The notes under the pieces are model-generated. The model was not told the origin of the DNA, searched no databases, and saw only the letters and a program-made list of their open reading frames with translations. Both the position numbers and the translations under genes were made by a program. A stretch of 64,000 nucleotides of DNA from Pochonia chlamydosporia 170 (taxonomy: Eukaryota > Ascomycota > Sordariomycetes > Hypocreales > Clavicipitaceae): contig NC_035790.1 in NCBI RefSeq assembly GCF_001653235.2, forward strand, positions 7,192,001 through 7,256,000, given 5' to 3'. Shown here piece by piece: positions 1-64,000 of this stretch (its first letter is position 1; each line of letters begins with the position of its first letter).

Positions 1-1
1 T

Positions 2-694
2 TGGCTTGAATATTCCTCAATCCAAAGACTATGTGTCGAGGCTAGCATACTTGTCACAGAGGGGAAGTCTCTCCTTAACGACCACAGAGATGAGAGCTTT
101 GCAGTGAGAATGCTTGAAGAGTGTCGCAAACTAGATCAAATCTGTGAGAAACAGTGGACGTGTTTGTTGGAGAGCAATCAACACAAAGGTGCCAGGACTT
201 GCCAAGACGTCGGTTCTAATTGCAACAGTTTGCTTTTGGTACCACTTTGGAACCTGTTGACATGCGCACGCGTCCTCCTGAACTCGGTAATTATTAGTTG
301 CACAGCGTGCATCCATGAGCGGGTTGACTACAGAACCACCAAAGACTACATCAGCGCCTATTCCGTATTGCAAGGTGTCGTCCTGAAGAGTCTATCAATG
401 AACGAGTGCAGCATCGGTCGGAATCAGCGTTCGCCGTCCTCGGAAATCAAGGGGGACAGGTTAGTGCCAGGGCTGCGAGGTCAATCAATGGTTTGGCCCT
501 GTACCTTTATCTGGTCTCTAGCATGTCTGACCCAGGACCAGAGAACCGCCGTTGGTAACCAAATAGAGTACATTGGTTCGCAGCTTGGGATCCGGTGTGC
601 GCTGTCGCTCCGAGACGACAAGGAGGAAATGCCACCATATTGGTTCACAATGGGCCGCCAGTCAGGCACTAGATTGTTATCACAACGTCACTAG
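2..694 (+). CDS. C-terminal part of a Zn2Cys6-type fungal transcription factor (5' end outside window)
   Basis: The frame is open from base 2 to a stop at 694, so the gene enters from the left and only about 230 C-terminal codons are visible. The protein resembles the C-terminal tail of fungal-specific C6 regulators. It has a helical stretch ending in an RVLLNS-like segment, then a conserved block starting GQSMVWP and ending in an IGSQLGIRCAL-like sequence, which is the usual end of this family. The zinc cluster would lie upstream and cannot be seen. No frameshift is visible in this part. The assignment rests on family pattern only. A fragment of an already broken gene cannot be excluded, because the start is missing. 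Expected role: nuclear DNA-binding regulator, target unknown. Confidence 0.55.
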   Translation, partial: WLEYSSIQRLCVEASILVTEGKSLLNDHRDESFAVRMLEECRKLDQICEKQWTCLLESNQHKGARTCQDVGSNCNSLLLVPLWNLLTCARVLLNSVIISCTACIHERVDYRTTKDYISAYSVLQGVVLKSLSMNECSIGRNQRSPSSEIKGDRLVPGLRGQSMVWPCTFIWSLACLTQDQRTAVGNQIEYIGSQLGIRCALSLRDDKEEMPPYWFTMGRQSGTRLLSQRH

Positions 695-1019
695 TTATTC
701 CTAGGGAAGTTTGTAATTAACAATGTCTTCTTCGTGTTCGCACAACTCATGCGTGTGATTGTCAATCCCAGGCTAGCACGAATCGTCTTTTTGGGTAGAC
801 ATGCGCCAACCGCGGGCTTTCGACTATTTGAGCGCTAGGAAAGGGGAGTCATGGTGCTGTGGTGTCAACACATTTGTCAAGATATAAAGCTGAACCAAAA
901 GCCCGTGTTGTCGCCATTTTGAACTCTCTCTGTCATTTCTTTATCACCCCAAGGTGGTGCCACTACCTGAGCTATTGTTCCTAACCCCGTTGTTACTCAA
1001 CCAACCTTCCGGCTGCTAC

Positions 1020-1484
1020 ATGAAATCTCGGCTTTCCGGTCGTGATACATTACGACTCATGGAACTGCATAGCATTCAAGACAAACGGGACTTAAATAAC
1101 CCTGAATCGGGCTTTTACGCACATCTGCAGGACATCCCGGTCTGGTTGAAACGACTCAATAAACTTGGCGGGAAGTTAAAACAGACAACTGTGTGGTACA
1201 GTTCGAGCGACCAAACCATGCTTAATGAGTTTTGTAGATTTATACATAGTCTTACAAAATATGCAAAAGCATGGTGGATGCGACTACGTGTACTAGGCTC
1301 TGGGAAACCCTTGAGCACAATAGCGGGCCTTGAACGAATCACAGATCTTTCAAGAGAAATTCATCACATGGCGGGCAATGCAGCAACTAATCTGTTGAAA
1401 GTGGGCGAATTTGGATCTCAGCTTGGAAGTGTGCTGTTAAAACTGGACGAAATATATCAATACAAGGAAGGGCTCCGTCCGTAA
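1020..1484 (+). CDS. hypothetical protein, 154 aa
   Basis: I do not recognise this protein. An ATG at 1020 opens a frame of 154 codons with no intron. The frame is also open upstream to 954, but only from a non-ATG codon. The sequence looks mostly alpha-helical, with many charged residues and Trp (for example a KAWWMR segment near residue 85), and has no obvious signal peptide or membrane segment. It lies between the C6-regulator remnant and a convergent hypothetical gene that ends about 35 bp downstream. The 325 bp upstream (695-1019) contain no other gene. It could be an exon of a larger gene. Confidence 0.4.
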   Translation: MKSRLSGRDTLRLMELHSIQDKRDLNNPESGFYAHLQDIPVWLKRLNKLGGKLKQTTVWYSSSDQTMLNEFCRFIHSLTKYAKAWWMRLRVLGSGKPLSTIAGLERITDLSREIHHMAGNAATNLLKVGEFGSQLGSVLLKLDEIYQYKEGLRP

Positions 1485-1519
1485 TATTTTAATCTTTATG
1501 CCAATCTACATGCAAAAAG

Positions 1520-1960
1520 TCAAGATCTCCCACTGTGCCCACCGAATGCAGCTGCCAACTCTCGCTTTCCAAGATCATGCTCTGCCCGATTTAAGGCACC
1601 ATCTTCGTATAGTGTATCCCAAATCTCAGAAACAAATTCTCGTTGGGTCCAGCACTTCGGTCTGTCCGTTAGCTCCAGATGAATTGTAGATCCCACCTCT
1701 AATTCATCCAAACGTGCTATCTCTCCCAAATATATTGGGCTCTGGCTGTTTGCTGTGGCCGGAGCCATCTCAGAGGTGGTCGATTTGATCTGAAACTCCC
1801 CCGTTCTGGTTTTTACCATCTCCCACCACGTCCAATTACGGTTGTTTATGTCAGAAGTAGCAATCGCCCAACTCGCCTCAGAATTTTCAGCAACAGGCGG
1901 AAGTAGCAGAGCCCATACCTTTGACAAAAGAGGACCAGTTTCGGACTCTGTGTCAGACAT
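1520..1960 (-). CDS. hypothetical protein, 146 aa, weakly like small fungal DUF6914-type proteins
   Basis: A single uninterrupted frame on the minus strand starts at an ATG at 1960 and ends at 1520. The protein has a Trp-rich N-terminal half (WALLLPP near residue 16, WTWWEMV near 43). Its C-terminal part has a Cys-Trp followed by a helix ending in Asp-Gly (DRPKCWTQREF, then LYEDG). That arrangement is loosely reminiscent of the small uncharacterised fungal DUF6914 family, where a C-x-x-W is followed by a helix and a DG. I hold this loosely. The start lies 48 bp from the start of a divergent broken toxin-like gene at 2009, so the two share an upstream region. There is no evidence that it is an immunity protein. 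Confidence 0.45.
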   Translation of the reverse strand: MSDTESETGPLLSKVWALLLPPVAENSEASWAIATSDINNRNWTWWEMVKTRTGEFQIKSTTSEMAPATANSQSPIYLGEIARLDELEVGSTIHLELTDRPKCWTQREFVSEIWDTLYEDGALNRAEHDLGKRELAAAFGGHSGRS

Positions 1961-2008
1961 TATGGGTAGATCAACTTGTTGAGGAAAGTGGAGGGTCGTT
2001 TATTAGCT

Positions 2009-2761
2009 ATGTTTAAGAAGTTTGATCTGAGTAACCGACGGCGGTATGTCGCTTGGTGTAGAAAAATTGGATGAGGAGTCGCCGGCGGCGACGTTTTATA
2101 CGCAGGGCACCAATAAGGCGATTTCTAAGAATGAGACTCACACGTGGTCGTTCCACGAAAACAACCAAGTTGAATAGTGCGGACTATTACATATGTACTT
2201 CAAGTCTTAGGTTCAGCTCAAATTTACTGCTGTTGTAATACAATATAGCCAGTGTCGCTTAAGCCCGCGACGGTCGGTGGCGTCAGAGTCCCATCTATAA
2301 GTAATGGTCATTGCCGCTGGATTAAATGTCGCTGTTACATTGTAACTACTCATTATTTGAGAATGGGGACAGCATGGAAAATTATCCCTTGCGACCTGTT
2401 ATGGGTAGATCATGGTGCATCGCTGAACAGTCTCCCTTTGCGCCCTCGCGACTTCCAAATCGAAAATCTTAAGGAATTCAAGAAAGATTCTGTTTATATT
2501 TGGACCATACCGAATAGTAAGTAACTGCATGCTGCCTGTTCTAGTATGGGGCTGATGTTCTCAGATACACCCCTTCCGGACAATATGGTAGTGCGCTACA
2601 TAAATCATGATCTCTATCAACTGGAATATGAAAGTGAAATGACCCATTCATCAGACTCTCAACCAACACTGAGAGGATTCATTAACTCAATGGCATCCCG
2701 CTGGACAAAGAAAAGATGGATTGCTTGGAGGTCTCTTGCAGATGGGAATGCGGGGAGTTAA
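2009..2761 (+). pseudogene. broken fungal Tse2-like ADP-ribosyltransferase toxin-domain gene
   Basis: Three coding segments on the plus strand together resemble the fungal proteins that share the Tse2 ADP-ribosyltransferase toxin domain. The first begins at the ATG at 2009 and carries an N-terminal segment. It runs into a stop after about 21 codons, and the following family-like sequence (about 2050-2176) continues in another frame, so there is a frameshift near 2050-2060. The third part lies at about 2360-2761. It carries the conserved GASL block and a later Leu-Pro-Asp motif, and it appears to contain a 48-nt intron (about 2517-2564, donor GTAAGT). The stretch between 2176 and 2360 does not read cleanly. 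I infer a decayed gene. Family assignment is from pattern recognition only. Any activity is doubtful given the break. Confidence 0.5.
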
Positions 2762-3760
2762 GGAGAGACTAGTTGCGAATTCGTCTGTCTATCTATTCCC
2801 ATTGTACTTATTAGTATGGGTATGAGAAGGGAAATAGATAGGCTCATCTCGCAGGAAGATTGAATGAACGCATTCGGCGATCATACGGGCTCTTTTGCTA
2901 CAGTTACCGGGTAGTGGCACGCAAGTGGCCAAAAACTAGCTGAGTTGTCTACAATGATGCGGGGTTGTGACAATGCAAGGACTGTACTTAAATACATCAG
3001 TGTCCATCGGTGCTCTGTCCAAATTTGATTCCATTATATCTTGTCTCTCTAGCCTAGAGAAGCAAAACATCACATTTATCACAATGATGACGATGATGTT
3101 GTCCTAAAAGCCTTCTTTGAAAATTCACCTGTAGCCCATGCCGGGCGTTTGAGGTTGTTCCCGAGAAGACAACAACCTCGTATGGCACACTTTCTCCGAG
3201 TTGTGCTGCTCGAGGCTATAGTTTAACGTGGAGACTTGGATGAAGACGCGTTTTCTATACCCAAGGTACTCTTGAATTCTTTCGACCGAAATATAGCAAA
3301 CGCGACGAAAACCAGAATTTGTTGCATGTCATAACCGGATAACCCGGGCTCAAGTTACTCATCGAAGGTGAGAGTATTACGGAGCACTTCTAACACTCTG
3401 AACCCGCCATCTGATGTGCGATGGAAGGTGGACAAAGGCCGCGTCACAGACCGCGTCGGAGCAAAAGTACGTCTAGACAGGGTGATACTATGATCAGGCT
3501 GACTCTATATAAAGTGGTGTCTATTGTAGGTCTCATGTACGCTGCTTAGCCAGAAAGAAAGACAATTGAAATGCCAACAAAACCGGACATCCTCTGACGA
3601 CTTATTTGACCAGCATTAATTAGAGCGCTTCGTCTTCAAAGAGCCGCCCAGGATAGGTGGCATATAAACATTACATATCGAAAGGCAATAACTTCTTCAT
3701 ATCTACTTCATATTTATCTTTTCTTCACGGTTTTGTCCTCAGTCGCTCGTACGTAACGCA
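2762..3760. other. about 1 kb without a recognisable gene
   Basis: No coding signal is convincing on either strand. A TATA-like CATATAAAC at about 3660-3668 lies about 100 bp before the ATG at 3761 and may belong to that gene's promoter. Confidence 0.5.
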
Positions 3761-4423
3761 ATGCTTGCCTTCAACGCCGCGACCGACCTACATCGCCAGG
3801 CTATGACGTGGGCAGAGGGAATTTTAAGGCTCAAAATACCAGAAGAAGAGCTCAAGGAACTTGAAAAACGAAAGGCTGCTGCTCTTATTGCCGCACAGAC
3901 ACGTCTTCGGGACGGATCGCTACAAGAGCCACACCTGCAAACTCTGGTGGAGTTGGTGTCGGACATAACCCGCAGTCAATGGCAACTCCTTGGCCAGTAT
4001 CAACATAACGTATTTGTGCAATGCAAACATATACCGTCAGCAAAGAACGTGCAGCAGACGGAAACCTTCCAGGAGCCGCAAAATACGGCGAAACATGGCT
4101 CTAGGAGAACCACAACCAGGAAGAAACGCAAAGCAGCTGGTGTTTCAAGACAAAACGATGCCCCAAAACTGGCGCGTACCCATTTCTCATATCCAACCAA
4201 GGACCATATTATACTTCCTTCTCGAGAGAGTGGAGGCAGAGGCTCTTCGAGTAGGGTTAAATCTCCAGAAATTGTCGATGACGCGCCAATACCTCGGCCC
4301 GGGAGGCAAACCAAAGTCCCATGTCACAAACTGGAGGATAAAATTCCTTGCAGTGAAACTGCACCGAGCAAAGTGACTAATGATTGGGATGACGACCCTA
4401 TGGCCATAGCACGATTAATTTGA
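3761..4423 (+). CDS. hypothetical protein, 220 aa, coiled-coil N-terminus and basic middle
   Basis: This is an intronless frame with a good ATG at 3761. Residues about 15-45 are a charged helix (IPEEELKELEKRKAA) that could form a coiled coil. A basic, probable nuclear-localisation segment (TTTRKKRKAAG) lies near residues 116-126. The C-terminal half is rich in Ser, Arg and Pro and looks disordered, ending in an acidic WDDDP stretch. No known domain is recognised. The composition suggests a small nuclear or chromatin-associated protein, but that is inference. It has no close neighbour: about 1 kb of gene-poor DNA lies on each side. Confidence 0.5.
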   Translation: MLAFNAATDLHRQAMTWAEGILRLKIPEEELKELEKRKAAALIAAQTRLRDGSLQEPHLQTLVELVSDITRSQWQLLGQYQHNVFVQCKHIPSAKNVQQTETFQEPQNTAKHGSRRTTTRKKRKAAGVSRQNDAPKLARTHFSYPTKDHIILPSRESGGRGSSSRVKSPEIVDDAPIPRPGRQTKVPCHKLEDKIPCSETAPSKVTNDWDDDPMAIARLI

Positions 4424-5640
4424 AAACTGACACCCGTTATGGAGAGGTAGCTACGGTCGATTATTTTCGTTTCAGCCTGTCCAATTTCCGATTTGTGGAT
4501 AAATTGGCTTCATGAATAAACTCTTAGTTGGTAAGAAAGCCATCTCATACATCCTGCATGTGACTAACCGTGTAGGTTTAGATTGGACTGTGCACCGTGT
4601 CCAACGTTTTTCACATTTTAAGGAGACTGAGACAGTAATATATTCTACCCGGATGGCACCCTTCTTCTTCAAAGTTTCGTTCGAACATTAGTGCGGGAGC
4701 CGGTGGCAGGCATGTGGACATCGAGTCTAGCAATGTGGAGTATTTCATATGTATATGGGGAGCTTATGCTGGATGACGATGTCTTGGACTCGTGTGACGA
4801 TGAGGAGGCGCAGCGCTGGTTCAATGAGAATATCCAGAGGTTTAGTGATGGCATTGGCCGGGTCACAATCACCAAGCGACTAGGCAGAGCAGGTTGTGAT
4901 GAAAGTTTGGCTAGAAGCCGGCCGCCTTGACTATGTAAGGCGGGCTGCCGGCAAGGAATTCCACCACACGACGCATATATAGAGTCAAATTTTGACCCAA
5001 GAAACGCTAAAATAAATCGCAGCTGCCGGGCGACCATTCAATTTTTGTGTATGTGACATGACGATGCTTGACAAAGTGGTGCTCAGCTTGATGGACCATG
5101 AGTACGAAACTCTGGCTCAGAGCCATTAAATGAAGTTGTTGCAGGATAAGACATGGCTATATTGTCCGGCCCGAAAGTCCTCAAACCAAATGGACAGGAC
5201 TTCACTATATGCTCACTCGCGTAAGATCTGGATTATTCGCTTCTAGGCGCTGTTTTGGGAAGTTTCGGAATATCATTTTGAGAGTTTGCTTTCATGCCAG
5301 ACGATGGTAGAGCCCGCTACCGGTTCAAGCAACACCATCAAACGGTGAGATTATCTTGCCCTTGGCCCTGAATCGGGCAAACCCGTTTTGACAAGCTCAT
5401 TTCCCCAGACTCAGAGGCTCATATTGTCTATTGGCGTTGGACCAGGTACCTTGTGTCTACAAAAGCTGATCCGTTCGTCCACAGACTTATAAATACGAGA
5501 GATCCTCTGTCGCGCCCCGGCCAAAACACCTCTCCCATTCATCCTAAGAATTCACAACTCAGCCCACAGTAGTCTTTTTCCGTGAACAGAAACACTCAAA
5601 CCATTTGACTCGGCATTCGAGCAGTGAATCAGTTGTTACC
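4424..5640. other. mostly gene-less stretch with a weak coding relic
   Basis: The plus strand has two adjacent open stretches of protein-like composition, about 4577-4690 and 4737-4930. The second has an acidic DDDVLDSCDDEEAQRW block. They are separated by a stop, and no start or splice model joins them convincingly. They may be a gene relic. The rest up to the zinc-cluster gene shows nothing recognisable. Confidence 0.3.
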
Positions 5641-5990
5641 ATGGTGTTTACCGGCTGGTCCTCGACGGGTTGTGAGACTTGCAGAAAACGCCGAATCGAG
5701 GTACGTTATAAAAGCAGGCGGATTATCTAGCGGTGTTGACTAACTCCAAACTTGTTTAGTGTGATGAAGCATTGCCATCCTGCAAACAGTGCATCAAAGC
5801 TGGCAGATCCTGCCCCGAATCCAAAAACCGCCAGGATGTCGCATTTCGCTTCATATCTTTTGACGCGAATGGGAAAAAGAAGAAGACGAAAACTGCCATA
5901 CCCCCAAGCGTCCCAGAAAATCTTATAGTGACACCTATGGTCTCATTACCGGATGAAGGAGCTGCCTCACAGCCCTTCTCATGGAAATAA
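5641..5990 (+). pseudogene. truncated Zn2Cys6 transcription factor (zinc cluster only)
   Basis: Exon 1 is 5641-5700 and exon 2 is 5760-5990, separated by a 59-nt intron (GTACGT donor, TTTAG acceptor). The predicted protein of 96 aa has a complete Zn2Cys6 cluster: GCETCRKRRIE in exon 1, then CDE...CKQC...C in exon 2, all six Cys present. The cluster is followed by FRFISF, in the style of the fungal family whose members begin MVxxGxxSxGC. Translation stops soon afterwards. Between about 6000 and 6090 another frame still looks like the continuation (EEIERQICEKYY), which suggests a frameshift and loss of the regulatory domain. A full family member would be 400-600 aa. It could still make a short DNA-binding protein. 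Confidence 0.65.
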
Positions 5991-6174
5991 AGGACATCAT
6001 TGGGAGCACGACAAAAGACCAGAAGTGTGTATTAGGGATTGAGGAGATTGAGAGGCAGATTTGTGAAAAGTACTACAACAGGGTAATACGTCCACCGCAT
6101 GGTATGTCCATAGTCAATTAAAGTCAGAGAAAAATAAAGCCATTCAAAAGCATACCGATGTGTCATTGGACAAC

Positions 6175-7869
6175 CTACTCTTTCTTTGCAAGCAGCTGAT
6201 TTAGGCCAACGCGCGTACGACTCTTGGACGAACTGCGTCCCCAGGAGCTATCTGGTGAGTTGAGTTGCCTGGTGCGCTTCGATCGGACCACCGGCTCATT
6301 GCTCAAGGCGGAAGTAACACTCGATGTAAAGCTTAAAGATGGATCGTCGTAACCTAGTACAGTCGATACTTGACTTGGCTCCTGTGAATCATCGTCTCCA
6401 TGCAAATCATGTAGTAAGTCATATGCCTCAGCATCGCGTTTGGAACTATTTCCGCACGTCTCGGCTATCCCTTCCTGAAGCGCATCATGTGCATCCTGCC
6501 ATGACGCTGATTCTCGATCTTTATTGTCACTTCGATCCTTAACTTCGGCAGCTTCTCCGTTTGCAACCTGGATGGCCCGGTCGCGATGTTCTTTGGCCAA
6601 CTGCCTTGCATTTCTAAAAAACGTGGCCCCTTCGACAAAAGTCGCGCGATTGTTTGTCAAATCAAAGCCACATAGTTTGGTCATGTGGTACTCTGCCCGT
6701 CCTCTAGTATTAGCAGGAGCTGTAATATGATGTGCGTACAGTTGAAGGGTGCCAGTAGCAGGATGATAGGTTGAGCTATAGGTATAAGCATTTCCATCAT
6801 ATTTCGCTTGGGTTTTCCCATAATTCTGCAACGTGTGCATGGCACGGGCACCGTACGCTCCGTCGTAGCATGCCTGCCTCTGTGCAACTGATGCATTTCC
6901 GTCAGGTCCCTTGGCCTCTATGAAGAAGTTGGCCGCCACTGGAACACCGGGGTGCTTTGTAGGGATAACTCTTTACCTAACTTCCTCGTCATTTCGTACC
7001 TCCATACAAAGGTCCGCAAGATCAGCGCCGTCAAAATGATCTGGCTTTGGTCTCACGGCGTTGCCATTAGTGAGAGGTTCAAGCTCGGTGAAGAGGACAT
7101 TCTGTTTGCTAGGAATGGGACAATCTCCACAGATAAGGGGAATGACATCAGCCATGACATCAGATTCAAACACAGCATCTTCATTCTTCCTTTGAAATGC
7201 CTCGAACTGTTCCTCTGAGAATTGTGACGGCGACAAGGACGCGCGGCTCTGTTCCAATCTCATCTTTGTTTCCTCTGTGTTCAACGGTTTCGATTTACGG
7301 TTGTTCACATATACACCGTGGTCACGAAGGTGTTGATCAAACTCCTTCCCGTACCGCGTTGAGCCGCTTCTAGAAGTAACACTTGTCGCTCTCGTTGATA
7401 GCGTCCGTCGACTTCGGGAGCTGGAACTAGTATTTTCCATTATCGAAGGGTTTCGTGTCTTGCTCGAAAACTTATGTATGTAAATTAGTTGGTCGTAGAA
7501 ACAGAGCCGGTCGAGCTGTCATACCTCTCTAAGGTGCTGCAGATCTGGGCCACCGCGTCTTGAGAATCGAGAAAGATCCTTGGGCAGTGAACCGATGGGG
7601 TTGGTTCGTTTTTCCGTCTTTGCGCGCGCGTCGTTCCTCTGATCTAATTCTTGCAGGATGTTGAGTGTTAAGGGTATCTCGGATAAGTCGTCGTAAAAAG
7701 CTGGGGGGAATTTGGGAGCGACGGCACGGGTACTTCTTGCCTTCCGCTTTTTTGCAGGGTGATGGTTTTGCGAGATGTCTTGTTCAATCTGTCGTTTTCG
7801 AATTTGTTCACTCGCCATCGGTGACGGCGATGTGAAAGAGCGACTGACGAGAGGCATGGCCACGGCCAA
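6175..7869 (-). pseudogene. DUF7924 family protein with one in-frame premature stop
   Basis: On the minus strand, exon 1 is 7869-7525 and exon 2 is 7470-6175, with a 54-nt intron (GTATGA donor, CTAAT branch, ATAAG acceptor). The reading frame is continuous over about 547 codons except for one TAA at 6973-6975. That stop lies a few residues before the conserved core beginning NFFIEAKGPDG and continuing through QACYDGAYGARAMHTLQ. This is the signature of the fungal DUF7924 family. The E-x-K in FIEAKG resembles the active-site lysine motif of PD-(D/E)XK nucleases, which is only a suggestion. The N-terminal region has a basic AKKRKARS segment. Frame and splice sites are otherwise intact, so the stop is recent, a sequencing error, or read through. 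The divergent kinase gene starts 380 bp away. Confidence 0.7.
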
Positions 7870-8249
7870 GGTCGTGGTCAGTGGCCGCCTTAACAGGCGC
7901 CAGAGGAGTCATACACACGGAGCACGATTCCGTGAGAACGCATCCTGTCCCATGCGGAGAAGTCGTTTCACAAAAGGCAAGCATTCAGCCAACCATTAGC
8001 CGCCTGGCAGGAACACGATGTCGTGCATGCAGGAGCGTGAATGCAAGCTGCTTCTTTGAAGCGCGGAGTTAACGGAATGGATCATGTGACACTTGGCCAA
8101 GTGGCTGGTGTAGACTCACCTCGGCCCCACCAATGTTCTGCTAACCTATATCTGGCAATGCCCTCTTCACCATAGGCTGCCCCGCTGCTTTACTTATCCA
8201 ATTCTGCACTCTTTGTCTAGTTGTCTTGCCATGGCACCATCGTGCCGTG
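7870..8249. promoter_or_regulatory. shared upstream region of the DUF7924 gene and the CK1-like kinase
   Basis: This 380-bp interval separates two divergently transcribed genes and carries no gene of its own. No clear TATA box or repeated motif is visible. Confidence 0.4.
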
Positions 8250-9320
8250 ATGAAGGTAGGAAGTTCATCAGTCAAATCGATTCGAAGGCCATCTCACATG
8301 AGTTCTATTCCAGGACATTCTTGTCAACAAAAGATATCGTGTCGATCGCAGGATTGGAGAAGGAGGCTTTGGTCTTGTCTACGCTGGTAGGTTCTCAATC
8401 ATGTCATTTCTGCTCAGAGCTCATGTGGTCAAATAGGAATTGATACCGAGACAAAGGAAGCGGTCGCGATAAAGCTCACTCGTATACGAGACGGCCCCGA
8501 GGCACTTCAATATGAAGCCGATACATATGCTGAACTTTCTGGCGGCATTGGGACACCACAAGTCAAGTGGTTCGGTCCAGAGGGTGACTTTTATGTTTTG
8601 GTCCACGAACTTCTAGGACCATCTCTGGAAGACCTCTTCAATTACTGCAATCGAAGATTTTCTTTGAAGACGGTCCTTCTTATAGCCGACCAAGCGATTC
8701 GTCGAATGAAATACATCCACGACAAGGGCTATCTACACTGTGACATTAAACCGGATAATTTTCTGCTTGGAGTTGGAAATAATGGTAACATACTTTATAC
8801 GATTGACTTCGGGCTCGCAAGAAATATGGATGCAGCTGAAGGGCATGGAATTCGGGACGACCGACCTCTTGGAGGCACTGCTCGGTATGCCAGTCTCAAT
8901 AATCACAAGGGACTCGGTACGTTGCGTCCAGTAATTACAACGCTCATTCATTAATAGACAGCAGAACAATCTCGTGGCGACGATCTAGAGTCTTTGGGCT
9001 ATGTCCTTCTGTACTTTGCCCATGGCTCGCTGCCGTGGCAGGGCTTAAAGACATCTACTGACAAGGAGCGAACGGAGTTGATTAAGCAAAAGAAAACGAA
9101 TACAACAATAGAGGACCTTTGCAAAGGGCTTCCAGTGGAATTTTCCAGGTACATAGCGTACGTTCGGAGACTTAAGCCTGCCGAAAAGCCGAATTACGCC
9201 TACCTTCTCAGGCTATTCAACAATTTATTCGTAGCAAAGGGCTTCCAATACGACAACGTATTTGATTGGACGGAAAAGATCTTTCACGAGCTGCAAAGTA
9301 CGACCTCTGCTGAGAATTAA
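8250..9320 (+). CDS. casein kinase 1-like protein kinase, 304 aa
   Basis: Exons are 8250-8255, 8314-8386, 8437-8916 and 8965-9320, with introns of 58, 50 and 48 nt. The tiny first exon (Met-Lys) was chosen because it is the only ATG that splices in frame into [10 protein letters not shown]. The protein has a glycine loop GEGGFG (17-22), VAIK with Lys39, a catalytic loop HCDIKPDN (127-134), DFG (150-152) and the CK1-type block [15 protein letters not shown] (187-201). These mark a CK1-family Ser/Thr kinase. The HRD arginine is replaced by Cys, while the catalytic Asp129, Lys131 and Asn134 are kept. The usual CK1 C-terminal extension is absent, as in expanded fungal CK1-like genes. Substrate unknown. 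Splice sites and frame are consistent throughout. Confidence 0.85.
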
Positions 9321-10174
9321 CCCATACAAAGGATTACGCAAAGCGGATGGTGGAGTCTTGTCGAGAAGATTCGCGACGGCCGATTTCCGTACAAATCATG
9401 TGAGTCATACACCAATGGACTCAAGCATCATCGCCAATATCCTTGAGATCTTGGCAATCATCTACGATCAGAGCTCGCTTCTCTTGGGAAAGCTCCTGAA
9501 GCATTATCACGGGTTCATTTCGAGTTGCACTCTCAGTATGACCAGTCGCTCACCGTCTCGACTCGTCAAGGCTGCACGCGGCGGCTGTAATGTCCGAACT
9601 TGGATTTCGGATTAATGACCTTGATCTTCGTGTTTCGGCCAATATCTGAATTCCAGATCTACGACTTCCGATCTGTGTTCTTGCCTTTGAGATCTTTGAC
9701 CCGGAGGTTTCATTACGATAGCAGTGCGAGCTGATTGTGATGGAGCTGTTTATTGCTGTCAACGCGTATTGCATTGCAATGGTCGCTGGAACCTGCAAAG
9801 GATACAATAGTAGGTCATCAAGCGTTTTTTCGTGTATTATAACTTTTTATTTGTTTAGAGGCGCAAAATGTCAGTATGACAGGAATTACTCCTGTGTCAT
9901 GACTGAAGGTTCCCTAGTTGGCGAGGTGGACAGCCATAATATCTTAGATTAGCTTAGTGAAGATCCTAGATTCCCTCTCAAAGATCCCGGATAACAGTCT
10001 CGGTCGCTTAATTCTTAAACGCGGAATTCAGCCAGCTACAGCATGTATAAAAGACCACCACAACCCCAAACTACCGAGAGCTTCCTCCTCTCCATCAAGA
10101 AACAAAACTGATCACATCGCATCGCCTCCCAAGAAAGTAACGGCATTGCGGCGTTTCCATATAAAGCAATAAAC
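9321..10174. other. gene-less stretch downstream of the kinase
   Basis: No convincing coding sequence is seen. The right end (about 10170-10240) is a low-complexity run of AAACAC-type repeats, which coincides with the left edge of the segmental duplication described next. Confidence 0.4.
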
Positions 10175-10529
10175 ACAAACACAATAAAACAAACACAAAC
10201 ACAAAGAGACAAACACAAACAAAGAAACAAATACACACAAGCAGCCCTAGAATGATGACATGCTGCATTTATCGGTTCCTATTACAGGAGGCTGGGCAAT
10301 CGTTGCGCCACGGGCAGCGTTCCGGGCGCTCATAACGTGCCAGCTCTATCGCTCACTTGAGCCAAGCCGAGTGTGGAAGCATTTATTGGGATGGAGCCTT
10401 GAGAGATAGTACACAGAGCTTGAGTACTGTTTTCAAAGAAAAATGAATGGTTCGGTATGGTTATACTTATGTTTCGATGTCTGCTGTAACTGGTCTCAAT
10501 TCAGTAGAGTATCTCAACCTCTCCTACTT

Positions 10530-10879
10530 TTGCCTGCTTTCTCGCCGGACTCATCACCCGGTTAGATAGCCAGCTTAGGCCCACCTGGTCGAAAGCAGGC
10601 AATGTGTAAGAGAGGTCAGGATTCTTTATTCGAAACGAGGTCGTTCACTGCAGATACTGAAGCATGGGTATATTACAGTCAACGTTGCCAGCACTCTCGC
10701 CGGGGTGATTCCCCGGAGAGCCAGGCCAGGGCGCCACCTGGTTTTGAGCAGGCAATTGTTGAAGGAGGATGGAGATGGTCTTGGTTCCGTAGTTCCTTCC
10801 CATGCGTTGCTTGCTTTCTCGCCGGGGTGATCACCCGGTTAGATAGCCAGCCTTAGGCCCACTGGTCGAAAGCAGGCAA
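10530..10879. repeat. three related ~70-bp elements with inverted ends
   Basis: Elements lie at 10530-10602, about 10685-10755 and 10807-10879. The first starts TTGCCTGCTTTC and ends GAAAGCAGGCAA, a perfect 12-bp inverted pair. The third matches this with one change, and the middle one is diverged. Each has an internal near-palindrome around CCGGGGTGATCACCCGG. They could fold as hairpins and resemble very small MITEs or mobile palindromes. They are repeated in the right copy of the duplication. Confidence 0.65.
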
Positions 10880-11024
10880 TGTTAAAGAGAATAAGACTAG
10901 GGTGGGTAGACCATCAAGGGTAGAAAAGAAGATTGTCTCATCAATCCGGAGAACACGACACCTCCAAATATGATTATAGTAATAAAGAAGTCACTGACAA
11001 AAATAAGGAAGCTTAGCCCCCGAT

Positions 11025-11577
11025 GCGTAGATGTGCAGTGTCCATGTATCAGTTGGCCATCGTCCGGAGCTGGTGGCAGCGCTCCAATATTTAAGTGCGA
11101 TGTGGTTTCCGTGTCGGGTGTCGTGTGGAAATCAGGGGGTATCCATGTATCGTGGAAGTCAGCGCTAAGAAACCAGATTCGAAAACTTTGATCTGTATGA
11201 TCGATCTCTTCTATTAATATGGTTACGCGCTCTCCAATGCCAAGATCCCAGATCCCGAAACTGTGATTTACAATACAAGAACTTGACTTTTGCTCAGGAG
11301 ACGCGTAAGCCGGCTGTGGTTGGAGGGGTTGAACCATGATTTATGGTGTCTTGTGGATATCAGGAAGATCCAAGGATTACCCACGTATGTAAGTCCACGC
11401 ATTGTGGAAACAGGCGCTAAGAAAACAGAATCGAGAACTTTGATCTTGATAATGGATCTGTCCCTATTAATAGTTGCGTCGAGTGTGGAATCAACCACTA
11501 TAGTTATGCGCTCTCCAATGCCAAGATCCCGAATTCCGAATTTGCGATTTAGAATATAAGAACCTTATTTGTACATG
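11025..11577. repeat. degenerate tandem repeat, unit about 280 bp
   Basis: Two consecutive diverged units share, in the same order, a GTGGAA-xxC-AG-GCTAAGAAA block, AACTTTGATCTTGAT-like sequence, CTCTCCAATGCCAAGATCCC and GCGTAAGCCGGCTG. The last block recurs at about 11305 and 11584, giving a period of about 279 bp. I see no coding potential. Confidence 0.5.
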
Positions 11578-11611
11578 AGAAGCGTAAGCCGGCTGGGGTC
11601 GGGTTGAGCCG

Positions 11612-12761
11612 TCATTCATTGGAGAGTGAATGCTCGTCACATCCTAAGCGCCTGGGGCTGCTTGCCACCGAGCTCCAGGCAACAAGTTGAAAGGCCTGGA
11701 AAAACAGAGATGTGGTGCCAAACTACTATTGGACGGGTCCTGCAGGCGCACAGGCCACTGATGCTTCTCTGGCGCCCTACCTGCCGCCCAACCTCTTGAT
11801 AGGATCCCCAAAGATGTTGGGGCTGTGAGGGAGAGTGCCTCAGAGTATTGCTGTGTTCTGATTGGCTATGTGGCGTCTGACGAGCACTCGTGTGTTGGTT
11901 GGTGAATGTTTCAAGAAATCATCCTGATCCGTCGCTCCGTATGAGAACGCGCAATAGCCTGTTAGTTTCATGATACAGCGATCACACGAAGCCAGTGAGC
12001 TGCAGTCGGCCATCCCTTGTAACTCCCGGATCATCATGGGCCCTCAAACTATGCTGTGAGTTTGGCAGTCCCCACGATTGACTTCGGACTCAAGTACTCC
12101 AGGGGCTCATGTAGACAGGTTCATCCAGCTCTCAGGTCACTAGGGAGAGTTTGCCTCCAGTCCCCTCTTCCCCCCAGTTATTCCAACGTGCGGTCAGACT
12201 CTGGTCCAGTTACTTCATGTGGTGGCCACTGGCACTGCACGGCGCGGACAATGCACTCCCCAAGCGAGAGATTTCCATCCTGTTTCTTGAGGATGAAAGC
12301 TCGGAGCGAGGCTGTTTGCTCTGGTTGGCCGAGACATTCTTGGTGCCTGGTACGTAAGGGAGCTGCTGGGCTTTGCTTGGCTAGGCGACTTTGCATCACT
12401 GGACAGTGGATGTTGGTGGAGCCCTAAATTCAATATGGTAGACCCTCCTAACCAGTTAGAAGCTCACTGGTGGTTATGATCTGCTAGACAATCCCGCCTT
12501 CAGTATTTGAAAAAGAGCCAGAGATTGTTCAAGCTGCTGTAGCACATAGAATGCATCACGACAAATAGAATTTATCCATTGATTGTCCTGTACATGTTCA
12601 TCGATGTGGTCGTCACGCGACACAATTTGCCATCGTCAATTATTGAAATTTCTCTGTCTTGTGTTATGTTCGTGAGCTCCCCACAATGATCTACATGATG
12701 CTCCACGATCTTCATTGGCGTGCTCAAAAAGACAAAGCCGTTTATTCTCACACCCTAACCC
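11612..12761. other. about 1.1 kb without a supported gene
   Basis: A plus-strand open stretch at 12151-12357 has a protein-like composition (for example a Trp-rich WSSYFMWWP segment) but no recognisable family and no supported exon structure. Nothing else stands out. Confidence 0.3.
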
Positions 12762-13122
12762 CTACTCTTCTGCGTTAGTATCCGATGCTGATGCTACACT
12801 AGCTTGGCGTGCCATCTCTGAAGCAGTCACTTGAAGTGGTAGTGGAAAGCTATTTTCCTGTCCCTATTTGTTAGGTATCGCGCTTGTCAAGTCCCGCATC
12901 CAGAGAGGTGCATCTAACCACAACTTCCGGTGACAAAGGCCAACATTTATCCGTCGATTTAAACTCGTATATCTGGCCATTACGCCTAAGCAAAATATAC
13001 ACATCGGCTCGGTAGTCTTTGTGGACATTGAATCCGCTTTTTACGAACGTACGCCACCTTTTCCTGAAATTTTCGCTGCTTCTATCTCGTTTTCTGGGCT
13101 TACCTGATGCTACAATAGACAT
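12762..13122 (-). CDS. small MADS-box-like protein, copy 1, 99 aa
   Basis: On the minus strand, exon 1 is 13122-12919 and exon 2 is 12857-12762, with a 61-nt intron. The start was set at the Met that aligns with the second copy at 54197. An earlier in-frame ATG exists at 13191. Residues about 8-50 (KPRKRDRSSENFRKRW, then a segment ending YEF) follow the pattern of a MADS/SRF-type DNA-binding domain: basic helix, Asp-Val-Tyr strand and YEF strand. The spliced tail SFPLPLQVTASEMA is conserved in both copies and resembles the xYPLPxxxT tail of other small fungal MADS-like proteins. It is transcribed away from the large gene at 13711, with 588 bp between the starts. Probable nuclear DNA-binding protein; targets unknown. 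Confidence 0.7.
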
Positions 13123-13710
13123 TGGAGAAATTATGAACGGCAGAGTTTGTCTCGGGGGAGTAGGGGACTGGCCCAGGTCTTTATATGACAACAGGTGGCT
13201 CTAGCTGCACCGCACATGCATGAACAGCGAGCAGCGTTGACGTAAATAGGATACATCCACCTCGGAGCGTTTTTGACATACAAGGAGTCAAAACCAGACA
13301 CCCCTCCCCAGAGCAGCCCTACCACCCACACGTAAAAGAAGCCCCACTTCATCATCTCTTTGAAGCGGTTTTATGCACTTTTCCGTCATCTCTCCCGTCA
13401 GCTCGTGAGCTCCTTTCATTTAATATTTCATAATGTGACTCGTATTCATATTCAACATTTGTCTCTTCTCTGTCTCTTGTTTTCTGCGTTCTTTTGGTAT
13501 TTGTCGTAATTGGAGCATGGAGACTGAAGTCGGCGGACTTAGGGGGTGCATGAAGCGCAAGCAGCACCACATCAGCGACATTTCCAGGTGGGCCAGGTGG
13601 GCCAGGTACCCACTGTACCTGGCCAGGGGGTCGAGGGTATATATATCAGGCAGGTCCCTTTGCAACCACATCCGAAACTTAAGAAGCTGCCTGCAACCTC
13701 ATCTACCATC
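13123..13710. promoter_or_regulatory. bidirectional upstream region of the MADS-like/large-protein pair, copy 1
   Basis: The interval lies between divergent starts at 13122 and 13711. A TATATATA run at about 13638-13646 sits about 70 bp before the large gene. Just upstream, about 13584-13630, is a cluster of CCAGGTGGG repeats. It contains a dyad, CCAGGTAC and GTACCTGG, at about 13602-13622. This could be an operator, perhaps for the neighbouring MADS-like protein; that is inference. Confidence 0.45.
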
Positions 13711-15351
13711 ATGTCCGACGAATTCGCAGAATTATTGAAGCAGAAACTGTCCGAATGCACAGATGTTACCAGGGTTCAAACTTTTCACCTGCGCACACAA
13801 ACTATACTTAGATAAATCACTAATTTGGTTACAGCTTGTCGATTGCGTTTGGAACGATAACCGATGTCGGACTTTACTGATGCGAAAAATCCAGTCGACC
13901 CCCGAGGCAGGAAGCCCTGACACTTCGGTGCCAACGTCCTCCGTTTCATTACACGCCGCGATGCCAGGAGCTGAAGTGCCTGACAAACGTGACGTGTCTG
14001 TTGGCACTGATTTTTGTTCGCAGAGTGACACCGATTCGCCGTGCGCACATGCCAACTCCCCGATGTTTATTCGCAGTGATGCTGCTACAACAGCCGACCT
14101 GAGTTTGGCCGACGCTGCGTTACACATCCGTTGCCAGACACCTGACGAGAACGCTTCGCCATCGTACCCATCGCCATCGCCCACACCTGGCCCTCCACGT
14201 AGACACCGCCGCCCCGAGATTGAAGACAGCTCTGCCTCGTACGATATTCCATCACGTAAGCGCCGACGAGTGAATAAAAAAGAGAGCGAAAAAAAAAAGG
14301 GCTCGTCGGTGGAAGTCTCTCAGTCCTCTTCCTCAAGCTCTCCACGTAAATTTCGAGGCCCAGGGAAAAAGAAGAAGGCAATAGTACCATATTTTGAAGA
14401 ACCAAAATTTCTCAACGTAAAGGAACCACTCCGACTTCAGGTCTCTGAATATACTGAGCTGAATGGTATCCAAGATGCTCTCAGGCTTGTTGAAGCTTTT
14501 GAATGTCAAACTGTCGAAGGAGTACAGCCTGAACCTTCAGCTTCCCTGGTCCGGAAACTGAAATGCCGTTTAGATGAGTGTGACAAGTTAGAGGAAAGGG
14601 GCCATAGCTTGGCTGTCAGAGCGCAGGTTGAGCGTTATTTTAATATGATACAGGTAATTGCGGAATTATTTCGCCGGAAAAAAGAGAAAGCGGAAGGAGA
14701 GACAGATGATGACATTGTGAGAGAGTTCAAAAAAGAGCTTTTTCCTGAACAGACCCCTCAGCAAGCGCAGTCATCGTGGGACTATTTCTACCGAGTAGGG
14801 AAAGTCTTGTTTGAGGCAGTACAACGATACGGCTACGGTGTCCTTGTATTCCCGCTCTATGGTGTGACCAAGAAAAGGTTTGTGCATTTGTTTGCATACC
14901 AAAGTCGGGACTAATGGGTGCATATAGCTTGCATGAGCTAGGTCACAAATATATTGGTGAATTTCTCGACTACATAGACAGGTGTCAGCCTGCACTAGAG
15001 GCGAGGATTCGCAATATATCCTACATTTTGCCAAGGTTGATGACCTGGGGCTTGCCGGCTGGAACGCTACAGGTCGAGAAAGTCCAGTTCGAAGAGCTGT
15101 CTGAGCTTGATCGGGCGAATGCTTTCAATTGCTGTTTCCCATTGCCTGCAGGTGTTAGTAGTGCGGAATTGCAGGTACCAAATATCGGCGTAGGGATCCC
15201 GTCCTGGCCGGAGCAGCCCAGCGCTCAGGATGTGGTACAAGAGGAGAGCAAGGATGACGAACAGGATGGCGAAACATCACAGCTGAGCTGGGGGGGCATG
15301 CCTCTCGAGGATGTTGGGATCTACGGCTTTGATCGAATTCCTGATTGTTAG
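13711..15351 (+). CDS. unrecognised nuclear-type protein paired with the MADS-like gene, copy 1, 509 aa
   Basis: Exons are 13711-13773, 13835-14877 and 14928-15351, with introns of 61 and 50 nt. Both intron positions and phases are the same in the copy at 54797. I do not recognise the family. The N-terminus (MSDEFAELLKQKL) is helical. Residues about 25-160 are Ser/Pro/Thr-rich and include SYPSPSPTP. A strong bipartite-like nuclear signal (RKRRRVNKK and RGPGKKKK, about 161-202) flanks a poly-Ser stretch. The C-terminal half (about 215-509) is the conserved part. It holds an EPLR-x-QVSEYTE block, a VLVFPLYGVTKKS block spanning intron 2, a CQPALEARIRN-x-SYILPRLM block and a late CCFPLPAGV block. 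These are shared with copy 2 despite clear divergence, which suggests selection on the protein. No catalytic motif is visible. Confidence 0.7.
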
Positions 15352-16776
15352 ATTCCGGACCGAAGGAGTTTCTAGCATTGTTTCACGCCAGAGCACGCAG
15401 GACGTGCTCTGGATTATTAAGTGGGAGGCGTTGGTAGAAAAGGAACTTCGTCAGTCTTGCTTTGTTTGCTTTATTAATTTTTTTTTTCGTAAGTATACAG
15501 TACAGTACGCCAAACTCAAATATCTCAATTTTAATTGCCAACTCCTTATTACCAGCTTGTTGCAGGGCGAACAGTACTCTAGTGACTGGTCGACGTTTTC
15601 GGCACCCTACATGCTGATCGATTTCCTGGGTTAAGGTACTTGGAGCTTAGATTGCGGGTAGTAGAATTAAGGCAATAGACTCCAGAGACTACGTTGATGT
15701 GCGTAAACCTAGTTCTTGCACCTGGCCATGCCTCGCGGAACGATCGCATCAGGTGAACTAATTCTCAAGAATGCAGCGATGCGAGACAAGCTGGCGCAGC
15801 AGCACGGCTCTCATTTTCGAGACGGAGGCAGCAGGCGCTCTCGCCGACTTCCCATGTGTTGCAATGCGAAGATCGCAGATAAAAAATCCGAGAGTTAAGA
15901 CCGTAGCTCCATGCTTCCAGATTGTGGATTTCAGCACCCGAAGCCAAGAATGAGGATCCCAGATTGAAGCATCTAATCCTAGAAGTAGGCCTGCAGGCAC
16001 TAATTATAGTGCCCCCAATGGAACCTGGTAACATTCATTGAAACTGGCAGAGTCATATACAGGGCTGCAAATCAATGAAGTCTTCTATTTATACTCCACG
16101 GAGCAATGCAGCCTTGAGCGCTTATTCAAGCCAGGGTCCCCCGAAGAAAGTCTTGCGTAGGGGGAGGGAGAGATTGGTTGGCGAATAGTAGCACAGCTGG
16201 CCATTCTAACTAGTTAGAAGGTTACGTCTACCAAATTTGCGCTGGTGTGTAGTTGGCCTATGCTGATCCATGCTTGCGCAAGTAGAATTTATTTCATAGC
16301 TTGCGAATTAAGGCTCGTTCCTCCTTCGAAAATTCCATTGATAATCCTTGCACGGATATTCAAATGGATGGAATCACCTTTTTATTCATCAAGCTTTCAA
16401 AAAGTAAATTTGTCGCCTTCGGTCGGCTACCCTGCAGTGAAGTTGTCACTCACCGTTGATGTTGTGGGGTACTCACTCGTAGGGAACAGAAGTTGTGATT
16501 TTGTTTTGGCACAACAACGTAAAAAACCGAACCTTGATTGGATAGATTGACGCTCAATTTTTCACTTGTAAAATTATGTATTGGAAAAATATTTACTGGC
16601 ATTGATGCTCTTGGGTGTTGACTTCTGAAGTAGTGGCGACCGAAGTGCGGGTATTTGGGTGTCTGTGAGGGAGCTCTTAGCCTTTGGTCCCCGGAGCGTG
16701 TGCATAATAAGTATATAAAGTGTTCAGTGTCGCCTCATTTCCATTTTTTCTCTTCTCCCACTCATTTCCATTAAAT
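15352..16776. other. non-coding part of the duplicated unit
   Basis: No supported gene lies between the large gene and the ferric-reductase start. The stretch is repeated at 18964-20381. Small open frames here are not preserved as proteins between the copies. A TATATAAAG at about 16711-16719 matches the TATA box of the intact reductase gene. Confidence 0.5.
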
Positions 16777-16918
16777 ATGGAAACAACATTGATATACGCG
16801 GTTGGGTCTGGGGCCCTATTCGGCCTCTGTCTTCTTCGCCTTCCTCTCTACTACTTTGTCCGGCTTGCCTGCCCGCTACTTTTGGAGCTTCCGCGCCTCG
16901 CACCAATCAATGCCATAG
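16777..16918 (+). CDS. 5' end of a ferric-reductase-like gene, cut by the assembly gap
   Basis: The first 47 codons are identical in protein sequence to the start of the intact gene at 20382, then sequence is lost in the N run. Whether the gene continues inside the gap, or the duplication ends here, cannot be decided from this assembly. Confidence 0.75.
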
Positions 16919-17018
16919 NNNNNNNNNNNNNNNNNNNNNNNNNNNNNNNNNNNNNNNNNNNNNNNNNNNNNNNNNNNNNNNNNNNNNNNNNNNNNNNNNN
17001 NNNNNNNNNNNNNNNNNN
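16919..17018. other. assembly gap, exactly 100 N
   Basis: A run of exactly 100 N, the conventional placeholder for a gap of unknown length, sits on the junction between the two copies of the segmental duplication. Confidence 0.98.
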
Positions 17019-17367
17019 ACAAACACAATGAAACAAACACAAAGAGACAAACACAAACAAAGAAACAAATACACACAAACAGCCCTAGAATGATGTCATG
17101 CTGCATTTATCGGCTCCTACTACAGGAGGCTGGGCAATCGTTGCGCCACGGACAGCGTTGAAGGCACTCATATCGTGCCAGCTCTGTCACTCACTAGAGC
17201 CAAGCCGAGTGTGGAAGCATTTATTGGGATGGAGCATTGAGAGATAGTACACAAAGCTTGAGTACTGCTTTCAAAGGAAAATGAATGGTTCGGTATGGGT
17301 ATACCTATGTTTTGATGTCTGCTGTAACTGGCCTCAATTCAGTAGAGTATCTCAACCTCTCCTACTT

Positions 17368-17717
17368 TTGCCTGCTTTCTCGCCGGACTCATCACCCGGT
17401 TAGATAGCCAACTTGGGCCCACCTGGTCGAAAGCAGGCAATGTGTGGGAGAGGTCAGGATTCTTTATTCGAAACGAGGTCGTTCACTGCAGATATTGAAG
17501 CATGGGTATATTACAGTCAACGTTGCCAGCACTCTCGCCGGGGTGATTCCCCGGAGAGCCAGGCCAGGGCGCCACCTGGTTTTGAGCAGGCAATTGTTGA
17601 AGGAGGATGGAGATGGTCTTGGTTCCGTAGTTCCTTCTCATGCGTTGCTTGCTTTCTCGCCGGGGTGATCACCCGGTTAGATAGCCAGCCTTAGGCCCAC
17701 TGGTCGAAAGCAGGCAA
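17368..17717. repeat. second set of the three ~70-bp inverted-end elements
   Basis: These are duplicates of the elements at 10530-10879. The outer ones lie at 17368-17440 and 17645-17717, each with TTGCCTGCTTTC-like and GAAAGCAGGCAA ends. Confidence 0.6.
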
Positions 17718-18452
17718 TGTTAAAGAGAATAAGACTAGGGTGGGTAGACCATCAAGGGTAGAAAAGAAGATTGTCTCATCAATCCGGAGAACACGACACC
17801 TCCAAATATGATTATAGTAATAAAGAAGTCACTGACAAAAATAAGGAAGCTTAGCCCCCGATGCGTAGATGTGCAGTGTCCATGTATCAGTTGGCCATCG
17901 TCCGGAGCTGGTGGCAGCGCTCCAATATTTTGAAGTTTGCATGTGGTTTCCGTGTCGGGTGTCGTGTGGAAATCAGGGGGTATCCATGTATCGTGGAAGT
18001 CAGGGCTAAGAAACTAGATTCGAAAACTTTGATCTGTATGATCGATCTCTTCTATTAATATGATTACGCGCTCTCCAATGCCAAGATCCCAGATCTCGAA
18101 ACTGTGATTTACAATACAAGAACTTGACTTTTGCTCAGGAGACGCGTAAGCCGGCTGTGGTTGGAGGGGTTGAACCATGATTTATGGTGTCTTGTGGATA
18201 TCAGGAAGATCCAAGGATTATCCACGTACGTAAGTCCACGCATCCTGGAAACAGGGCTAAGAAAACACGATTCGAGAACTTCGATCTTGATAATGGATTT
18301 CCTGTCTCTCATTAGATTAGTTTTGCTGAGGCGATCATTATAGACAGTCAATTCCTCCCAGGCTTGTGTAAATCACCACCAGTCTTAGGAGCCCCTGCTT
18401 TGGCCAAGATCACGAATGGGTACATTTTCCCGGGAATCGGGTTAGTGGGGTG

Positions 18453-18963
18453 TCCTTGTATTCCCGCTCTATGGTGTGACCAAGAAAAGGTTTGTGCATT
18501 TGTTTGCATACCGACTTCGGGACTAATGGGTACATATAGCTTGCATGAGCTAGGTCATAAATATATTGGTGACTTTCTTGACTACATAGGCAGGTGTCAG
18601 CCTGCACTAGAGGCGAGAATTCGCAATATATCCTACATTTTGCCAAGGTTGATGACCTGGGGCTTGCCGGCTGGTACACTGCAGGTCGAGAAAGTCCAGT
18701 TCGAAGAGCTGTCTGAGCCTGATCGGGCGAATGCTTTCAATTGCTGTTTCCCGTTGCCTGCAGGTGTCAGTAGTGCGGAATTGCAGGTACCAAATATCGG
18801 CGTAGGGATCCCGTCCTGGCCGGAGCAGCCCAGCGCCCAGGATGTGGTACAAGAGGAGAGCAAGGATGACGAACAGGATGGCGAAACATCACAGCTGAGC
18901 TGGGGGGGCATGCCTCTCGAGGATGTTGGGATCTACGGTTTTGATCGAAATCCTGATTGTTAG
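18453..18963 (+). pseudogene. 3' fragment of the large MADS-partner gene (third copy)
   Basis: The fragment matches the end of exon 2, all of intron 2 and all of exon 3 of the gene at 13711 (about 14846-15351). The breakpoint is just inside the VLVFPLYGVTKK block. Exon 3 remains open to the same stop codon, with a few substitutions, and the intron-2 splice sites are preserved. The N-terminal two thirds, the promoter and the MADS-like partner are absent, so it is not expected to make a functional protein. Confidence 0.8.
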
Positions 18964-19080
18964 ATTCCGGACCGAAGGAGTTTCCAGCAATGTTTCACGC
19001 CAGAGCATGCAGGACGTGCTCTGGATTATTAATTGGGAGGCGTTGGTAGAAGGAACTTCGTTAGTCTTGCTTTGTTTGCT

Positions 19081-19161
<81 letters not shown>

Positions 19162-19171
19162 TTTTTTTTTT
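19081..19171 (+). repeat. (TTG)n microsatellite followed by a T tract
   Basis: About 26 TTG units are followed by about 12 T. The left copy has only a short T-rich stretch at the corresponding place (about 15470-15490), so the array grew in, or was lost from, one copy after the duplication. Confidence 0.9.
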
Positions 19172-20316
19172 CCGCAAGTATACAGTACAGTACACCAAAC
19201 ACAAATATCTCAATGTCAATTGCCAACTCCTTATTACCAGCTTGTTGCAGGGCGAACAGTACTCTGGTGAATGATGACTGGTCGAGGTATTTCAGCATCC
19301 TACAGGCTGATCAATTTCCTGGGTTGAGGTACTTGGAGCTTAGATGGCGGGCGATGCGAGACAAGCTGGCGCAGCAGTACGGCTCTCATTTTCGAGATGG
19401 AGGCAGCAGGCGCTCTCGCCGACTTCCCATGTGTTGCAATGCGAAGATCGCAGATAAAAAAATCCGAGAGTTAAGACCGTATCTCCATACTTCCAGATTG
19501 TGGATTTCAGCACCCGAAGCCAAGAATGAGGATCCCAGATTGAAGCATCTAATCCTAGAAGTTGGCCTGCAGGCACTAAATATGGTGCCCCCAATGGAAC
19601 CGGGTAACATTCATTGAAACTGGCAGAGTCATATTAATACAGGGCTGCAAATCAATGAAGTGTTCTATTTATACTCCATGGAGCAATGCAGCCCTGAGCG
19701 CTTATTCAAGCCAGGGTCCCACGAAGAAAGTCTTGCGTAGGGGGAGAGAGAGATTGGTTGGCGAATAGTAGCACAGCTGGCCATTCTAACTAGTTAGAAG
19801 GTTACGTCTACCAAATTTGCGCTGCATGCACTGGCCCTCACCCAGCTGGTGTGTAGTGGGCCTATGCCTGTCCGTGCTTGCGCAAGTAGAATAAATTTCC
19901 TAGCTTGTGAGTTAAGGCTCGTTCCTCCTTCGAAAATTTCATTGATAATCCTTGCACGGATATTCAAGTGGATGGAATCACCTTTTTATTCATCAAGCTT
20001 TCAAAAAGTAAATTTGTCGCCTTCGGTCGGCTACGCTGCAGTGAAGTTGTCACTCTCAGTTGATATTGTAGGGTTCTCACTCGTAGGGAACAGAAGTTGT
20101 GATTTTGTTTTGGTACACTAACGTAAAAAACCGAACATTAATTGGATAGATTGACGCTCCATTTTTCACTTGTAAAATTATGTATTGGAAAAATATTTAC
20201 TGGCATGGATGCTCTTGGGTGTTGACTTCTGAAGTAGTGGCGACCGAAATGCGGGTATTTGGGGTGCCTGTGAGGGAGCTCTTAGCCTTTGGTCCCCGGA
20301 GCGTGTGCACAACAAG

Positions 20317-20324
20317 TATATAAA
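20317..20324 (+). promoter_or_regulatory. TATA box of the ferric-reductase gene
   Basis: TATATAAA lies about 60 bp before the ATG at 20382 and is preserved at the same spacing in the left copy (about 16711). Confidence 0.6.
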
Positions 20325-20381
20325 GTGTTCAGTGTCGCCTCATTTCCATTTTTTCTCTTTTCCCACTCATTTCCATTAAAT

Positions 20382-22114
20382 ATGGAAACAACATTGATAT
20401 ACGCGGTTGGGTCTGGGGCCCTATTCGGCCTCTGTCTTCTTCGCCTTCCTCTCTACTACTTTGTCCGGCTTGCCTGCCCGCTACTTTTGGAGCTTCCGCG
20501 CCTCGCACCAATCAATGCCATAGTTAAATTTGCATCTAGATTAATCACTGAACATCTTACCTACCCAACTACTCTGCGTCGAGGCATGTTCTTCGACCGT
20601 TGGAGTCGCCGCGACACATTACTCCTGCTGGCTTACTTTGCGGCCAATGTGTCATGCATCCTAGTTCCCCTCCCCAGTATTGATCAGGTTTATCGTCGCA
20701 CAGGTACACTTTCGGTTATCAATGTACTATTTGTTTTTGCTGGACCCCACCTGAGCTTCCTTGCCGATCTACTTGGGGTGTCGTTGCGCTTTTGTCGACG
20801 GCTTCACGCATCTGCCGGGATTATGACTTTCGTACTGGCAATATTCCATTCGGCGTTTGCAGCAGCTTCTCGTAGCAACGTGTCCTTAGAAAATCCTCGG
20901 AATCTTTATGCGCTCATAGTAAGAATTCACAATTACGACTGTTGGGAAGTGAATACTGATGATGCTAGGCGATCGTGTTACTTTGTGCCCAGTTAATTCC
21001 TTTGGCATTGCGTCAGCTCAATTACGAAGTTGCCCTCCGGATTCATCAGCTCTTCGCCGTTGGTCTTGCCTATGCGACCTGGCGGCATATACCATCTACT
21101 GGTCTCTTCCCGCGGCTTTACCTATATATAGGAGGAGGTTTATTTCTTACATCTTGTGTCATTTTGTTCACCCTCACTTCGTATCGTAACAGTTTAGGCC
21201 TCTCACGAGCTAGAATATCGTATGATCTGGGCACGATCAAAGTGCGCCTACACCTTCGCAAGCCCTTACAGGTAAAAGCTGGACAGTACATAAATTTGTG
21301 GGTACCTTCGGCCAGTCTGTGGTCCTTTACACAGACACATCCATTCACAGTGACATCTTGGTCCAACGACCACCAAAATTATTTGGACTTGTTCATCGAA
21401 CGTGGTCGAGGGTTCACGGAGGACCTGTTCGACCTGTCGGAGTACGGACCTACAACAAGCATCGTATTGTTCAGTGGACCACATGGAAAGCAACTCCCAA
21501 TCCACAATTACGAAAATATCGTCATGATGGCTACCGGATTTGGTATCGCTGCCCACTTGCCCTATCTTAAGAAACTAATCCATGATCATCACAGCCATAA
21601 GACGCCAATTCGTCGGATTCATCTCATTTGGCAAATAGACAAGCTAGGTATGGTACCGTTTTTATTACCTGAAATTGACTAACAAAGCCCAGACGTAGGC
21701 ATTGCCGCTCAAGAACTACTTAACGAAGCACTGGCGGAAGATAAAATGGATGGTGACTACGTACGTACTCAAGTCAAAGGATGAGACGTCTTGTATTGAT
21801 ATCACTTCACAGATCCTCCGCATTTCCCTATATTCAGAATCAGACGATTCTTGTGAAACATCTTTTGGCAGAAGAGCCACTCTGCATCGTGGTAAAATAC
21901 CACTGAGAGACGTCATTGCAGCAGAGCTCGAGGAGAGGCTTCCAAAGAGCAGAACGGTGGTATCCGGTAAGACACAACTTTCCATGATCCGAGCATCTTT
22001 TAACACTAAATGTCAGTATCGGCCAATGGAAGCTTCCGGGATGAATTGGTGGAAGTCATGCGGAATGTCCGGAACAGTAACACAGATTTAATGTACACAG
22101 AATATCAACCCTGA
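20382..22114 (+). CDS. ferric reductase-like transmembrane oxidoreductase (FRE/NOX type), 503 aa
   Basis: Five exons: 20382-20918, 20993-21647, 21693-21760, 21813-21966 and 22017-22114, with introns of 74, 45, 52 and 50 nt. Several hydrophobic segments span about residues 5-240. Two His pairs with the spacing expected of bis-heme ligands are visible, His142/His156 and His197/His211. HPFTVTS at 295-301 is the FAD-binding motif. A TGFGIAAHLPYL segment is the pyridine-nucleotide-binding loop, and the end (SANGSFRDEL, then EYQP) matches family C-termini. The expected reaction is NAD(P)H-dependent reduction of ferric iron at a membrane. It is somewhat short for the family because the extracellular N-terminus is minimal. 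No break is seen. It ends 122 bp from the convergent pseudokinase gene. Confidence 0.85.
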
Positions 22115-22236
22115 GCAGGCTATCTAAGATTGCAGAACTGCCACGAGTAAAGTACTATGCTAGTTATTTCATTTTGGTTCTCAATAAAAGTTTCGCTTCT
22201 TTTCTGTAAACATTGAGATCATTGGCATTCGTATGT

Positions 22237-23296
22237 TTAAGGATGAAATTTGTATCCGCGATCAACCCAAATGTGTACAAGTGATATCATACCGGCGAGC
22301 CGACTTTTATGCCAAGGAAGTTGCAGTAGTGAATGCTTTGATTGTTAGTATGTATCTTGAGGGAGCTTCAACATTCATACCTTTTTCAGTGATTCCGTGC
22401 TTGATGCCCTCTCCATGTCAGAGACGAATTTGAGTCCGTCCGGACACTGCGGTATCCCGCCTGGGCCGTCGGGCTCATCTTCGTCGATATAGCCTTGTAT
22501 CAACTGTATCGCTATGCGGCGCAGACCTTGCACATGCCTTTTGCGGTCTGAGCCACCCTGAACATGTTCCTGTGCCCCTGAATATTGTTAGACGATTAGA
22601 CTATAATTGCTACTATTTGACTCACATAGTTTCACGTTGCCCGCGGTGTCAACTAGAATGTTAGAACATGTAAGTTGAGTGTGTTCCAGACAATGATCGT
22701 CCAAATACACCAGCCCGTCGACGATCTTTCATATCGTCAGTAGAAGTCGTGTCCGGCTTGAGAGTCCGGCGACTTACCTGTCCCAGGATAGAAGCCAACC
22801 TGCAGTCATCCATGAGCGGATGGCCAGCAAGTTCCGAGAGTGAGAGCGGCATAAACTCAAAAGCAATAAAAGATTCTCCGTTGGTGGAGAAGAAGTTCCT
22901 GACCGGGACGAAGTTTTTGTGATTGATTCGTTGTATGTATTGCATGCATGACTTAGCCTCAGCATTGGAGAAAGACTTTACAATCACAACAGGGTTATGA
23001 TCTGGATTAGAGTCTTTCTTCTTGAAAACCTCCTCGGCCACTTGGAAGTAATCACTAGCTCCAAACTGAAGGCTATAGAGTTTAATGTAGCCCGTCCAAG
23101 GAGACTTGGGCTTCTTGGAAAGAGCTGCAGTTGTTTTGCCGTGGGGTGTCTCGCCCTGCTGTGGAACCTTCTTCAAGCGATTTTGCGCGGGACTGTTACT
23201 GGATACACCGGCATTGTGCTTCGTTTCAGGCTGGCGGCCACTGGGTTGTGTTCCCAACCTACCTAGATCAATTCTAGATTCTCTTTCGGAAGCCAT
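22237..23296 (-). CDS. protein-kinase-like (pseudokinase) gene, 304 aa
   Basis: On the minus strand the exons are 23296-22778, 22725-22626, 22577-22381 and 22335-22237, with introns of 52, 48 and 45 nt. The start is the Met of MASERESRIDLG. Another ATG lies 57 bp upstream. After a basic, Gln/Lys-rich N-terminus (about 1-75) comes a divergent kinase N-lobe: an FQVAEEVF strand, VVIVKSFSNAEA and FEFMPLSLSEL. The catalytic-loop position reads LEHTQLTCSNIL, without the HRD Asp, and the VKLW position lacks DFG. Catalysis is therefore unlikely. The C-terminal block (SLLQLPWHKSRLAGMISLVH) recurs in the gene at 51751, with the same intron layout. It shares a 240-bp divergent upstream region with the DUF3723 gene. 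Possible sensor or scaffold role; function unknown. Confidence 0.7.
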
Positions 23297-23536
23297 TTGT
23301 GCGGGTATAGTTGAGGTGAATTTTTGTCTCTGAAGCCCAAACAAATTTAGCAATTGAAGGGCACATTCAGTGGAGGGTGTTTGTGACTTTTATAGACGTA
23401 AGCCAGGGTGTTGTGCAGGTGTGGCATTGACAACCAACAGGCCAAAAGCTAGCCCACTTACACTTATAAAATGCCTTCCCCATATTTCTATCCTCATTCC
23501 ATAAAATATCCATCCAAATACACCATATTTACGACT

Positions 23537-26500
23537 ATGCGCAACACTGCTTTCGGAGTTATATCGAGCCGTATACGAGCCGAAAAGGCTCTCAAATATC
23601 TCGGAACGGCTCAGATTGAACTTGATGTTCTGTCTTTTCCAAATTCTGACGGGCCTGATGTCAATAACATTGAGAGGCTAAGAAAGCTTTTCAGATTACA
23701 GCGTGATTTCAAACCTGGCGAGCTACAAAACAGGATACCTGCAGTAATTGATCAAAATCGGCTTCATGACGCCCTTACGGACTCTGCGTTATCGCTGGAG
23801 GCATTGCTGCCAATTGATCAAAACTATCCAAAACTTGATTTCCCTCCTGGGTTTCAACTGGAATGTCTCCGAGGCGAAGATCGAGTAGAGGCAGTCAAAG
23901 GTCTCTTCAGGTCGTCCAGTCAACGCTGGGTCGTGGATCTTTTTGCTGCGGGTTTGTAAATTGTCACTTAGTACACGGCGTCGGACAGTTGGGCTGACCA
24001 AAAATAGACATAAGTATCGAGGCAAAACGAGACATAGAAGAAGAATATGGAAGCGAAAGAAAATTGGATGATGGAGAGATCTACTACAAGATACGCAAGT
24101 ACCAAGGAATATTTGGGCAGGAAGACCCCTACTTTGAGCAGCGATGGTGGGCGCGGATTGCCACGTTGCCGGATGCAAAGACTAAAAAAAGTTGCCTTGA
24201 TCAACTTATCGCACATCGCAAATTCTCACGGGCATTTGACGCTTTCCATCACATCCCGGCTCTGTACTCTGGGCTGAGACTGAGTGTGGTGGGCAAAATG
24301 ATATCTACAAGATGTCATGAAGTACGTAAAATAACTACTTGTACGAGGGGGTGCATTGCTAATGAACAGGAACTGCTCGCCTACTTGAGACATATTAAAG
24401 CCTTTTGGTATTATATTTTTGACGGAAATGAAATGGCAATGGAAAGGCTCGACAGAGAGTCAGTTCAGGCCTTGGAACATAAAGCACCAGGGGCTTGTCA
24501 GAAAGAAGCCCGGCTGTTGTATGGCCGGATTCGTAGTGGTGATATCCTCGGCCCGTTCAGTGACGTGGAGAGGGAGCAAATCTGGTTGAGACTATGTTCC
24601 ACTACCACCGAGAGCCTGATCCCGTCACTACAAGGATTCTTTGAGAACCTCAAATACATCAAACTGGCGGCAGACTGCATGAAGAGGCTGGTGAGGCTGG
24701 AAGGCAAAGACACCATCCGACATGCTCTGGAAAATGCGTATCTTGATGGGGATCAAAGTAGTGACGACTGTTTGGTGCAAGTTTCTGGACCAGCCATGAA
24801 ACTGGTTCGAGCCAGTGGAATAGATAACTTCGATGTGCTGTACCGACAACTTTGGCTCTTTGCGATACGTGAACATGCCGACATGCCTGCCGAAGTGAAG
24901 AGAAAAAAATCAGGCGCGGGGACTGCGCACGCCGACGAGACTGTGTTGTTTCAATTCGCTTCTCTGGCACATAAGCTTGGATTCAGGACCGACGAAATCG
25001 ATGATATACTGCGACGTAGCCCAGATCGGGAGATCGCTCGTCGGCTGCTTATCACAGCACGCAAACCGGCACTGTTCCAATATGAGGACATTGAATCGTG
25101 CATTACGATGGTTGAGAGTGTAATAGCAAGGGCTCGACCAGTACCAAATGACAATGCGGAGAATGAGTATGTCATTGAGGACGACGGCAAACCTCCTGAG
25201 CGAAGTGGACCGCCAGCTGTGACGGACATGGCTCGAGATAAGCGTTTCATGTACTTAGACGTACTACATGGCGCATTGCCAAGACAAGACCCGAATTTAA
25301 CGTCATTATTCATTCAGAGATCCACGTATTTTGCATTTTTTGGAAGAGATATTGGGCTATGCATTGAAAATATCAACGCAGCACAAAGCGTGCAGGGAGC
25401 AGTTGATGTAAATTTACAGTTGGAAGGTAACCCGAACTACCATTCAATTCAGAGCCGGGCGGAGTCAGAAGTACGTGTGGCAGAGGAAGGGCAGCAAAGG
25501 CGATTAGATGATATTACACGCAAGGTTGCAGACGCAGAGTCCCATCTAGAGCATCTCGAACGGAAGCAGAATGAACACCAGGGCACTATCGAGCAGCTTC
25601 AGAGCACCATAACAGCCAAACAAAACAGTCTTGAGGCCCTCAGGCGCGAGGAGGCCGAACTACAAGAGAGGCTCCATGGGTTTCGGGGAACAGAAGCGGA
25701 GCAAATCATCAGACTCGAAACCCTCCAAAACAACGTGCAGGACAGACAGTCTCAGATCAGCGAACTCGACAGGAGGCGAACGGATTTGGGCGAGGAGATA
25801 CGGCTTGATCTTCTTTCAGCCGACCGTCAAAACCACAGCGCTCAGGAAGAGGATCAAAGAATTCGATTACTGCAGCTTACCGATCAAGCGATTGAGAAAC
25901 AGAATAGTGTCAATCAGCTTGCGGCTCTTCATCGGCAGAAAGAACAGGAAACACAACGACTAGAGGAGGAACGACAAAGGCTACAGTCCGTGGTGGACGA
26001 TCTCACTTTGAAGAAGAGCCTGCTGAGTGAGGAAGAGCAAGCCAGAGCGGCATCGTTCGCAGAGACGGAAAGGGAGCGAAAGTCTGTAGTCGATAAATTG
26101 AGCGCAAAGGAGCTTGAACTCCGACAAAATATCGACTATCTGGAGACATGCCTACAGCAACTCAAAAGGAAGATCAACGATGCCACGGAGGATGAGAAGG
26201 TGTTGCGGTTGACGGTTGAGCGCCTCAGAGAGACAGAAAACACTGTCGCCGGTAGCGATGGAGTGCAAGAGAGAGGTCGAGCGGCCTTAGGTACTTTGGT
26301 AAGGCAGACGCTGAACGCGAATGAAGAGCCAGAAGACTTCGATACGCCTGACGAGTCCCCTGTGGGACCTTCTGAAGTAGCTGGGCAGGTGATTCGACAG
26401 GCAAGGCCGGTAAGTGTAAACGGTGCCTTTCTGGCTCTCACCTCAACGCTAACATGTGCAGCAGGTACCACTAGACGCGCCACTAGAAGAAGTGGCCATT

Positions 26501-26767
26501 CAATTCAAGCTCTTTGAGGATGGGGATTGGAGGGTAAAACATGAAGTGACTGTAGACCCTCGAGAACCTTCCGAGGTCAGGAGAGTTGCTAACAAGTATG
26601 TTCGGAAGAGGTTTGGGTTGTTCAATAGCAATAGTAAAGCCCTCACTCCAGAGACATGTTTTGAGCGAGTGACATCTAATGGCACAAACACGATCCATCT
26701 GATTCCGGAATGGACAGTCAATAGAAAAGGACCTGGAGAAGCAGAGCCTCGCAAGCGCAATAGATAA
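23537..26767 (+). CDS. DUF3723 family protein, 1024 aa
   Basis: Exons are 23537-23951, 24008-24321, 24370-26409 and 26462-26767, with introns of 56, 48 and 52 nt. The start at 23537 leaves a TATA-like TTATAAAA at about 23463. An alternative ATG is at 23471. Residues about 10-540 match DUF3723: ALKYLGTAQIELD, the PPGFQLECLRG block, DDGEIYYKIR, the WWARIA block and the LIPSLQGFFENLKYI block. Residues about 610-870 are a long coiled coil. The last 100 residues form a second conserved block (VAIQFKLFEDG...TCFERV...TNTIHLIPE), followed by a basic tail. Function is unknown. The family is a recurrent accessory gene of Starship giant transposons. The gene is intact here, with a decayed relative at 46.9-48.9 kb. 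Confidence 0.85.
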
Positions 26768-28292
26768 TGATATCCCTTTAAACAAGATATGCACCATTTG
26801 CCAGTCTACATTTTGTGCCTTCCGTGCAATGCCAGCACATTATTTGGGACAACATCGGTCGGACAGCGGACTTCCAATACTACCCGGTGTGGGATAGGGT
26901 ACTGTGGATGGTGAGAACTCGCTGTCCGAATTGATGAGATAGCACATATTATGATATCCAATGAGCTATGGTGTCTCACTTCTGCTGCCCAAGAGTGTAT
27001 GATATCCAGAGTATGCTGTCATAAAGCTGAGGTTAGTGCGGTTTTACTCTGGCCAATGGGAGTTGGTTCCTGCTTCATCATAGAGACCCAGAAATCGCTA
27101 AGGAGCATCCCACACCGGCATCGGTACTGTGGTTGGGGTTGGTCAAAAATATGAGTACAAAAAGCATGGGGCAGCTTGACTGGGAGAGACAAGATGGCCG
27201 CGAGTCGTCAACATGCTCCCTAGCTGGTGACATGGCTTGGCTTCGTCACGTACATCGCATCAAATCCACCAAAACAAGCACTAAGTCCTAGAGTTGTGAT
27301 CCTTCCGGGCATCGCCGAGTTACCCAACCTTCTGCGGGTGCGTTGAGCCCATCTTGGTTAGCAGCAGGCGCACATGATCCGTTGCCGACATTGTAATATA
27401 TGAGGTGGTGTTGATGGATTATGATGGTCCATGGTAGAAACCTGCTCGAGAGAAGGTGCTCTGTTGGAAACCTGCTATTCGTTACAAAATAGACTTTTCT
27501 ATGATCATGCCTCGTCTAAACACTCACCTGTTGTACTCCTATTGCTTCTGTTGCTGGTTTCCATAGTGTAAGATAGCTCGTCTAGGATTGATACGTGCGC
27601 CTGAAACGTGGGATATCGCATATTAAATATTTGCCCTGTTGTTAGAAGTAAAATGCTACGTCACATGGTCAGGTCATGATCTAACGCAAGAGCGACAGCA
27701 CCTTCATGACCTACCGAGATAGTGATACTGCACCGCTGTAAGTAGCCTCCAGTACCCTGTTGTATTGCTCCCCGGTCTGGTTTGTGATCGCAACTTGGCT
27801 CAATCGTACAAGAGGGCCAAAATGAGGATCTTAGGCGTCACTTAGCGTATGACAGTCCACCTCATGAGCAATCTAGGTCGCGAACTTCTCGGCACATAAT
27901 GCGGATGATTCCGGCCGGGCTGTGGCTGCTAATAGGACTCCCACAGAATTTCTTACCAGGAATGAGCAGAGCAGGCTCTAGAGATTATTGCATCACGTGA
28001 TTGACCAAAGCCGTCATATAACAGATGAGGTTTGAATAGGTCTTTGTACGTACATGTACAGTACTAACAACGAGTTCCAAGAGAGAAGCTTAACTTGCTT
28101 CTTTCCAAGAGTATTTACTAATACCTCCTCATATTCCCGGCCAGGCTTACATCCAAAACATGCATCATATTAAATGTAATTTCACAGTGGCCAATTTGGG
28201 TGATATGGAATCGGAAATAACAAGACGAATAGTGTTGCGGGACCAATAGTAACAGTCACCGAATGCGCCTTCGGTCCAATTCATGTGACATA
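26768..28292. other. 1.5 kb without a recognisable gene
   Basis: No coding signal, repeat or RNA gene could be supported on either strand. Confidence 0.5.
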
Positions 28293-29341
28293 TTACAACG
28301 TATCGCCGGCCTCGTGTCTGATGGCTACGGCAGCATGAATCAAGCAAGTGGCCTGGCAGGTTGGCAAAGAGGTGCGCTTCGTCTCGTTTTGGAGTAAATT
28401 GTTTGCTTCTTGTAGAAATCTTTCAGCCATATCCTGACGTGATATTATACCAAAGAAATCTTTTGGCGACAGAAACTAGTAATTAATTGTAAGTATCCAT
28501 AAAAGTATTTCAGCACCAAATGGTTCAAACTCACACATTGCTGAGCACATATGGCGTTTACAAGCAGCGGGGTACAGGCAGTTGCCACAGAGGGATCCCC
28601 TCTCTTCATTTCATAAATAAATATAGAGCGTGGTATCGGAGGAAATACATATAAGTAGTCGAACGTGAAGTACTGGGATATAAGATCCGAGACCACATCG
28701 TCGCCCGCAACGACAGTCCATGGCAATGCTTGAACATCGACAACACAAACGCTTGGTGTTTTAACAGTGACTTCATCATTTTCTTTGGACAAACTGGGAG
28801 ACGCTGAATGCCCAGCTTGCGAATCATCGCCTTGACCCAAAAATCTCGGTATAGTAATCGGAATGTAATCGCTACCAGAGCGGAAGTTTAAGAAGATTTG
28901 GAATGCTTCGTCCTCCGTCGCGGTACGGATCAAGCTGTAGAACTTTTTGAACTGATGGTTTTCCTGCCTCAATTGTCTGACTTCCATGTCCAGTGCGTCG
29001 TACCTTTTTCTCAAGGCTGAAGAACGGGACTCGCCCACGTTAGCATCGTAGTGGCATTCAGTGCCATTCTGGGCACAGCGATTGCAGATTGGTCTCTGTC
29101 CTCCACACTGTCAAACGCAGGAATAAGCTGACGTACACATCTTGAAAGGGAACCAAAGGGCATATCGTACTTTTGCCTTTTTCCGACGGCACTTTTCGCA
29201 AGCTATTGTGTTTACAGAACAGGTACGTGGAGACGAGGCAGGGCCATCAGAGTCAGTCAATGTGGTATGGTCTGTATTGGCATCAGATTCTCTGGACCCG
29301 ACCTTGCGAGGTAACAAGCGCCTATACGGGGACGTCATCAT
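28293..29341 (-). pseudogene. C-terminally truncated Zn2Cys6 transcription factor
   Basis: On the minus strand the exons are 29341-29171, 29107-28535 and 28475-28293, with introns of 63 and 59 nt (donors GTACGA and GTGAGT). The zinc cluster is complete and split by intron 1 in the usual place: IACEKCRRKKAK, then C...CNRC...C. It is followed by a coiled linker (RKRYDALDMEVRQLRQEN) and the start of the fungal-specific factor domain (FDYLYVFPPIPRS...NAICAQQC). The third exon continues the domain (DMAERFLQEANNLL) but meets a TAA at 28293-28295 soon afterwards. The 308 residues are about half the usual length. It could be a shortened regulator or a decaying gene. The adjacent gene at 29706 runs the other way. 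Confidence 0.65.
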
Positions 29342-29705
29342 GACGACACCAGACTGGACGCCCTGGTAAGCAATGATATGTAGTAAAGTTGCGTTAATGA
29401 GGTGGAGAAAGGGCCAAGCACTTGATGACCGGTTAATGCTCGGAAACGTTCAGGCATTACAAAAATATACTCGCTAGTCACCAATCAAATTCAGGCAACC
29501 TTGCATGACCAAGAGTTTACGCTGACCAATTATGGCGCGTGAGGTCAAGTATTTGGGCACCTCCCGGACCCAGTTTAATAGGACGCTGCCAACTAACGTA
29601 ACTCCAACAGGGGTCTCCAGTCCAAAATTCAATTGTCACAACTAAAAGGCTACACGCCCGACTCGAATTGTAACCGCTAATTCACGACGATCCGAACTCT
29701 CGACG

Positions 29706-32236
29706 ATGGACAAAAGCCCCACGGAAACCACACTTCATCGCTCGGCCTGCACCGAGTGCCAGCGTCGAAAGCAGAAGGTACTCATCTTCTCCACCTCAAT
29801 AGGTCCGAAACAGTTGAACCTAGGCTGTGACGCCTTACTCATGGTCGCCTCAACGAACGATTAATATTCCATGCACGAGCATATGACGGGAACAACGTCT
29901 TTTGCAATTGCTAGTCGCGTCCTTTTCATGTACTGATAACACGTACCACTAAAACCGTTGGATCTGACAGTCAACCTAGTGCAATCGAAACTGGCCTTGC
30001 AATCACTGCCATAAGCGCAAAGTCGCATACAAGTGTCGCTTTGGCCACAACCAAATCACTTCCCAACCCAGTTCAAACAAAGCCATAACCCATGATTTCA
30101 GTCGAAAAAGGCAACTCAGCACCAACAATGCAGCGCCGAGAGGCTCCAACCCTTGGGATGCCACAGATATCAGTTTCGCGGCCTTGGGGTATAGCCCGTC
30201 CCACCTCTTTGCGGGCCTCATTTCAAGTCCGACGGCATGTTGCGCCCACCGATTCAGAGCAAAGTCATTCTACAAGAATACATCTTTTGACGGGTATGGC
30301 TGACATAAAATGATAGAGAACACCCACTGAGGCCGTAAAACCCTCAAGGCAACACTATATGGACTCCGCATCATGCCCCCAGCTCAAACGTGCCCTGCAT
30401 CTCCTTCCTCCTAGACCTTACATGGGTGCGTTCATATAACCTCAGAGCGTCCATATCATACGAGTGTGGTGAGAATCTGACACTTCGGACAATAGATTCT
30501 CTGGTGCAAAACTTCTTCAGCCGTACAAACTTCCGTTTCTACCTCATTTACCCGCCTTCCTTTTTAGAAGAATATCGATCATGGTGGTCCCTACGCTCCG
30601 AAAATCGCCCACTTGGATTGCAATGGACTTGCCTGCTACTGACAGTTTGTGCCTGCTCAACACAGGACGCTCATATTGAGCTTCAGCGGAGACTCGAAAC
30701 TGATCTCCGCAAAAGCACGCAAAACCTTGCCGAGAACTATCACAATGCCGCCCGAGAGTTACATGGCGCGATTCCCATTGGGAACAATCATCTTTTAAGC
30801 ACCCAGTCGCTGCTTCACTCATGTTACTGGCATATGTCAGCAGCACAATTTGTCGAATGCTGGCATTTCCTTAACACTGCTATCCGCGAGGCTCAAGAAC
30901 TCGGCATTCACACAGGAACTGTTACCGGTTACATGCCTGAATTCGACCTTGAAATGCGAAGAAGAATCTGGCGCGTCCTGGATACATGGGATTGGTGAGT
31001 GTTACCTTGGTTTGATTGATGTCTTCCAATGAGGCGAACGTGGTTTTGACATGTTTCTACCAAAGGCAAATATCCACTTTGCTCTCACGACCGATGCTGA
31101 TAGATAGTACGGACACTGATGTCGGGTTTCCCAATCTCACGCTAGAAGGCTACAACCCGTCTCCTTTACAGCACATGAAATGAAACTCCAGTCCGCATTG
31201 ATAACACAACTTTTCAAGCGGTTTGGGTCACCAAAGAATGTGGCCCGACCTGGCGAGTTTTTGGCATACCAAGATATTATCAAGGAGTGGATGAGCGCTT
31301 CCCGTCGACGTATGCCTTTACCAACACCCATACCGACAGTGACAGGTCTCGGCCCTGGATTGTCCTGCATAGGCATTACCTCCAAACCATGGTTCTCTCA
31401 ATGCTGCTTGACCCCGGCCGAGCCTACCTTATCAAGCCAATGTCAAACCAGTCCCCGCCAGATGAGCTCAAAATCCGTAACGACGGCATTGACTATTCAC
31501 TACAGCTAATGCGTGTCTTACAAGGCTTCTTTGATCATATTTATCCCCGCGATGCCCAAATCCACTTTGTTCTTTTCTACATATGTGACAATGCTGCAGT
31601 TCTTTGTTCGGCTCTTATACACGACCAGAACTCTAGCCTCCCAAAACGACACGATGTACTTAATGCTGTTGGCAATGCCGTCTTAACACTCCAGCGGTTC
31701 AAAACAGTGACGAAAACCGTGAGGGCATCGTATAAGGTTCTGGTCAAAATTGCGCAAAACATCAAGCGACAAGCGCATGAAGCGAAGTCGCCAATCGAAC
31801 CTATGAGAAAGCTGCCCAATGCCAATGAACTAGCACTTGCACCGCCCAGTATGACTCCCAAGGAGAGAGTAGTCGCAAGAAACACCGGATCTATGGAAAC
31901 GAACGCGCATTTCTCTCTTCATATGTCACTGTCTACCTGCCCTGGTCCCTCTGCTAGTGGTGACAAATCGACAGTCCGTTCTTCTCCGATCTCAATGGGA
32001 CTGGAAACATGATCTCCGAATCAAATTCTATGCATTACAACTGCCTGCAGTTGAATTATTCACCATCATATGACAACATGACACTGCCAACGACCGACCT
32101 TTGCGATGACGGGGCTAACTTTGACAATTTTGACAGCTTTGGCGCGATTACAGAGAAAGACTTGGATGATTTGGCGGCATTGTGGAGTCATGAGAGTACA
32201 AACTTGCACTTCATCAACCCTGAAGGAGTAAAATAA
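29706..32236 (+). pseudogene. Zn2Cys6 transcription factor broken by several frameshifts
   Basis: Exon 1 is 29706-29777 and exon 2 starts at 29980 after a 202-nt intron. The cluster has all six Cys (ACTECQRRKQK, then C...CNHC...C). The frame then stops at about 30302. From about 30370 a typical factor domain is readable, with introns about 30426-30495 and 30995-31065: FYLIYPPSFLEEYRSWW, LHSCYWHMSAAQFVECWHFL and EMRRRIWRVLDTWDW. At 31175-31184 a 5-bp tandem duplication (ATGAA twice) shifts the frame. A second shift lies at about 31291-31294, after which RPWIVLHRHYL and KIRNDGIDYSL are intact. A third break near 32010 separates an acidic Asp/Phe-rich tail (32009-32236). Most of the protein is well preserved, so inactivation looks recent, or the breaks are sequence errors. 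Confidence 0.7.
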
Positions 32237-33010
32237 ACTGTCAGTCGCTGCTGACCTTCAATCGTCTCCTCACAATATTAAATGTACGGAGCCGATTTGT
32301 CCAGGAAATACATCCAGTAGATCCGAGCATACACCTTCGTCCATCCGCTACCCCGATTCGCAAAATTTTAGCGACCCACTGCGATCATGATCCTGTCACG
32401 CTATGAGACTCATTGTTAATTAAGCTTCTTTTGAAAATTATTGTTCTTGCTGTTCTTCGTGTCGCAGACAGAAGTCTGCGGCTGTCTTTTTAATACTGGA
32501 AAACTTCCCTTCGTCCGAATTTTGGTATTCGGTTATGATTTGCCATGATAACCGACAGCATGAAAACCAGCAATTACACTAAGTTTGCTTGTTCTATCAA
32601 CAGAGGCAGTTTTATCCGACAGGTCCTTTATCTTTGTCTCTGCTTGCCTCCTTCTAGGCCGTAATGGAGTCGTCGTTAGCGACATATACGAAATCGTCCG
32701 CTCCGCATGTATGCCCGATTACTGTATGAACAGACACTGTCCTCTGAGTTGGCCACATAGGGTCTCCTCATAAATTATCGTACTATGGGAAATCTTGCAT
32801 AAAAGTAGCGCTTTATAGACACAAGAGCTTTCATCTATAATTCTAGGTAACTAGAAACGAAAAGCGCTGGTGCCTAGCGGCTGCGGATGTTAAATACACC
32901 ATAAACATTGAGGAGGCTGGCTGTCAACTGGTTATCGCATCAGATTGAGAGACTAGAGAGTCAGAGAATCCACGTATGGGCTGTGCGCTTACCGAAGTAT
33001 GGCCGAAGTC
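32237..33010. other. intergenic stretch
   Basis: No gene is seen. It separates the convergent ends of the factor genes at 29706 (plus) and 33857 (minus). A short imperfect hairpin (CAGACAGAAGTCTGCGGCTGTC-like) lies at about 32465-32490. Confidence 0.4.
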
Positions 33011-33857
33011 TTAGATGCTGTATATTGCTAATAGGTTTTGGTGAGCCGCGCTATAAGTAGGGCTGTTGTCATCTTCCAGAAGACTGACTACGTCCGAAAT
33101 ATCTTGACCCTGATGCATTCTACGAAGTATCTGCTCACCACGTCTCTCGTCGGCGTATTTCAGGCGTTCGAATAGTTCCCCGTATGCTTCCCCTTTTGCG
33201 TCATACCAACGGGCTATTGGCGGTAACTTGACACGTCGTTGCCGATCTGCTAGGTCTTGAGCAGAGTCTGCTGAAGCTTGCTTGGTGGCACCGTCAGGTT
33301 GCCTACACTGCCGTATTAAACCCCCATGTTCAATCCATTGAACAATATGTTCAGGGTCACAGCTTTGTTGGAGCTGGTGAATAATAGCGATAGCATCAGC
33401 ATCGGGAGAAGTAGCGAGGGTGCCAACTAGCTGCAGCAGAACCCGATGAGATCTGTGGATGTCTCGAAGTTGCTGTTCTGCGTGGGTTTTGCGCCGCTTT
33501 AAAGCCGATGATCTCGTTTCAGATGGTCGCGTAGTGTATTGGCAGTTTCTTCTGGTGGATATACATGCAGAGCATTGTGGTCGTGTCCCATCACACTATC
33601 ACATTGTTAGGATGACTCTGTAACTTCGCTGGGTTATACTATCGCGAGGATATAAGAACCTTTACTTTTCGCTTTCTGCAAGCTTCGCAAGCTGCAACGA
33701 CCGACTGTCGTCGTTTGGTGACAGCTGGCTCCGACATGGTAAGACTACCGCCGGAGGCCGGTATGAGTCGTCGAAGAGCCCTCCTTGATGGCTCGTCGGG
33801 CATATCGTCACAGTAGCAGTTCGTGCATGAACAAAATCCCTCGCAGTTCGAGGTCAT
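33011..33857 (-). CDS. short Zn2Cys6 DNA-binding protein, 260 aa
   Basis: On the minus strand, exon 1 is 33857-33660 and exon 2 is 33595-33011, with a 64-nt intron splitting the zinc cluster. The cluster is complete: ACEACRKRKVK, then CDG...CSAC...C. The linker (KRRKTHAEQQLRDIHRSHRVLLQLVGTL) is helical, followed by a conserved-looking block (HIVQWIEHGGLI) and an acidic C-terminus. The large regulatory domain of C6 factors is absent. Either the protein is a compact DNA-binding protein or the gene is truncated. An unusual Cys-rich start (CEGFCSCTNCYCDD) precedes the cluster if the first ATG is used; a later Met at about residue 41 is the alternative. Confidence 0.65.
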
Positions 33858-34380
33858 TTAGCGTCACAGGCGATTTATGTATCCAGCAATGGAAGTGACG
33901 TCTTGATCACATTTGTCTTGGTTTGGAGCGCAGCGAATGGAGCAATCCCTGAGGTGATCGGTGCAGGTGACCGGAGCACACTCCGTAGTCCACAAATCAC
34001 ATTGATATCATCCTGCATGTCACGTCGATGTCATGACATACATTTGCGAATGTTTCCCCATTTCTCTATTCATATGGAAGTCTTTTGATGCCTGGGAGAT
34101 GCTCCTCATAATTGCGCTATATGCCCCTGCTGCGTACCTACCTCTTTCACGCGGCAACGCCTAAGTTCGCGGGTCGCATCCTCATGCCGTGCCAGGTGAG
34201 ACAAGATGACGTGCAAATACCATTAACCTTCCTACCTAAGATCGAAATGCCATAAGTACTCGACTTTGTAATCACCAGCTCTCTTGTCAAATTATAACGA
34301 CCCAAAAGCCTCTCAGAACAAATGATATACCAAATCCGCCAACAATGGGCGCTTCGTCTATTTATTTTCCTGACAGGTAG
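33858..34380. other. intergenic stretch
   Basis: No supported gene lies between the zinc-cluster gene and the TPR fragment. Confidence 0.4.
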
Positions 34381-34530
34381 TCAGCAAAGGCTGAGGAAAT
34401 GTTGTTACAGGCAATAAGAGTACTGGGAAAGGAGACCCATCACACGCTTACATGTGTGGAGCTACTGGCAGCAGTGTATACGAAGCAGGGACGATTGATG
34501 GAGCGCGAGGATTTCGAAACGCAAGTGGCG
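34381..34530 (+). pseudogene. TPR fragment of an NLR/kinesin-light-chain-type repeat protein
   Basis: About 45 codons read as one tetratricopeptide-type repeat. SAKAEEMLLQAIRVLG is followed by an ETHHTLTCVELLAAVY segment and QGRLMEREDFE. This follows the LGxxHPxTLxSxxNLAxxYxxQGRxxEAE pattern of the TPR arrays at the C-termini of many fungal NB-ARC (NLR) proteins. No NB-ARC sequence and no second repeat are seen nearby, and a stop lies just upstream, so this is a relic. Downstream the frame stays open to 34776 without repeat character. Confidence 0.5.
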
Positions 34531-34717
34531 CGCAATGGAAGTCCAGACTTTTTGCATATTGAGGCTGCTTTAGGTGATCATTGCCAGGATTACCATTTTA
34601 CTAGCGGCCCTGTTACTGAACATTGGCGTATTGCGGGGCGAGCTGTCCGTGTAAGAGTCCGTATCAATTGCCTGCTGAATTTTCGACGTCTCCAGAATGG
34701 GGCGGAGAAGGGCTGTG

Positions 34718-35350
34718 TTATGACGTATCTCCGTTCCGTGGATCAATGGTCCTACTCACCTCAAGCGGTGTCCTAAAAGCGCCTTCGGCAACAACCAACC
34801 CTATCTCACAGCCTGATAGGCACACATCTAGTGATGATTTCTCAATAACGACCCCAATTGATGTTTCAGACGGCTTGTAGTGTGGTTCTTGTTCCGTTAC
34901 TAGGTTATGAAACAGTGGTATGTCGGGAGAGGCTGCAACATGTTGTATCTCGTTATCTTCTGGAAGACCATTTATGCCACCTGCGGTGCCAGACACCGTT
35001 TTAAGTGAATGAAATCTCGTACACGAGAGATAATCGTTATTCTGCCGGCCTCGACTCTAAGTTTTTGTAGAAGCTGGATAGTTTCAGTTGCTGGCAAGCT
35101 ACTAAGTGCTTGCAGTACTTCAACAAGTGGATTATTCGACTCCTGCGACATAGGTCTTTCGTCTCGAAATACACAACCAGCAGTACGCCCACTGCAATGG
35201 GAACACATTGGGCGTTTTCCATCGCACTAATGAATTTAGTATAACGGTACTCTAGGGTAAAAGTAATGTATGATACAAAGATTAAATACATACTCCAATT
35301 TTCTTGCGCCGGCTTATCCTACCAATTATTTGCAATTCCAGTGCAGCCTA
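34718..35350 (-). pseudogene. degenerate Zn2Cys6 factor lacking its first two cysteines
   Basis: On the minus strand, a 3' exon at 35226 begins with CDGKRPMCSHC...C, the second half of a zinc cluster, after a 67-nt intron (35227-35293, donor GTATGT). The upstream exon ends RISRRKKIG, where a normal cluster would have C-x-x-C-RRRKIG. Both cysteine positions read Gly and Ser. There is no in-frame start and a stop lies close upstream. Further on, the frame ends at 34972 and family-like sequence (GGINGLPEDNEI) resumes in another frame to 34718. This is a decaying regulator gene. Confidence 0.55.
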
Positions 35351-35410
35351 TCCAGTCGGTTGCTGTTGGCAAGGTATTTCTCGCGTAACTCATTTCGATA
35401 TTGTAAGAAG

Positions 35411-36136
35411 TTAAGAGCGACCAGAATGCGTCTCTATGACATTTACAGGAGGGTATACTCCGGCAAATATCTCTTCGTCACCATCACCATCTCGATTGTT
35501 AGGCTCACCTGATGAATCCTTGACAGCCTTGAGCTGCTGTTTTGCATACTCCCTCTGCTGATATTCTGTTTGTTCCAAATTTCCTAAAATACGACACATC
35601 CGTCTCCCTTCCCGACTGCCTTCATAATTATCGCCAAGTGAGTAGCGAGTTTTTCTTCTGCTTAGACAAGTTTGTACAGGCTGACTAACAATGTCCTCTT
35701 TTTCGCCAGTAGTCAATACCATCCCGCTGGAATGCCGTAGAGAGGAAGAAATTCTAGATATATCTCTAGTAATTGGTGCTTCGGTTGAACTTCTGGACGA
35801 GTACTCTGACAAGTCGCTTGCGAAGCTAGGCCCGACCCAGTGCAAGCTCTCTTCCATCCCACTAGTCATGGCAGGCTCTAATAATCCTACTGTTGGCCAG
35901 TCAAAATAGTGTAAATCGTGCAGTTCAGACGATGCAGTGTCCGTAGGGAGTTGTTGGTGGCAGGAGGAAAATTCGGTGTGTTCGTTAGTAGAAACTACCA
36001 CCACACCGTTCCTGGAGCCTTCCCGCCACTTCAACCTCGTCGTTGGTAGCCTGGCTTCTTCCCCACCACGAAACTCCTCCCAGCCTTGTTTATGGCTGTC
36101 GGCCAGGAATGGAGCCGCAAAATGAGGAGGAGCCAT
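35411..36136 (-). CDS. hypothetical protein, 241 aa, Ser-rich
   Basis: An uninterrupted minus-strand frame from the Met at 36136 (an earlier Met at 36181 is possible). No family is recognised. The middle is Ser/Thr-rich and probably disordered. A basic stretch (LSRRKTRYSLGD) and a charged helix (LEQTEYQQREYAKQQLKA) lie in the last third, before an acidic Asp-rich segment. It lies directly upstream of the degenerate zinc-cluster gene on the same strand and might be a displaced part of a regulator. That is speculative. Confidence 0.35.
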   Translation of the reverse strand: MAPPHFAAPFLADSHKQGWEEFRGGEEARLPTTRLKWREGSRNGVVVVSTNEHTEFSSCHQQLPTDTASSELHDLHYFDWPTVGLLEPAMTSGMEESLHWVGPSFASDLSEYSSRSSTEAPITRDISRISSSLRHSSGMVLTTGEKEDIVSQPVQTCLSRRKTRYSLGDNYEGSREGRRMCRILGNLEQTEYQQREYAKQQLKAVKDSSGEPNNRDGDGDEEIFAGVYPPVNVIETHSGRS

Positions 36137-37017
36137 TTGATTTGGACAATTTATGACCACTGCGATTATTGGCTTGCGCAATTGGTAGTGTGATTAAATA
36201 TTGAATTGCAGATGAAAGCGTTGACAACTGACTGCGTTCGTCTTGGTCGTCAGAGAGTGCGAACCGAACAGTAGCTCGTGGCCCCATAGCGGCCCATACC
36301 TGACAACAGAGCAGAAAATGCAGAAGCCTGTTTGGCAAGCGGTTCGTCCTTGTCTCTGTTTCCGGTGGCTTCCCTTGGCCATATACGTCACCGCGAGCCC
36401 TGGGACTGGGTGAGTCTATTGCTGTGGCGAATTTCCAACCACATGTTTAGCCTCCCTGCGAGTGCACAGTTAGTCAAGTCCTTGGATCGTCATTTTGTGC
36501 TTAGGGGGTTTCCAATTCGCTTATCGACCATACATGGTGACACAACTCCGCTTGACCAGCAGGGAGAAAAATGTAACAATTGTGTGATCAATGATATCAC
36601 CAGGGAGGAAGCACCCGGGGCCGGGACTAATGAGAGCTGCATGGACTGACTACTCTGGAGTATGATCTATTCCCCAGCACTCGACGGGTCTTTTCTCCGG
36701 ATCTTCCAGCAAGAGCATAACCTTCTGCCCAGTCATCTAGCGAGTTTACCCACCGAGTTTACCCACATCCAAGCTACGTCACAATACAGTTTTGGTTTTG
36801 GATCTGGGTGAAATAAAATCGTGCCCTACAACATACATGCGCTTCAGACCTGCTGGATTTACGACCCAACTGGCTAATCAACGATGACGCAGGCTTGGTC
36901 TGGTTGAAGGTTCGTTGCAACATCGTTGAACTTTCGTATCGTAGTCCATCCTGTTCCACGTCATTCATAATGCGTCGAGCATTGCTAGTCGTCAGGAACT
37001 GCTGATCTGACAACCAA
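36137..37017. other. gene-less stretch
   Basis: Open frames here are short and not protein-like enough to support. Nothing recognisable. Confidence 0.35.
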
Positions 37018-37464
37018 ATGGCAGATAACTCGTATTTGAGCCAGTATATGAAAGGTTCTCTATGGATTAACACCAAGGACATTTTGGATCCCACTCAATT
37101 AGGCCCTCTGGGTACTGCGCTCCATCACCCTAATGAGATGAGATGGGGTGCTATTTTGCCCAGTGTACAGGGATACTCGCACTGGCATCCCATACCGCTA
37201 AGCCACTTAGAAGGCCATCATGTTTGGTTCGCGATGCAGAATTTTCCACGCCTTATTGAGAGTCCAGAATGGTATTATCTGTGCATAATCCCCAAGTGTG
37301 AGGTTTGTACTGTGACTGCTCAGACGTCGATTGGCACGCCACGGTGGATTGCTACTTACATGCAATGGCCAATACGCCCGGACCAAACGCTCCGCCGTTT
37401 TGTTTCTGGCAACAGCCATGGCAACAGGGGGTTACAAAGAAATGTGTCTATACTTTATTGCTAA
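37018..37464 (+). CDS. possible hypothetical protein, 148 aa
   Basis: An ATG at 37018 opens a frame rich in Trp and His (HPNEMRWGAIL, YSHWHPIPL, HHVWFAM) that looks like protein but matches no family I know. Around 37330-37460 two other frames also look coding, and one stays open to 37663. A frameshift or unrecognised intron is likely, and the true 3' end is uncertain. Confidence 0.3.
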   Translation: MADNSYLSQYMKGSLWINTKDILDPTQLGPLGTALHHPNEMRWGAILPSVQGYSHWHPIPLSHLEGHHVWFAMQNFPRLIESPEWYYLCIIPKCEVCTVTAQTSIGTPRWIATYMQWPIRPDQTLRRFVSGNSHGNRGLQRNVSILYC

Positions 37465-38102
37465 CCCATATACCGGGTTCGGTAGGGATGGAGCAGATCA
37501 ATCCACATCTATAGGCAGATCCCAGCCAACGATGAAACTGTTCGGAGGAATGTCAGGGATTAGTCCACCGAAATATTCGTGGAATCGCAATGATTTCTGT
37601 GCAGCTCTGCCAAGTTACGTAGCCTGGATTTTAGCTTCAGGTTTGGGAAAGGATCGTCGCTAGAGTTGCCCACAAAGGCATCCTAATGCTACGGTGCTTT
37701 CCACATGCACAGTTTGACACCCTCAGCCAAAGGCTACAGGGTACCCTTTAAACTTAAATGGCTCATCGCTTGAAAATCGTTCGATTATTATCTCAACAGA
37801 CTCAGTTGCAGTGAGAGAATCGTGTCTTACAGTCCGAATCCTATGGATTTTATCCCACCAGGCTCTCATATTTGGATCGACGGTGACCAACTCAGAACCA
37901 AAGCTGCCACTACACTACGCCATTTGTCTGTCTAGGACTGGGAAACAGAAACAGAAGAAACTGCCGCATTGCTGTCAAAATATTTCATGCCGTTGCTGCA
38001 TTATTTGTGTCTTTCTCAAATTTGACTCATCTTTGCCATTCCACCCACTACAGGGTCCAATAAACACAAAATATCGACGGCTAACTTCTTCTGATTGGTC
38101 AA

Positions 38103-38954
38103 ATGGCAGAAGAAAGAGTCATTGACCCTGTGCTTCTTGATCCTGAGCGGCGTTCCCTTTGTCGGTTTCCGACAAGTGTTTACGATCGGACAACTAATCC
38201 GTTGCTCTATCCGTTGTCGGGACATTACTCCGAGAATATTCCCAATGAATCAATAGAATCTAGCGCAGGAACGAAGAACAAATTAGCAAAACAGAAACCA
38301 GCTACCGCAAACACGGCCGGCTCCTTCCCAAAAACACGACGGCAGCCGGGACGGGAGGCAACAAAGGCTAACCTTCAGCTAAGTGCGGAGCCTAGCGCGA
38401 AGAAGTCAAGGAATCATCGTCAAAGATCTCTCGAAAGAAACCGCGTAGCAGCTTCAAAATGTCGGAAACGCAAGAAGCAGTGGACAAAAAACCTAGAACA
38501 GAAGCAATCTTGCCTAGAATCAATCCACCTTCAGCTTCAGGCGGAATGCATGAACCTCCGCAAAGAGTCGTCTCAGCTGAAGAACTACCTGATAAGCCAT
38601 GCAAGCTGCCAGGATGCCAACATTGATGGTTGGATAAACAGCGAGGCTTTAAAATATGCTCGCAATCTACAATCTGCGAATCGTTTGAGTAGCAAATTTT
38701 CCGTACAAAGTCTACACAGTAAGTCAGCAGACCACGAGCAGTAACGGCACCGAATACTGCTACACCAACCATTTATCCACGTATCGACTGCTAACACTTA
38801 TGTGATAGGAAATGTCTCAACTTCAATGAATTCATCGAGTACCAGTGCTGTTTCTGTCATATCGCAAGAATCACTAGACCTCGGAAATGAAGACTTGGAA
38901 AGTGATGAATATTCTGACGAGGATGATGACTCACAAGGCGATTCGGAGGGCTGA
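38103..38954 (+). CDS. bZIP transcription factor, CREB/ATF type, 253 aa
   Basis: Exon 1 is 38103-38718 and exon 2 is 38809-38954, with a 90-nt intron (GTAAGT donor, CTAAC branch, GATAG acceptor). The basic region RNHRQRSLERNRVAASKC lies at about 103-120 with RKRKKQW directly after, and is typical of ATF/CREB-family fungal bZIPs (Atf1-like). The heptad region runs to about 165 (LEQKQSCLESIHLQLQAECM, then LRKESSQLKNYL). The C-terminal tail from exon 2 is Ser-rich and strongly acidic. The stress-activated phosphorylation domains of full-length Atf1 are not present in the short N-terminus, so it is probably a specialised paralogue. Expected to act in the nucleus as a homo- or heterodimer. No break is seen. 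Confidence 0.85.
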
Positions 38955-39195
38955 CCAAATGAAGCCAAGTTTTAATGGTGCTTAGCAGTCAAAGCAGCCC
39001 ACAAAAGCTAGCTCTTCAAAGTGAGAGAGTCACTCGACATCTCAATATCACTCAAAAATAAATTATGGGACGATGTCAAATGATTTGGGGTTAGAAGAGT
39101 ATTGGAGATGGCGGTGAATGTGTTAATGAGCTTTTGGGTAACAATACAAAGGCCCTGCACATGCCCCATGATAGTTATTCACATACCCGTTATCC

Positions 39196-39603
39196 ATGCA
39201 CCGTGAAAGCAATGGTGATAATTGCATGGCGCAATTCGACAGTAATTGGGCAGTTTCTGAAGTCCATTTTTTCGATTTCAAGCTCACAAACCCTCACAGC
39301 CGAGTCAGCCAAGGGATACGCGCCGCTTCACGAATGGCGCTTCGCACGGGCTTGTTTGGAGTTGAGAACGAGCGAGCAATCGCGGTTCTGGCTGGGCTAC
39401 CCTCGAGGAGAGAGACGCGTATATATATGCAGCTTGGGGCTCGTTCAATTAGGCAATGTGAGTACTTGCTAAACTTTTTAAGAAGTACTTATCCTGAGGT
39501 TAATCAAATGCCTTCATCCTACCGCCAACCGGGCTTGCCTTGCCCAGAAAATCCTCCAGCATTGCCAGCATCACGAGCTCCAAAACAAAACGGCGAGGAA
39601 TAA
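39196..39603 (+). CDS. hypothetical protein, 135 aa
   Basis: A single ATG-initiated frame with no family recognised. The middle (GVENERAIAVLAGLPSRRET) and a Leu/Arg-rich helix (SIRQCEYLLNFLRSTYPEV) look protein-like, and the C-terminus is Pro-rich. An alternative frame over the same DNA is also open, so confidence is low. Confidence 0.3.
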   Translation: MHRESNGDNCMAQFDSNWAVSEVHFFDFKLTNPHSRVSQGIRAASRMALRTGLFGVENERAIAVLAGLPSRRETRIYMQLGARSIRQCEYLLNFLRSTYPEVNQMPSSYRQPGLPCPENPPALPASRAPKQNGEE

Positions 39604-41280
39604 AGTAAACACCAAAGCTATATGGATACTTTTTCTGACCTATGCCGGTTTTGGGTTCCAGTTTTGGGTTATCCTCTACGAAGTTGCTTTGTTGTACTCC
39701 AAGAACCGGGGGAATGCCGACAGTTACGGGCTCTTCCCTTTATGTGCTATGCAAGAAATTAACTTTTCCCTGGGATAGTGCGAGGACAAGCCAGTGGCCG
39801 GTTTGTATCCTTGGGATGACCTAACTCTATTAATGACAGCCGACTGGTGGATCCCACCAGTGGTGACTTTACCTGGTTCTGAGCTAACTAAGCTGCACTC
39901 CAGCCTTCAGTAGATCTTCCTGAAAGATGCGGTTACCATGCCGCGTTACCAATGGCATTTTATTTTGTCTGTAAGGATCAGGCCATATGATATTCGTGCT
40001 GTTTTCCGTACTTGCTCAGAAAATAAGATACCCCGCGACCACCGGTGAAGACGGAAAGATCGTGAATTGGTCTGAAAAAAGTTAATCCTGTCAGGCTGCC
40101 TGGAACATCTTCCAGTCGTAACGTCAAGGATGGAACATTCCCTCTTCGGCTGCGTGTGGCTTTTCAGCCGTCACATTCCAGCCAAATGGCCTTCAATTTC
40201 ATCCAGAACACGAGACACATTCTATAAGATCATCAACTCTGATCCCATAATGATTACATAAAATATCTCGGTGATAATAGTGGCGAGTGGCAGTGCGATC
40301 TAGCAGGCAGAGAATGTCTCCCCTCCGTCAAGAATACACCCATCATACAAGCAGAGATAATACAATTATTAAGTTCTTAGCCTTAACAACCAACATAGCC
40401 CCGGTAGCAACTACAGTCGGATATCATGAATCTGACGTTTCTGATCTCGCCTTCAATCTATTTCATGCACATCCTCGGAGACTACCACACCGTCACAATC
40501 CTTTATGTAGCCTTTATCGTTGTATGCGTATACTCCCAGGCGGATGGAGTCTTTCATATGTATCTCATAGGCTACTAATTTGGAACTGAAGAGGGTAAGT
40601 TGTCCAACTTGTCGGTTGACTTGTAAGAAAGCTTTCAGAGTGTCGATAGGTGGCTTCCCAATGGACATTGGGTGACTCCACGTTGGTACAAAGAGTTACC
40701 GAATGCTGATGCTCCAAAGCTTTTCTGAAGCTGACAAGGTCTTTAGTCTCCTATTCCTTTATCCGCTTCTTGAACTTCTAAATCATGCCTGAAAGCAGAA
40801 AAGAGACAAGGCATCCCGGGCCCAAGTTTCTGACAAAGACGTAGCGAATCCATTAGCAGGACAGATTGTCAGACAACCCATGGGTAAAGTTCCGTTATTG
40901 ACTGTAGGTGGGGCAAGCTGTACTGCCACGCCGCAAATTCAAGAAGTTGCGAACTTAGTCCTTATTTCCAAAAACCGAGTTCTTGGCGCTGGGAATAAGG
41001 ACCCAAAATCTCAATCATCAACACCTTGAAGTTCCACGAAATGTAGATCATAACATGATAAAAGGTCCCGCCATCATCGATGGATAATTGTTCGAACTCG
41101 GCAACCTCCCCGGTCACAACTATCACCTGGGAGGCTCTACTATCGTCCAGGCTGTTACATCTTCGACATTCACCCGATGAGATGTGGAGAACCCTCTAGC
41201 TTTTACTCTAAAACTGTCACCTACTGCATTCAGACCAATATATAATTAGCCGGTTAGCCCTCAACAAACTTGCTACTTCG
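39604..41280. other. 1.7 kb without a supported gene; holds one copy of a duplicated upstream block
   Basis: The segment about 40935-41095 resembles 46258-46420 at roughly three quarters of positions, starting with AAGTTGCGAACTTAGT and ending with a CCCGCCAT block. No gene is evident in the remainder. Confidence 0.5.
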
Positions 41281-41293
41281 ATGAATCACGAAC

Positions 41294-41692
41294 ATGCTTC
41301 CTTGTATCCAAATACACCCGGAAGTAGTCAGAACGACGAGAGTCGGTCGTCAAATGACTCGTTTCACTATGTTGGAAACTGAGAGAAGGCTGGGCATCGA
41401 AAAGCTGGATCGGGAGCACAAAGCAGGAAACCAAATGACAGGAAGACAGATGATACGGCGGTCGGGGCTTGAGGCTATACTAGTCGATGCCGAAGCCACT
41501 GTCGAGCTATCTGGTTCGATAATGCGCCAACTAGCTCGACAAGAAAATGCGCTTCTCGAATGTGTGGGAACGGATGGAGACATGGATGAAGTAATGAAGA
41601 AGCGACAGGCTGCTAGGACAGAGGCTGGTGACGCATTGCACACAGCACTGATGAATGATCCCAGTGGTCGCTCATCGAAGAGTATTCTATAG
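41294..41692 (+). CDS. hypothetical protein, 132 aa, helical
   Basis: An ATG-initiated frame downstream of the duplicated upstream block. The protein is charged and helical (TMLETERRLGIEKLDREHKA, SGSIMRQLARQENALLE) and may form a coiled coil. No family is recognised. A competing ATG at 41281 opens another frame that stops after about 33 codons, so a splice or a different start is possible. Confidence 0.35.
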   Translation: MLPCIQIHPEVVRTTRVGRQMTRFTMLETERRLGIEKLDREHKAGNQMTGRQMIRRSGLEAILVDAEATVELSGSIMRQLARQENALLECVGTDGDMDEVMKKRQAARTEAGDALHTALMNDPSGRSSKSIL

Positions 41693-42246
41693 GTCGGGTG
41701 TGGGGCGTTTCTTGTTTACTCATGGGAATTTGCCTATAACGAAACCATCTTATATTGGAGGCTTTGTCTGTATATTTGATTTCTTGCCCAGCACCATGGA
41801 CCAAGAAAAAGAGTGTCCAGATCACCAGAGTACCAGTGTCGCTGGTTAAGCTTAATTATGTTCTAGAGGACAGTGTACGCCCGCTGTAGACCTGAACCCG
41901 TCTCACGAGGAGGATGCCTCGGTTTTTGAGGAACTTGCTTTAATATATATATTTAAAAAGTTCTGAGTTGTGCTGTGAAAGGCGAATTACAAGTCGCAGT
42001 TGGTCAAGTTTATTACTGAACCGCGAGGCACAATTGTGGCTTGTGTGGCTGTGTAATACCACCCTTGTAGTGAGATGGTACTGGAAGGAAGAGCTTTTAA
42101 CAAACGGAAGGAACTGGACAGCCCAGGTGGACTCTCCCCTTCCAAGAATTTTGCACTATTTGTATTGAAACTCTGGTCCTGTACCCGGCTTTCCTCAACA
42201 CGTAATCCTCTCTCAGAAATGCGTAACCCTCTTGGAAACCAACAGC

Positions 42247-42498
42247 CTACGAAGCTGTTCTGCTTTGACGGACTTCCTCAGTGAGGGCTTGGTAAGTTTC
42301 CCCGGCTCGGAGACGCAGAACCGTGGCCCAAGCAATATCCCACTCCGCAGTCTGTAGAATCTCAATGAACGCCGTTTGTTGATCCAGCTTATCTTTCACT
42401 GCTCGCATCCGACGCGCAATAGTATGGAGTTCCGATTCGGGCTCGAGCTGCCCGCTTTCTATATCAAAATCAGACGGCGGAAGCAGATTGCCTGCCAA
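42247..42498 (-). CDS. possible last exon of a hypothetical gene
   Basis: The minus-strand frame encodes about 83 residues of good helical composition (ESELHTIARRMRAVKDKLDQ, then TAEWDIAWATVLRLRAGE). The upstream sequence (42500-43010, minus) has no clear exon structure, so the start is unresolved. No family is recognised. Confidence 0.35.
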   Translation of the reverse strand: MAGNLLPPSDFDIESGQLEPESELHTIARRMRAVKDKLDQQTAFIEILQTAEWDIAWATVLRLRAGETYQALTEEVRQSRTAS

Positions 42499-43241
42499 GG
42501 AAACGCTCTGTAGGCAAGTCGGTGATTGAGAACCGTAGAGCGATAGTAGATAGCTGGGCCAATACTTCTCTGGAGGAATTTCCTGCTGTCATGATACTTG
42601 AGATACTTGGCAATCGGGGTCAAGAAGCGAACAACCAGACAAGGCCATGCATCGCACCCTATCGCATCTGGGTTACATTGCTGCCTGAGGCAAAATTTAA
42701 GTGGCGTACTTCACTTCGCTTCGGTATCCAAGCACTTCCCGCGGCCACTAGTGTTGGTCCACTTTCCTTTCCTTTGCTTCCTCAACCAGCGAGAACTGCC
42801 GCTCATGGTCTTCTAAAACAGTCGGCTTCAGCCGCCTCGAGAAGAATATTACTCCAGACACTAAAGGGAAGCGGGTCTGGGAAGAGCGTAATTAGCAATA
42901 TGAACGTACAATTTTTGAATGAAGGTTTGACAGAGGCTGCGCATTGATGAACTTGGCAACAGATACGCTTGTAAGCCGAATTTGGCACATTTTTCTTTAT
43001 GATGCTTTGCAAAAGTTAACTCGAAGGTACAAGGTCGGCCAGAGTGGAAAGCCACAGATGGTCGAAAATAGGCCCCACTATAGCCGTAATATAGCCAATC
43101 CTGCGACAGGAATTTCGCCTTTCACTGTAAATATTACAATTTTAGTTTTTCGTGCAGTTGCAATACCGTTCACGGTGAGCAGACCTAACTGGTTAGGCCA
43201 TCGGGTGACTATTCTTGGCACAGCGGTGATGTAAGCACAAT
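42499..43241. other. left flank of the Mutator-like element
   Basis: Competing weak frames on both strands, none supported. Confidence 0.3.
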
Positions 43242-43250
43242 GTGTCGTGC

Positions 43251-43323
43251 GGCGGCCCCTACAGAGGCGCCCGGGCGCGCATTTAGAATTGCGCGCCCTG
43301 CTGACTAACTATTTGCGCGCCCC
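43251..43323. repeat. left terminal inverted repeat of the MULE
   Basis: 73 bp, exact reverse complement of 46050-46122, GC-rich with repeated GCGCGC motifs. Confidence 0.95.
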
Positions 43324-43397
43324 TCCTCACGCACAGCTGCAGCAAAGTAAGGCTGCGGCCCAGTGATTTTTTAGTGATCGGTTTCGTGTTACCCTAC

Positions 43398-45998
43398 CTA
43401 CTGACCTAAGTACAATGCCTGTTGTGCATCACAATCCGCTGCCGCTGCCTCCCAGATCTCACGCATACCTCTTCTGTTAGAGAAGGGTTCGCCTTCCATC
43501 TCAGCCGCTACCAGTGCCTCAACACGAACCTCCTCTGCCCTGCTCCAATCAAGATACGCCATCATCTCCTCCTTAGTCCACTCTCTGGGGCCTCTCTGCA
43601 TCATACGTTGCTTGCCCATCTGTTTCCAATCAAGACACCACTTGTAGCTTACTTTATCGTACCGTTGAGGCAGACCCATTGCCTTCCGATACTGCTGGTT
43701 AGTTTTAATACTGCCCCGAGGCTGCGCATTGTACCAAGCTTGTCTAGCTTCAACATATCTGTGGTGAATGGCTCGCGGGTCGTCGTATCTCAGCTCTGGC
43801 GCTGCCATCGTCTCTGCCGCTGCAACCTGGTCTGCCACTGTCTGGACGACCACGATGCAGTCTGCAACTTCCTCAATTGTAGATGTCTGGCTTGCCGCCG
43901 CATGATCTACCAATCCGTCCAACTCCTGGACTGTCTCTATCTGGCCCTCTCCTGTGTGGCCCGCCAGTACTTGAACTGCTGTCGTCAGATCTGCCTCTAC
44001 CTGACCTACAGCGGCCTGAACTGAAGTTGTCTCTGTGGCTGCTGGTGCCACTGTTGCAGCTGATATCGTCTGCGTTATCTGTGCCGCCACTTCTGTAGCT
44101 TGTTCTGATACCTGGAAGAGCTCTTCATATCGCAGAGGGCATGCCTTCGAAGTCATGATGTGACCCAATGCGTGGCATCTGCTGCATGTAGGTTGCGCCT
44201 TTGGCCGCATTGTTTCTTGAATCGCTTCGAATGCGCTAGGCTCTCGCCTTGTACTTGTCACTGACCGATTGCGCCTCCGGTTAAACTGACTTGACACTGC
44301 TCTAGGCTCTAGCATTGGCTGTGGCTGAGATACATCTCGCTTTAAGTGCCAGTGGGGATGAAAGTGCTGTAGCGAGAGGGTTCGGCCTTCTTCCTCAAGC
44401 CTCTTCAGAGTATGAACACACGGCAGTCCAAATGAAGATGTGAAGGTCTTAGTACAGGCAGCTTTGAGTGGCTTTGAAAGCAATTGCCGTTGTTCTAGTA
44501 CTTTACGCAATGCCTTATGGGACACCCAGCCCCTTACTGCCTCGAACAACACTCCAGAGACGTCTAGTGGCATTGATACTTGCTGAGAAGCCCGCATATA
44601 CTTCAGCTCCTTCAGCTGATTTGTTACAGCAGGTCTCATGGCTTGCCAAACATCAAAGAGATCCAAGGTGGATATCTTAATATGTGCTTTGATCAATGAA
44701 TGGATTCCTTCGGCCCTGGGAGATGAATTAGTCACTCCATCTTCTATCATTCCATAAGCCACCTGCCTTGAGGTAGCCACATTGCCAAAGTGTAAGTGTT
44801 TGTCGACCCATGCTCTGACGATCCTCTCTTTAAACGGGTCAAGCCAGGTTGTCCTGATATATCCCACTGCTTCTGTATAATTCTTAGCATATTTACGCTC
44901 AAATGAAGTCAGACGCTCTTGAAATATCGTTTCATTCGGTGAGGCTACAATTGAATGCCAGAATGCGTAGAACTCATCCCACCTCTTCTCTCCCTGGTTC
45001 TTGTCAGTCAGAAAAGCCGGCCGGCAATGCTGTAACACCGCCTTATTGACGTGCCAAGTGCAAAGCAGACCCTTGGACAAAGGGAACGAGGTTGCTGCAG
45101 CATTGATCGCGGCTTGGCATCGATCTGTCAAAACAACGGAAGGAAGGTCACGCTGATAGAGCGATCTGAGATGTTGCAATGCCCATAAGTAGTCGTCTTC
45201 TGTCTCTCCGGAGAGAAAGGCAAAAGCAACACAGAAAGATCGCTCGCAAGCATCAACGCCAACCATGTCAAGAAGTGGCATACTGTGCTTATTTGTCTTG
45301 TAGGTACAGTCTAGTAGCAGGACATCGGGATTACATTGGAGGTATGCAATAGAGTCCGGATGGGCAAAAAAGATTGCCGTAACCCGATTATCTGAATCCA
45401 ACCGGATCTGGCACCAGAACCCCTCCTCATGCAATCGGTTGACTAGTGCCTGTATGCTGCTCTGGCCCTCGCGTAGATCCCTCCTTGCAGCTCCAATCTG
45501 ATTGTATACATCTTTCTGAGTTGCAAGAGTATTGGAATTGTTGTGGAGATAGGTCCTGATTTCGCGAGGCGCAGCTCCAGAGGCAGTAAGATTTGAGATA
45601 TCTTGAATATCTTTCTCGCTAAGCTGGCGATGTGATGGGTGTGCAGATGGGTCTTCGCTTGGCGGGTGGTTGTGTAGCACGTATTGTTGGCCTTGTCGAT
45701 GGCTCAGGACCCAAGAGGCCCCGTCTAGGGATTCTTTCGCGAGCACTGAGAACTCGCACCCTGTTCCGCGGCTACATGTCCGGCGTTTTCGTTCGATTAA
45801 TGTGCTTGGTGGAGGCTTATTCCGATCACAAGCAAAAACAACTTTAACACGGCCATTTGGAGTCTTGGAAGATTTTCCGGTGGTAAAGGCGTAGCCTCTG
45901 GGCTTTGCCCAGGAATTTATAGCGGCAAGGAGTGATGCGCGTGAATCGTATACACCCTCCGATGGGAGCACGTCATCAGGGAATACTGCTTGGGCCAT
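43398..45998 (-). CDS. MULE transposase, 866 aa
   Basis: A single intronless frame. The N-terminus (about 15-115) has a FAR1/WRKY-GCM1-like zinc-binding pattern: Cys57, the Cys pair of CSRGTGC and a late HNH. The MULE transposase domain spans about 200-420. Its first two catalytic Asp are probably Asp230 in LLLDCTYKTNK and Asp292 in VVLTDRCQAA, followed by the CTWHVNK block. The third acidic residue is not assigned with certainty. A SWIM-like segment near residue 530 (FGLPCVHTLKRL) and a CCHC zinc knuckle near 605-622 (CSRCHALGHIMTSKAC) follow. A Thr/Ala/Val-rich low-complexity stretch lies before a conserved C-terminal region. The protein should bind the inverted ends and excise the element. 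It lies 123 bp inside one terminus and 51 bp inside the end of the opposite repeat. Confidence 0.92.
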   Translation of the reverse strand: MAQAVFPDDVLPSEGVYDSRASLLAAINSWAKPRGYAFTTGKSSKTPNGRVKVVFACDRNKPPPSTLIERKRRTCSRGTGCEFSVLAKESLDGASWVLSHRQGQQYVLHNHPPSEDPSAHPSHRQLSEKDIQDISNLTASGAAPREIRTYLHNNSNTLATQKDVYNQIGAARRDLREGQSSIQALVNRLHEEGFWCQIRLDSDNRVTAIFFAHPDSIAYLQCNPDVLLLDCTYKTNKHSMPLLDMVGVDACERSFCVAFAFLSGETEDDYLWALQHLRSLYQRDLPSVVLTDRCQAAINAAATSFPLSKGLLCTWHVNKAVLQHCRPAFLTDKNQGEKRWDEFYAFWHSIVASPNETIFQERLTSFERKYAKNYTEAVGYIRTTWLDPFKERIVRAWVDKHLHFGNVATSRQVAYGMIEDGVTNSSPRAEGIHSLIKAHIKISTLDLFDVWQAMRPAVTNQLKELKYMRASQQVSMPLDVSGVLFEAVRGWVSHKALRKVLEQRQLLSKPLKAACTKTFTSSFGLPCVHTLKRLEEEGRTLSLQHFHPHWHLKRDVSQPQPMLEPRAVSSQFNRRRNRSVTSTRREPSAFEAIQETMRPKAQPTCSRCHALGHIMTSKACPLRYEELFQVSEQATEVAAQITQTISAATVAPAATETTSVQAAVGQVEADLTTAVQVLAGHTGEGQIETVQELDGLVDHAAASQTSTIEEVADCIVVVQTVADQVAAAETMAAPELRYDDPRAIHHRYVEARQAWYNAQPRGSIKTNQQYRKAMGLPQRYDKVSYKWCLDWKQMGKQRMMQRGPREWTKEEMMAYLDWSRAEEVRVEALVAAEMEGEPFSNRRGMREIWEAAAADCDAQQALYLGQ

Positions 45999-46049
45999 GA
46001 CGGAACTGTGCAGGCAGCAGCTACATGCCTTGTTGCGCGTATGGAAGGG

Positions 46050-46122
46050 GGGGCGCGCAAATAGTTAGTCAGCAGGGCGCGCAATTCTAAATGCGCGCCC
46101 GGGCGCCTCTGTAGGGGCCGCC
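46050..46122. repeat. right terminal inverted repeat of the MULE
   Basis: 73 bp, exact reverse complement of the left end, followed directly by the 9-bp target duplication. Confidence 0.95.
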
Positions 46123-46131
46123 GTGTCGTGC

Positions 46132-46457
46132 CGCTTGATTTGCGGACCCACAATCCTAAATCTGCGAGCTCGGTCTGATGTCTTGGAATCGTATGTCCAA
46201 GATCCAGCGTCCAGACATTGAGCCGGGTTGGGACAACACATGCCGCATAGCGAACGCCTTAAGTTGCGAACTTAGTTCTTATTTCCATAAATTGAGTTCT
46301 CGCGCTGGAATTGACAACCTGAAGTCTCAAATCTCAAACCTCAGCATGTGAAGGTTTCGCAAAATGTAGACCATAAAATAATAAAAAGCCCGCCATGTTC
46401 GATCAGTACATGTTCAAAATCCGCAACCTCTTCAAATCATTCACTTACTCTATTGCA
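46132..46457. repeat. second copy of the duplicated upstream block
   Basis: The segment about 46258-46420 is homologous to about 40935-41095. The transposon lies between the two copies. Each copy precedes a different small predicted gene, so a promoter-bearing segment was duplicated, or the two genes have a common origin now obscured. Confidence 0.6.
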
Positions 46458-46710
46458 AATGCCTGCCTATTATCGACTCACAATTGATGAGAACGATGAA
46501 CCTGTCCTCGTCGTTGTTCTGCCGCTTTGCCATGATGGCGAAAAAGACCTCAATGACGAGGCTGACAGGACACCGGAGGAGGGAAACATTGATGATCTGA
46601 CAGCAAGGCCGCCCGCCCCAAGCCCTGAGACGGGAATTACGTATGGGGAATGGGCTTCCTTTGTTATTTTGGTGGTTTTTCTTGTCGACTGTCTGTTTAG
46701 ACTTCTATAA
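46458..46710 (+). CDS. small protein with a C-terminal membrane segment, 83 aa
   Basis: An ATG-initiated frame begins MPAYYRLTID. The middle is acidic and Pro-rich. The C-terminus is a single hydrophobic segment (ASFVILVVFLVDCLFRLL) typical of a tail-anchored membrane protein. No family is recognised. Confidence 0.4.
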
Positions 46711-46949
46711 GTGACGCATTATGTAGTTTCCCCATGTGATCAGCATGCCTAAAGCCTTACAGCATGAACCGCATGCATTCAATACCTCATCCCGCGTTAC
46801 GTCTTCGTACCTTTGAGATTTAGATGATTAGCAGGAATATGTGAGACTAGTAGCTTGTGAAGTTGTAACAAAATAGGCATGAAGTGTGATGAGGTAATGC
46901 AATGGAATGCTGCCCCTGAGTTTAATTGCTTATATCGACTTAGCCAAAC

Positions 46950-48885
46950 CTTGCGTACTTGAAACACATCTACAGATGGTGGCGTGACATCTGCGATGGC
47001 GACAAGGAGGCTATGAGACAGATCACGCGGGGCACAATCACGGCCCTCGAAGGGAAGGCGCCAGGGGCCTGTTCCGCCGACCACCTCATCCTTTCAAGGC
47101 GGGTACGGAGTGGCGAAATTTTCGAGAACTTCTCGTGAAGCGCTCTGGTCTCGAGTCTGCAGCTCTTCCAGACGATGTCTTATTCCGTCTCTATTTACTT
47201 TTTTCGAGGACCGAAAACTTCTGAGTGACGCTGCCGGCTGCATCAGGAAGTTACTGCACGTGGGACGCAAAGACGCTGTAACTGGCGCCCTCGAGGAAAT
47301 ATTCAGCGATGCGAACCAAAGAAAGGACCGATGCGTCATTCAGTTGTCAGAGACAAGTTTTGCCAGCGTGGCAGGAGACATCGACACTCGGGTGGACCTG
47401 GGGATGCGACAGCTATGGCTAGCGGCTTTTCGCAACTATAAAGAGCTACCTCCCGACACGCAAAATAAGGGCCCTCTCGCGGTATCGCGAACCCGGGCGG
47501 ACGAAACAGTTCTATACGAGCTTGCGTCTCTCGCTGCGCGACTTGGATTCGAATCAGACAAGCTCAGCGAGATCTTGCAGACATCGTCCGACCGGAGCCT
47601 GGCTGAACACGCACTTTTCGCAGCCCGCAAGCCCGGGCGGTATATGTTTCGAGATCCAGAGGCATGCATACAGCAGATACTAGATGCTTTTGCGGCTGCT
47701 GTGCCGGCTTCTGAAAGCGTTACGCTACACGAGACAGGAAATGAAGTAAGAGAGCTCGAGCAGCCGCCACAGCGATGCGGACGACCAAACGATGTTGACT
47801 ATAAATACGACAAAACCTGCCTCTTTCTGCCACGAATGCACGATGAAATGATAGCGAGATGGGGGAGATGACATCGACGTTCATTCGATGGTCTGTTTAC
47901 TGTGCGTATTTTGGAACCCCATCGTCCTTAGGAGGTCTTGTTGCTAGCAAGGATGCTACCGGGGATGACGTAGCGATGGCCAGCAATATTCCTATCGAAA
48001 GTGAGCAGCCTGAGCTTGTTGGAAACAGCGTTAGGCCGACGACGATATGCGAGGAAGACGTGCTTTTGGCCATCACAAGGCAGGAGCTCGAGCTAGAGCA
48101 AGCGAGACACAGTGATATAACCTGTCAAGTGAGGGACATAAGATCGAGACTCGAGGAGTTGGCACAAGACGAAGCGTCGCAGCAGGAACCTCTTAGACGA
48201 AGTCAATCGGCAAACTGGAGAGCAGAACGTGCGGCTCGAGGAATTACGGCAAGAGTCAATTTTGGAAGGGGAAAAACTGAATCGGCTAAAGACAATAGTA
48301 AATCTGGAGCAGAGTAGATTAGATGACGGACAAAGGCTGGGGGCTGAAGTCATCTCGGAGCAAGGGGGACCTGCAGTTGAGTCGGCCGCTGGGGACGCCG
48401 ACGGTTCGAGGCAGACCACATTGGCGGGCTTTGGATCACAAGGAGCAGAGACCCAAATAGTGCCGCGGCGGACAGACCGAAACACACGATTCAATTTCCA
48501 GGAGTTTGTGGCACATGAACCCGACAAGGAGCACCAGGGCGCTCTGGCGATTGTTGCAGAAGCAGCTGCAGCGGATGGAGGCGAGCCAAAGCGGACGATT
48601 CGCATCGACTTTGTTCATGTAGAACCTGGTGGTGATAGTTTTGTGATCTCGGATGTTGTGGAAGTGGACCAAGCAAACTCGGACGATCTGGCACGGGTGA
48701 GGCGGATTGCGAGGGACTATATGAGGAAGGGGTATTATTTGTTTGATAAGGAGCGAAACCAATTCAACCCAACCGATTGTTTTCGCAAAGTTGTTGACGA
48801 TGGCACTCACATGATTGTGCTACAGCGAATACTTGGTGACGAACACCAGGAAGAAGATAGCAGTAGAGCTAAGAGACGACGCTGA
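46950..48885 (+). pseudogene. decayed 3' part of a second DUF3723 gene
   Basis: The sequence aligns by pattern with the DUF3723 protein at 23537 from its YLRHIKAFW block onward: a YLKHIYRWW segment, ALEGKAPGACSA, RVRSGEIFENFS, then CLIPSLFTFFEDRK and CIRKLLHVGRKDAV, the ADETVLYELASLAARLGFE block, and near the end a DPFR-free C-terminal block with PTDCFRKVVDDGTHMIVLQ. The 5' quarter is absent. At least three frame changes are needed (about 47120, 47865 and 48230), so it cannot encode the full protein. The coiled-coil region is shorter than in the intact gene. This is an independent, older relative rather than a recent copy. Confidence 0.75.
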
Positions 48886-50684
48886 AGCGTAGACGAATTT
48901 ACACCAGCTGACGTGATCGCAATTCAAAACGCCTGTGAGGTACTACGATGAGGCCGCTTGGCCCATTTTGTTTTGTCCAGAGGCAAACTTTTTTGTGCTG
49001 ATCCAAGCGTCTGCTGGGTATCGAGGGCCTGTGAGCGCGGATGCCCTAATGCGCCCAAGTGAATCGGCGTGATGGTAGAGGAGTGAGTTGGGTGCCGAGC
49101 AGGCTTGAATGCAGCCGCCCAGGTAGGCGCTTGCTTTTCCGCTTGTGTAAAACTCGGCTTGTGCTACCTGTGTCACGCGGCATGTGGCGCGGACAGATGG
49201 GCTCGCGTAAATGATGGCTGAAGCCGACAAGCCAAAGCAAATCCGGGGTGGCCCGTAATTGGTTGCATTCATTCAGCGAAGGCCTATAGGCACAAGAAGA
49301 AACAAAATTCTTCAATTGATGCACTGGTTTGGTTCCCGAATAATTTACCGGGCCCTTAAAGTATCTTAATTATTGCATAATAAGAGTGCCCTCGCGTGTC
49401 CCAAGTCAGATTTACAGTGCGTCAAATGGTTCAGACAGGTCTATTTTGAGACCACCCTCCATCCCCGCGTTAATATCACTGGAGAGGACCGCCATGAAAT
49501 ATGTATTGAGTTGACACTAGTTAGCCTACACTCGACATATGTCCAGACCTGGCTTAAACATTTCACAGAGATAGACTATTCTGGCCTCGATCAAACTAAA
49601 AGAAATCTCAGCATGTCGGTTGCCACCTGTAGTAACAGAGCACGCAATTTTATTGATTACCTAAAAGGCTATTTGAAGTCGATCGAATGATTGAGTGATT
49701 CGACACATCCTAATGCTGTTGCCTAAAACATTTCTACTTGTTGTCCCGATTGTGCGGGGGAGGCAACAACTCGAGAATGCTAATGCTTCAAAAATCGACC
49801 TTTGCCATATCAAGAGCTGTCGAGTCCTCTAATCATGGATGGGGACCGCCTCACTTACACTTCAATGCCAAGCACTGATGCGGAGTTCTGAAGACACAGT
49901 ATTTGCAACAGAATTTGACTGACTATGAAATGTACGCATTCGATGCGTCTTGTACTGTACTGTCCAATTTTGTCTTTGTGCTGGCCGCGGCTGATAGGAA
50001 CTTCAGCCGCATGCTATGAACCAACTACACGAACAACGGGTGAGAGAGATTGACAGCTGATTCATGGTCAAGCTGCATTAAGCTGACCCTCGGCCCCGTC
50101 TACATGCCAGTAAATCAGCTCAAACCTCGCAGACAAAAATTGACAAGTGCGTGTAGTTGCCGAGCTTACCATAGCAGGGCGCTCCCTCTACCAACCATGC
50201 CGAATTTGCGTGTACTCGGGCGAAGATTTCTCAGCAATCACTTCGCTGGCACTGCACATCATAGCACCTGTCCGCCTCATTATGTAGGGATGGTAAGGCT
50301 TGCCTGCATGATATGTTCCTGCACCTGAAGCCTTTTTCCTTGGTCGTCTCGTCTTTGATTCGGTGGAAAAAGGGCTTGAGGCAGTGCTCAGTGAGTCTGA
50401 GGACCATGGCTGTGAGGAGGGCTGATTGCTTTGGATTTGCCCTTCGGCAGCCTCATATTGCCTTTTCACCCGGCGGAGAAGATGGTGGAGCATTGAGATG
50501 TGTTCTAATGCCAAGGTTTTAGTACTTCGAGTCTCCCATTTCCGTAATAGACCTGTCTGGGTATATATATCTCATGCTCTAGGAATCAATATCAAGGGTT
50601 GAATTCCATCCGCCGCGTCAAACAAGCTTATACAACCTTACGATTTCAACATTTTTCTGAATTTGTGTTCTACTAGTTCCCAAC
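48886..50684. other. 1.8 kb with only weak coding signals
   Basis: A plus-strand frame at about 49376-49690 and a minus-strand frame at 50188-50514 (with a basic KTRRPRKK segment) are protein-like but lack a convincing start, splice structure or family. Nothing else is recognised. A TATATATA run at about 50563-50571 lies 115 bp before the next gene. Confidence 0.35.
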
Positions 50685-51220
50685 ATGAACCGAGAGTTTC
50701 CTCTTCGTGTGATTCCCACCTGCACACCCTGCAATAAACCGGCTATTAAAACGACTATTCAGGAAAACAACCCGAATGGCAACGCTGGGCGGCCGTATTA
50801 TTATTGTCGTTCAGGGCACAAATTCGACTTTATAACTTGGGATGACAAAATAGGTATCTTCCCAAGTAACCCTCATTGCGACTGTGGCTGTCATAGTCGG
50901 CGAAACACTGGGAAGGGAGGCGACTGGTACGCTTGCTCCTCCGGAGAATGCTCATTTCGACAGGACGTTGGCGAATCCCTGCCCTACTCTGCTGGCAATC
51001 AAGACTGTTCAGCTTTGCGACCCTACGCGAGGTATGTAATGTCATTCGCTTGAGAACATCCCGAGTTGACCGGCACATTAGTCTTCAAAAACCTGAAACG
51101 AAGCCGTATATGGAGGTATTTCTCTCTACATATACCATCCTGACAAAGTTCATCGCACTGAACAGAATACACTCAGACAAAAACCATGCCTGGAGCCGAG
51201 CCGAGAGGGCGGTCTTCTAA
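50685..51220 (+). CDS. GRF-type zinc-finger protein, 161 aa
   Basis: Exon 1 is 50685-51031 and exon 2 is 51082-51220, with a 50-nt intron (GTATGT donor). Residues about 12-50 have CTPCNKPAIKTTI, then NPNGNAGRPYYYCRSG and a late FITWDD, matching a GRF zinc finger (Cys...Gly-Arg-x-Tyr/Phe-Tyr-x-Cys...Trp). A second finger-like unit follows (CDCGCHSRR, then GDWYACSSGECSF). GRF fingers bind single-stranded nucleic acid in other proteins. Stand-alone small GRF proteins are common in fungal accessory regions, with unknown roles. The unspliced form would end at 51053 after 122 residues, so the exon-2 tail is less certain than the fingers. Confidence 0.75.
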
Positions 51221-51750
51221 GCAGCCAGGAAAGCGATTCCGACTTGCGTATAAACGTTTCGTTATTTGGGCCCTCTGTCTCAAGCGTTGTCAATGCTCCG
51301 GCGTGATTTTGTATGATGAAGAGAATGGCCGAGGTACGATGGAATATTATGTCAAGCGGTAGATGCGAGACTGTCTCCAATTACAAAGACTAGGGAGCTA
51401 GGGCCTGGATGGTAGCCTCCAGTTGCATTATGTACAGGGTTGAGGAGTGCTCTACTTCACAACTTGAATTTACGGTGGCCACTTTTGGATCGTCAAATGA
51501 ATTCTATGAGCCGGTTGTGTTGCCGATTTGAGGGAAAATGCTTCGTTTGTAAAAACTTGGGCTCAGCCAGAACGAGCTCGAATCACTTAAGGGTGTCCAT
51601 TTTTGGCTGCGTGCTGCTGTTGCTGCTAGAGCAGCGTTACTGAGGCCACAAGTGGCTCATGAGGAGACCAGAGGTAGTCTTGTTACCGACCTTTAAATAC
51701 ACTTCCCTCTTGCATCTAATATTGCTTCCTGATCTTTTTGCTAAGACAAT
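51221..51750. other. intergenic stretch
   Basis: No gene is supported. Confidence 0.4.
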
Positions 51751-52625
51751 ATGGTTGGCATAAGCAACGCTGACGAGTCTTACGAGCAGCAGGTGCATGG
51801 CTACCGACCGATTGGGTGTGGCAACAACGGCGAGGTAGTTGTGGAAGTATCCTGTAAGGAATTGGGCTACCAGGGAATGGTCTGCGTACAAGAATTTTCT
51901 GGACCGGACGTCGAGAATAGGTTAAACTTTGTGCGGCGACTTCGCCATCAAAACTTAGTAAATGTACTAGGCATATTCCGCGATATAAACGCCGTACACA
52001 AGGCTTCTGTTACCTTCGAATTCATGCCTGTTGTTATGATCGACCTGTGTGGCCAGGTACATTCATATCTTAATGAGATTAGGCTGGCGGCAATTGTAGG
52101 GCAGGTGGGTACTCGGTCGACCGTCATTGGTTGTCATTCTTGTTAACTGATAGTAGGTATGCCAGGGTTTAGCTTTCCTTGAGAATGCAGAACTGCAAAA
52201 CACGGTGATTAGCAAGAGAAGCGTTTTGGGTGACTTGAACGTCAGTGTGAAGATCCGTAGGTCTCCCCCGCTGCTCGTTGCAGTGCTCACTAATCTGCTG
52301 CTAGGTGTGCAACCTTGGTGTGAGCCATGCTACCATCCTCCGCAGCTGCTAGCATTCGCACAGCATGTCATGTTCCCATGGAAACTACGCCCAAATATGG
52401 TAGAAGACGAGACCAAATGGGCAGAGAATTCTTATGCAATGGACTTCTGGAGAAAACTGCCGTGTGCAACCTCCATGGGGGGTGTCGTAAAAGTAAGTGC
52501 AATCTACAGGCAGACTGGGCCAACGCAGACTAAATTTACCAAAGTGTGCCCTGCTGGCGCTGCCTTGGAGGACAGACCATGTGAAAGAGCTAACAGGGCT
52601 CGCACTTTGGCAAGGTAATGTATAG
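51751..52625 (+). CDS. second protein-kinase-like (pseudokinase) gene, 240 aa
   Basis: Exons are 51751-52104, 52157-52256, 52305-52492 and 52545-52625, with introns of 52, 48 and 52 nt. Exon 2 is 100 nt and introns 1 and 2 are 52 and 48 nt, exactly as in the gene at 22237-23296. A kinase N-lobe is readable: YRPIGCGNNGEVVVEV (glycine-loop-like), VCVQEF, RRLRHQNLVNVLG and VTFEFMPVV. The catalytic-loop position reads NTVISKRSVL, with no HRD Asp, and no DFG follows. The C-terminal LLALPWRTDHVKELTG matches the LLQLPWHKSRLAG of the other copy. The N-terminal basic extension of that gene is missing. All splice junctions keep the frame, so it looks functional as a non-catalytic protein. Role unknown. 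Confidence 0.7.
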
Positions 52626-53845
52626 AAGTCTCAAAAACAATGGAACTACCGAAAACCCACAAGTAGAGCCTACATAATACCAAGCGTACTGGCTCTCTCC
52701 AATAAATATAGCTCATTTGTCTCAGCCTGTTGTGTCATTACAGCAACGGAAGCCTTTGCGAGTGGACAATTTGTAGCCTGGGTCGGCGGGAGATCTGCGA
52801 TATGGTATGCCTAGGGCGGGCGGCATTCGGGTCTAACGGAGTCTACGCAGTCCTGATTTCACCGCCATAACATCTGCTGCTTGAAATGAAAAAAAAAAAA
52901 AAAATAAGAAGCAACATACCGGTACCCAGGCACACATGCTGTTGTAGACATTACTTTGCCCACTATTAAGCGATTGTAACACTGTATATATAATCGATTA
53001 AGCTGCGCAAAACGTTCAGTACCACGATGTCAACAAGAGGTATGTCGTGCTCTTAACTGGGTGGCTGCAGCGGAGACGTAAATCAGGTCGAGGACCTCGC
53101 ACCCGCTTCCCCCACCCCACCACCTTCATAGAGTTTTCAGAGGCGGTGTTTGCCGTTTGGTCTGGCGGGGGCTTGTGCTTCTTCATACCGAGGTGATGAG
53201 ACAAGACAGGGCTGAGAACTGTGGATGGATGGGCAACTCACAGACTGCAAATGGCCCGTTGCCGGAGACAGATTATGGAAACGTCTGCTCTTATCGGCTG
53301 ATGGGAACTCCTGACAAATGGGTTATTGCATCATCAACGCGCCGCATTGGCTTTGGTGCCTGACTAAAAGGCACTCCACCCAATCTTCAATTGTGGGTCC
53401 TGGTGATGGCCAGCAGTGTCCTGACCAGTCAGGTCGTCGAGCTGGACCAGAGGGATACTGGCCTTCACATCGCATTCATGCGTACAGAGGGGTCCAGGTT
53501 CAGCGTCCGCCCAGATCTTACCAATTTGTTAAGTCTCCACTGCATCTTATCGTGGTCCTACCTAACATTGTGTAAGTAAATTAGCGGACGCTGAAACTGG
53601 ACGGCGCTGTACAGTAAGAAACATTGTCAGATAGGATATGAAAACCGCATCGTGCAGTATTGATCTGTCTCGTTAAGCTTTTGTCCATGTGGACGATTAA
53701 ATAAAAAGCCCGACACCGTCTATTCATACATCTGCAAAGCGTGCGCCCTATGCAAGATCTCCCCCGCATCGATCTTCAGTTACAGGGTATCTAATGGCAC
53801 ACAGAAGACACCATTATTTATTCCCACACCGTCTACCCTACTTTT
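52626..53845. other. 1.2 kb without a supported gene
   Basis: It contains an A tract at about 52888-52904. No coding or RNA gene can be supported. Confidence 0.45.
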
Positions 53846-54197
53846 TCACCTGTCCGATGTTGAGGTTGAGGATTCGCTTGCATGGCGTGCCATTTCTGCC
53901 GCTGTCACTTGTAGAGGTAGTGGAAAGCTGTTTTGCTGTCGCTTCACATTAGTATCTTCGTTAATGTAGATCGCATTAAGGGTTATGCCTTACAACTTCT
54001 TCTGGAGTCAGCGGCCAGCTCTCGCCGCCTGATCTGAACTCATACACCTGACCTTTACGCCTAACCAAGACATAGACATCTGCATGGTACGCTCTATGTA
54101 CGTCGAATCCGCTTTTGACGAATGTACGCCACCTCTTGCGGAAGTTTTCGCTGCTCCTGTCCCTTTTCTTTGGTTTACTTGGTACGGCAGTATGCAT
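53846..54197 (-). CDS. small MADS-box-like protein, copy 2, 97 aa
   Basis: On the minus strand, exon 1 is 54197-53994 and exon 2 is 53935-53846, with a 58-nt intron at the position equivalent to copy 1. Exon 1 is 204 nt in both copies. The MADS-like region (KPKKRDRSSENFRKRW, then HADVYVLVRRKGQVYEF) and the spliced tail (SFPLPLQVTAAEMARHAS) are conserved. The last residues differ, Ser/Thr-rich here and acidic in copy 1. Correct frame across the splice in both copies is good evidence for a real protein. It is transcribed divergently from the large gene at 54797, with 599 bp between the starts. Confidence 0.75.
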
Positions 54198-54796
54198 TGG
54201 GGAGATTGAGGTGGTGGATTTATTTCGTAGAACTCGAGAGGTTCTACCCTCTTATAGCAGACCATTTACCGCCGGCACTTTGTGACATGAGCCTCGACGA
54301 TACTTAGAGCGGTGACATAATTAGAATGCGCTCACCTTTGTTGACAACCATGAGTACACAATCGGACTCACATTGAGTGAAAAGCAGACACCCTCCCTCT
54401 TGGGGCGATTGTGGCATGCGCAATGGGTCTCCGCAAAATGGTGCGTCAACCATTCACGCTCGCCCCGTCGTCCGCCAAATGGTGACGTAAAATCCCATTT
54501 ATCACAAAATTTGGTTTGGCCACTTCGATTTCGTAAATATATTGAGGAGCTCTCTCGTTTCCCTCTTCTCAGAGTGTGATGCGATTTGACAGCATGCGAT
54601 GAACAAAGCGTGCGACAAACATCACGTCAGTACGACCGTCTAGGGAAGGCTCCAGAAGGTGGGGCGGGCTGCCTGTCAGGCAGTTGGGATGGCCTGCATC
54701 CATGTTCCTGAGACCAGGGGAGGGGTATAAAATCACCTGTCAGTCCAAGCCACCTCCATGCAGGATCCTCGACCTGCTGTGCAACCAGTTGTCACA
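54198..54796. promoter_or_regulatory. bidirectional upstream region of the pair, copy 2
   Basis: TATAAAA at about 54726-54732 lies about 70 bp before the large gene's ATG, as in copy 1. The rest is too diverged from copy 1 for me to align by eye. The CCAGGTAC dyad of copy 1 is not evident here. Confidence 0.45.
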
Positions 54797-56437
54797 ATGT
54801 CCGACGACATTACAGCATTATTACAAGAAAAACTATGTGAGCTCACAGATGTCACTAAGGTTGAGAAAAGTACCATTTCCTACTGAACTCAAATGATTTT
54901 CTAACTTCGGCGTAGCTGATTGATTGCGTTTTGAGCGATGACCGGTGTCGACAACTTTTGATACAAAGATTGCAGCCGGCCATTATGCGAGAGCAGCGGC
55001 CGACACTTCAAAATATAAGCCTGAGTACTCCTGCGTCGACACCACGACCTGAACGATTCGTAACAGAGGAGGCTGCGGTGATCGAGAGGTGTGACCCTCC
55101 TCTCTGTGAAAAACCGCCGTGTGACAATGCATCACTTCGTGCCAATTCGCCATTAAGTACTCACTGTGGCGATAATGTGCCGGCCAATCTGAATCCGAAC
55201 GAAGAAGTAGTGCGTGACCGTGGCCAGACGCCCGAGGAAATGAATGCCCCTTCATATCCATCTCCGTCACCAACGCCTAGGCCCCAACGTAGATCCCGCG
55301 TTACCGACGGCAAGGACAGCGTTGCCTCGACCGAGCAGCCGGCCCGTAAGCGCCGACGAACGAATGAAAAAGAAAAAGACACAGAAAGAATGCAAGCGTC
55401 GTCGTCGTCGTCGTCGTCGTCGTCTATACAACCCCCGCGTAAAGTTCGTGGCCCAGGGAAGAAAAAAAAGAAAGTCGTCCCAGAATTTCGCACCTTAAAG
55501 GAGCCACTGCGACGTCAAATTAGCGAATATACTGAGCAGGATGCCATCCGAGACGTCGGTCGACTGATTGACGCCTTTGTGTCCCAGTCAGTTGAAGAAG
55601 CGATGATTGACTCAACGGGCTCTTGGGTGAGCAAAATGAAATGCCACATAGATTTCTGTGACAGACTGCAGGCCAAAGGTAAGGCCTTAACTATTAGGGG
55701 CCTGGTCCAGCGTCGATTCAACGTGCTTCTATTGATTGCCGAGTTTCTCCGTCTCAAGAAAGAAGAGAAGGAAGGGAAGCGATCTGGCGACATTGCATCA
55801 GAGATTAAAAAGGGACTATTCCCAAACAAGACCCGTGGGAAGGCGAACTCTGAGTGGGATAACATTTATCGGGAAGGAAAGGTATTGTATGACGCAGTTC
55901 AAGAGAATGGATTTGGAGTACTCATCTTTCCACTGTGTGGCGTGACTAAGAAAAGGTTCGTGTTACGGGTCCACTCACGGTCCGGGGGCTAACGACAACA
56001 GCTTAAATGGCGTTAGCCACCAATCGATGACTGACTTCATCGACTACATAGACAAGTGTCAGCCAAACCTCAAAGAAAGACTTCGCAATCTGTCTTACAT
56101 TCTGCCCAGATTGATGACTCAGGGGTTGCCACCTGGTGGCTTGGGGGTCGATACGTTGGATCTTGACGGCACGGATGCTATTAATCGCTGTTGCCCATTG
56201 CCCCCTGGTGTTGACGCTGCGGAATTGCATACGGCGATGTCCTTTACAGTCATTCCATCCTGGCCGAAGCAAGCAGCCGTTGATGTTGTGTCCTTTCAGG
56301 ATAACGATTCTCCCACCGACCAGGGAGAACTTCCGTCACAGGTATCTTGGAATTTGCCTTCAGAAGCAAATGGTCTTTATGGCGTTGATTACGACTTGGG
56401 CTCCGGAGATACCTTGGATCAACAATTTTTGGCGTAA
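54797..56437 (+). CDS. unrecognised nuclear-type protein paired with the MADS-like gene, copy 2, 512 aa
   Basis: Exons are 54797-54859, 54916-55955 and 56002-56437, with introns of 56 and 46 nt. Exon 1 is 63 nt in both copies, and intron 2 falls within the same Ser codon after TKK. Conserved with copy 1: MSDDITALLQEKL and TDV at the start, LIDCV-x-x-DDRCR, SYPSPSPTPRPQRR, RKRRRTNEKEK, a nine-Ser run coded by TCG repeats, RGPGKKKK, EPLRRQISEYTE, VLIFPLCGVTKKS, DYIDKCQPNLKERLRN with SYILPRLM, and CCPLPPGV. The C-termini diverge. The pattern of a conserved core with drifting linkers suggests a functional protein under constraint. It is probably nuclear. No enzyme motif is visible, and I cannot assign a family. 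Confidence 0.7.
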
Positions 56438-57750
56438 CTTTTGTTTTGTGATGCCGCAAGCGCAGATCGGTGAATTGCTGTAGTTAGCAGTATTAGTATT
56501 GTATAGTAAGCTGGGTGTTGTATGGTATTTATATGTTTTATTCTCGAAAGAATGCATGCAAAAGTAAAAACGCCGCTCGCTATGGATCTGGAACCTGTAT
56601 CAGCCCGCAAACTGCGGGGATCCTGACCGGTCAGGATCCGCCCAGAGCCTCGATTCAGAGGCTGCAGAGAAATGTGGGGTTGACTTGTAAGGCCTGCAGC
56701 TTCGTGTTCACTTGGACGTGTTCGCTGAGTGATGCTCCTTGCAAGATGTTCACTGAATATGGAACCTTGCTCCTGCCGCCAACTCGTACGACCACACCTT
56801 GTTCTCTGAGGCGTCAGCACCGCCCTGGGCCATGTAACTGTTATGCTCTACGAAACAAATAGTGTCGTAAAAGGCGCAGTGCTACAATCCAATGGCCAAA
56901 ACCGAACCAACTGGCGGCTGTAGCATGCCAATGCGTAGTGCTGTACAAATGCGTAGTGCTGTAAATGCGTAGTGCTACGGGAAGTGTAGTGCAACAGGAA
57001 TGTCGGGAACGTGTAGTGCTGCAGCATGTGTTCGATAGCCGCAGGTGGGTCTCCACATTTCTGTAGCACCACATATTTCTATTGCACTACACATTTCCGT
57101 AGCACTACACATTTCCGTAGTACTACACATTCCCGTAGCACTACACATTTCCGTGTAACGGTTTAAGCTGAATATATGAACAACTAGCTAGACGACTATA
57201 ACAGGTATCTAAAAGGTAAAGAAGAAAGGAAGAGAAGGAGAGCTCCTGAGCTCCACGCAGCTGATCTCGCTTGCGGACAGCGATAGAGGCGAGAGCACAG
57301 CTAAGCCACCATCGGGCTCAGCCTATTACACCGCCACCCACGCCCCGAGTCTGTCCCAGGACAGTTGGATCTCGTGTCGATGAACCAGGCAATAGCTCCT
57401 GCATATTTCACAGGGTAGTCCATATTGACGCTTCTTGAGGGCTGGTCTTATCGAGTATTAGTTGTCTCTGCCTCTGATACTATACCATCCCTGTTGACAG
57501 CTTTCTGTTGAAAGCAAAGCCCCAATTACAGGCCCCGAAAGGTAATCCAGGGTTCTGTATCGGATCTTGGCACTGCGACGTAGAACTACAGTCAGATGAT
57601 AAGAGAAAACGTAATCATGCGACCTAGCTATCTATGTATCCGAATACACGCAAATAATGTGTGGATGCTACTATACAATTATCTTGTTATTCACCAGATG
57701 TCCAGTGACTTCTCATACTGGCGGTGATAATTACGACTCTCAGTGACCCT
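56438..57750. other. gene-less stretch between the large gene and the recombinase
   Basis: The only notable structure is the inverted minisatellite described separately. The segment 57160-57750 shows no coding potential. Confidence 0.45.
56930..57155. repeat. inverted pair of short tandem arrays (GTAGTGCTAC / GTAGCACTAC)
   Basis: The left half (about 56933-57020) holds five copies of GCGTAGTGCTGTAAAT-like or GTGTAGTGC units. The right half (about 57061-57155) holds five copies of the reverse complement, CCGTAGCACTACACATTT, spaced about 18 bp. The core GTAG(TG/CA)CTAC is itself nearly palindromic. The arrays face each other across about 40 bp. They resemble subterminal repeats bound by a transposase or recombinase. 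Confidence 0.75.
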
Positions 57751-60396
57751 TCACCTGGCCAATTTCGTCCTGTGGACTCCTTGCTGGCGCTGTGATTTCG
57801 CCTCCCGGACCATCTGGCGACGTTGTTCCTGTCTCATTCTTCTACGATTTACCTGCTCCGAGGTTCTCAAAAGGACATTGTGGACAGACTTGACATGGTT
57901 TCTGAAATGATCTAAATGCTTAAACGTCTCATTTCTACATTTAGGATGTTTACAAACAAGCGCTTCCCCTCGCTGCTCGATAGCTTCGCGGTCTGTCAGG
58001 TGCTGGTCGTCAAAGTGATCATTTCGTATGGTCGGGCGACACCACTGAAACGTGCGCTCTGCGGCTGTCAATCGCTCGTCGCCGATACAATCTGGACATT
58101 GGCTTGCATGCATGAGAAGAGGGAAGAGGCTGGGCTCGCACCAAGCTTCAAACGCGGGTGATTCTTCCTTGATAAATTGCTGTACTCGGGGTTGGGGTGG
58201 AGGCCTTGGCCGAGTTTGGCTGACTTTACCGGTGTCCCTTTTGTCGCAGAGCGCGACCATCAAGTCGACTGCCTCTATTCTGATACAAGCGATTTGTTCT
58301 TCCGTCAAGTCCTTGGGCTGAAAGCAGAGTATCTCGGACAGCCTGGCGCGTTCGGGAATGACGAGCTCAATAACAGGCTCTTCGTACTGCTCTTCGACCT
58401 CCCCGCGAGCCTGGGCCTCGATGTCCCAAGTTGGACGATGATAGAAGTAATACTCGCGATAGTCTTTGGCAATTCGCTTCTCTCGCTCTGCCTTTTTCGT
58501 TCTGATTTTGTCTGTGAGCTCCCGTATTTTGTCTTCATGTACACTACCAGCAATCCGATACTGGCCCTGCTTGAGTTGCGCGCGCTCTTCTTCTAGTTCC
58601 GTGATATCTGGATCAGGTGGCACCTGAGCCCATACTTCGTCCGGCACCATATCGCGGGTTGCTCGAGGGTCTCGGGTGAGGCTCACGTGGGCAAACATCC
58701 GAAATAACTGATCCTGCTTCTCCTCTTCTAGGAAGGCATTTTGGAGGTCGAACCTCGCAATCTCATTCAAGTACGCACTAAAGAAGGTAGAAAACCTAGG
58801 GTCATGCCGCATCATCTGGTCACGAACTGAATCGGGCGCGTCACCTACCAAGTGAATTACTTAGCATACACTTCCCGCAGGATAGGCGGCGGACCAAAGG
58901 GAGAATGGTACGATTCACTTACCATCGGCCGCATTGGCGGCGCCTCTGCGAGCAAATCTTGGTGTCCAAGCCTTTTCATGCCCAGAATCGAGACTTTGCC
59001 GCCCCATGTCGTAACTCAGCTTTGAATATAGCATAGCCTCGTTGGTAGAGAGGTCACAGCCTCGAACGCGGCGGAAAACTGGCACCTTCAGCATCTCCTC
59101 TCTCCACCGAAGCGGCGTGCACTCGGTCGGACCCCAAACCTGTGATTCGAACACACGGGATGCATTGGTCAGGCTTGGTGCGTCGAAGGCGCGGTCATGC
59201 AACGCAAGGGCGAGAACCACTGTAATGGGGCAAAAGATCAACTTCTTGCTCGGAGTGAAGAAGAAAATAGTCCTGAGATGCATCAGTAGGTTTACCACTC
59301 AAAGGTGCAAGTGATTGGAATCATACGGCTTGGGCTTTTTATCGGCTCCCTTGTGATGAATGAACTTAATCGCCATAGCCAGGACAGGCAGTCCTGTGAC
59401 AGGATGACGGACAAGCATCATAAGAATGTCCTCATAACAAAGAGCCTTTGGCCGTCCGCGCTTTGTTGTTTCCATGGAAAGCAGCTCCTCTACCTTCTGC
59501 GACTCTTCATCTAAGGCATCTGCGGCATCTTCCGAGGCATCATCGGCTGACTGGACGACCTTCTGCCCGAATAGCTTTTCGATGGAGCCGTCCTTGGGCT
59601 TCTTCCTTTCACCGTTTACTAGTTCGGCCGGCCGCGCTCCAGTATAGCAAAGAATTTGGTAGCAGCCGGCCAGTTGAATGCGATGCCGCTCGAGGTCGAA
59701 TGCGCCGGTGTCGTAAGCGATATTATACGTTAGAATGACTCGCAGACTGTCGACGTTTAGGACAGCCTTCCCATCAATGTTCGGCGCACGGAGGCCAAAT
59801 CTAGGAACTAATACATTGTGGTGGTACTGATTAACTGTTAGTGGGTGGTTAATGGTGAGGCTCAATGTGGGAGGATATCGTTGGCACCTTATACACTTCT
59901 TTACTGTCGTTCCGATTCATGTATTGGCCCGTGACCGTCGTGTACAGCTGCTGGAACTGGCGCACGTACTCCTCCGAAGTGCCCCACGACTTGACATTGT
60001 AGTTACCGCACACGAAGAGGAAGAAGTCCATCGTAGTTTCTCGAGATAGAGACCGGATCGTCTGCTCCCAGTCACCAACTTTATTCTCATCGCAGTACCT
60101 GTATCGTCTTCTATTAGCAAGTCGTATTCCTGATAGACACTATAACGAGGTGCCACAAACCTTTTCCACTTCTTGAAAATGCCAGTGATATTGATCATGG
60201 TCTCTTCTGAGTACTTCGGCTTGACGAAGCGGACTTTGCTTAGTCGCTTCCGATTCGCAGCATGTTCCTCTGCTGAAAGAGGTGCCGGCCTTGGAACCCT
60301 CCGTTGCGCCTCTTTGGCAGCAAAACGCTCGAGGAACTTGGCATGGTGATTCGGCGGGCCGTTAGCCCTTGAACGACGTACCACTGTACCAGGCAT
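57751..60396 (-). CDS. DUF3435 tyrosine-recombinase-like protein, 796 aa (candidate Starship captain, leftward)
   Basis: On the minus strand the exons are 60396-60161, 60098-59888, 59826-59327, 59272-58923 and 58844-57751, with introns of 61, 61, 54 and 78 nt. All junctions keep the frame. The recombinase core is visible. Arg214 in CYTGARPAEL is followed by the KFIHHKG and FFTPSKK blocks, then Arg425 in FARRGAAN, His446 in MMRHDP and Tyr457 in FSAYLNE. This fits the Arg...Arg...His...Tyr order of tyrosine recombinases. DUF3435-typical text follows (DPRATRDMVPDEVW, PPDPDITELE). A C2H2 finger (CKHPKC...H...H, about 730-753) and a basic tail end the protein. In Starships such a gene sits at one end and reads inward, so cargo would lie to the left. 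No defect is seen. Confidence 0.85.
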
Positions 60397-61476
60397 CGTG
60401 GGATGGGCGAAGGCGTTCTAGTGAAGGGAAACGTGCATCTATTGCACTCGCGGTAGACGTGCAAAAGATGAGAAAGCTTACGAGGGGAACGTTGTTGGTG
60501 TTGCCGCCCTTTATACACGGAAGTCGATCATGGGTCACGGCTCACTGGCCCGAGCCAGCTTGAGCGGTTAGCTATATTTGGCTTTCAGTGATGACGAGAG
60601 CGCTCAGGGACGGTTTCCGCCACTGACTAACCGCGGCAATCATTTAGTCATGAATGCATGGTGGCGGATGGGTTTCAGACAGGGGTGAGTCGGTGCCTGG
60701 AAGGTACAGTGTACCTGGTTTGGGCCAATGCCCCTCATTGTCTGCTACCACCAAAAGCGGCGGCATGAACCACCAGATTCGGGGCTCAGCAGCGCTTCTT
60801 GCATTTAAAGAGTAGTATATAAGCTATATTTAGTATATTTATATAGTATATAATTTTTACTATTTATTTATATAAAATATATATTTATATCTTATATACT
60901 TATAAAGTTATATACTAAATAAAGTCTAGAGCTATTTAAATATAAATGCTATTATAAGATAACCTCTAAAATATATAAGATATTAGTTTACTTTTTATAC
61001 TAAAATATAGCTAATAAATAATACTATATACTATCTTAAACAATGAGACGGCGATTTCACCACCGGTTGTAGTGGTCTTTCCCACCAAGGCTGGTGGGCA
61101 ATTTGCCCAGGATCCAGCGCCGCTTTAAGGCCTCGCGGCTGCTTCTGCTGGTGGGGCTATTACACCAGCCAGCTCCATGTACCTCTAAAGTCCTCCTTCG
61201 CCCCACCAGCCATGCCCTGCAACAAAGCTCAAGCTCTTGAAGCAAGCACCTCCAGGCAAGAACTAGACATCAAGGCTGCCTTCTCGAAACCACCTTTCGG
61301 ACACACGAATACGAAGGCACAACCACCAAATATGGCGGCATTGCACGGATCGTACTTAAGGGGCACTCACCCCGCCGCAAGGATGGTTGGGATTGCAGCC
61401 TTTGTCTACCTCTTTGCTGCAGACACTCGCCACGCCCAACCGACTCCCTACCGCCTAGAATCAAAAGCTTCCAGCC
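60397..61476. promoter_or_regulatory. divergent spacer between the two recombinase genes
   Basis: This 1080-bp interval separates the two starts. It contains a 15-bp near-palindrome, AGGTACAGTGTACCT, at 60702-60716 and an AT-rich island at about 60805-61045. A GC-richer part with CCACCAG/CTGGTGG repeats (about 61060-61210) lies before the rightward gene. If either gene is a Starship captain, that element's end should lie in here. Confidence 0.5.
60805..61045. repeat. very AT-rich island, RIP-like
   Basis: About 240 bp are composed almost only of A and T with abundant TA dinucleotides. Such islands in ascomycetes are typically old repeats worn down by repeat-induced point mutation. No parent element can be recognised. 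Confidence 0.7.
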
Positions 61477-63971
61477 ATGACACGTCGAGCACACTCTTCC
61501 GCTCCATCTTACGACTCAGACGCCTCGTACTCCCCTGAGGACGATGATGTCGAAGATGACATCTTTGACCGGAATGGTGCCGACCGCTCGGAATTGGAAA
61601 CAGACGCGACGGATGTCGAAGATTTAAGCCTTGTTGACGAGGATGGCTGCGACGACATCGACGTCGATGACCAGGTTCAGTACTTCGGAGGAAACATTCA
61701 TCCTCCGGAGTACTACCGACACGCTGTTGAGAGTTTCAACGAGAGCGCCTACGAAACTCAGGACTACAGTGACGGTAGCTTGCTGCTCCTAGACGCCTGT
61801 GAGGAGCAATGGCGCCAGTACGCCGTACAACTTCCTTCTCTTTGCTGGCTGCTAATTTGTCTGCTCCCCGCCCTCTAGATACTGCAAAATGCTGGAGCGC
61901 GACCCTCAAAGCTGTTTTGAGTCTATCTCCGAGTCTAACGCCCTGCGCCTCCTCTATAACTTTTTCGACTGGTCGCTCAATCAGAAAATCGGCAAGGACG
62001 GAAGGAAGAAAAGAGGAACCAGGAAGAGCAGCTCCCTGGGCACGTACTGGAAAGTCTTCCGTCTCGTCCATGAGAGAGCCACGGGAAACAAGCTTGATCC
62101 GAAGCTGAATCGGCGTATGCACAAGGTACGGCCAATCCCTGCCAACGTGAATGTAGGCGGCTAACCGAGTAGGTGCTTCGAGATCTCGCCAAAAAACATG
62201 GTTTAAGCAACGAGAAACGTGCGAATCGTTGTATGACAATCGACGACCTTAAAAAGCAAATTGAGACGACAATCAGCACAACGAAGAAGTCGTTCAAGCT
62301 AGGAGAGCTGCGCATTCTTGCTGTTCTATTTCTCCTCCTCCTCGCACCTGCAGGAGCACGCCCTACGTCCATTTTGCGTATGCGGTTTGGAGATATCCGG
62401 CTCGTGCTGGCGAGGGACCCAGAAGGCGGGCCACACAACATTCTAATTAGATTCACACTGGCCTTCACGAAGACATATCTTGGGGTCAAAGACGCGTAAG
62501 GAGGCAACGGCCTTGCTTTTCATCCTTTTTAGAAACAACTTATTAACATACCGCAGAAAAACTTACCCGGTCCCTGAGAACTTGCATGATCCTTCCTTGT
62601 TACTTAGCCCGCATGTCTTTTTACTCGGCATTTTGTTCCGCCATCGTGCGTTCCGTGCCAAAACCCTCACCTCTCCCGCACAGCTGGCTAATCTCGACAT
62701 TCACCCGCAAGAGCGAGAGTTGCCTCTGCCGTTGAGGGACGAATTGAAAGAAACACACATATTTCGTCGGGCTGTGAAAAACCTGACTGGCTTTGAGTTA
62801 TCTCAGGATAAACCCATCTCCTACCAGATGGTTGCACAGTGGATCAGAAGAGTCGGCGAAGTCTTGGGGTTAGAATATCCCACTATTCCCTACAGTTTGC
62901 GTTACAACGCGGCAAATGAATTCGACCGGAGCGGTATGTCCGGACCAATTTCTTGTCAAGTGCTTTAAGCTTACTCTAGTTGTAGCCGATATAAGTGAGG
63001 CGCTGCGAAATCTTGCCATGGGTCATGCCAACTCGACACCATTCCTGCGCCACTACCTGGGCCGAGAAATTGGCGCAGATACATGGGCTATTCTCCGGCG
63101 ACAAAAACCACAGCAAGCCTTGATTACGCAGGCCTGCAGCGTCGGTCACTCGATAAGCAAACGACGGCCCACGGACCTCACACCTGAACAAGTAGCATCC
63201 GTGAACGGTGATCCCCTAATTAAACGGCTAGAGCGAGACTTGCGACGCCATCGTCAGGGGTCGGAGAAGTACATGGAGCTCCGCCGCGAGTTGCGAAATG
63301 AGAAGCAAAGGCTGAAGAGACAGCTGAAGCAGAAAATTCGGGATGAATGGACCGCCGAACAGGCTGTCGACGACATCGAGCGGCAGTTGCAAGGTGTCGG
63401 TTTTGCTAAGGGAGCGGCCGCGGACACAACTGTCTCTCCTCAGCGACCAGCTCAAAAACGACTCGTGGAGGCTCTCACTGCTCCCCTTGGCAATACACTC
63501 GAGGGTCAATATCGGCGAAGAGACAACGCCATTTGCGCCATCATGGCTTATTGCGTGGTTGAGGAGGGGCAGACCATCCAGCGCCGTACACCCTCTGTCG
63601 AGTCCAGGTCGACCTTTATATCTGAACCACCAGTGAGAGGCCCTCAGCACATGGCTCTGATGTCTGTCTTTGTCAAGAATGAGAAGGAGAGACCGAGGAG
63701 GTGCTTCATTTGTGTTGGCAAAGCACTCACCCTGGCTCCTGAAGACATGGCTGTGGAGGATCTCGTACATCAGTTCTATACTCCGGGGGACCTAAATAGG
63801 CACTTCCGTCGCAGCCATCTAAGTAATATGCAAAAGGACGATAAGATAGAGTGCCCAGCTTGCTGCATACCACTCGAACATAAGCAGCACTTGCTGACCC
63901 ATGCTCAAATAGTTCATGGGATTCACCTGCGTCATCAGCACCATGTTGAAACTGATGGGGTTGTATTTTGA
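61477..63971 (+). CDS. DUF3435 tyrosine-recombinase-like protein, 757 aa (candidate Starship captain, rightward)
   Basis: Exons are 61477-61817, 61879-62125, 62173-62495, 62557-62933 and 62986-63971, with introns of 61, 47, 61 and 52 nt. An apparent frameshift at 62496 is resolved by the third intron (GTAAGG donor). The N-terminus is acidic. The recombinase core shows Arg259 in PAGARPTSILRM, Arg419 in YSLRYNAANEF, His443 in LAMGHANSTPF and Tyr453 in LRHYLGREI. These are followed by the family block SVGHSISKRRPTDLTPEQ and the KIRDEWTAEQAVDDIERQL block. A C2H2-like finger pair closes the protein (about 690-745). The protein is of the type often labelled FluG-domain/DUF3435 and belongs to a clearly different subgroup from its neighbour. 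It is intact and ends 29 bp before the window edge, so any cargo to the right is outside. Confidence 0.85.
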
Positions 63972-64000
63972 CTCAGTTGCACTTTCTGTTATTCAATACA

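Follow-up and report, generated by a model that had tools for sequence, protein, structure and literature searches.

According to the available portions of PMC12289983 and PMC12153272, Starships range in size from about 15 to 700 kb, and the part of PMC12506042 at hand names DUF3723, FRE, NLR and PLP genes as their typical accessory genes. For the Hephaestus family of Starships, the canonical target is given as TTAC(N7)A in the accessible text of PMC12153272. The genomes of Pochonia chlamydosporia strains 170 and 123 measure about 44 and 41 Mb, and 80.37% of strain 170 is matched by strain 123 (PMC5773674, in the sections available). A literature search found no paper that deals with Starships and Pochonia together.

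We analyzed a window of 64,000 nucleotides from P. chlamydosporia 170 (C1:7192001-7256000, given as contig and position) and searched it against the fungus's own genome (44.2 Mb in 49 contigs). Most of the window probably belongs to one Starship of about 90 kb (element A), standing head-to-head with the first 3 kb of a second one (element B) in a RIP-mutated, AT-rich relic. As far as the literature search shows, this Starship pair is new to P. chlamydosporia, and its kind is already known; what sets it apart is the twin head-to-head insertion, together with a MYB gene that recurs at termini without a captain. The initial annotation had read 20382..63971 as one Starship-like gene set. The Starship-like reading is supported and the genes were confirmed, apart from the NLR fragment discussed below, but the stretch mixes two elements, with captain B separate and the left element, as proposed, passing the left edge of the window.

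Captain genes and 5' termini of elements A and B

Pfam DUF3435 matches on both strands (57751-59916, minus; 62447-63971, plus) bear out the two DUF3435 recombinases proposed earlier. Captain A (57751..60396, minus strand; 5 exons, 796 aa) and captain B (61477..63971, plus strand; 5 exons, 757 aa) are both intact in gene models from which four short GT..AG introns each were removed, the introns being placed by eye and without transcript support. Neither protein contains an internal stop once these predicted introns are taken out. The two tyrosine recombinases are 24% identical over 520 columns and fall in two distant, well-separated clades of a 36-row tree, which comprises captains A and B and 34 hand-chosen homologues without labelled captain families, the Pochonia captain B copy at C3:15326 being left out. 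By the tree and the best 120 of 185 database matches, captain A pairs with a DUF3435 protein of Metarhizium majus (91% identity), its Pochonia relatives on C2 (83%) and C3 (72%) being more distant. Captain B pairs with a DUF3435 protein of M. brunneum (93% over 92%; best 120 of 174 matches, and the tree), and the copy at C3:15326 is similarly close at 92.5% DNA identity. Since the best matches of the captains, among the matches listed, are in Metarhizium, movement between genera becomes testable.

In the own-genome search with positions 57000-64000, similarity to the captain-A copies on C13, C2 and C14 stopped at window positions 60807, 60814 and 60819, respectively, and the aligned copies share TAAATGCAAGAAGCGCTGCTGA before they diverge outside. 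The 5' terminus of element A, located by these alignments and a motif search, is TAAATGCAAGAAGCGCTG (60790..60807, minus strand), with a CTAC target or direct-repeat motif beside it (60812..60815, minus strand). The start codon of captain A lies 411 bp inside this terminus, and the captain is the first gene. Six exact copies of the 19-base 5' motif were found genome-wide, each with YTAC on its outer side (TTAC in three, CTAC in three) at a distance of 4 nt, or 6 nt in the C3 copy; two further matches with two mismatches (C2:4648354 and C9:33146) were rejected as A-type 5' ends, as their flanks look unrelated. No convincing inverted or direct copy of the A 5' end was seen elsewhere in the window. 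Short repeats of its flank are scattered as if by chance, and one of 8 bp (GAGTAGTA) also occurs at C1:7172455, within the proposed element, where nothing else points to an end.

The 5' terminus of element B (61028..61053, plus strand) consists of an ATAC target motif (61028-61031) followed by TATCTTAAACAATGAGACGGCG, and similarity to captain-B relatives on C3, C5, C30 and C16 begins at window positions 61017-61029. By eye, WTAC is present at the junction in all five B-type 5' ends compared, a set that leaves out a sixth B-type 5' motif at C9:821622. Element B thus combines a captain as first gene, a sharp 5' end and a target motif, and in both elements the captain lies about 0.4 kb from the terminus. 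Captains A and B start two different elements: captain B heads an element of its own that points rightward, and element A runs leftward from captain A. The 3' end of element B was not found in the 20 kb to the right of the window, nor could it be located by comparison with C3:15326, where similarity stops just past the captain gene (at 64067, except for short pieces).

Between the two termini lies an AT-rich, strongly RIP-mutated spacer of about 210 bp (60808..61030), with a TpA/ApT ratio of 1.36 and a (CpA+TpG)/(ApC+GpT) ratio of 0.07. In contrast, the elements are without the RIP signature (TpA/ApT 0.69-0.81), and the 240 bp outside the left end of element A are intermediate (1.07). Two back-to-back elements across a 210-bp RIP relic suggest that AT-rich landing sites are reused, and the head-to-head pair would arise from two independent insertions into one such relic. 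That the DUF3435 and DUF3723 genes are grouped by chance in an accessory region, with no element at all, is hardly credible, since the termini are sharp, repeated and accompanied by target motifs and since both elements begin with a captain 0.4 kb inward of the terminus; all that speaks for it is the absence of a shown empty site.

Two copies of one A-family element were found at different sites, from C13:335592 and C2:6227945 onward. Their DNA is collinear, with 97.9% identity over the captain part, 91-99.7% over the other main pieces and insertions between; because this collinear DNA stands beside different 5' flanks, the A family has moved. The same comparison was tried for reading off the 3' end and gave none in the sequence compared, the copies remaining collinear with insertions past 20 kb. 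By analogy with studied Starships, each captain would recognize the element ends and recombine these with a short TAC-containing target, so that the element would be excised and inserted at TAC-containing, AT-rich sites (PMC12153272, PMC12506042, PMC12289983, in their available portions), and on this analogy we infer that captain A moves element A, the cargo moving along.

We consider it possible, though rather doubtful, that the elements are real and form a decayed cluster in which mobility has been lost. Captain fragments are indeed scattered on C1 (at 7268858, 7442752 and 7469517), and cargo is partly duplicated between element A and the right flank: the segment C1:7257497-7275324 (65.5-83.3 kb in window numbering) again contains DUF3723, ferric reductase, bZIP and Zn2Cys6 along with a fragment of captain A, and five stretches, the ferric reductase not among these, show 75-91% DNA identity to the left side. 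Decay does not sit well with two captains that read intact with GT..AG introns, nor with a RIP signature that is confined to the spacer and absent from the elements.

Putative cargo genes and a nested insertion in element A

Read as a Starship with an intact captain, element A occupies 1..60807 of the window (minus strand), with its 5' terminus observed and its 3' terminus proposed. The proposed whole (C1:7162644-7252807) reaches 29.4 kb beyond the left edge of the window and measures about 90.2 kb if the proposed 3' end is right, which is within the Starship range. The earlier suggestion that the element of the leftward captain encloses the cargo is supported, as captain A is the first gene behind a 5' terminus that is sharp at 60807, and on the left the element would take in the two DUF3723 genes as well as the ferric reductase, to which the distance from the 5' end is about 40.5 kb, provided that the stretch is a single element.

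The ferric reductase (20286..21682, plus strand) was confirmed by FAD_binding_8 and NAD_binding_6 matches above the Pfam curated cut-off in its second piece; the transmembrane domain in its first piece scores below its cut-off. Both DUF3723 genes of the initial annotation were likewise recovered, one at 23453..26517 (plus strand; E 4.5e-120 for the long exon) and the other as a match to profile positions 241-485 of 508 (47017..47871, plus strand; E 5.5e-63). Further Pfam matches in the cargo are the Zn2Cys6 piece (28445-29110, minus strand) and Fungal_trans piece (30339-30998, plus strand) of transcription factors, a bZIP transcription factor (38085..38744, plus strand), a DUF7924 match (6175..6972, minus strand) and a protein kinase piece (8391..8954, plus strand). 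Thus two DUF3723 genes and FRE represent the typical accessory genes in element A, whereas the proposed NLR-type fragment was not substantiated: Pfam detected neither an NLR nor a PLP domain when applied to 36 of the window's 42 ORFs that reach 150 aa or more and to 11 additional stretches. The peptide at 34381-34776, which by eye resembles TPR, had no Pfam match at E 0.1.

Nested in element A is a Mutator-like DNA transposon of 2.9 kb (43251..46122, minus strand). Its inverted repeats measure 78 bp (98.7%) and its 9-bp duplication (GTGTCGTGC) is perfect; 100% identity was reported for two further copies, and the 888-aa ORF at 43398-46064 is the transposase of this recent insertion. Element A also contains a segmental duplication at 94-96% (10175-11469/17019-18314, 14837-15475/18449-19085 and 15776-16918/19351-20523). 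One family of cargo genes, for which Pfam gave no match, is present in two copies (13739-15351 and 54916-56437) that share 63% DNA identity over 950 columns.

The proposed 3' end of element A and MYB genes at termini

The other end of element A, which had not been identified in the initial annotation, is now proposed at C1:7162640, and we regard it as likely that this is the element's own 3' end. At this position, 29.4 kb beyond the left edge of the window, an AT-rich flank gives way to a 3.2-kb recurring sequence, which has four relatives (two on C8, one each on C11 and C5) whose boundary is identical or almost so. In the captain's reading direction, all five copies of this sequence end in AGATTAC and then diverge, and four of the five continue as TTAC(N7)A, the A at that place being common in AT-rich flanks. 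A MYB-domain gene lies 1.2 kb inside the proposed end and faces inward (Pfam 23.5 bits, cut-off 22.9); the flank beyond this end carries an AMP-binding ORF, which stops at a distance of 0.66 kb, and a Cys/Met PLP enzyme at 8.5 kb.

The A-family 5' ends on C13 and C2 match this 3' end read inward, with 22 of 27 bp identical (offset 13 versus 14), an inverted-repeat score reached by none of 3000 shuffles. The window's own 5' end and three others of the A family share just 8 bp with the 3' end, a match equalled in 200-235 of 3000 mononucleotide shuffles for the four ends and, for the one in the window, in 469 of 5000 dinucleotide shuffles. The initial annotation had suggested looking for TTAC-type repeats near 60.4-61.4 kb and at the far left: CTAC is present at the A 5' end, ATAC at B and AGATTAC at C1:7162640, and the direct repeat common to both ends of element A, the 3' one being proposed, is TAC(T) alone. 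C13 and C14 showed neither an AGATTAC end nor a MYB match, and neither was seen, on the element side, within reach of the A-family 5' ends of C2, C3 and C4.

No empty site was seen within this one genome. Copies of the AT-rich left flank on C6 and C7 were rejected as empty sites, the former matching the site on one side only and the latter stopping earlier. Repeated AT-rich sequence of the TACAATA type, perhaps a small transposon remnant, was observed beside Starship sites at L041:400-640, C6:2736699, C7:3021568 and C13:334788.

These end data also bear on an improbable alternative, in which the element of captain A terminates at some point within the 90 kb and the MYB end at C1:7162640 is that of a different, captain-less element alongside it, making the region a composite of at least two elements. 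A composite would fit the identical MYB end type on C11 and at C8:1132860, the two closest MYB copies, which have no detectable facing captain, and the MYB end on C5, which faces a B-type captain. It would also fit the weak inverted-repeat match of the window's own 5' end, the rearrangement shown by the internal duplications and the nested Mutator element, and the 8-bp flank repeat at C1:7172455. However, a motif scan revealed no second AGATTAC-type end between the ends of element A in the sequence scanned, where one loose match near window position 31748 (minus strand) is without the rest of the end; the MYB end is matched by the C13 and C2 A-family 5' ends; and the target motif is of one type at both ends. 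We favor C1:7162640 as the 3' end of element A itself; against this count the MYB copies that no captain faces (10 of 13), the C5 MYB end opposite a B-type captain, and the failure to find such an end on the other A-family elements.

The MYB gene is a recurring feature of such termini. It was found just inside the AGATTAC-type terminus on C1, C11, C5 and, in two copies of which one is degraded, C8, and also just inside a GTTTTTAATAC-type terminus on C3. This second terminus type, ending in GTCGTTTTTAATAC, is found on C3, where it precedes an A-family 5' end by 144 bp and has an inward-facing MYB gene about 2.1 kb inside; a 75.6% similar copy at C2:208883 ends at the same place, with no MYB match in the 1.5 kb of its inside that were scanned, and both continue as ATAC(N7)A. 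A third candidate of this type, C11:226794 (3 mismatches), has no such junction. At C3:5262911-5266600, the MYB gene and the GTCGTTTTTAATAC terminus adjoin the A-family 5' end, and Starship-like elements therefore abut there too. Together, the C3-type and AGATTAC-type termini suggest that a MYB gene recurs as the terminal gene at ends that have no captain.

We tentatively advance, as a distinct possibility, that a further terminal gene is conserved in Hypocreales Starships: it would lie opposite the captain, face inward and encode a MYB-domain DNA-binding protein, perhaps a partner that binds the 3' end or directs recombination. Genome-wide, an opposite-strand captain faces the MYB match within 250 kb in 3 of 13 cases (C5 among them) and in none of the other 10, so the pairing itself receives no general support; this, and the lack of a MYB match for the C13 and C2 elements, speaks against such a gene. 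In this table, positions were entered by hand, exon pieces were merged and the C14 captain span is approximate; of the five captain rows that fall below the cut-off, four were omitted (C30:112473, C12:428035, C9:282981 and C15:675908), as were 4 of 17 MYB rows (C8:1102786, C8:1102688, C1:7395943 and C3:85829). Where the 34 database matches of the MYB protein bear a species name, it is one from the order Hypocreales. M. majus, the source of the best captain A match, could not be named as a carrier of both end genes, being unnamed among these 34 matches. Should the MYB gene prove to mark the end away from the captain, 3' ends would become easier to find.

Comparison with described Starships

The pair in P. 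chlamydosporia resembles the nested and clustered Starships of Verticillium in having several captains in one genomic region, but here two elements form a head-to-head pair about 210 bp apart, a term (head-to-head) that PMC12289983 does not use. The DUF3435 proteins of M. majus and M. brunneum are like captains A and B, respectively, in a comparison of proteins and not of elements. Element A differs from Hephaestus in the MYB gene at the proposed opposite end, which was found in no Starship paper searched and could be described in papers beyond that search. At the 5' end, element A has a YTAC(N7)A-type sequence, and three of six A-family 5' ends carry CTAC in place of the Hephaestus TTAC; the likeness is one of features and not of captain phylogeny. 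Like Hephaestus elements, element A has its DUF3435 captain first and DUF3723 and ferric reductase genes in its cargo; its size would be in range, and the proposed 3' end reads TTAC(N7)A. A nematode-parasitic biocontrol fungus provides Starships with intact captains and one element for which both ends are proposed.
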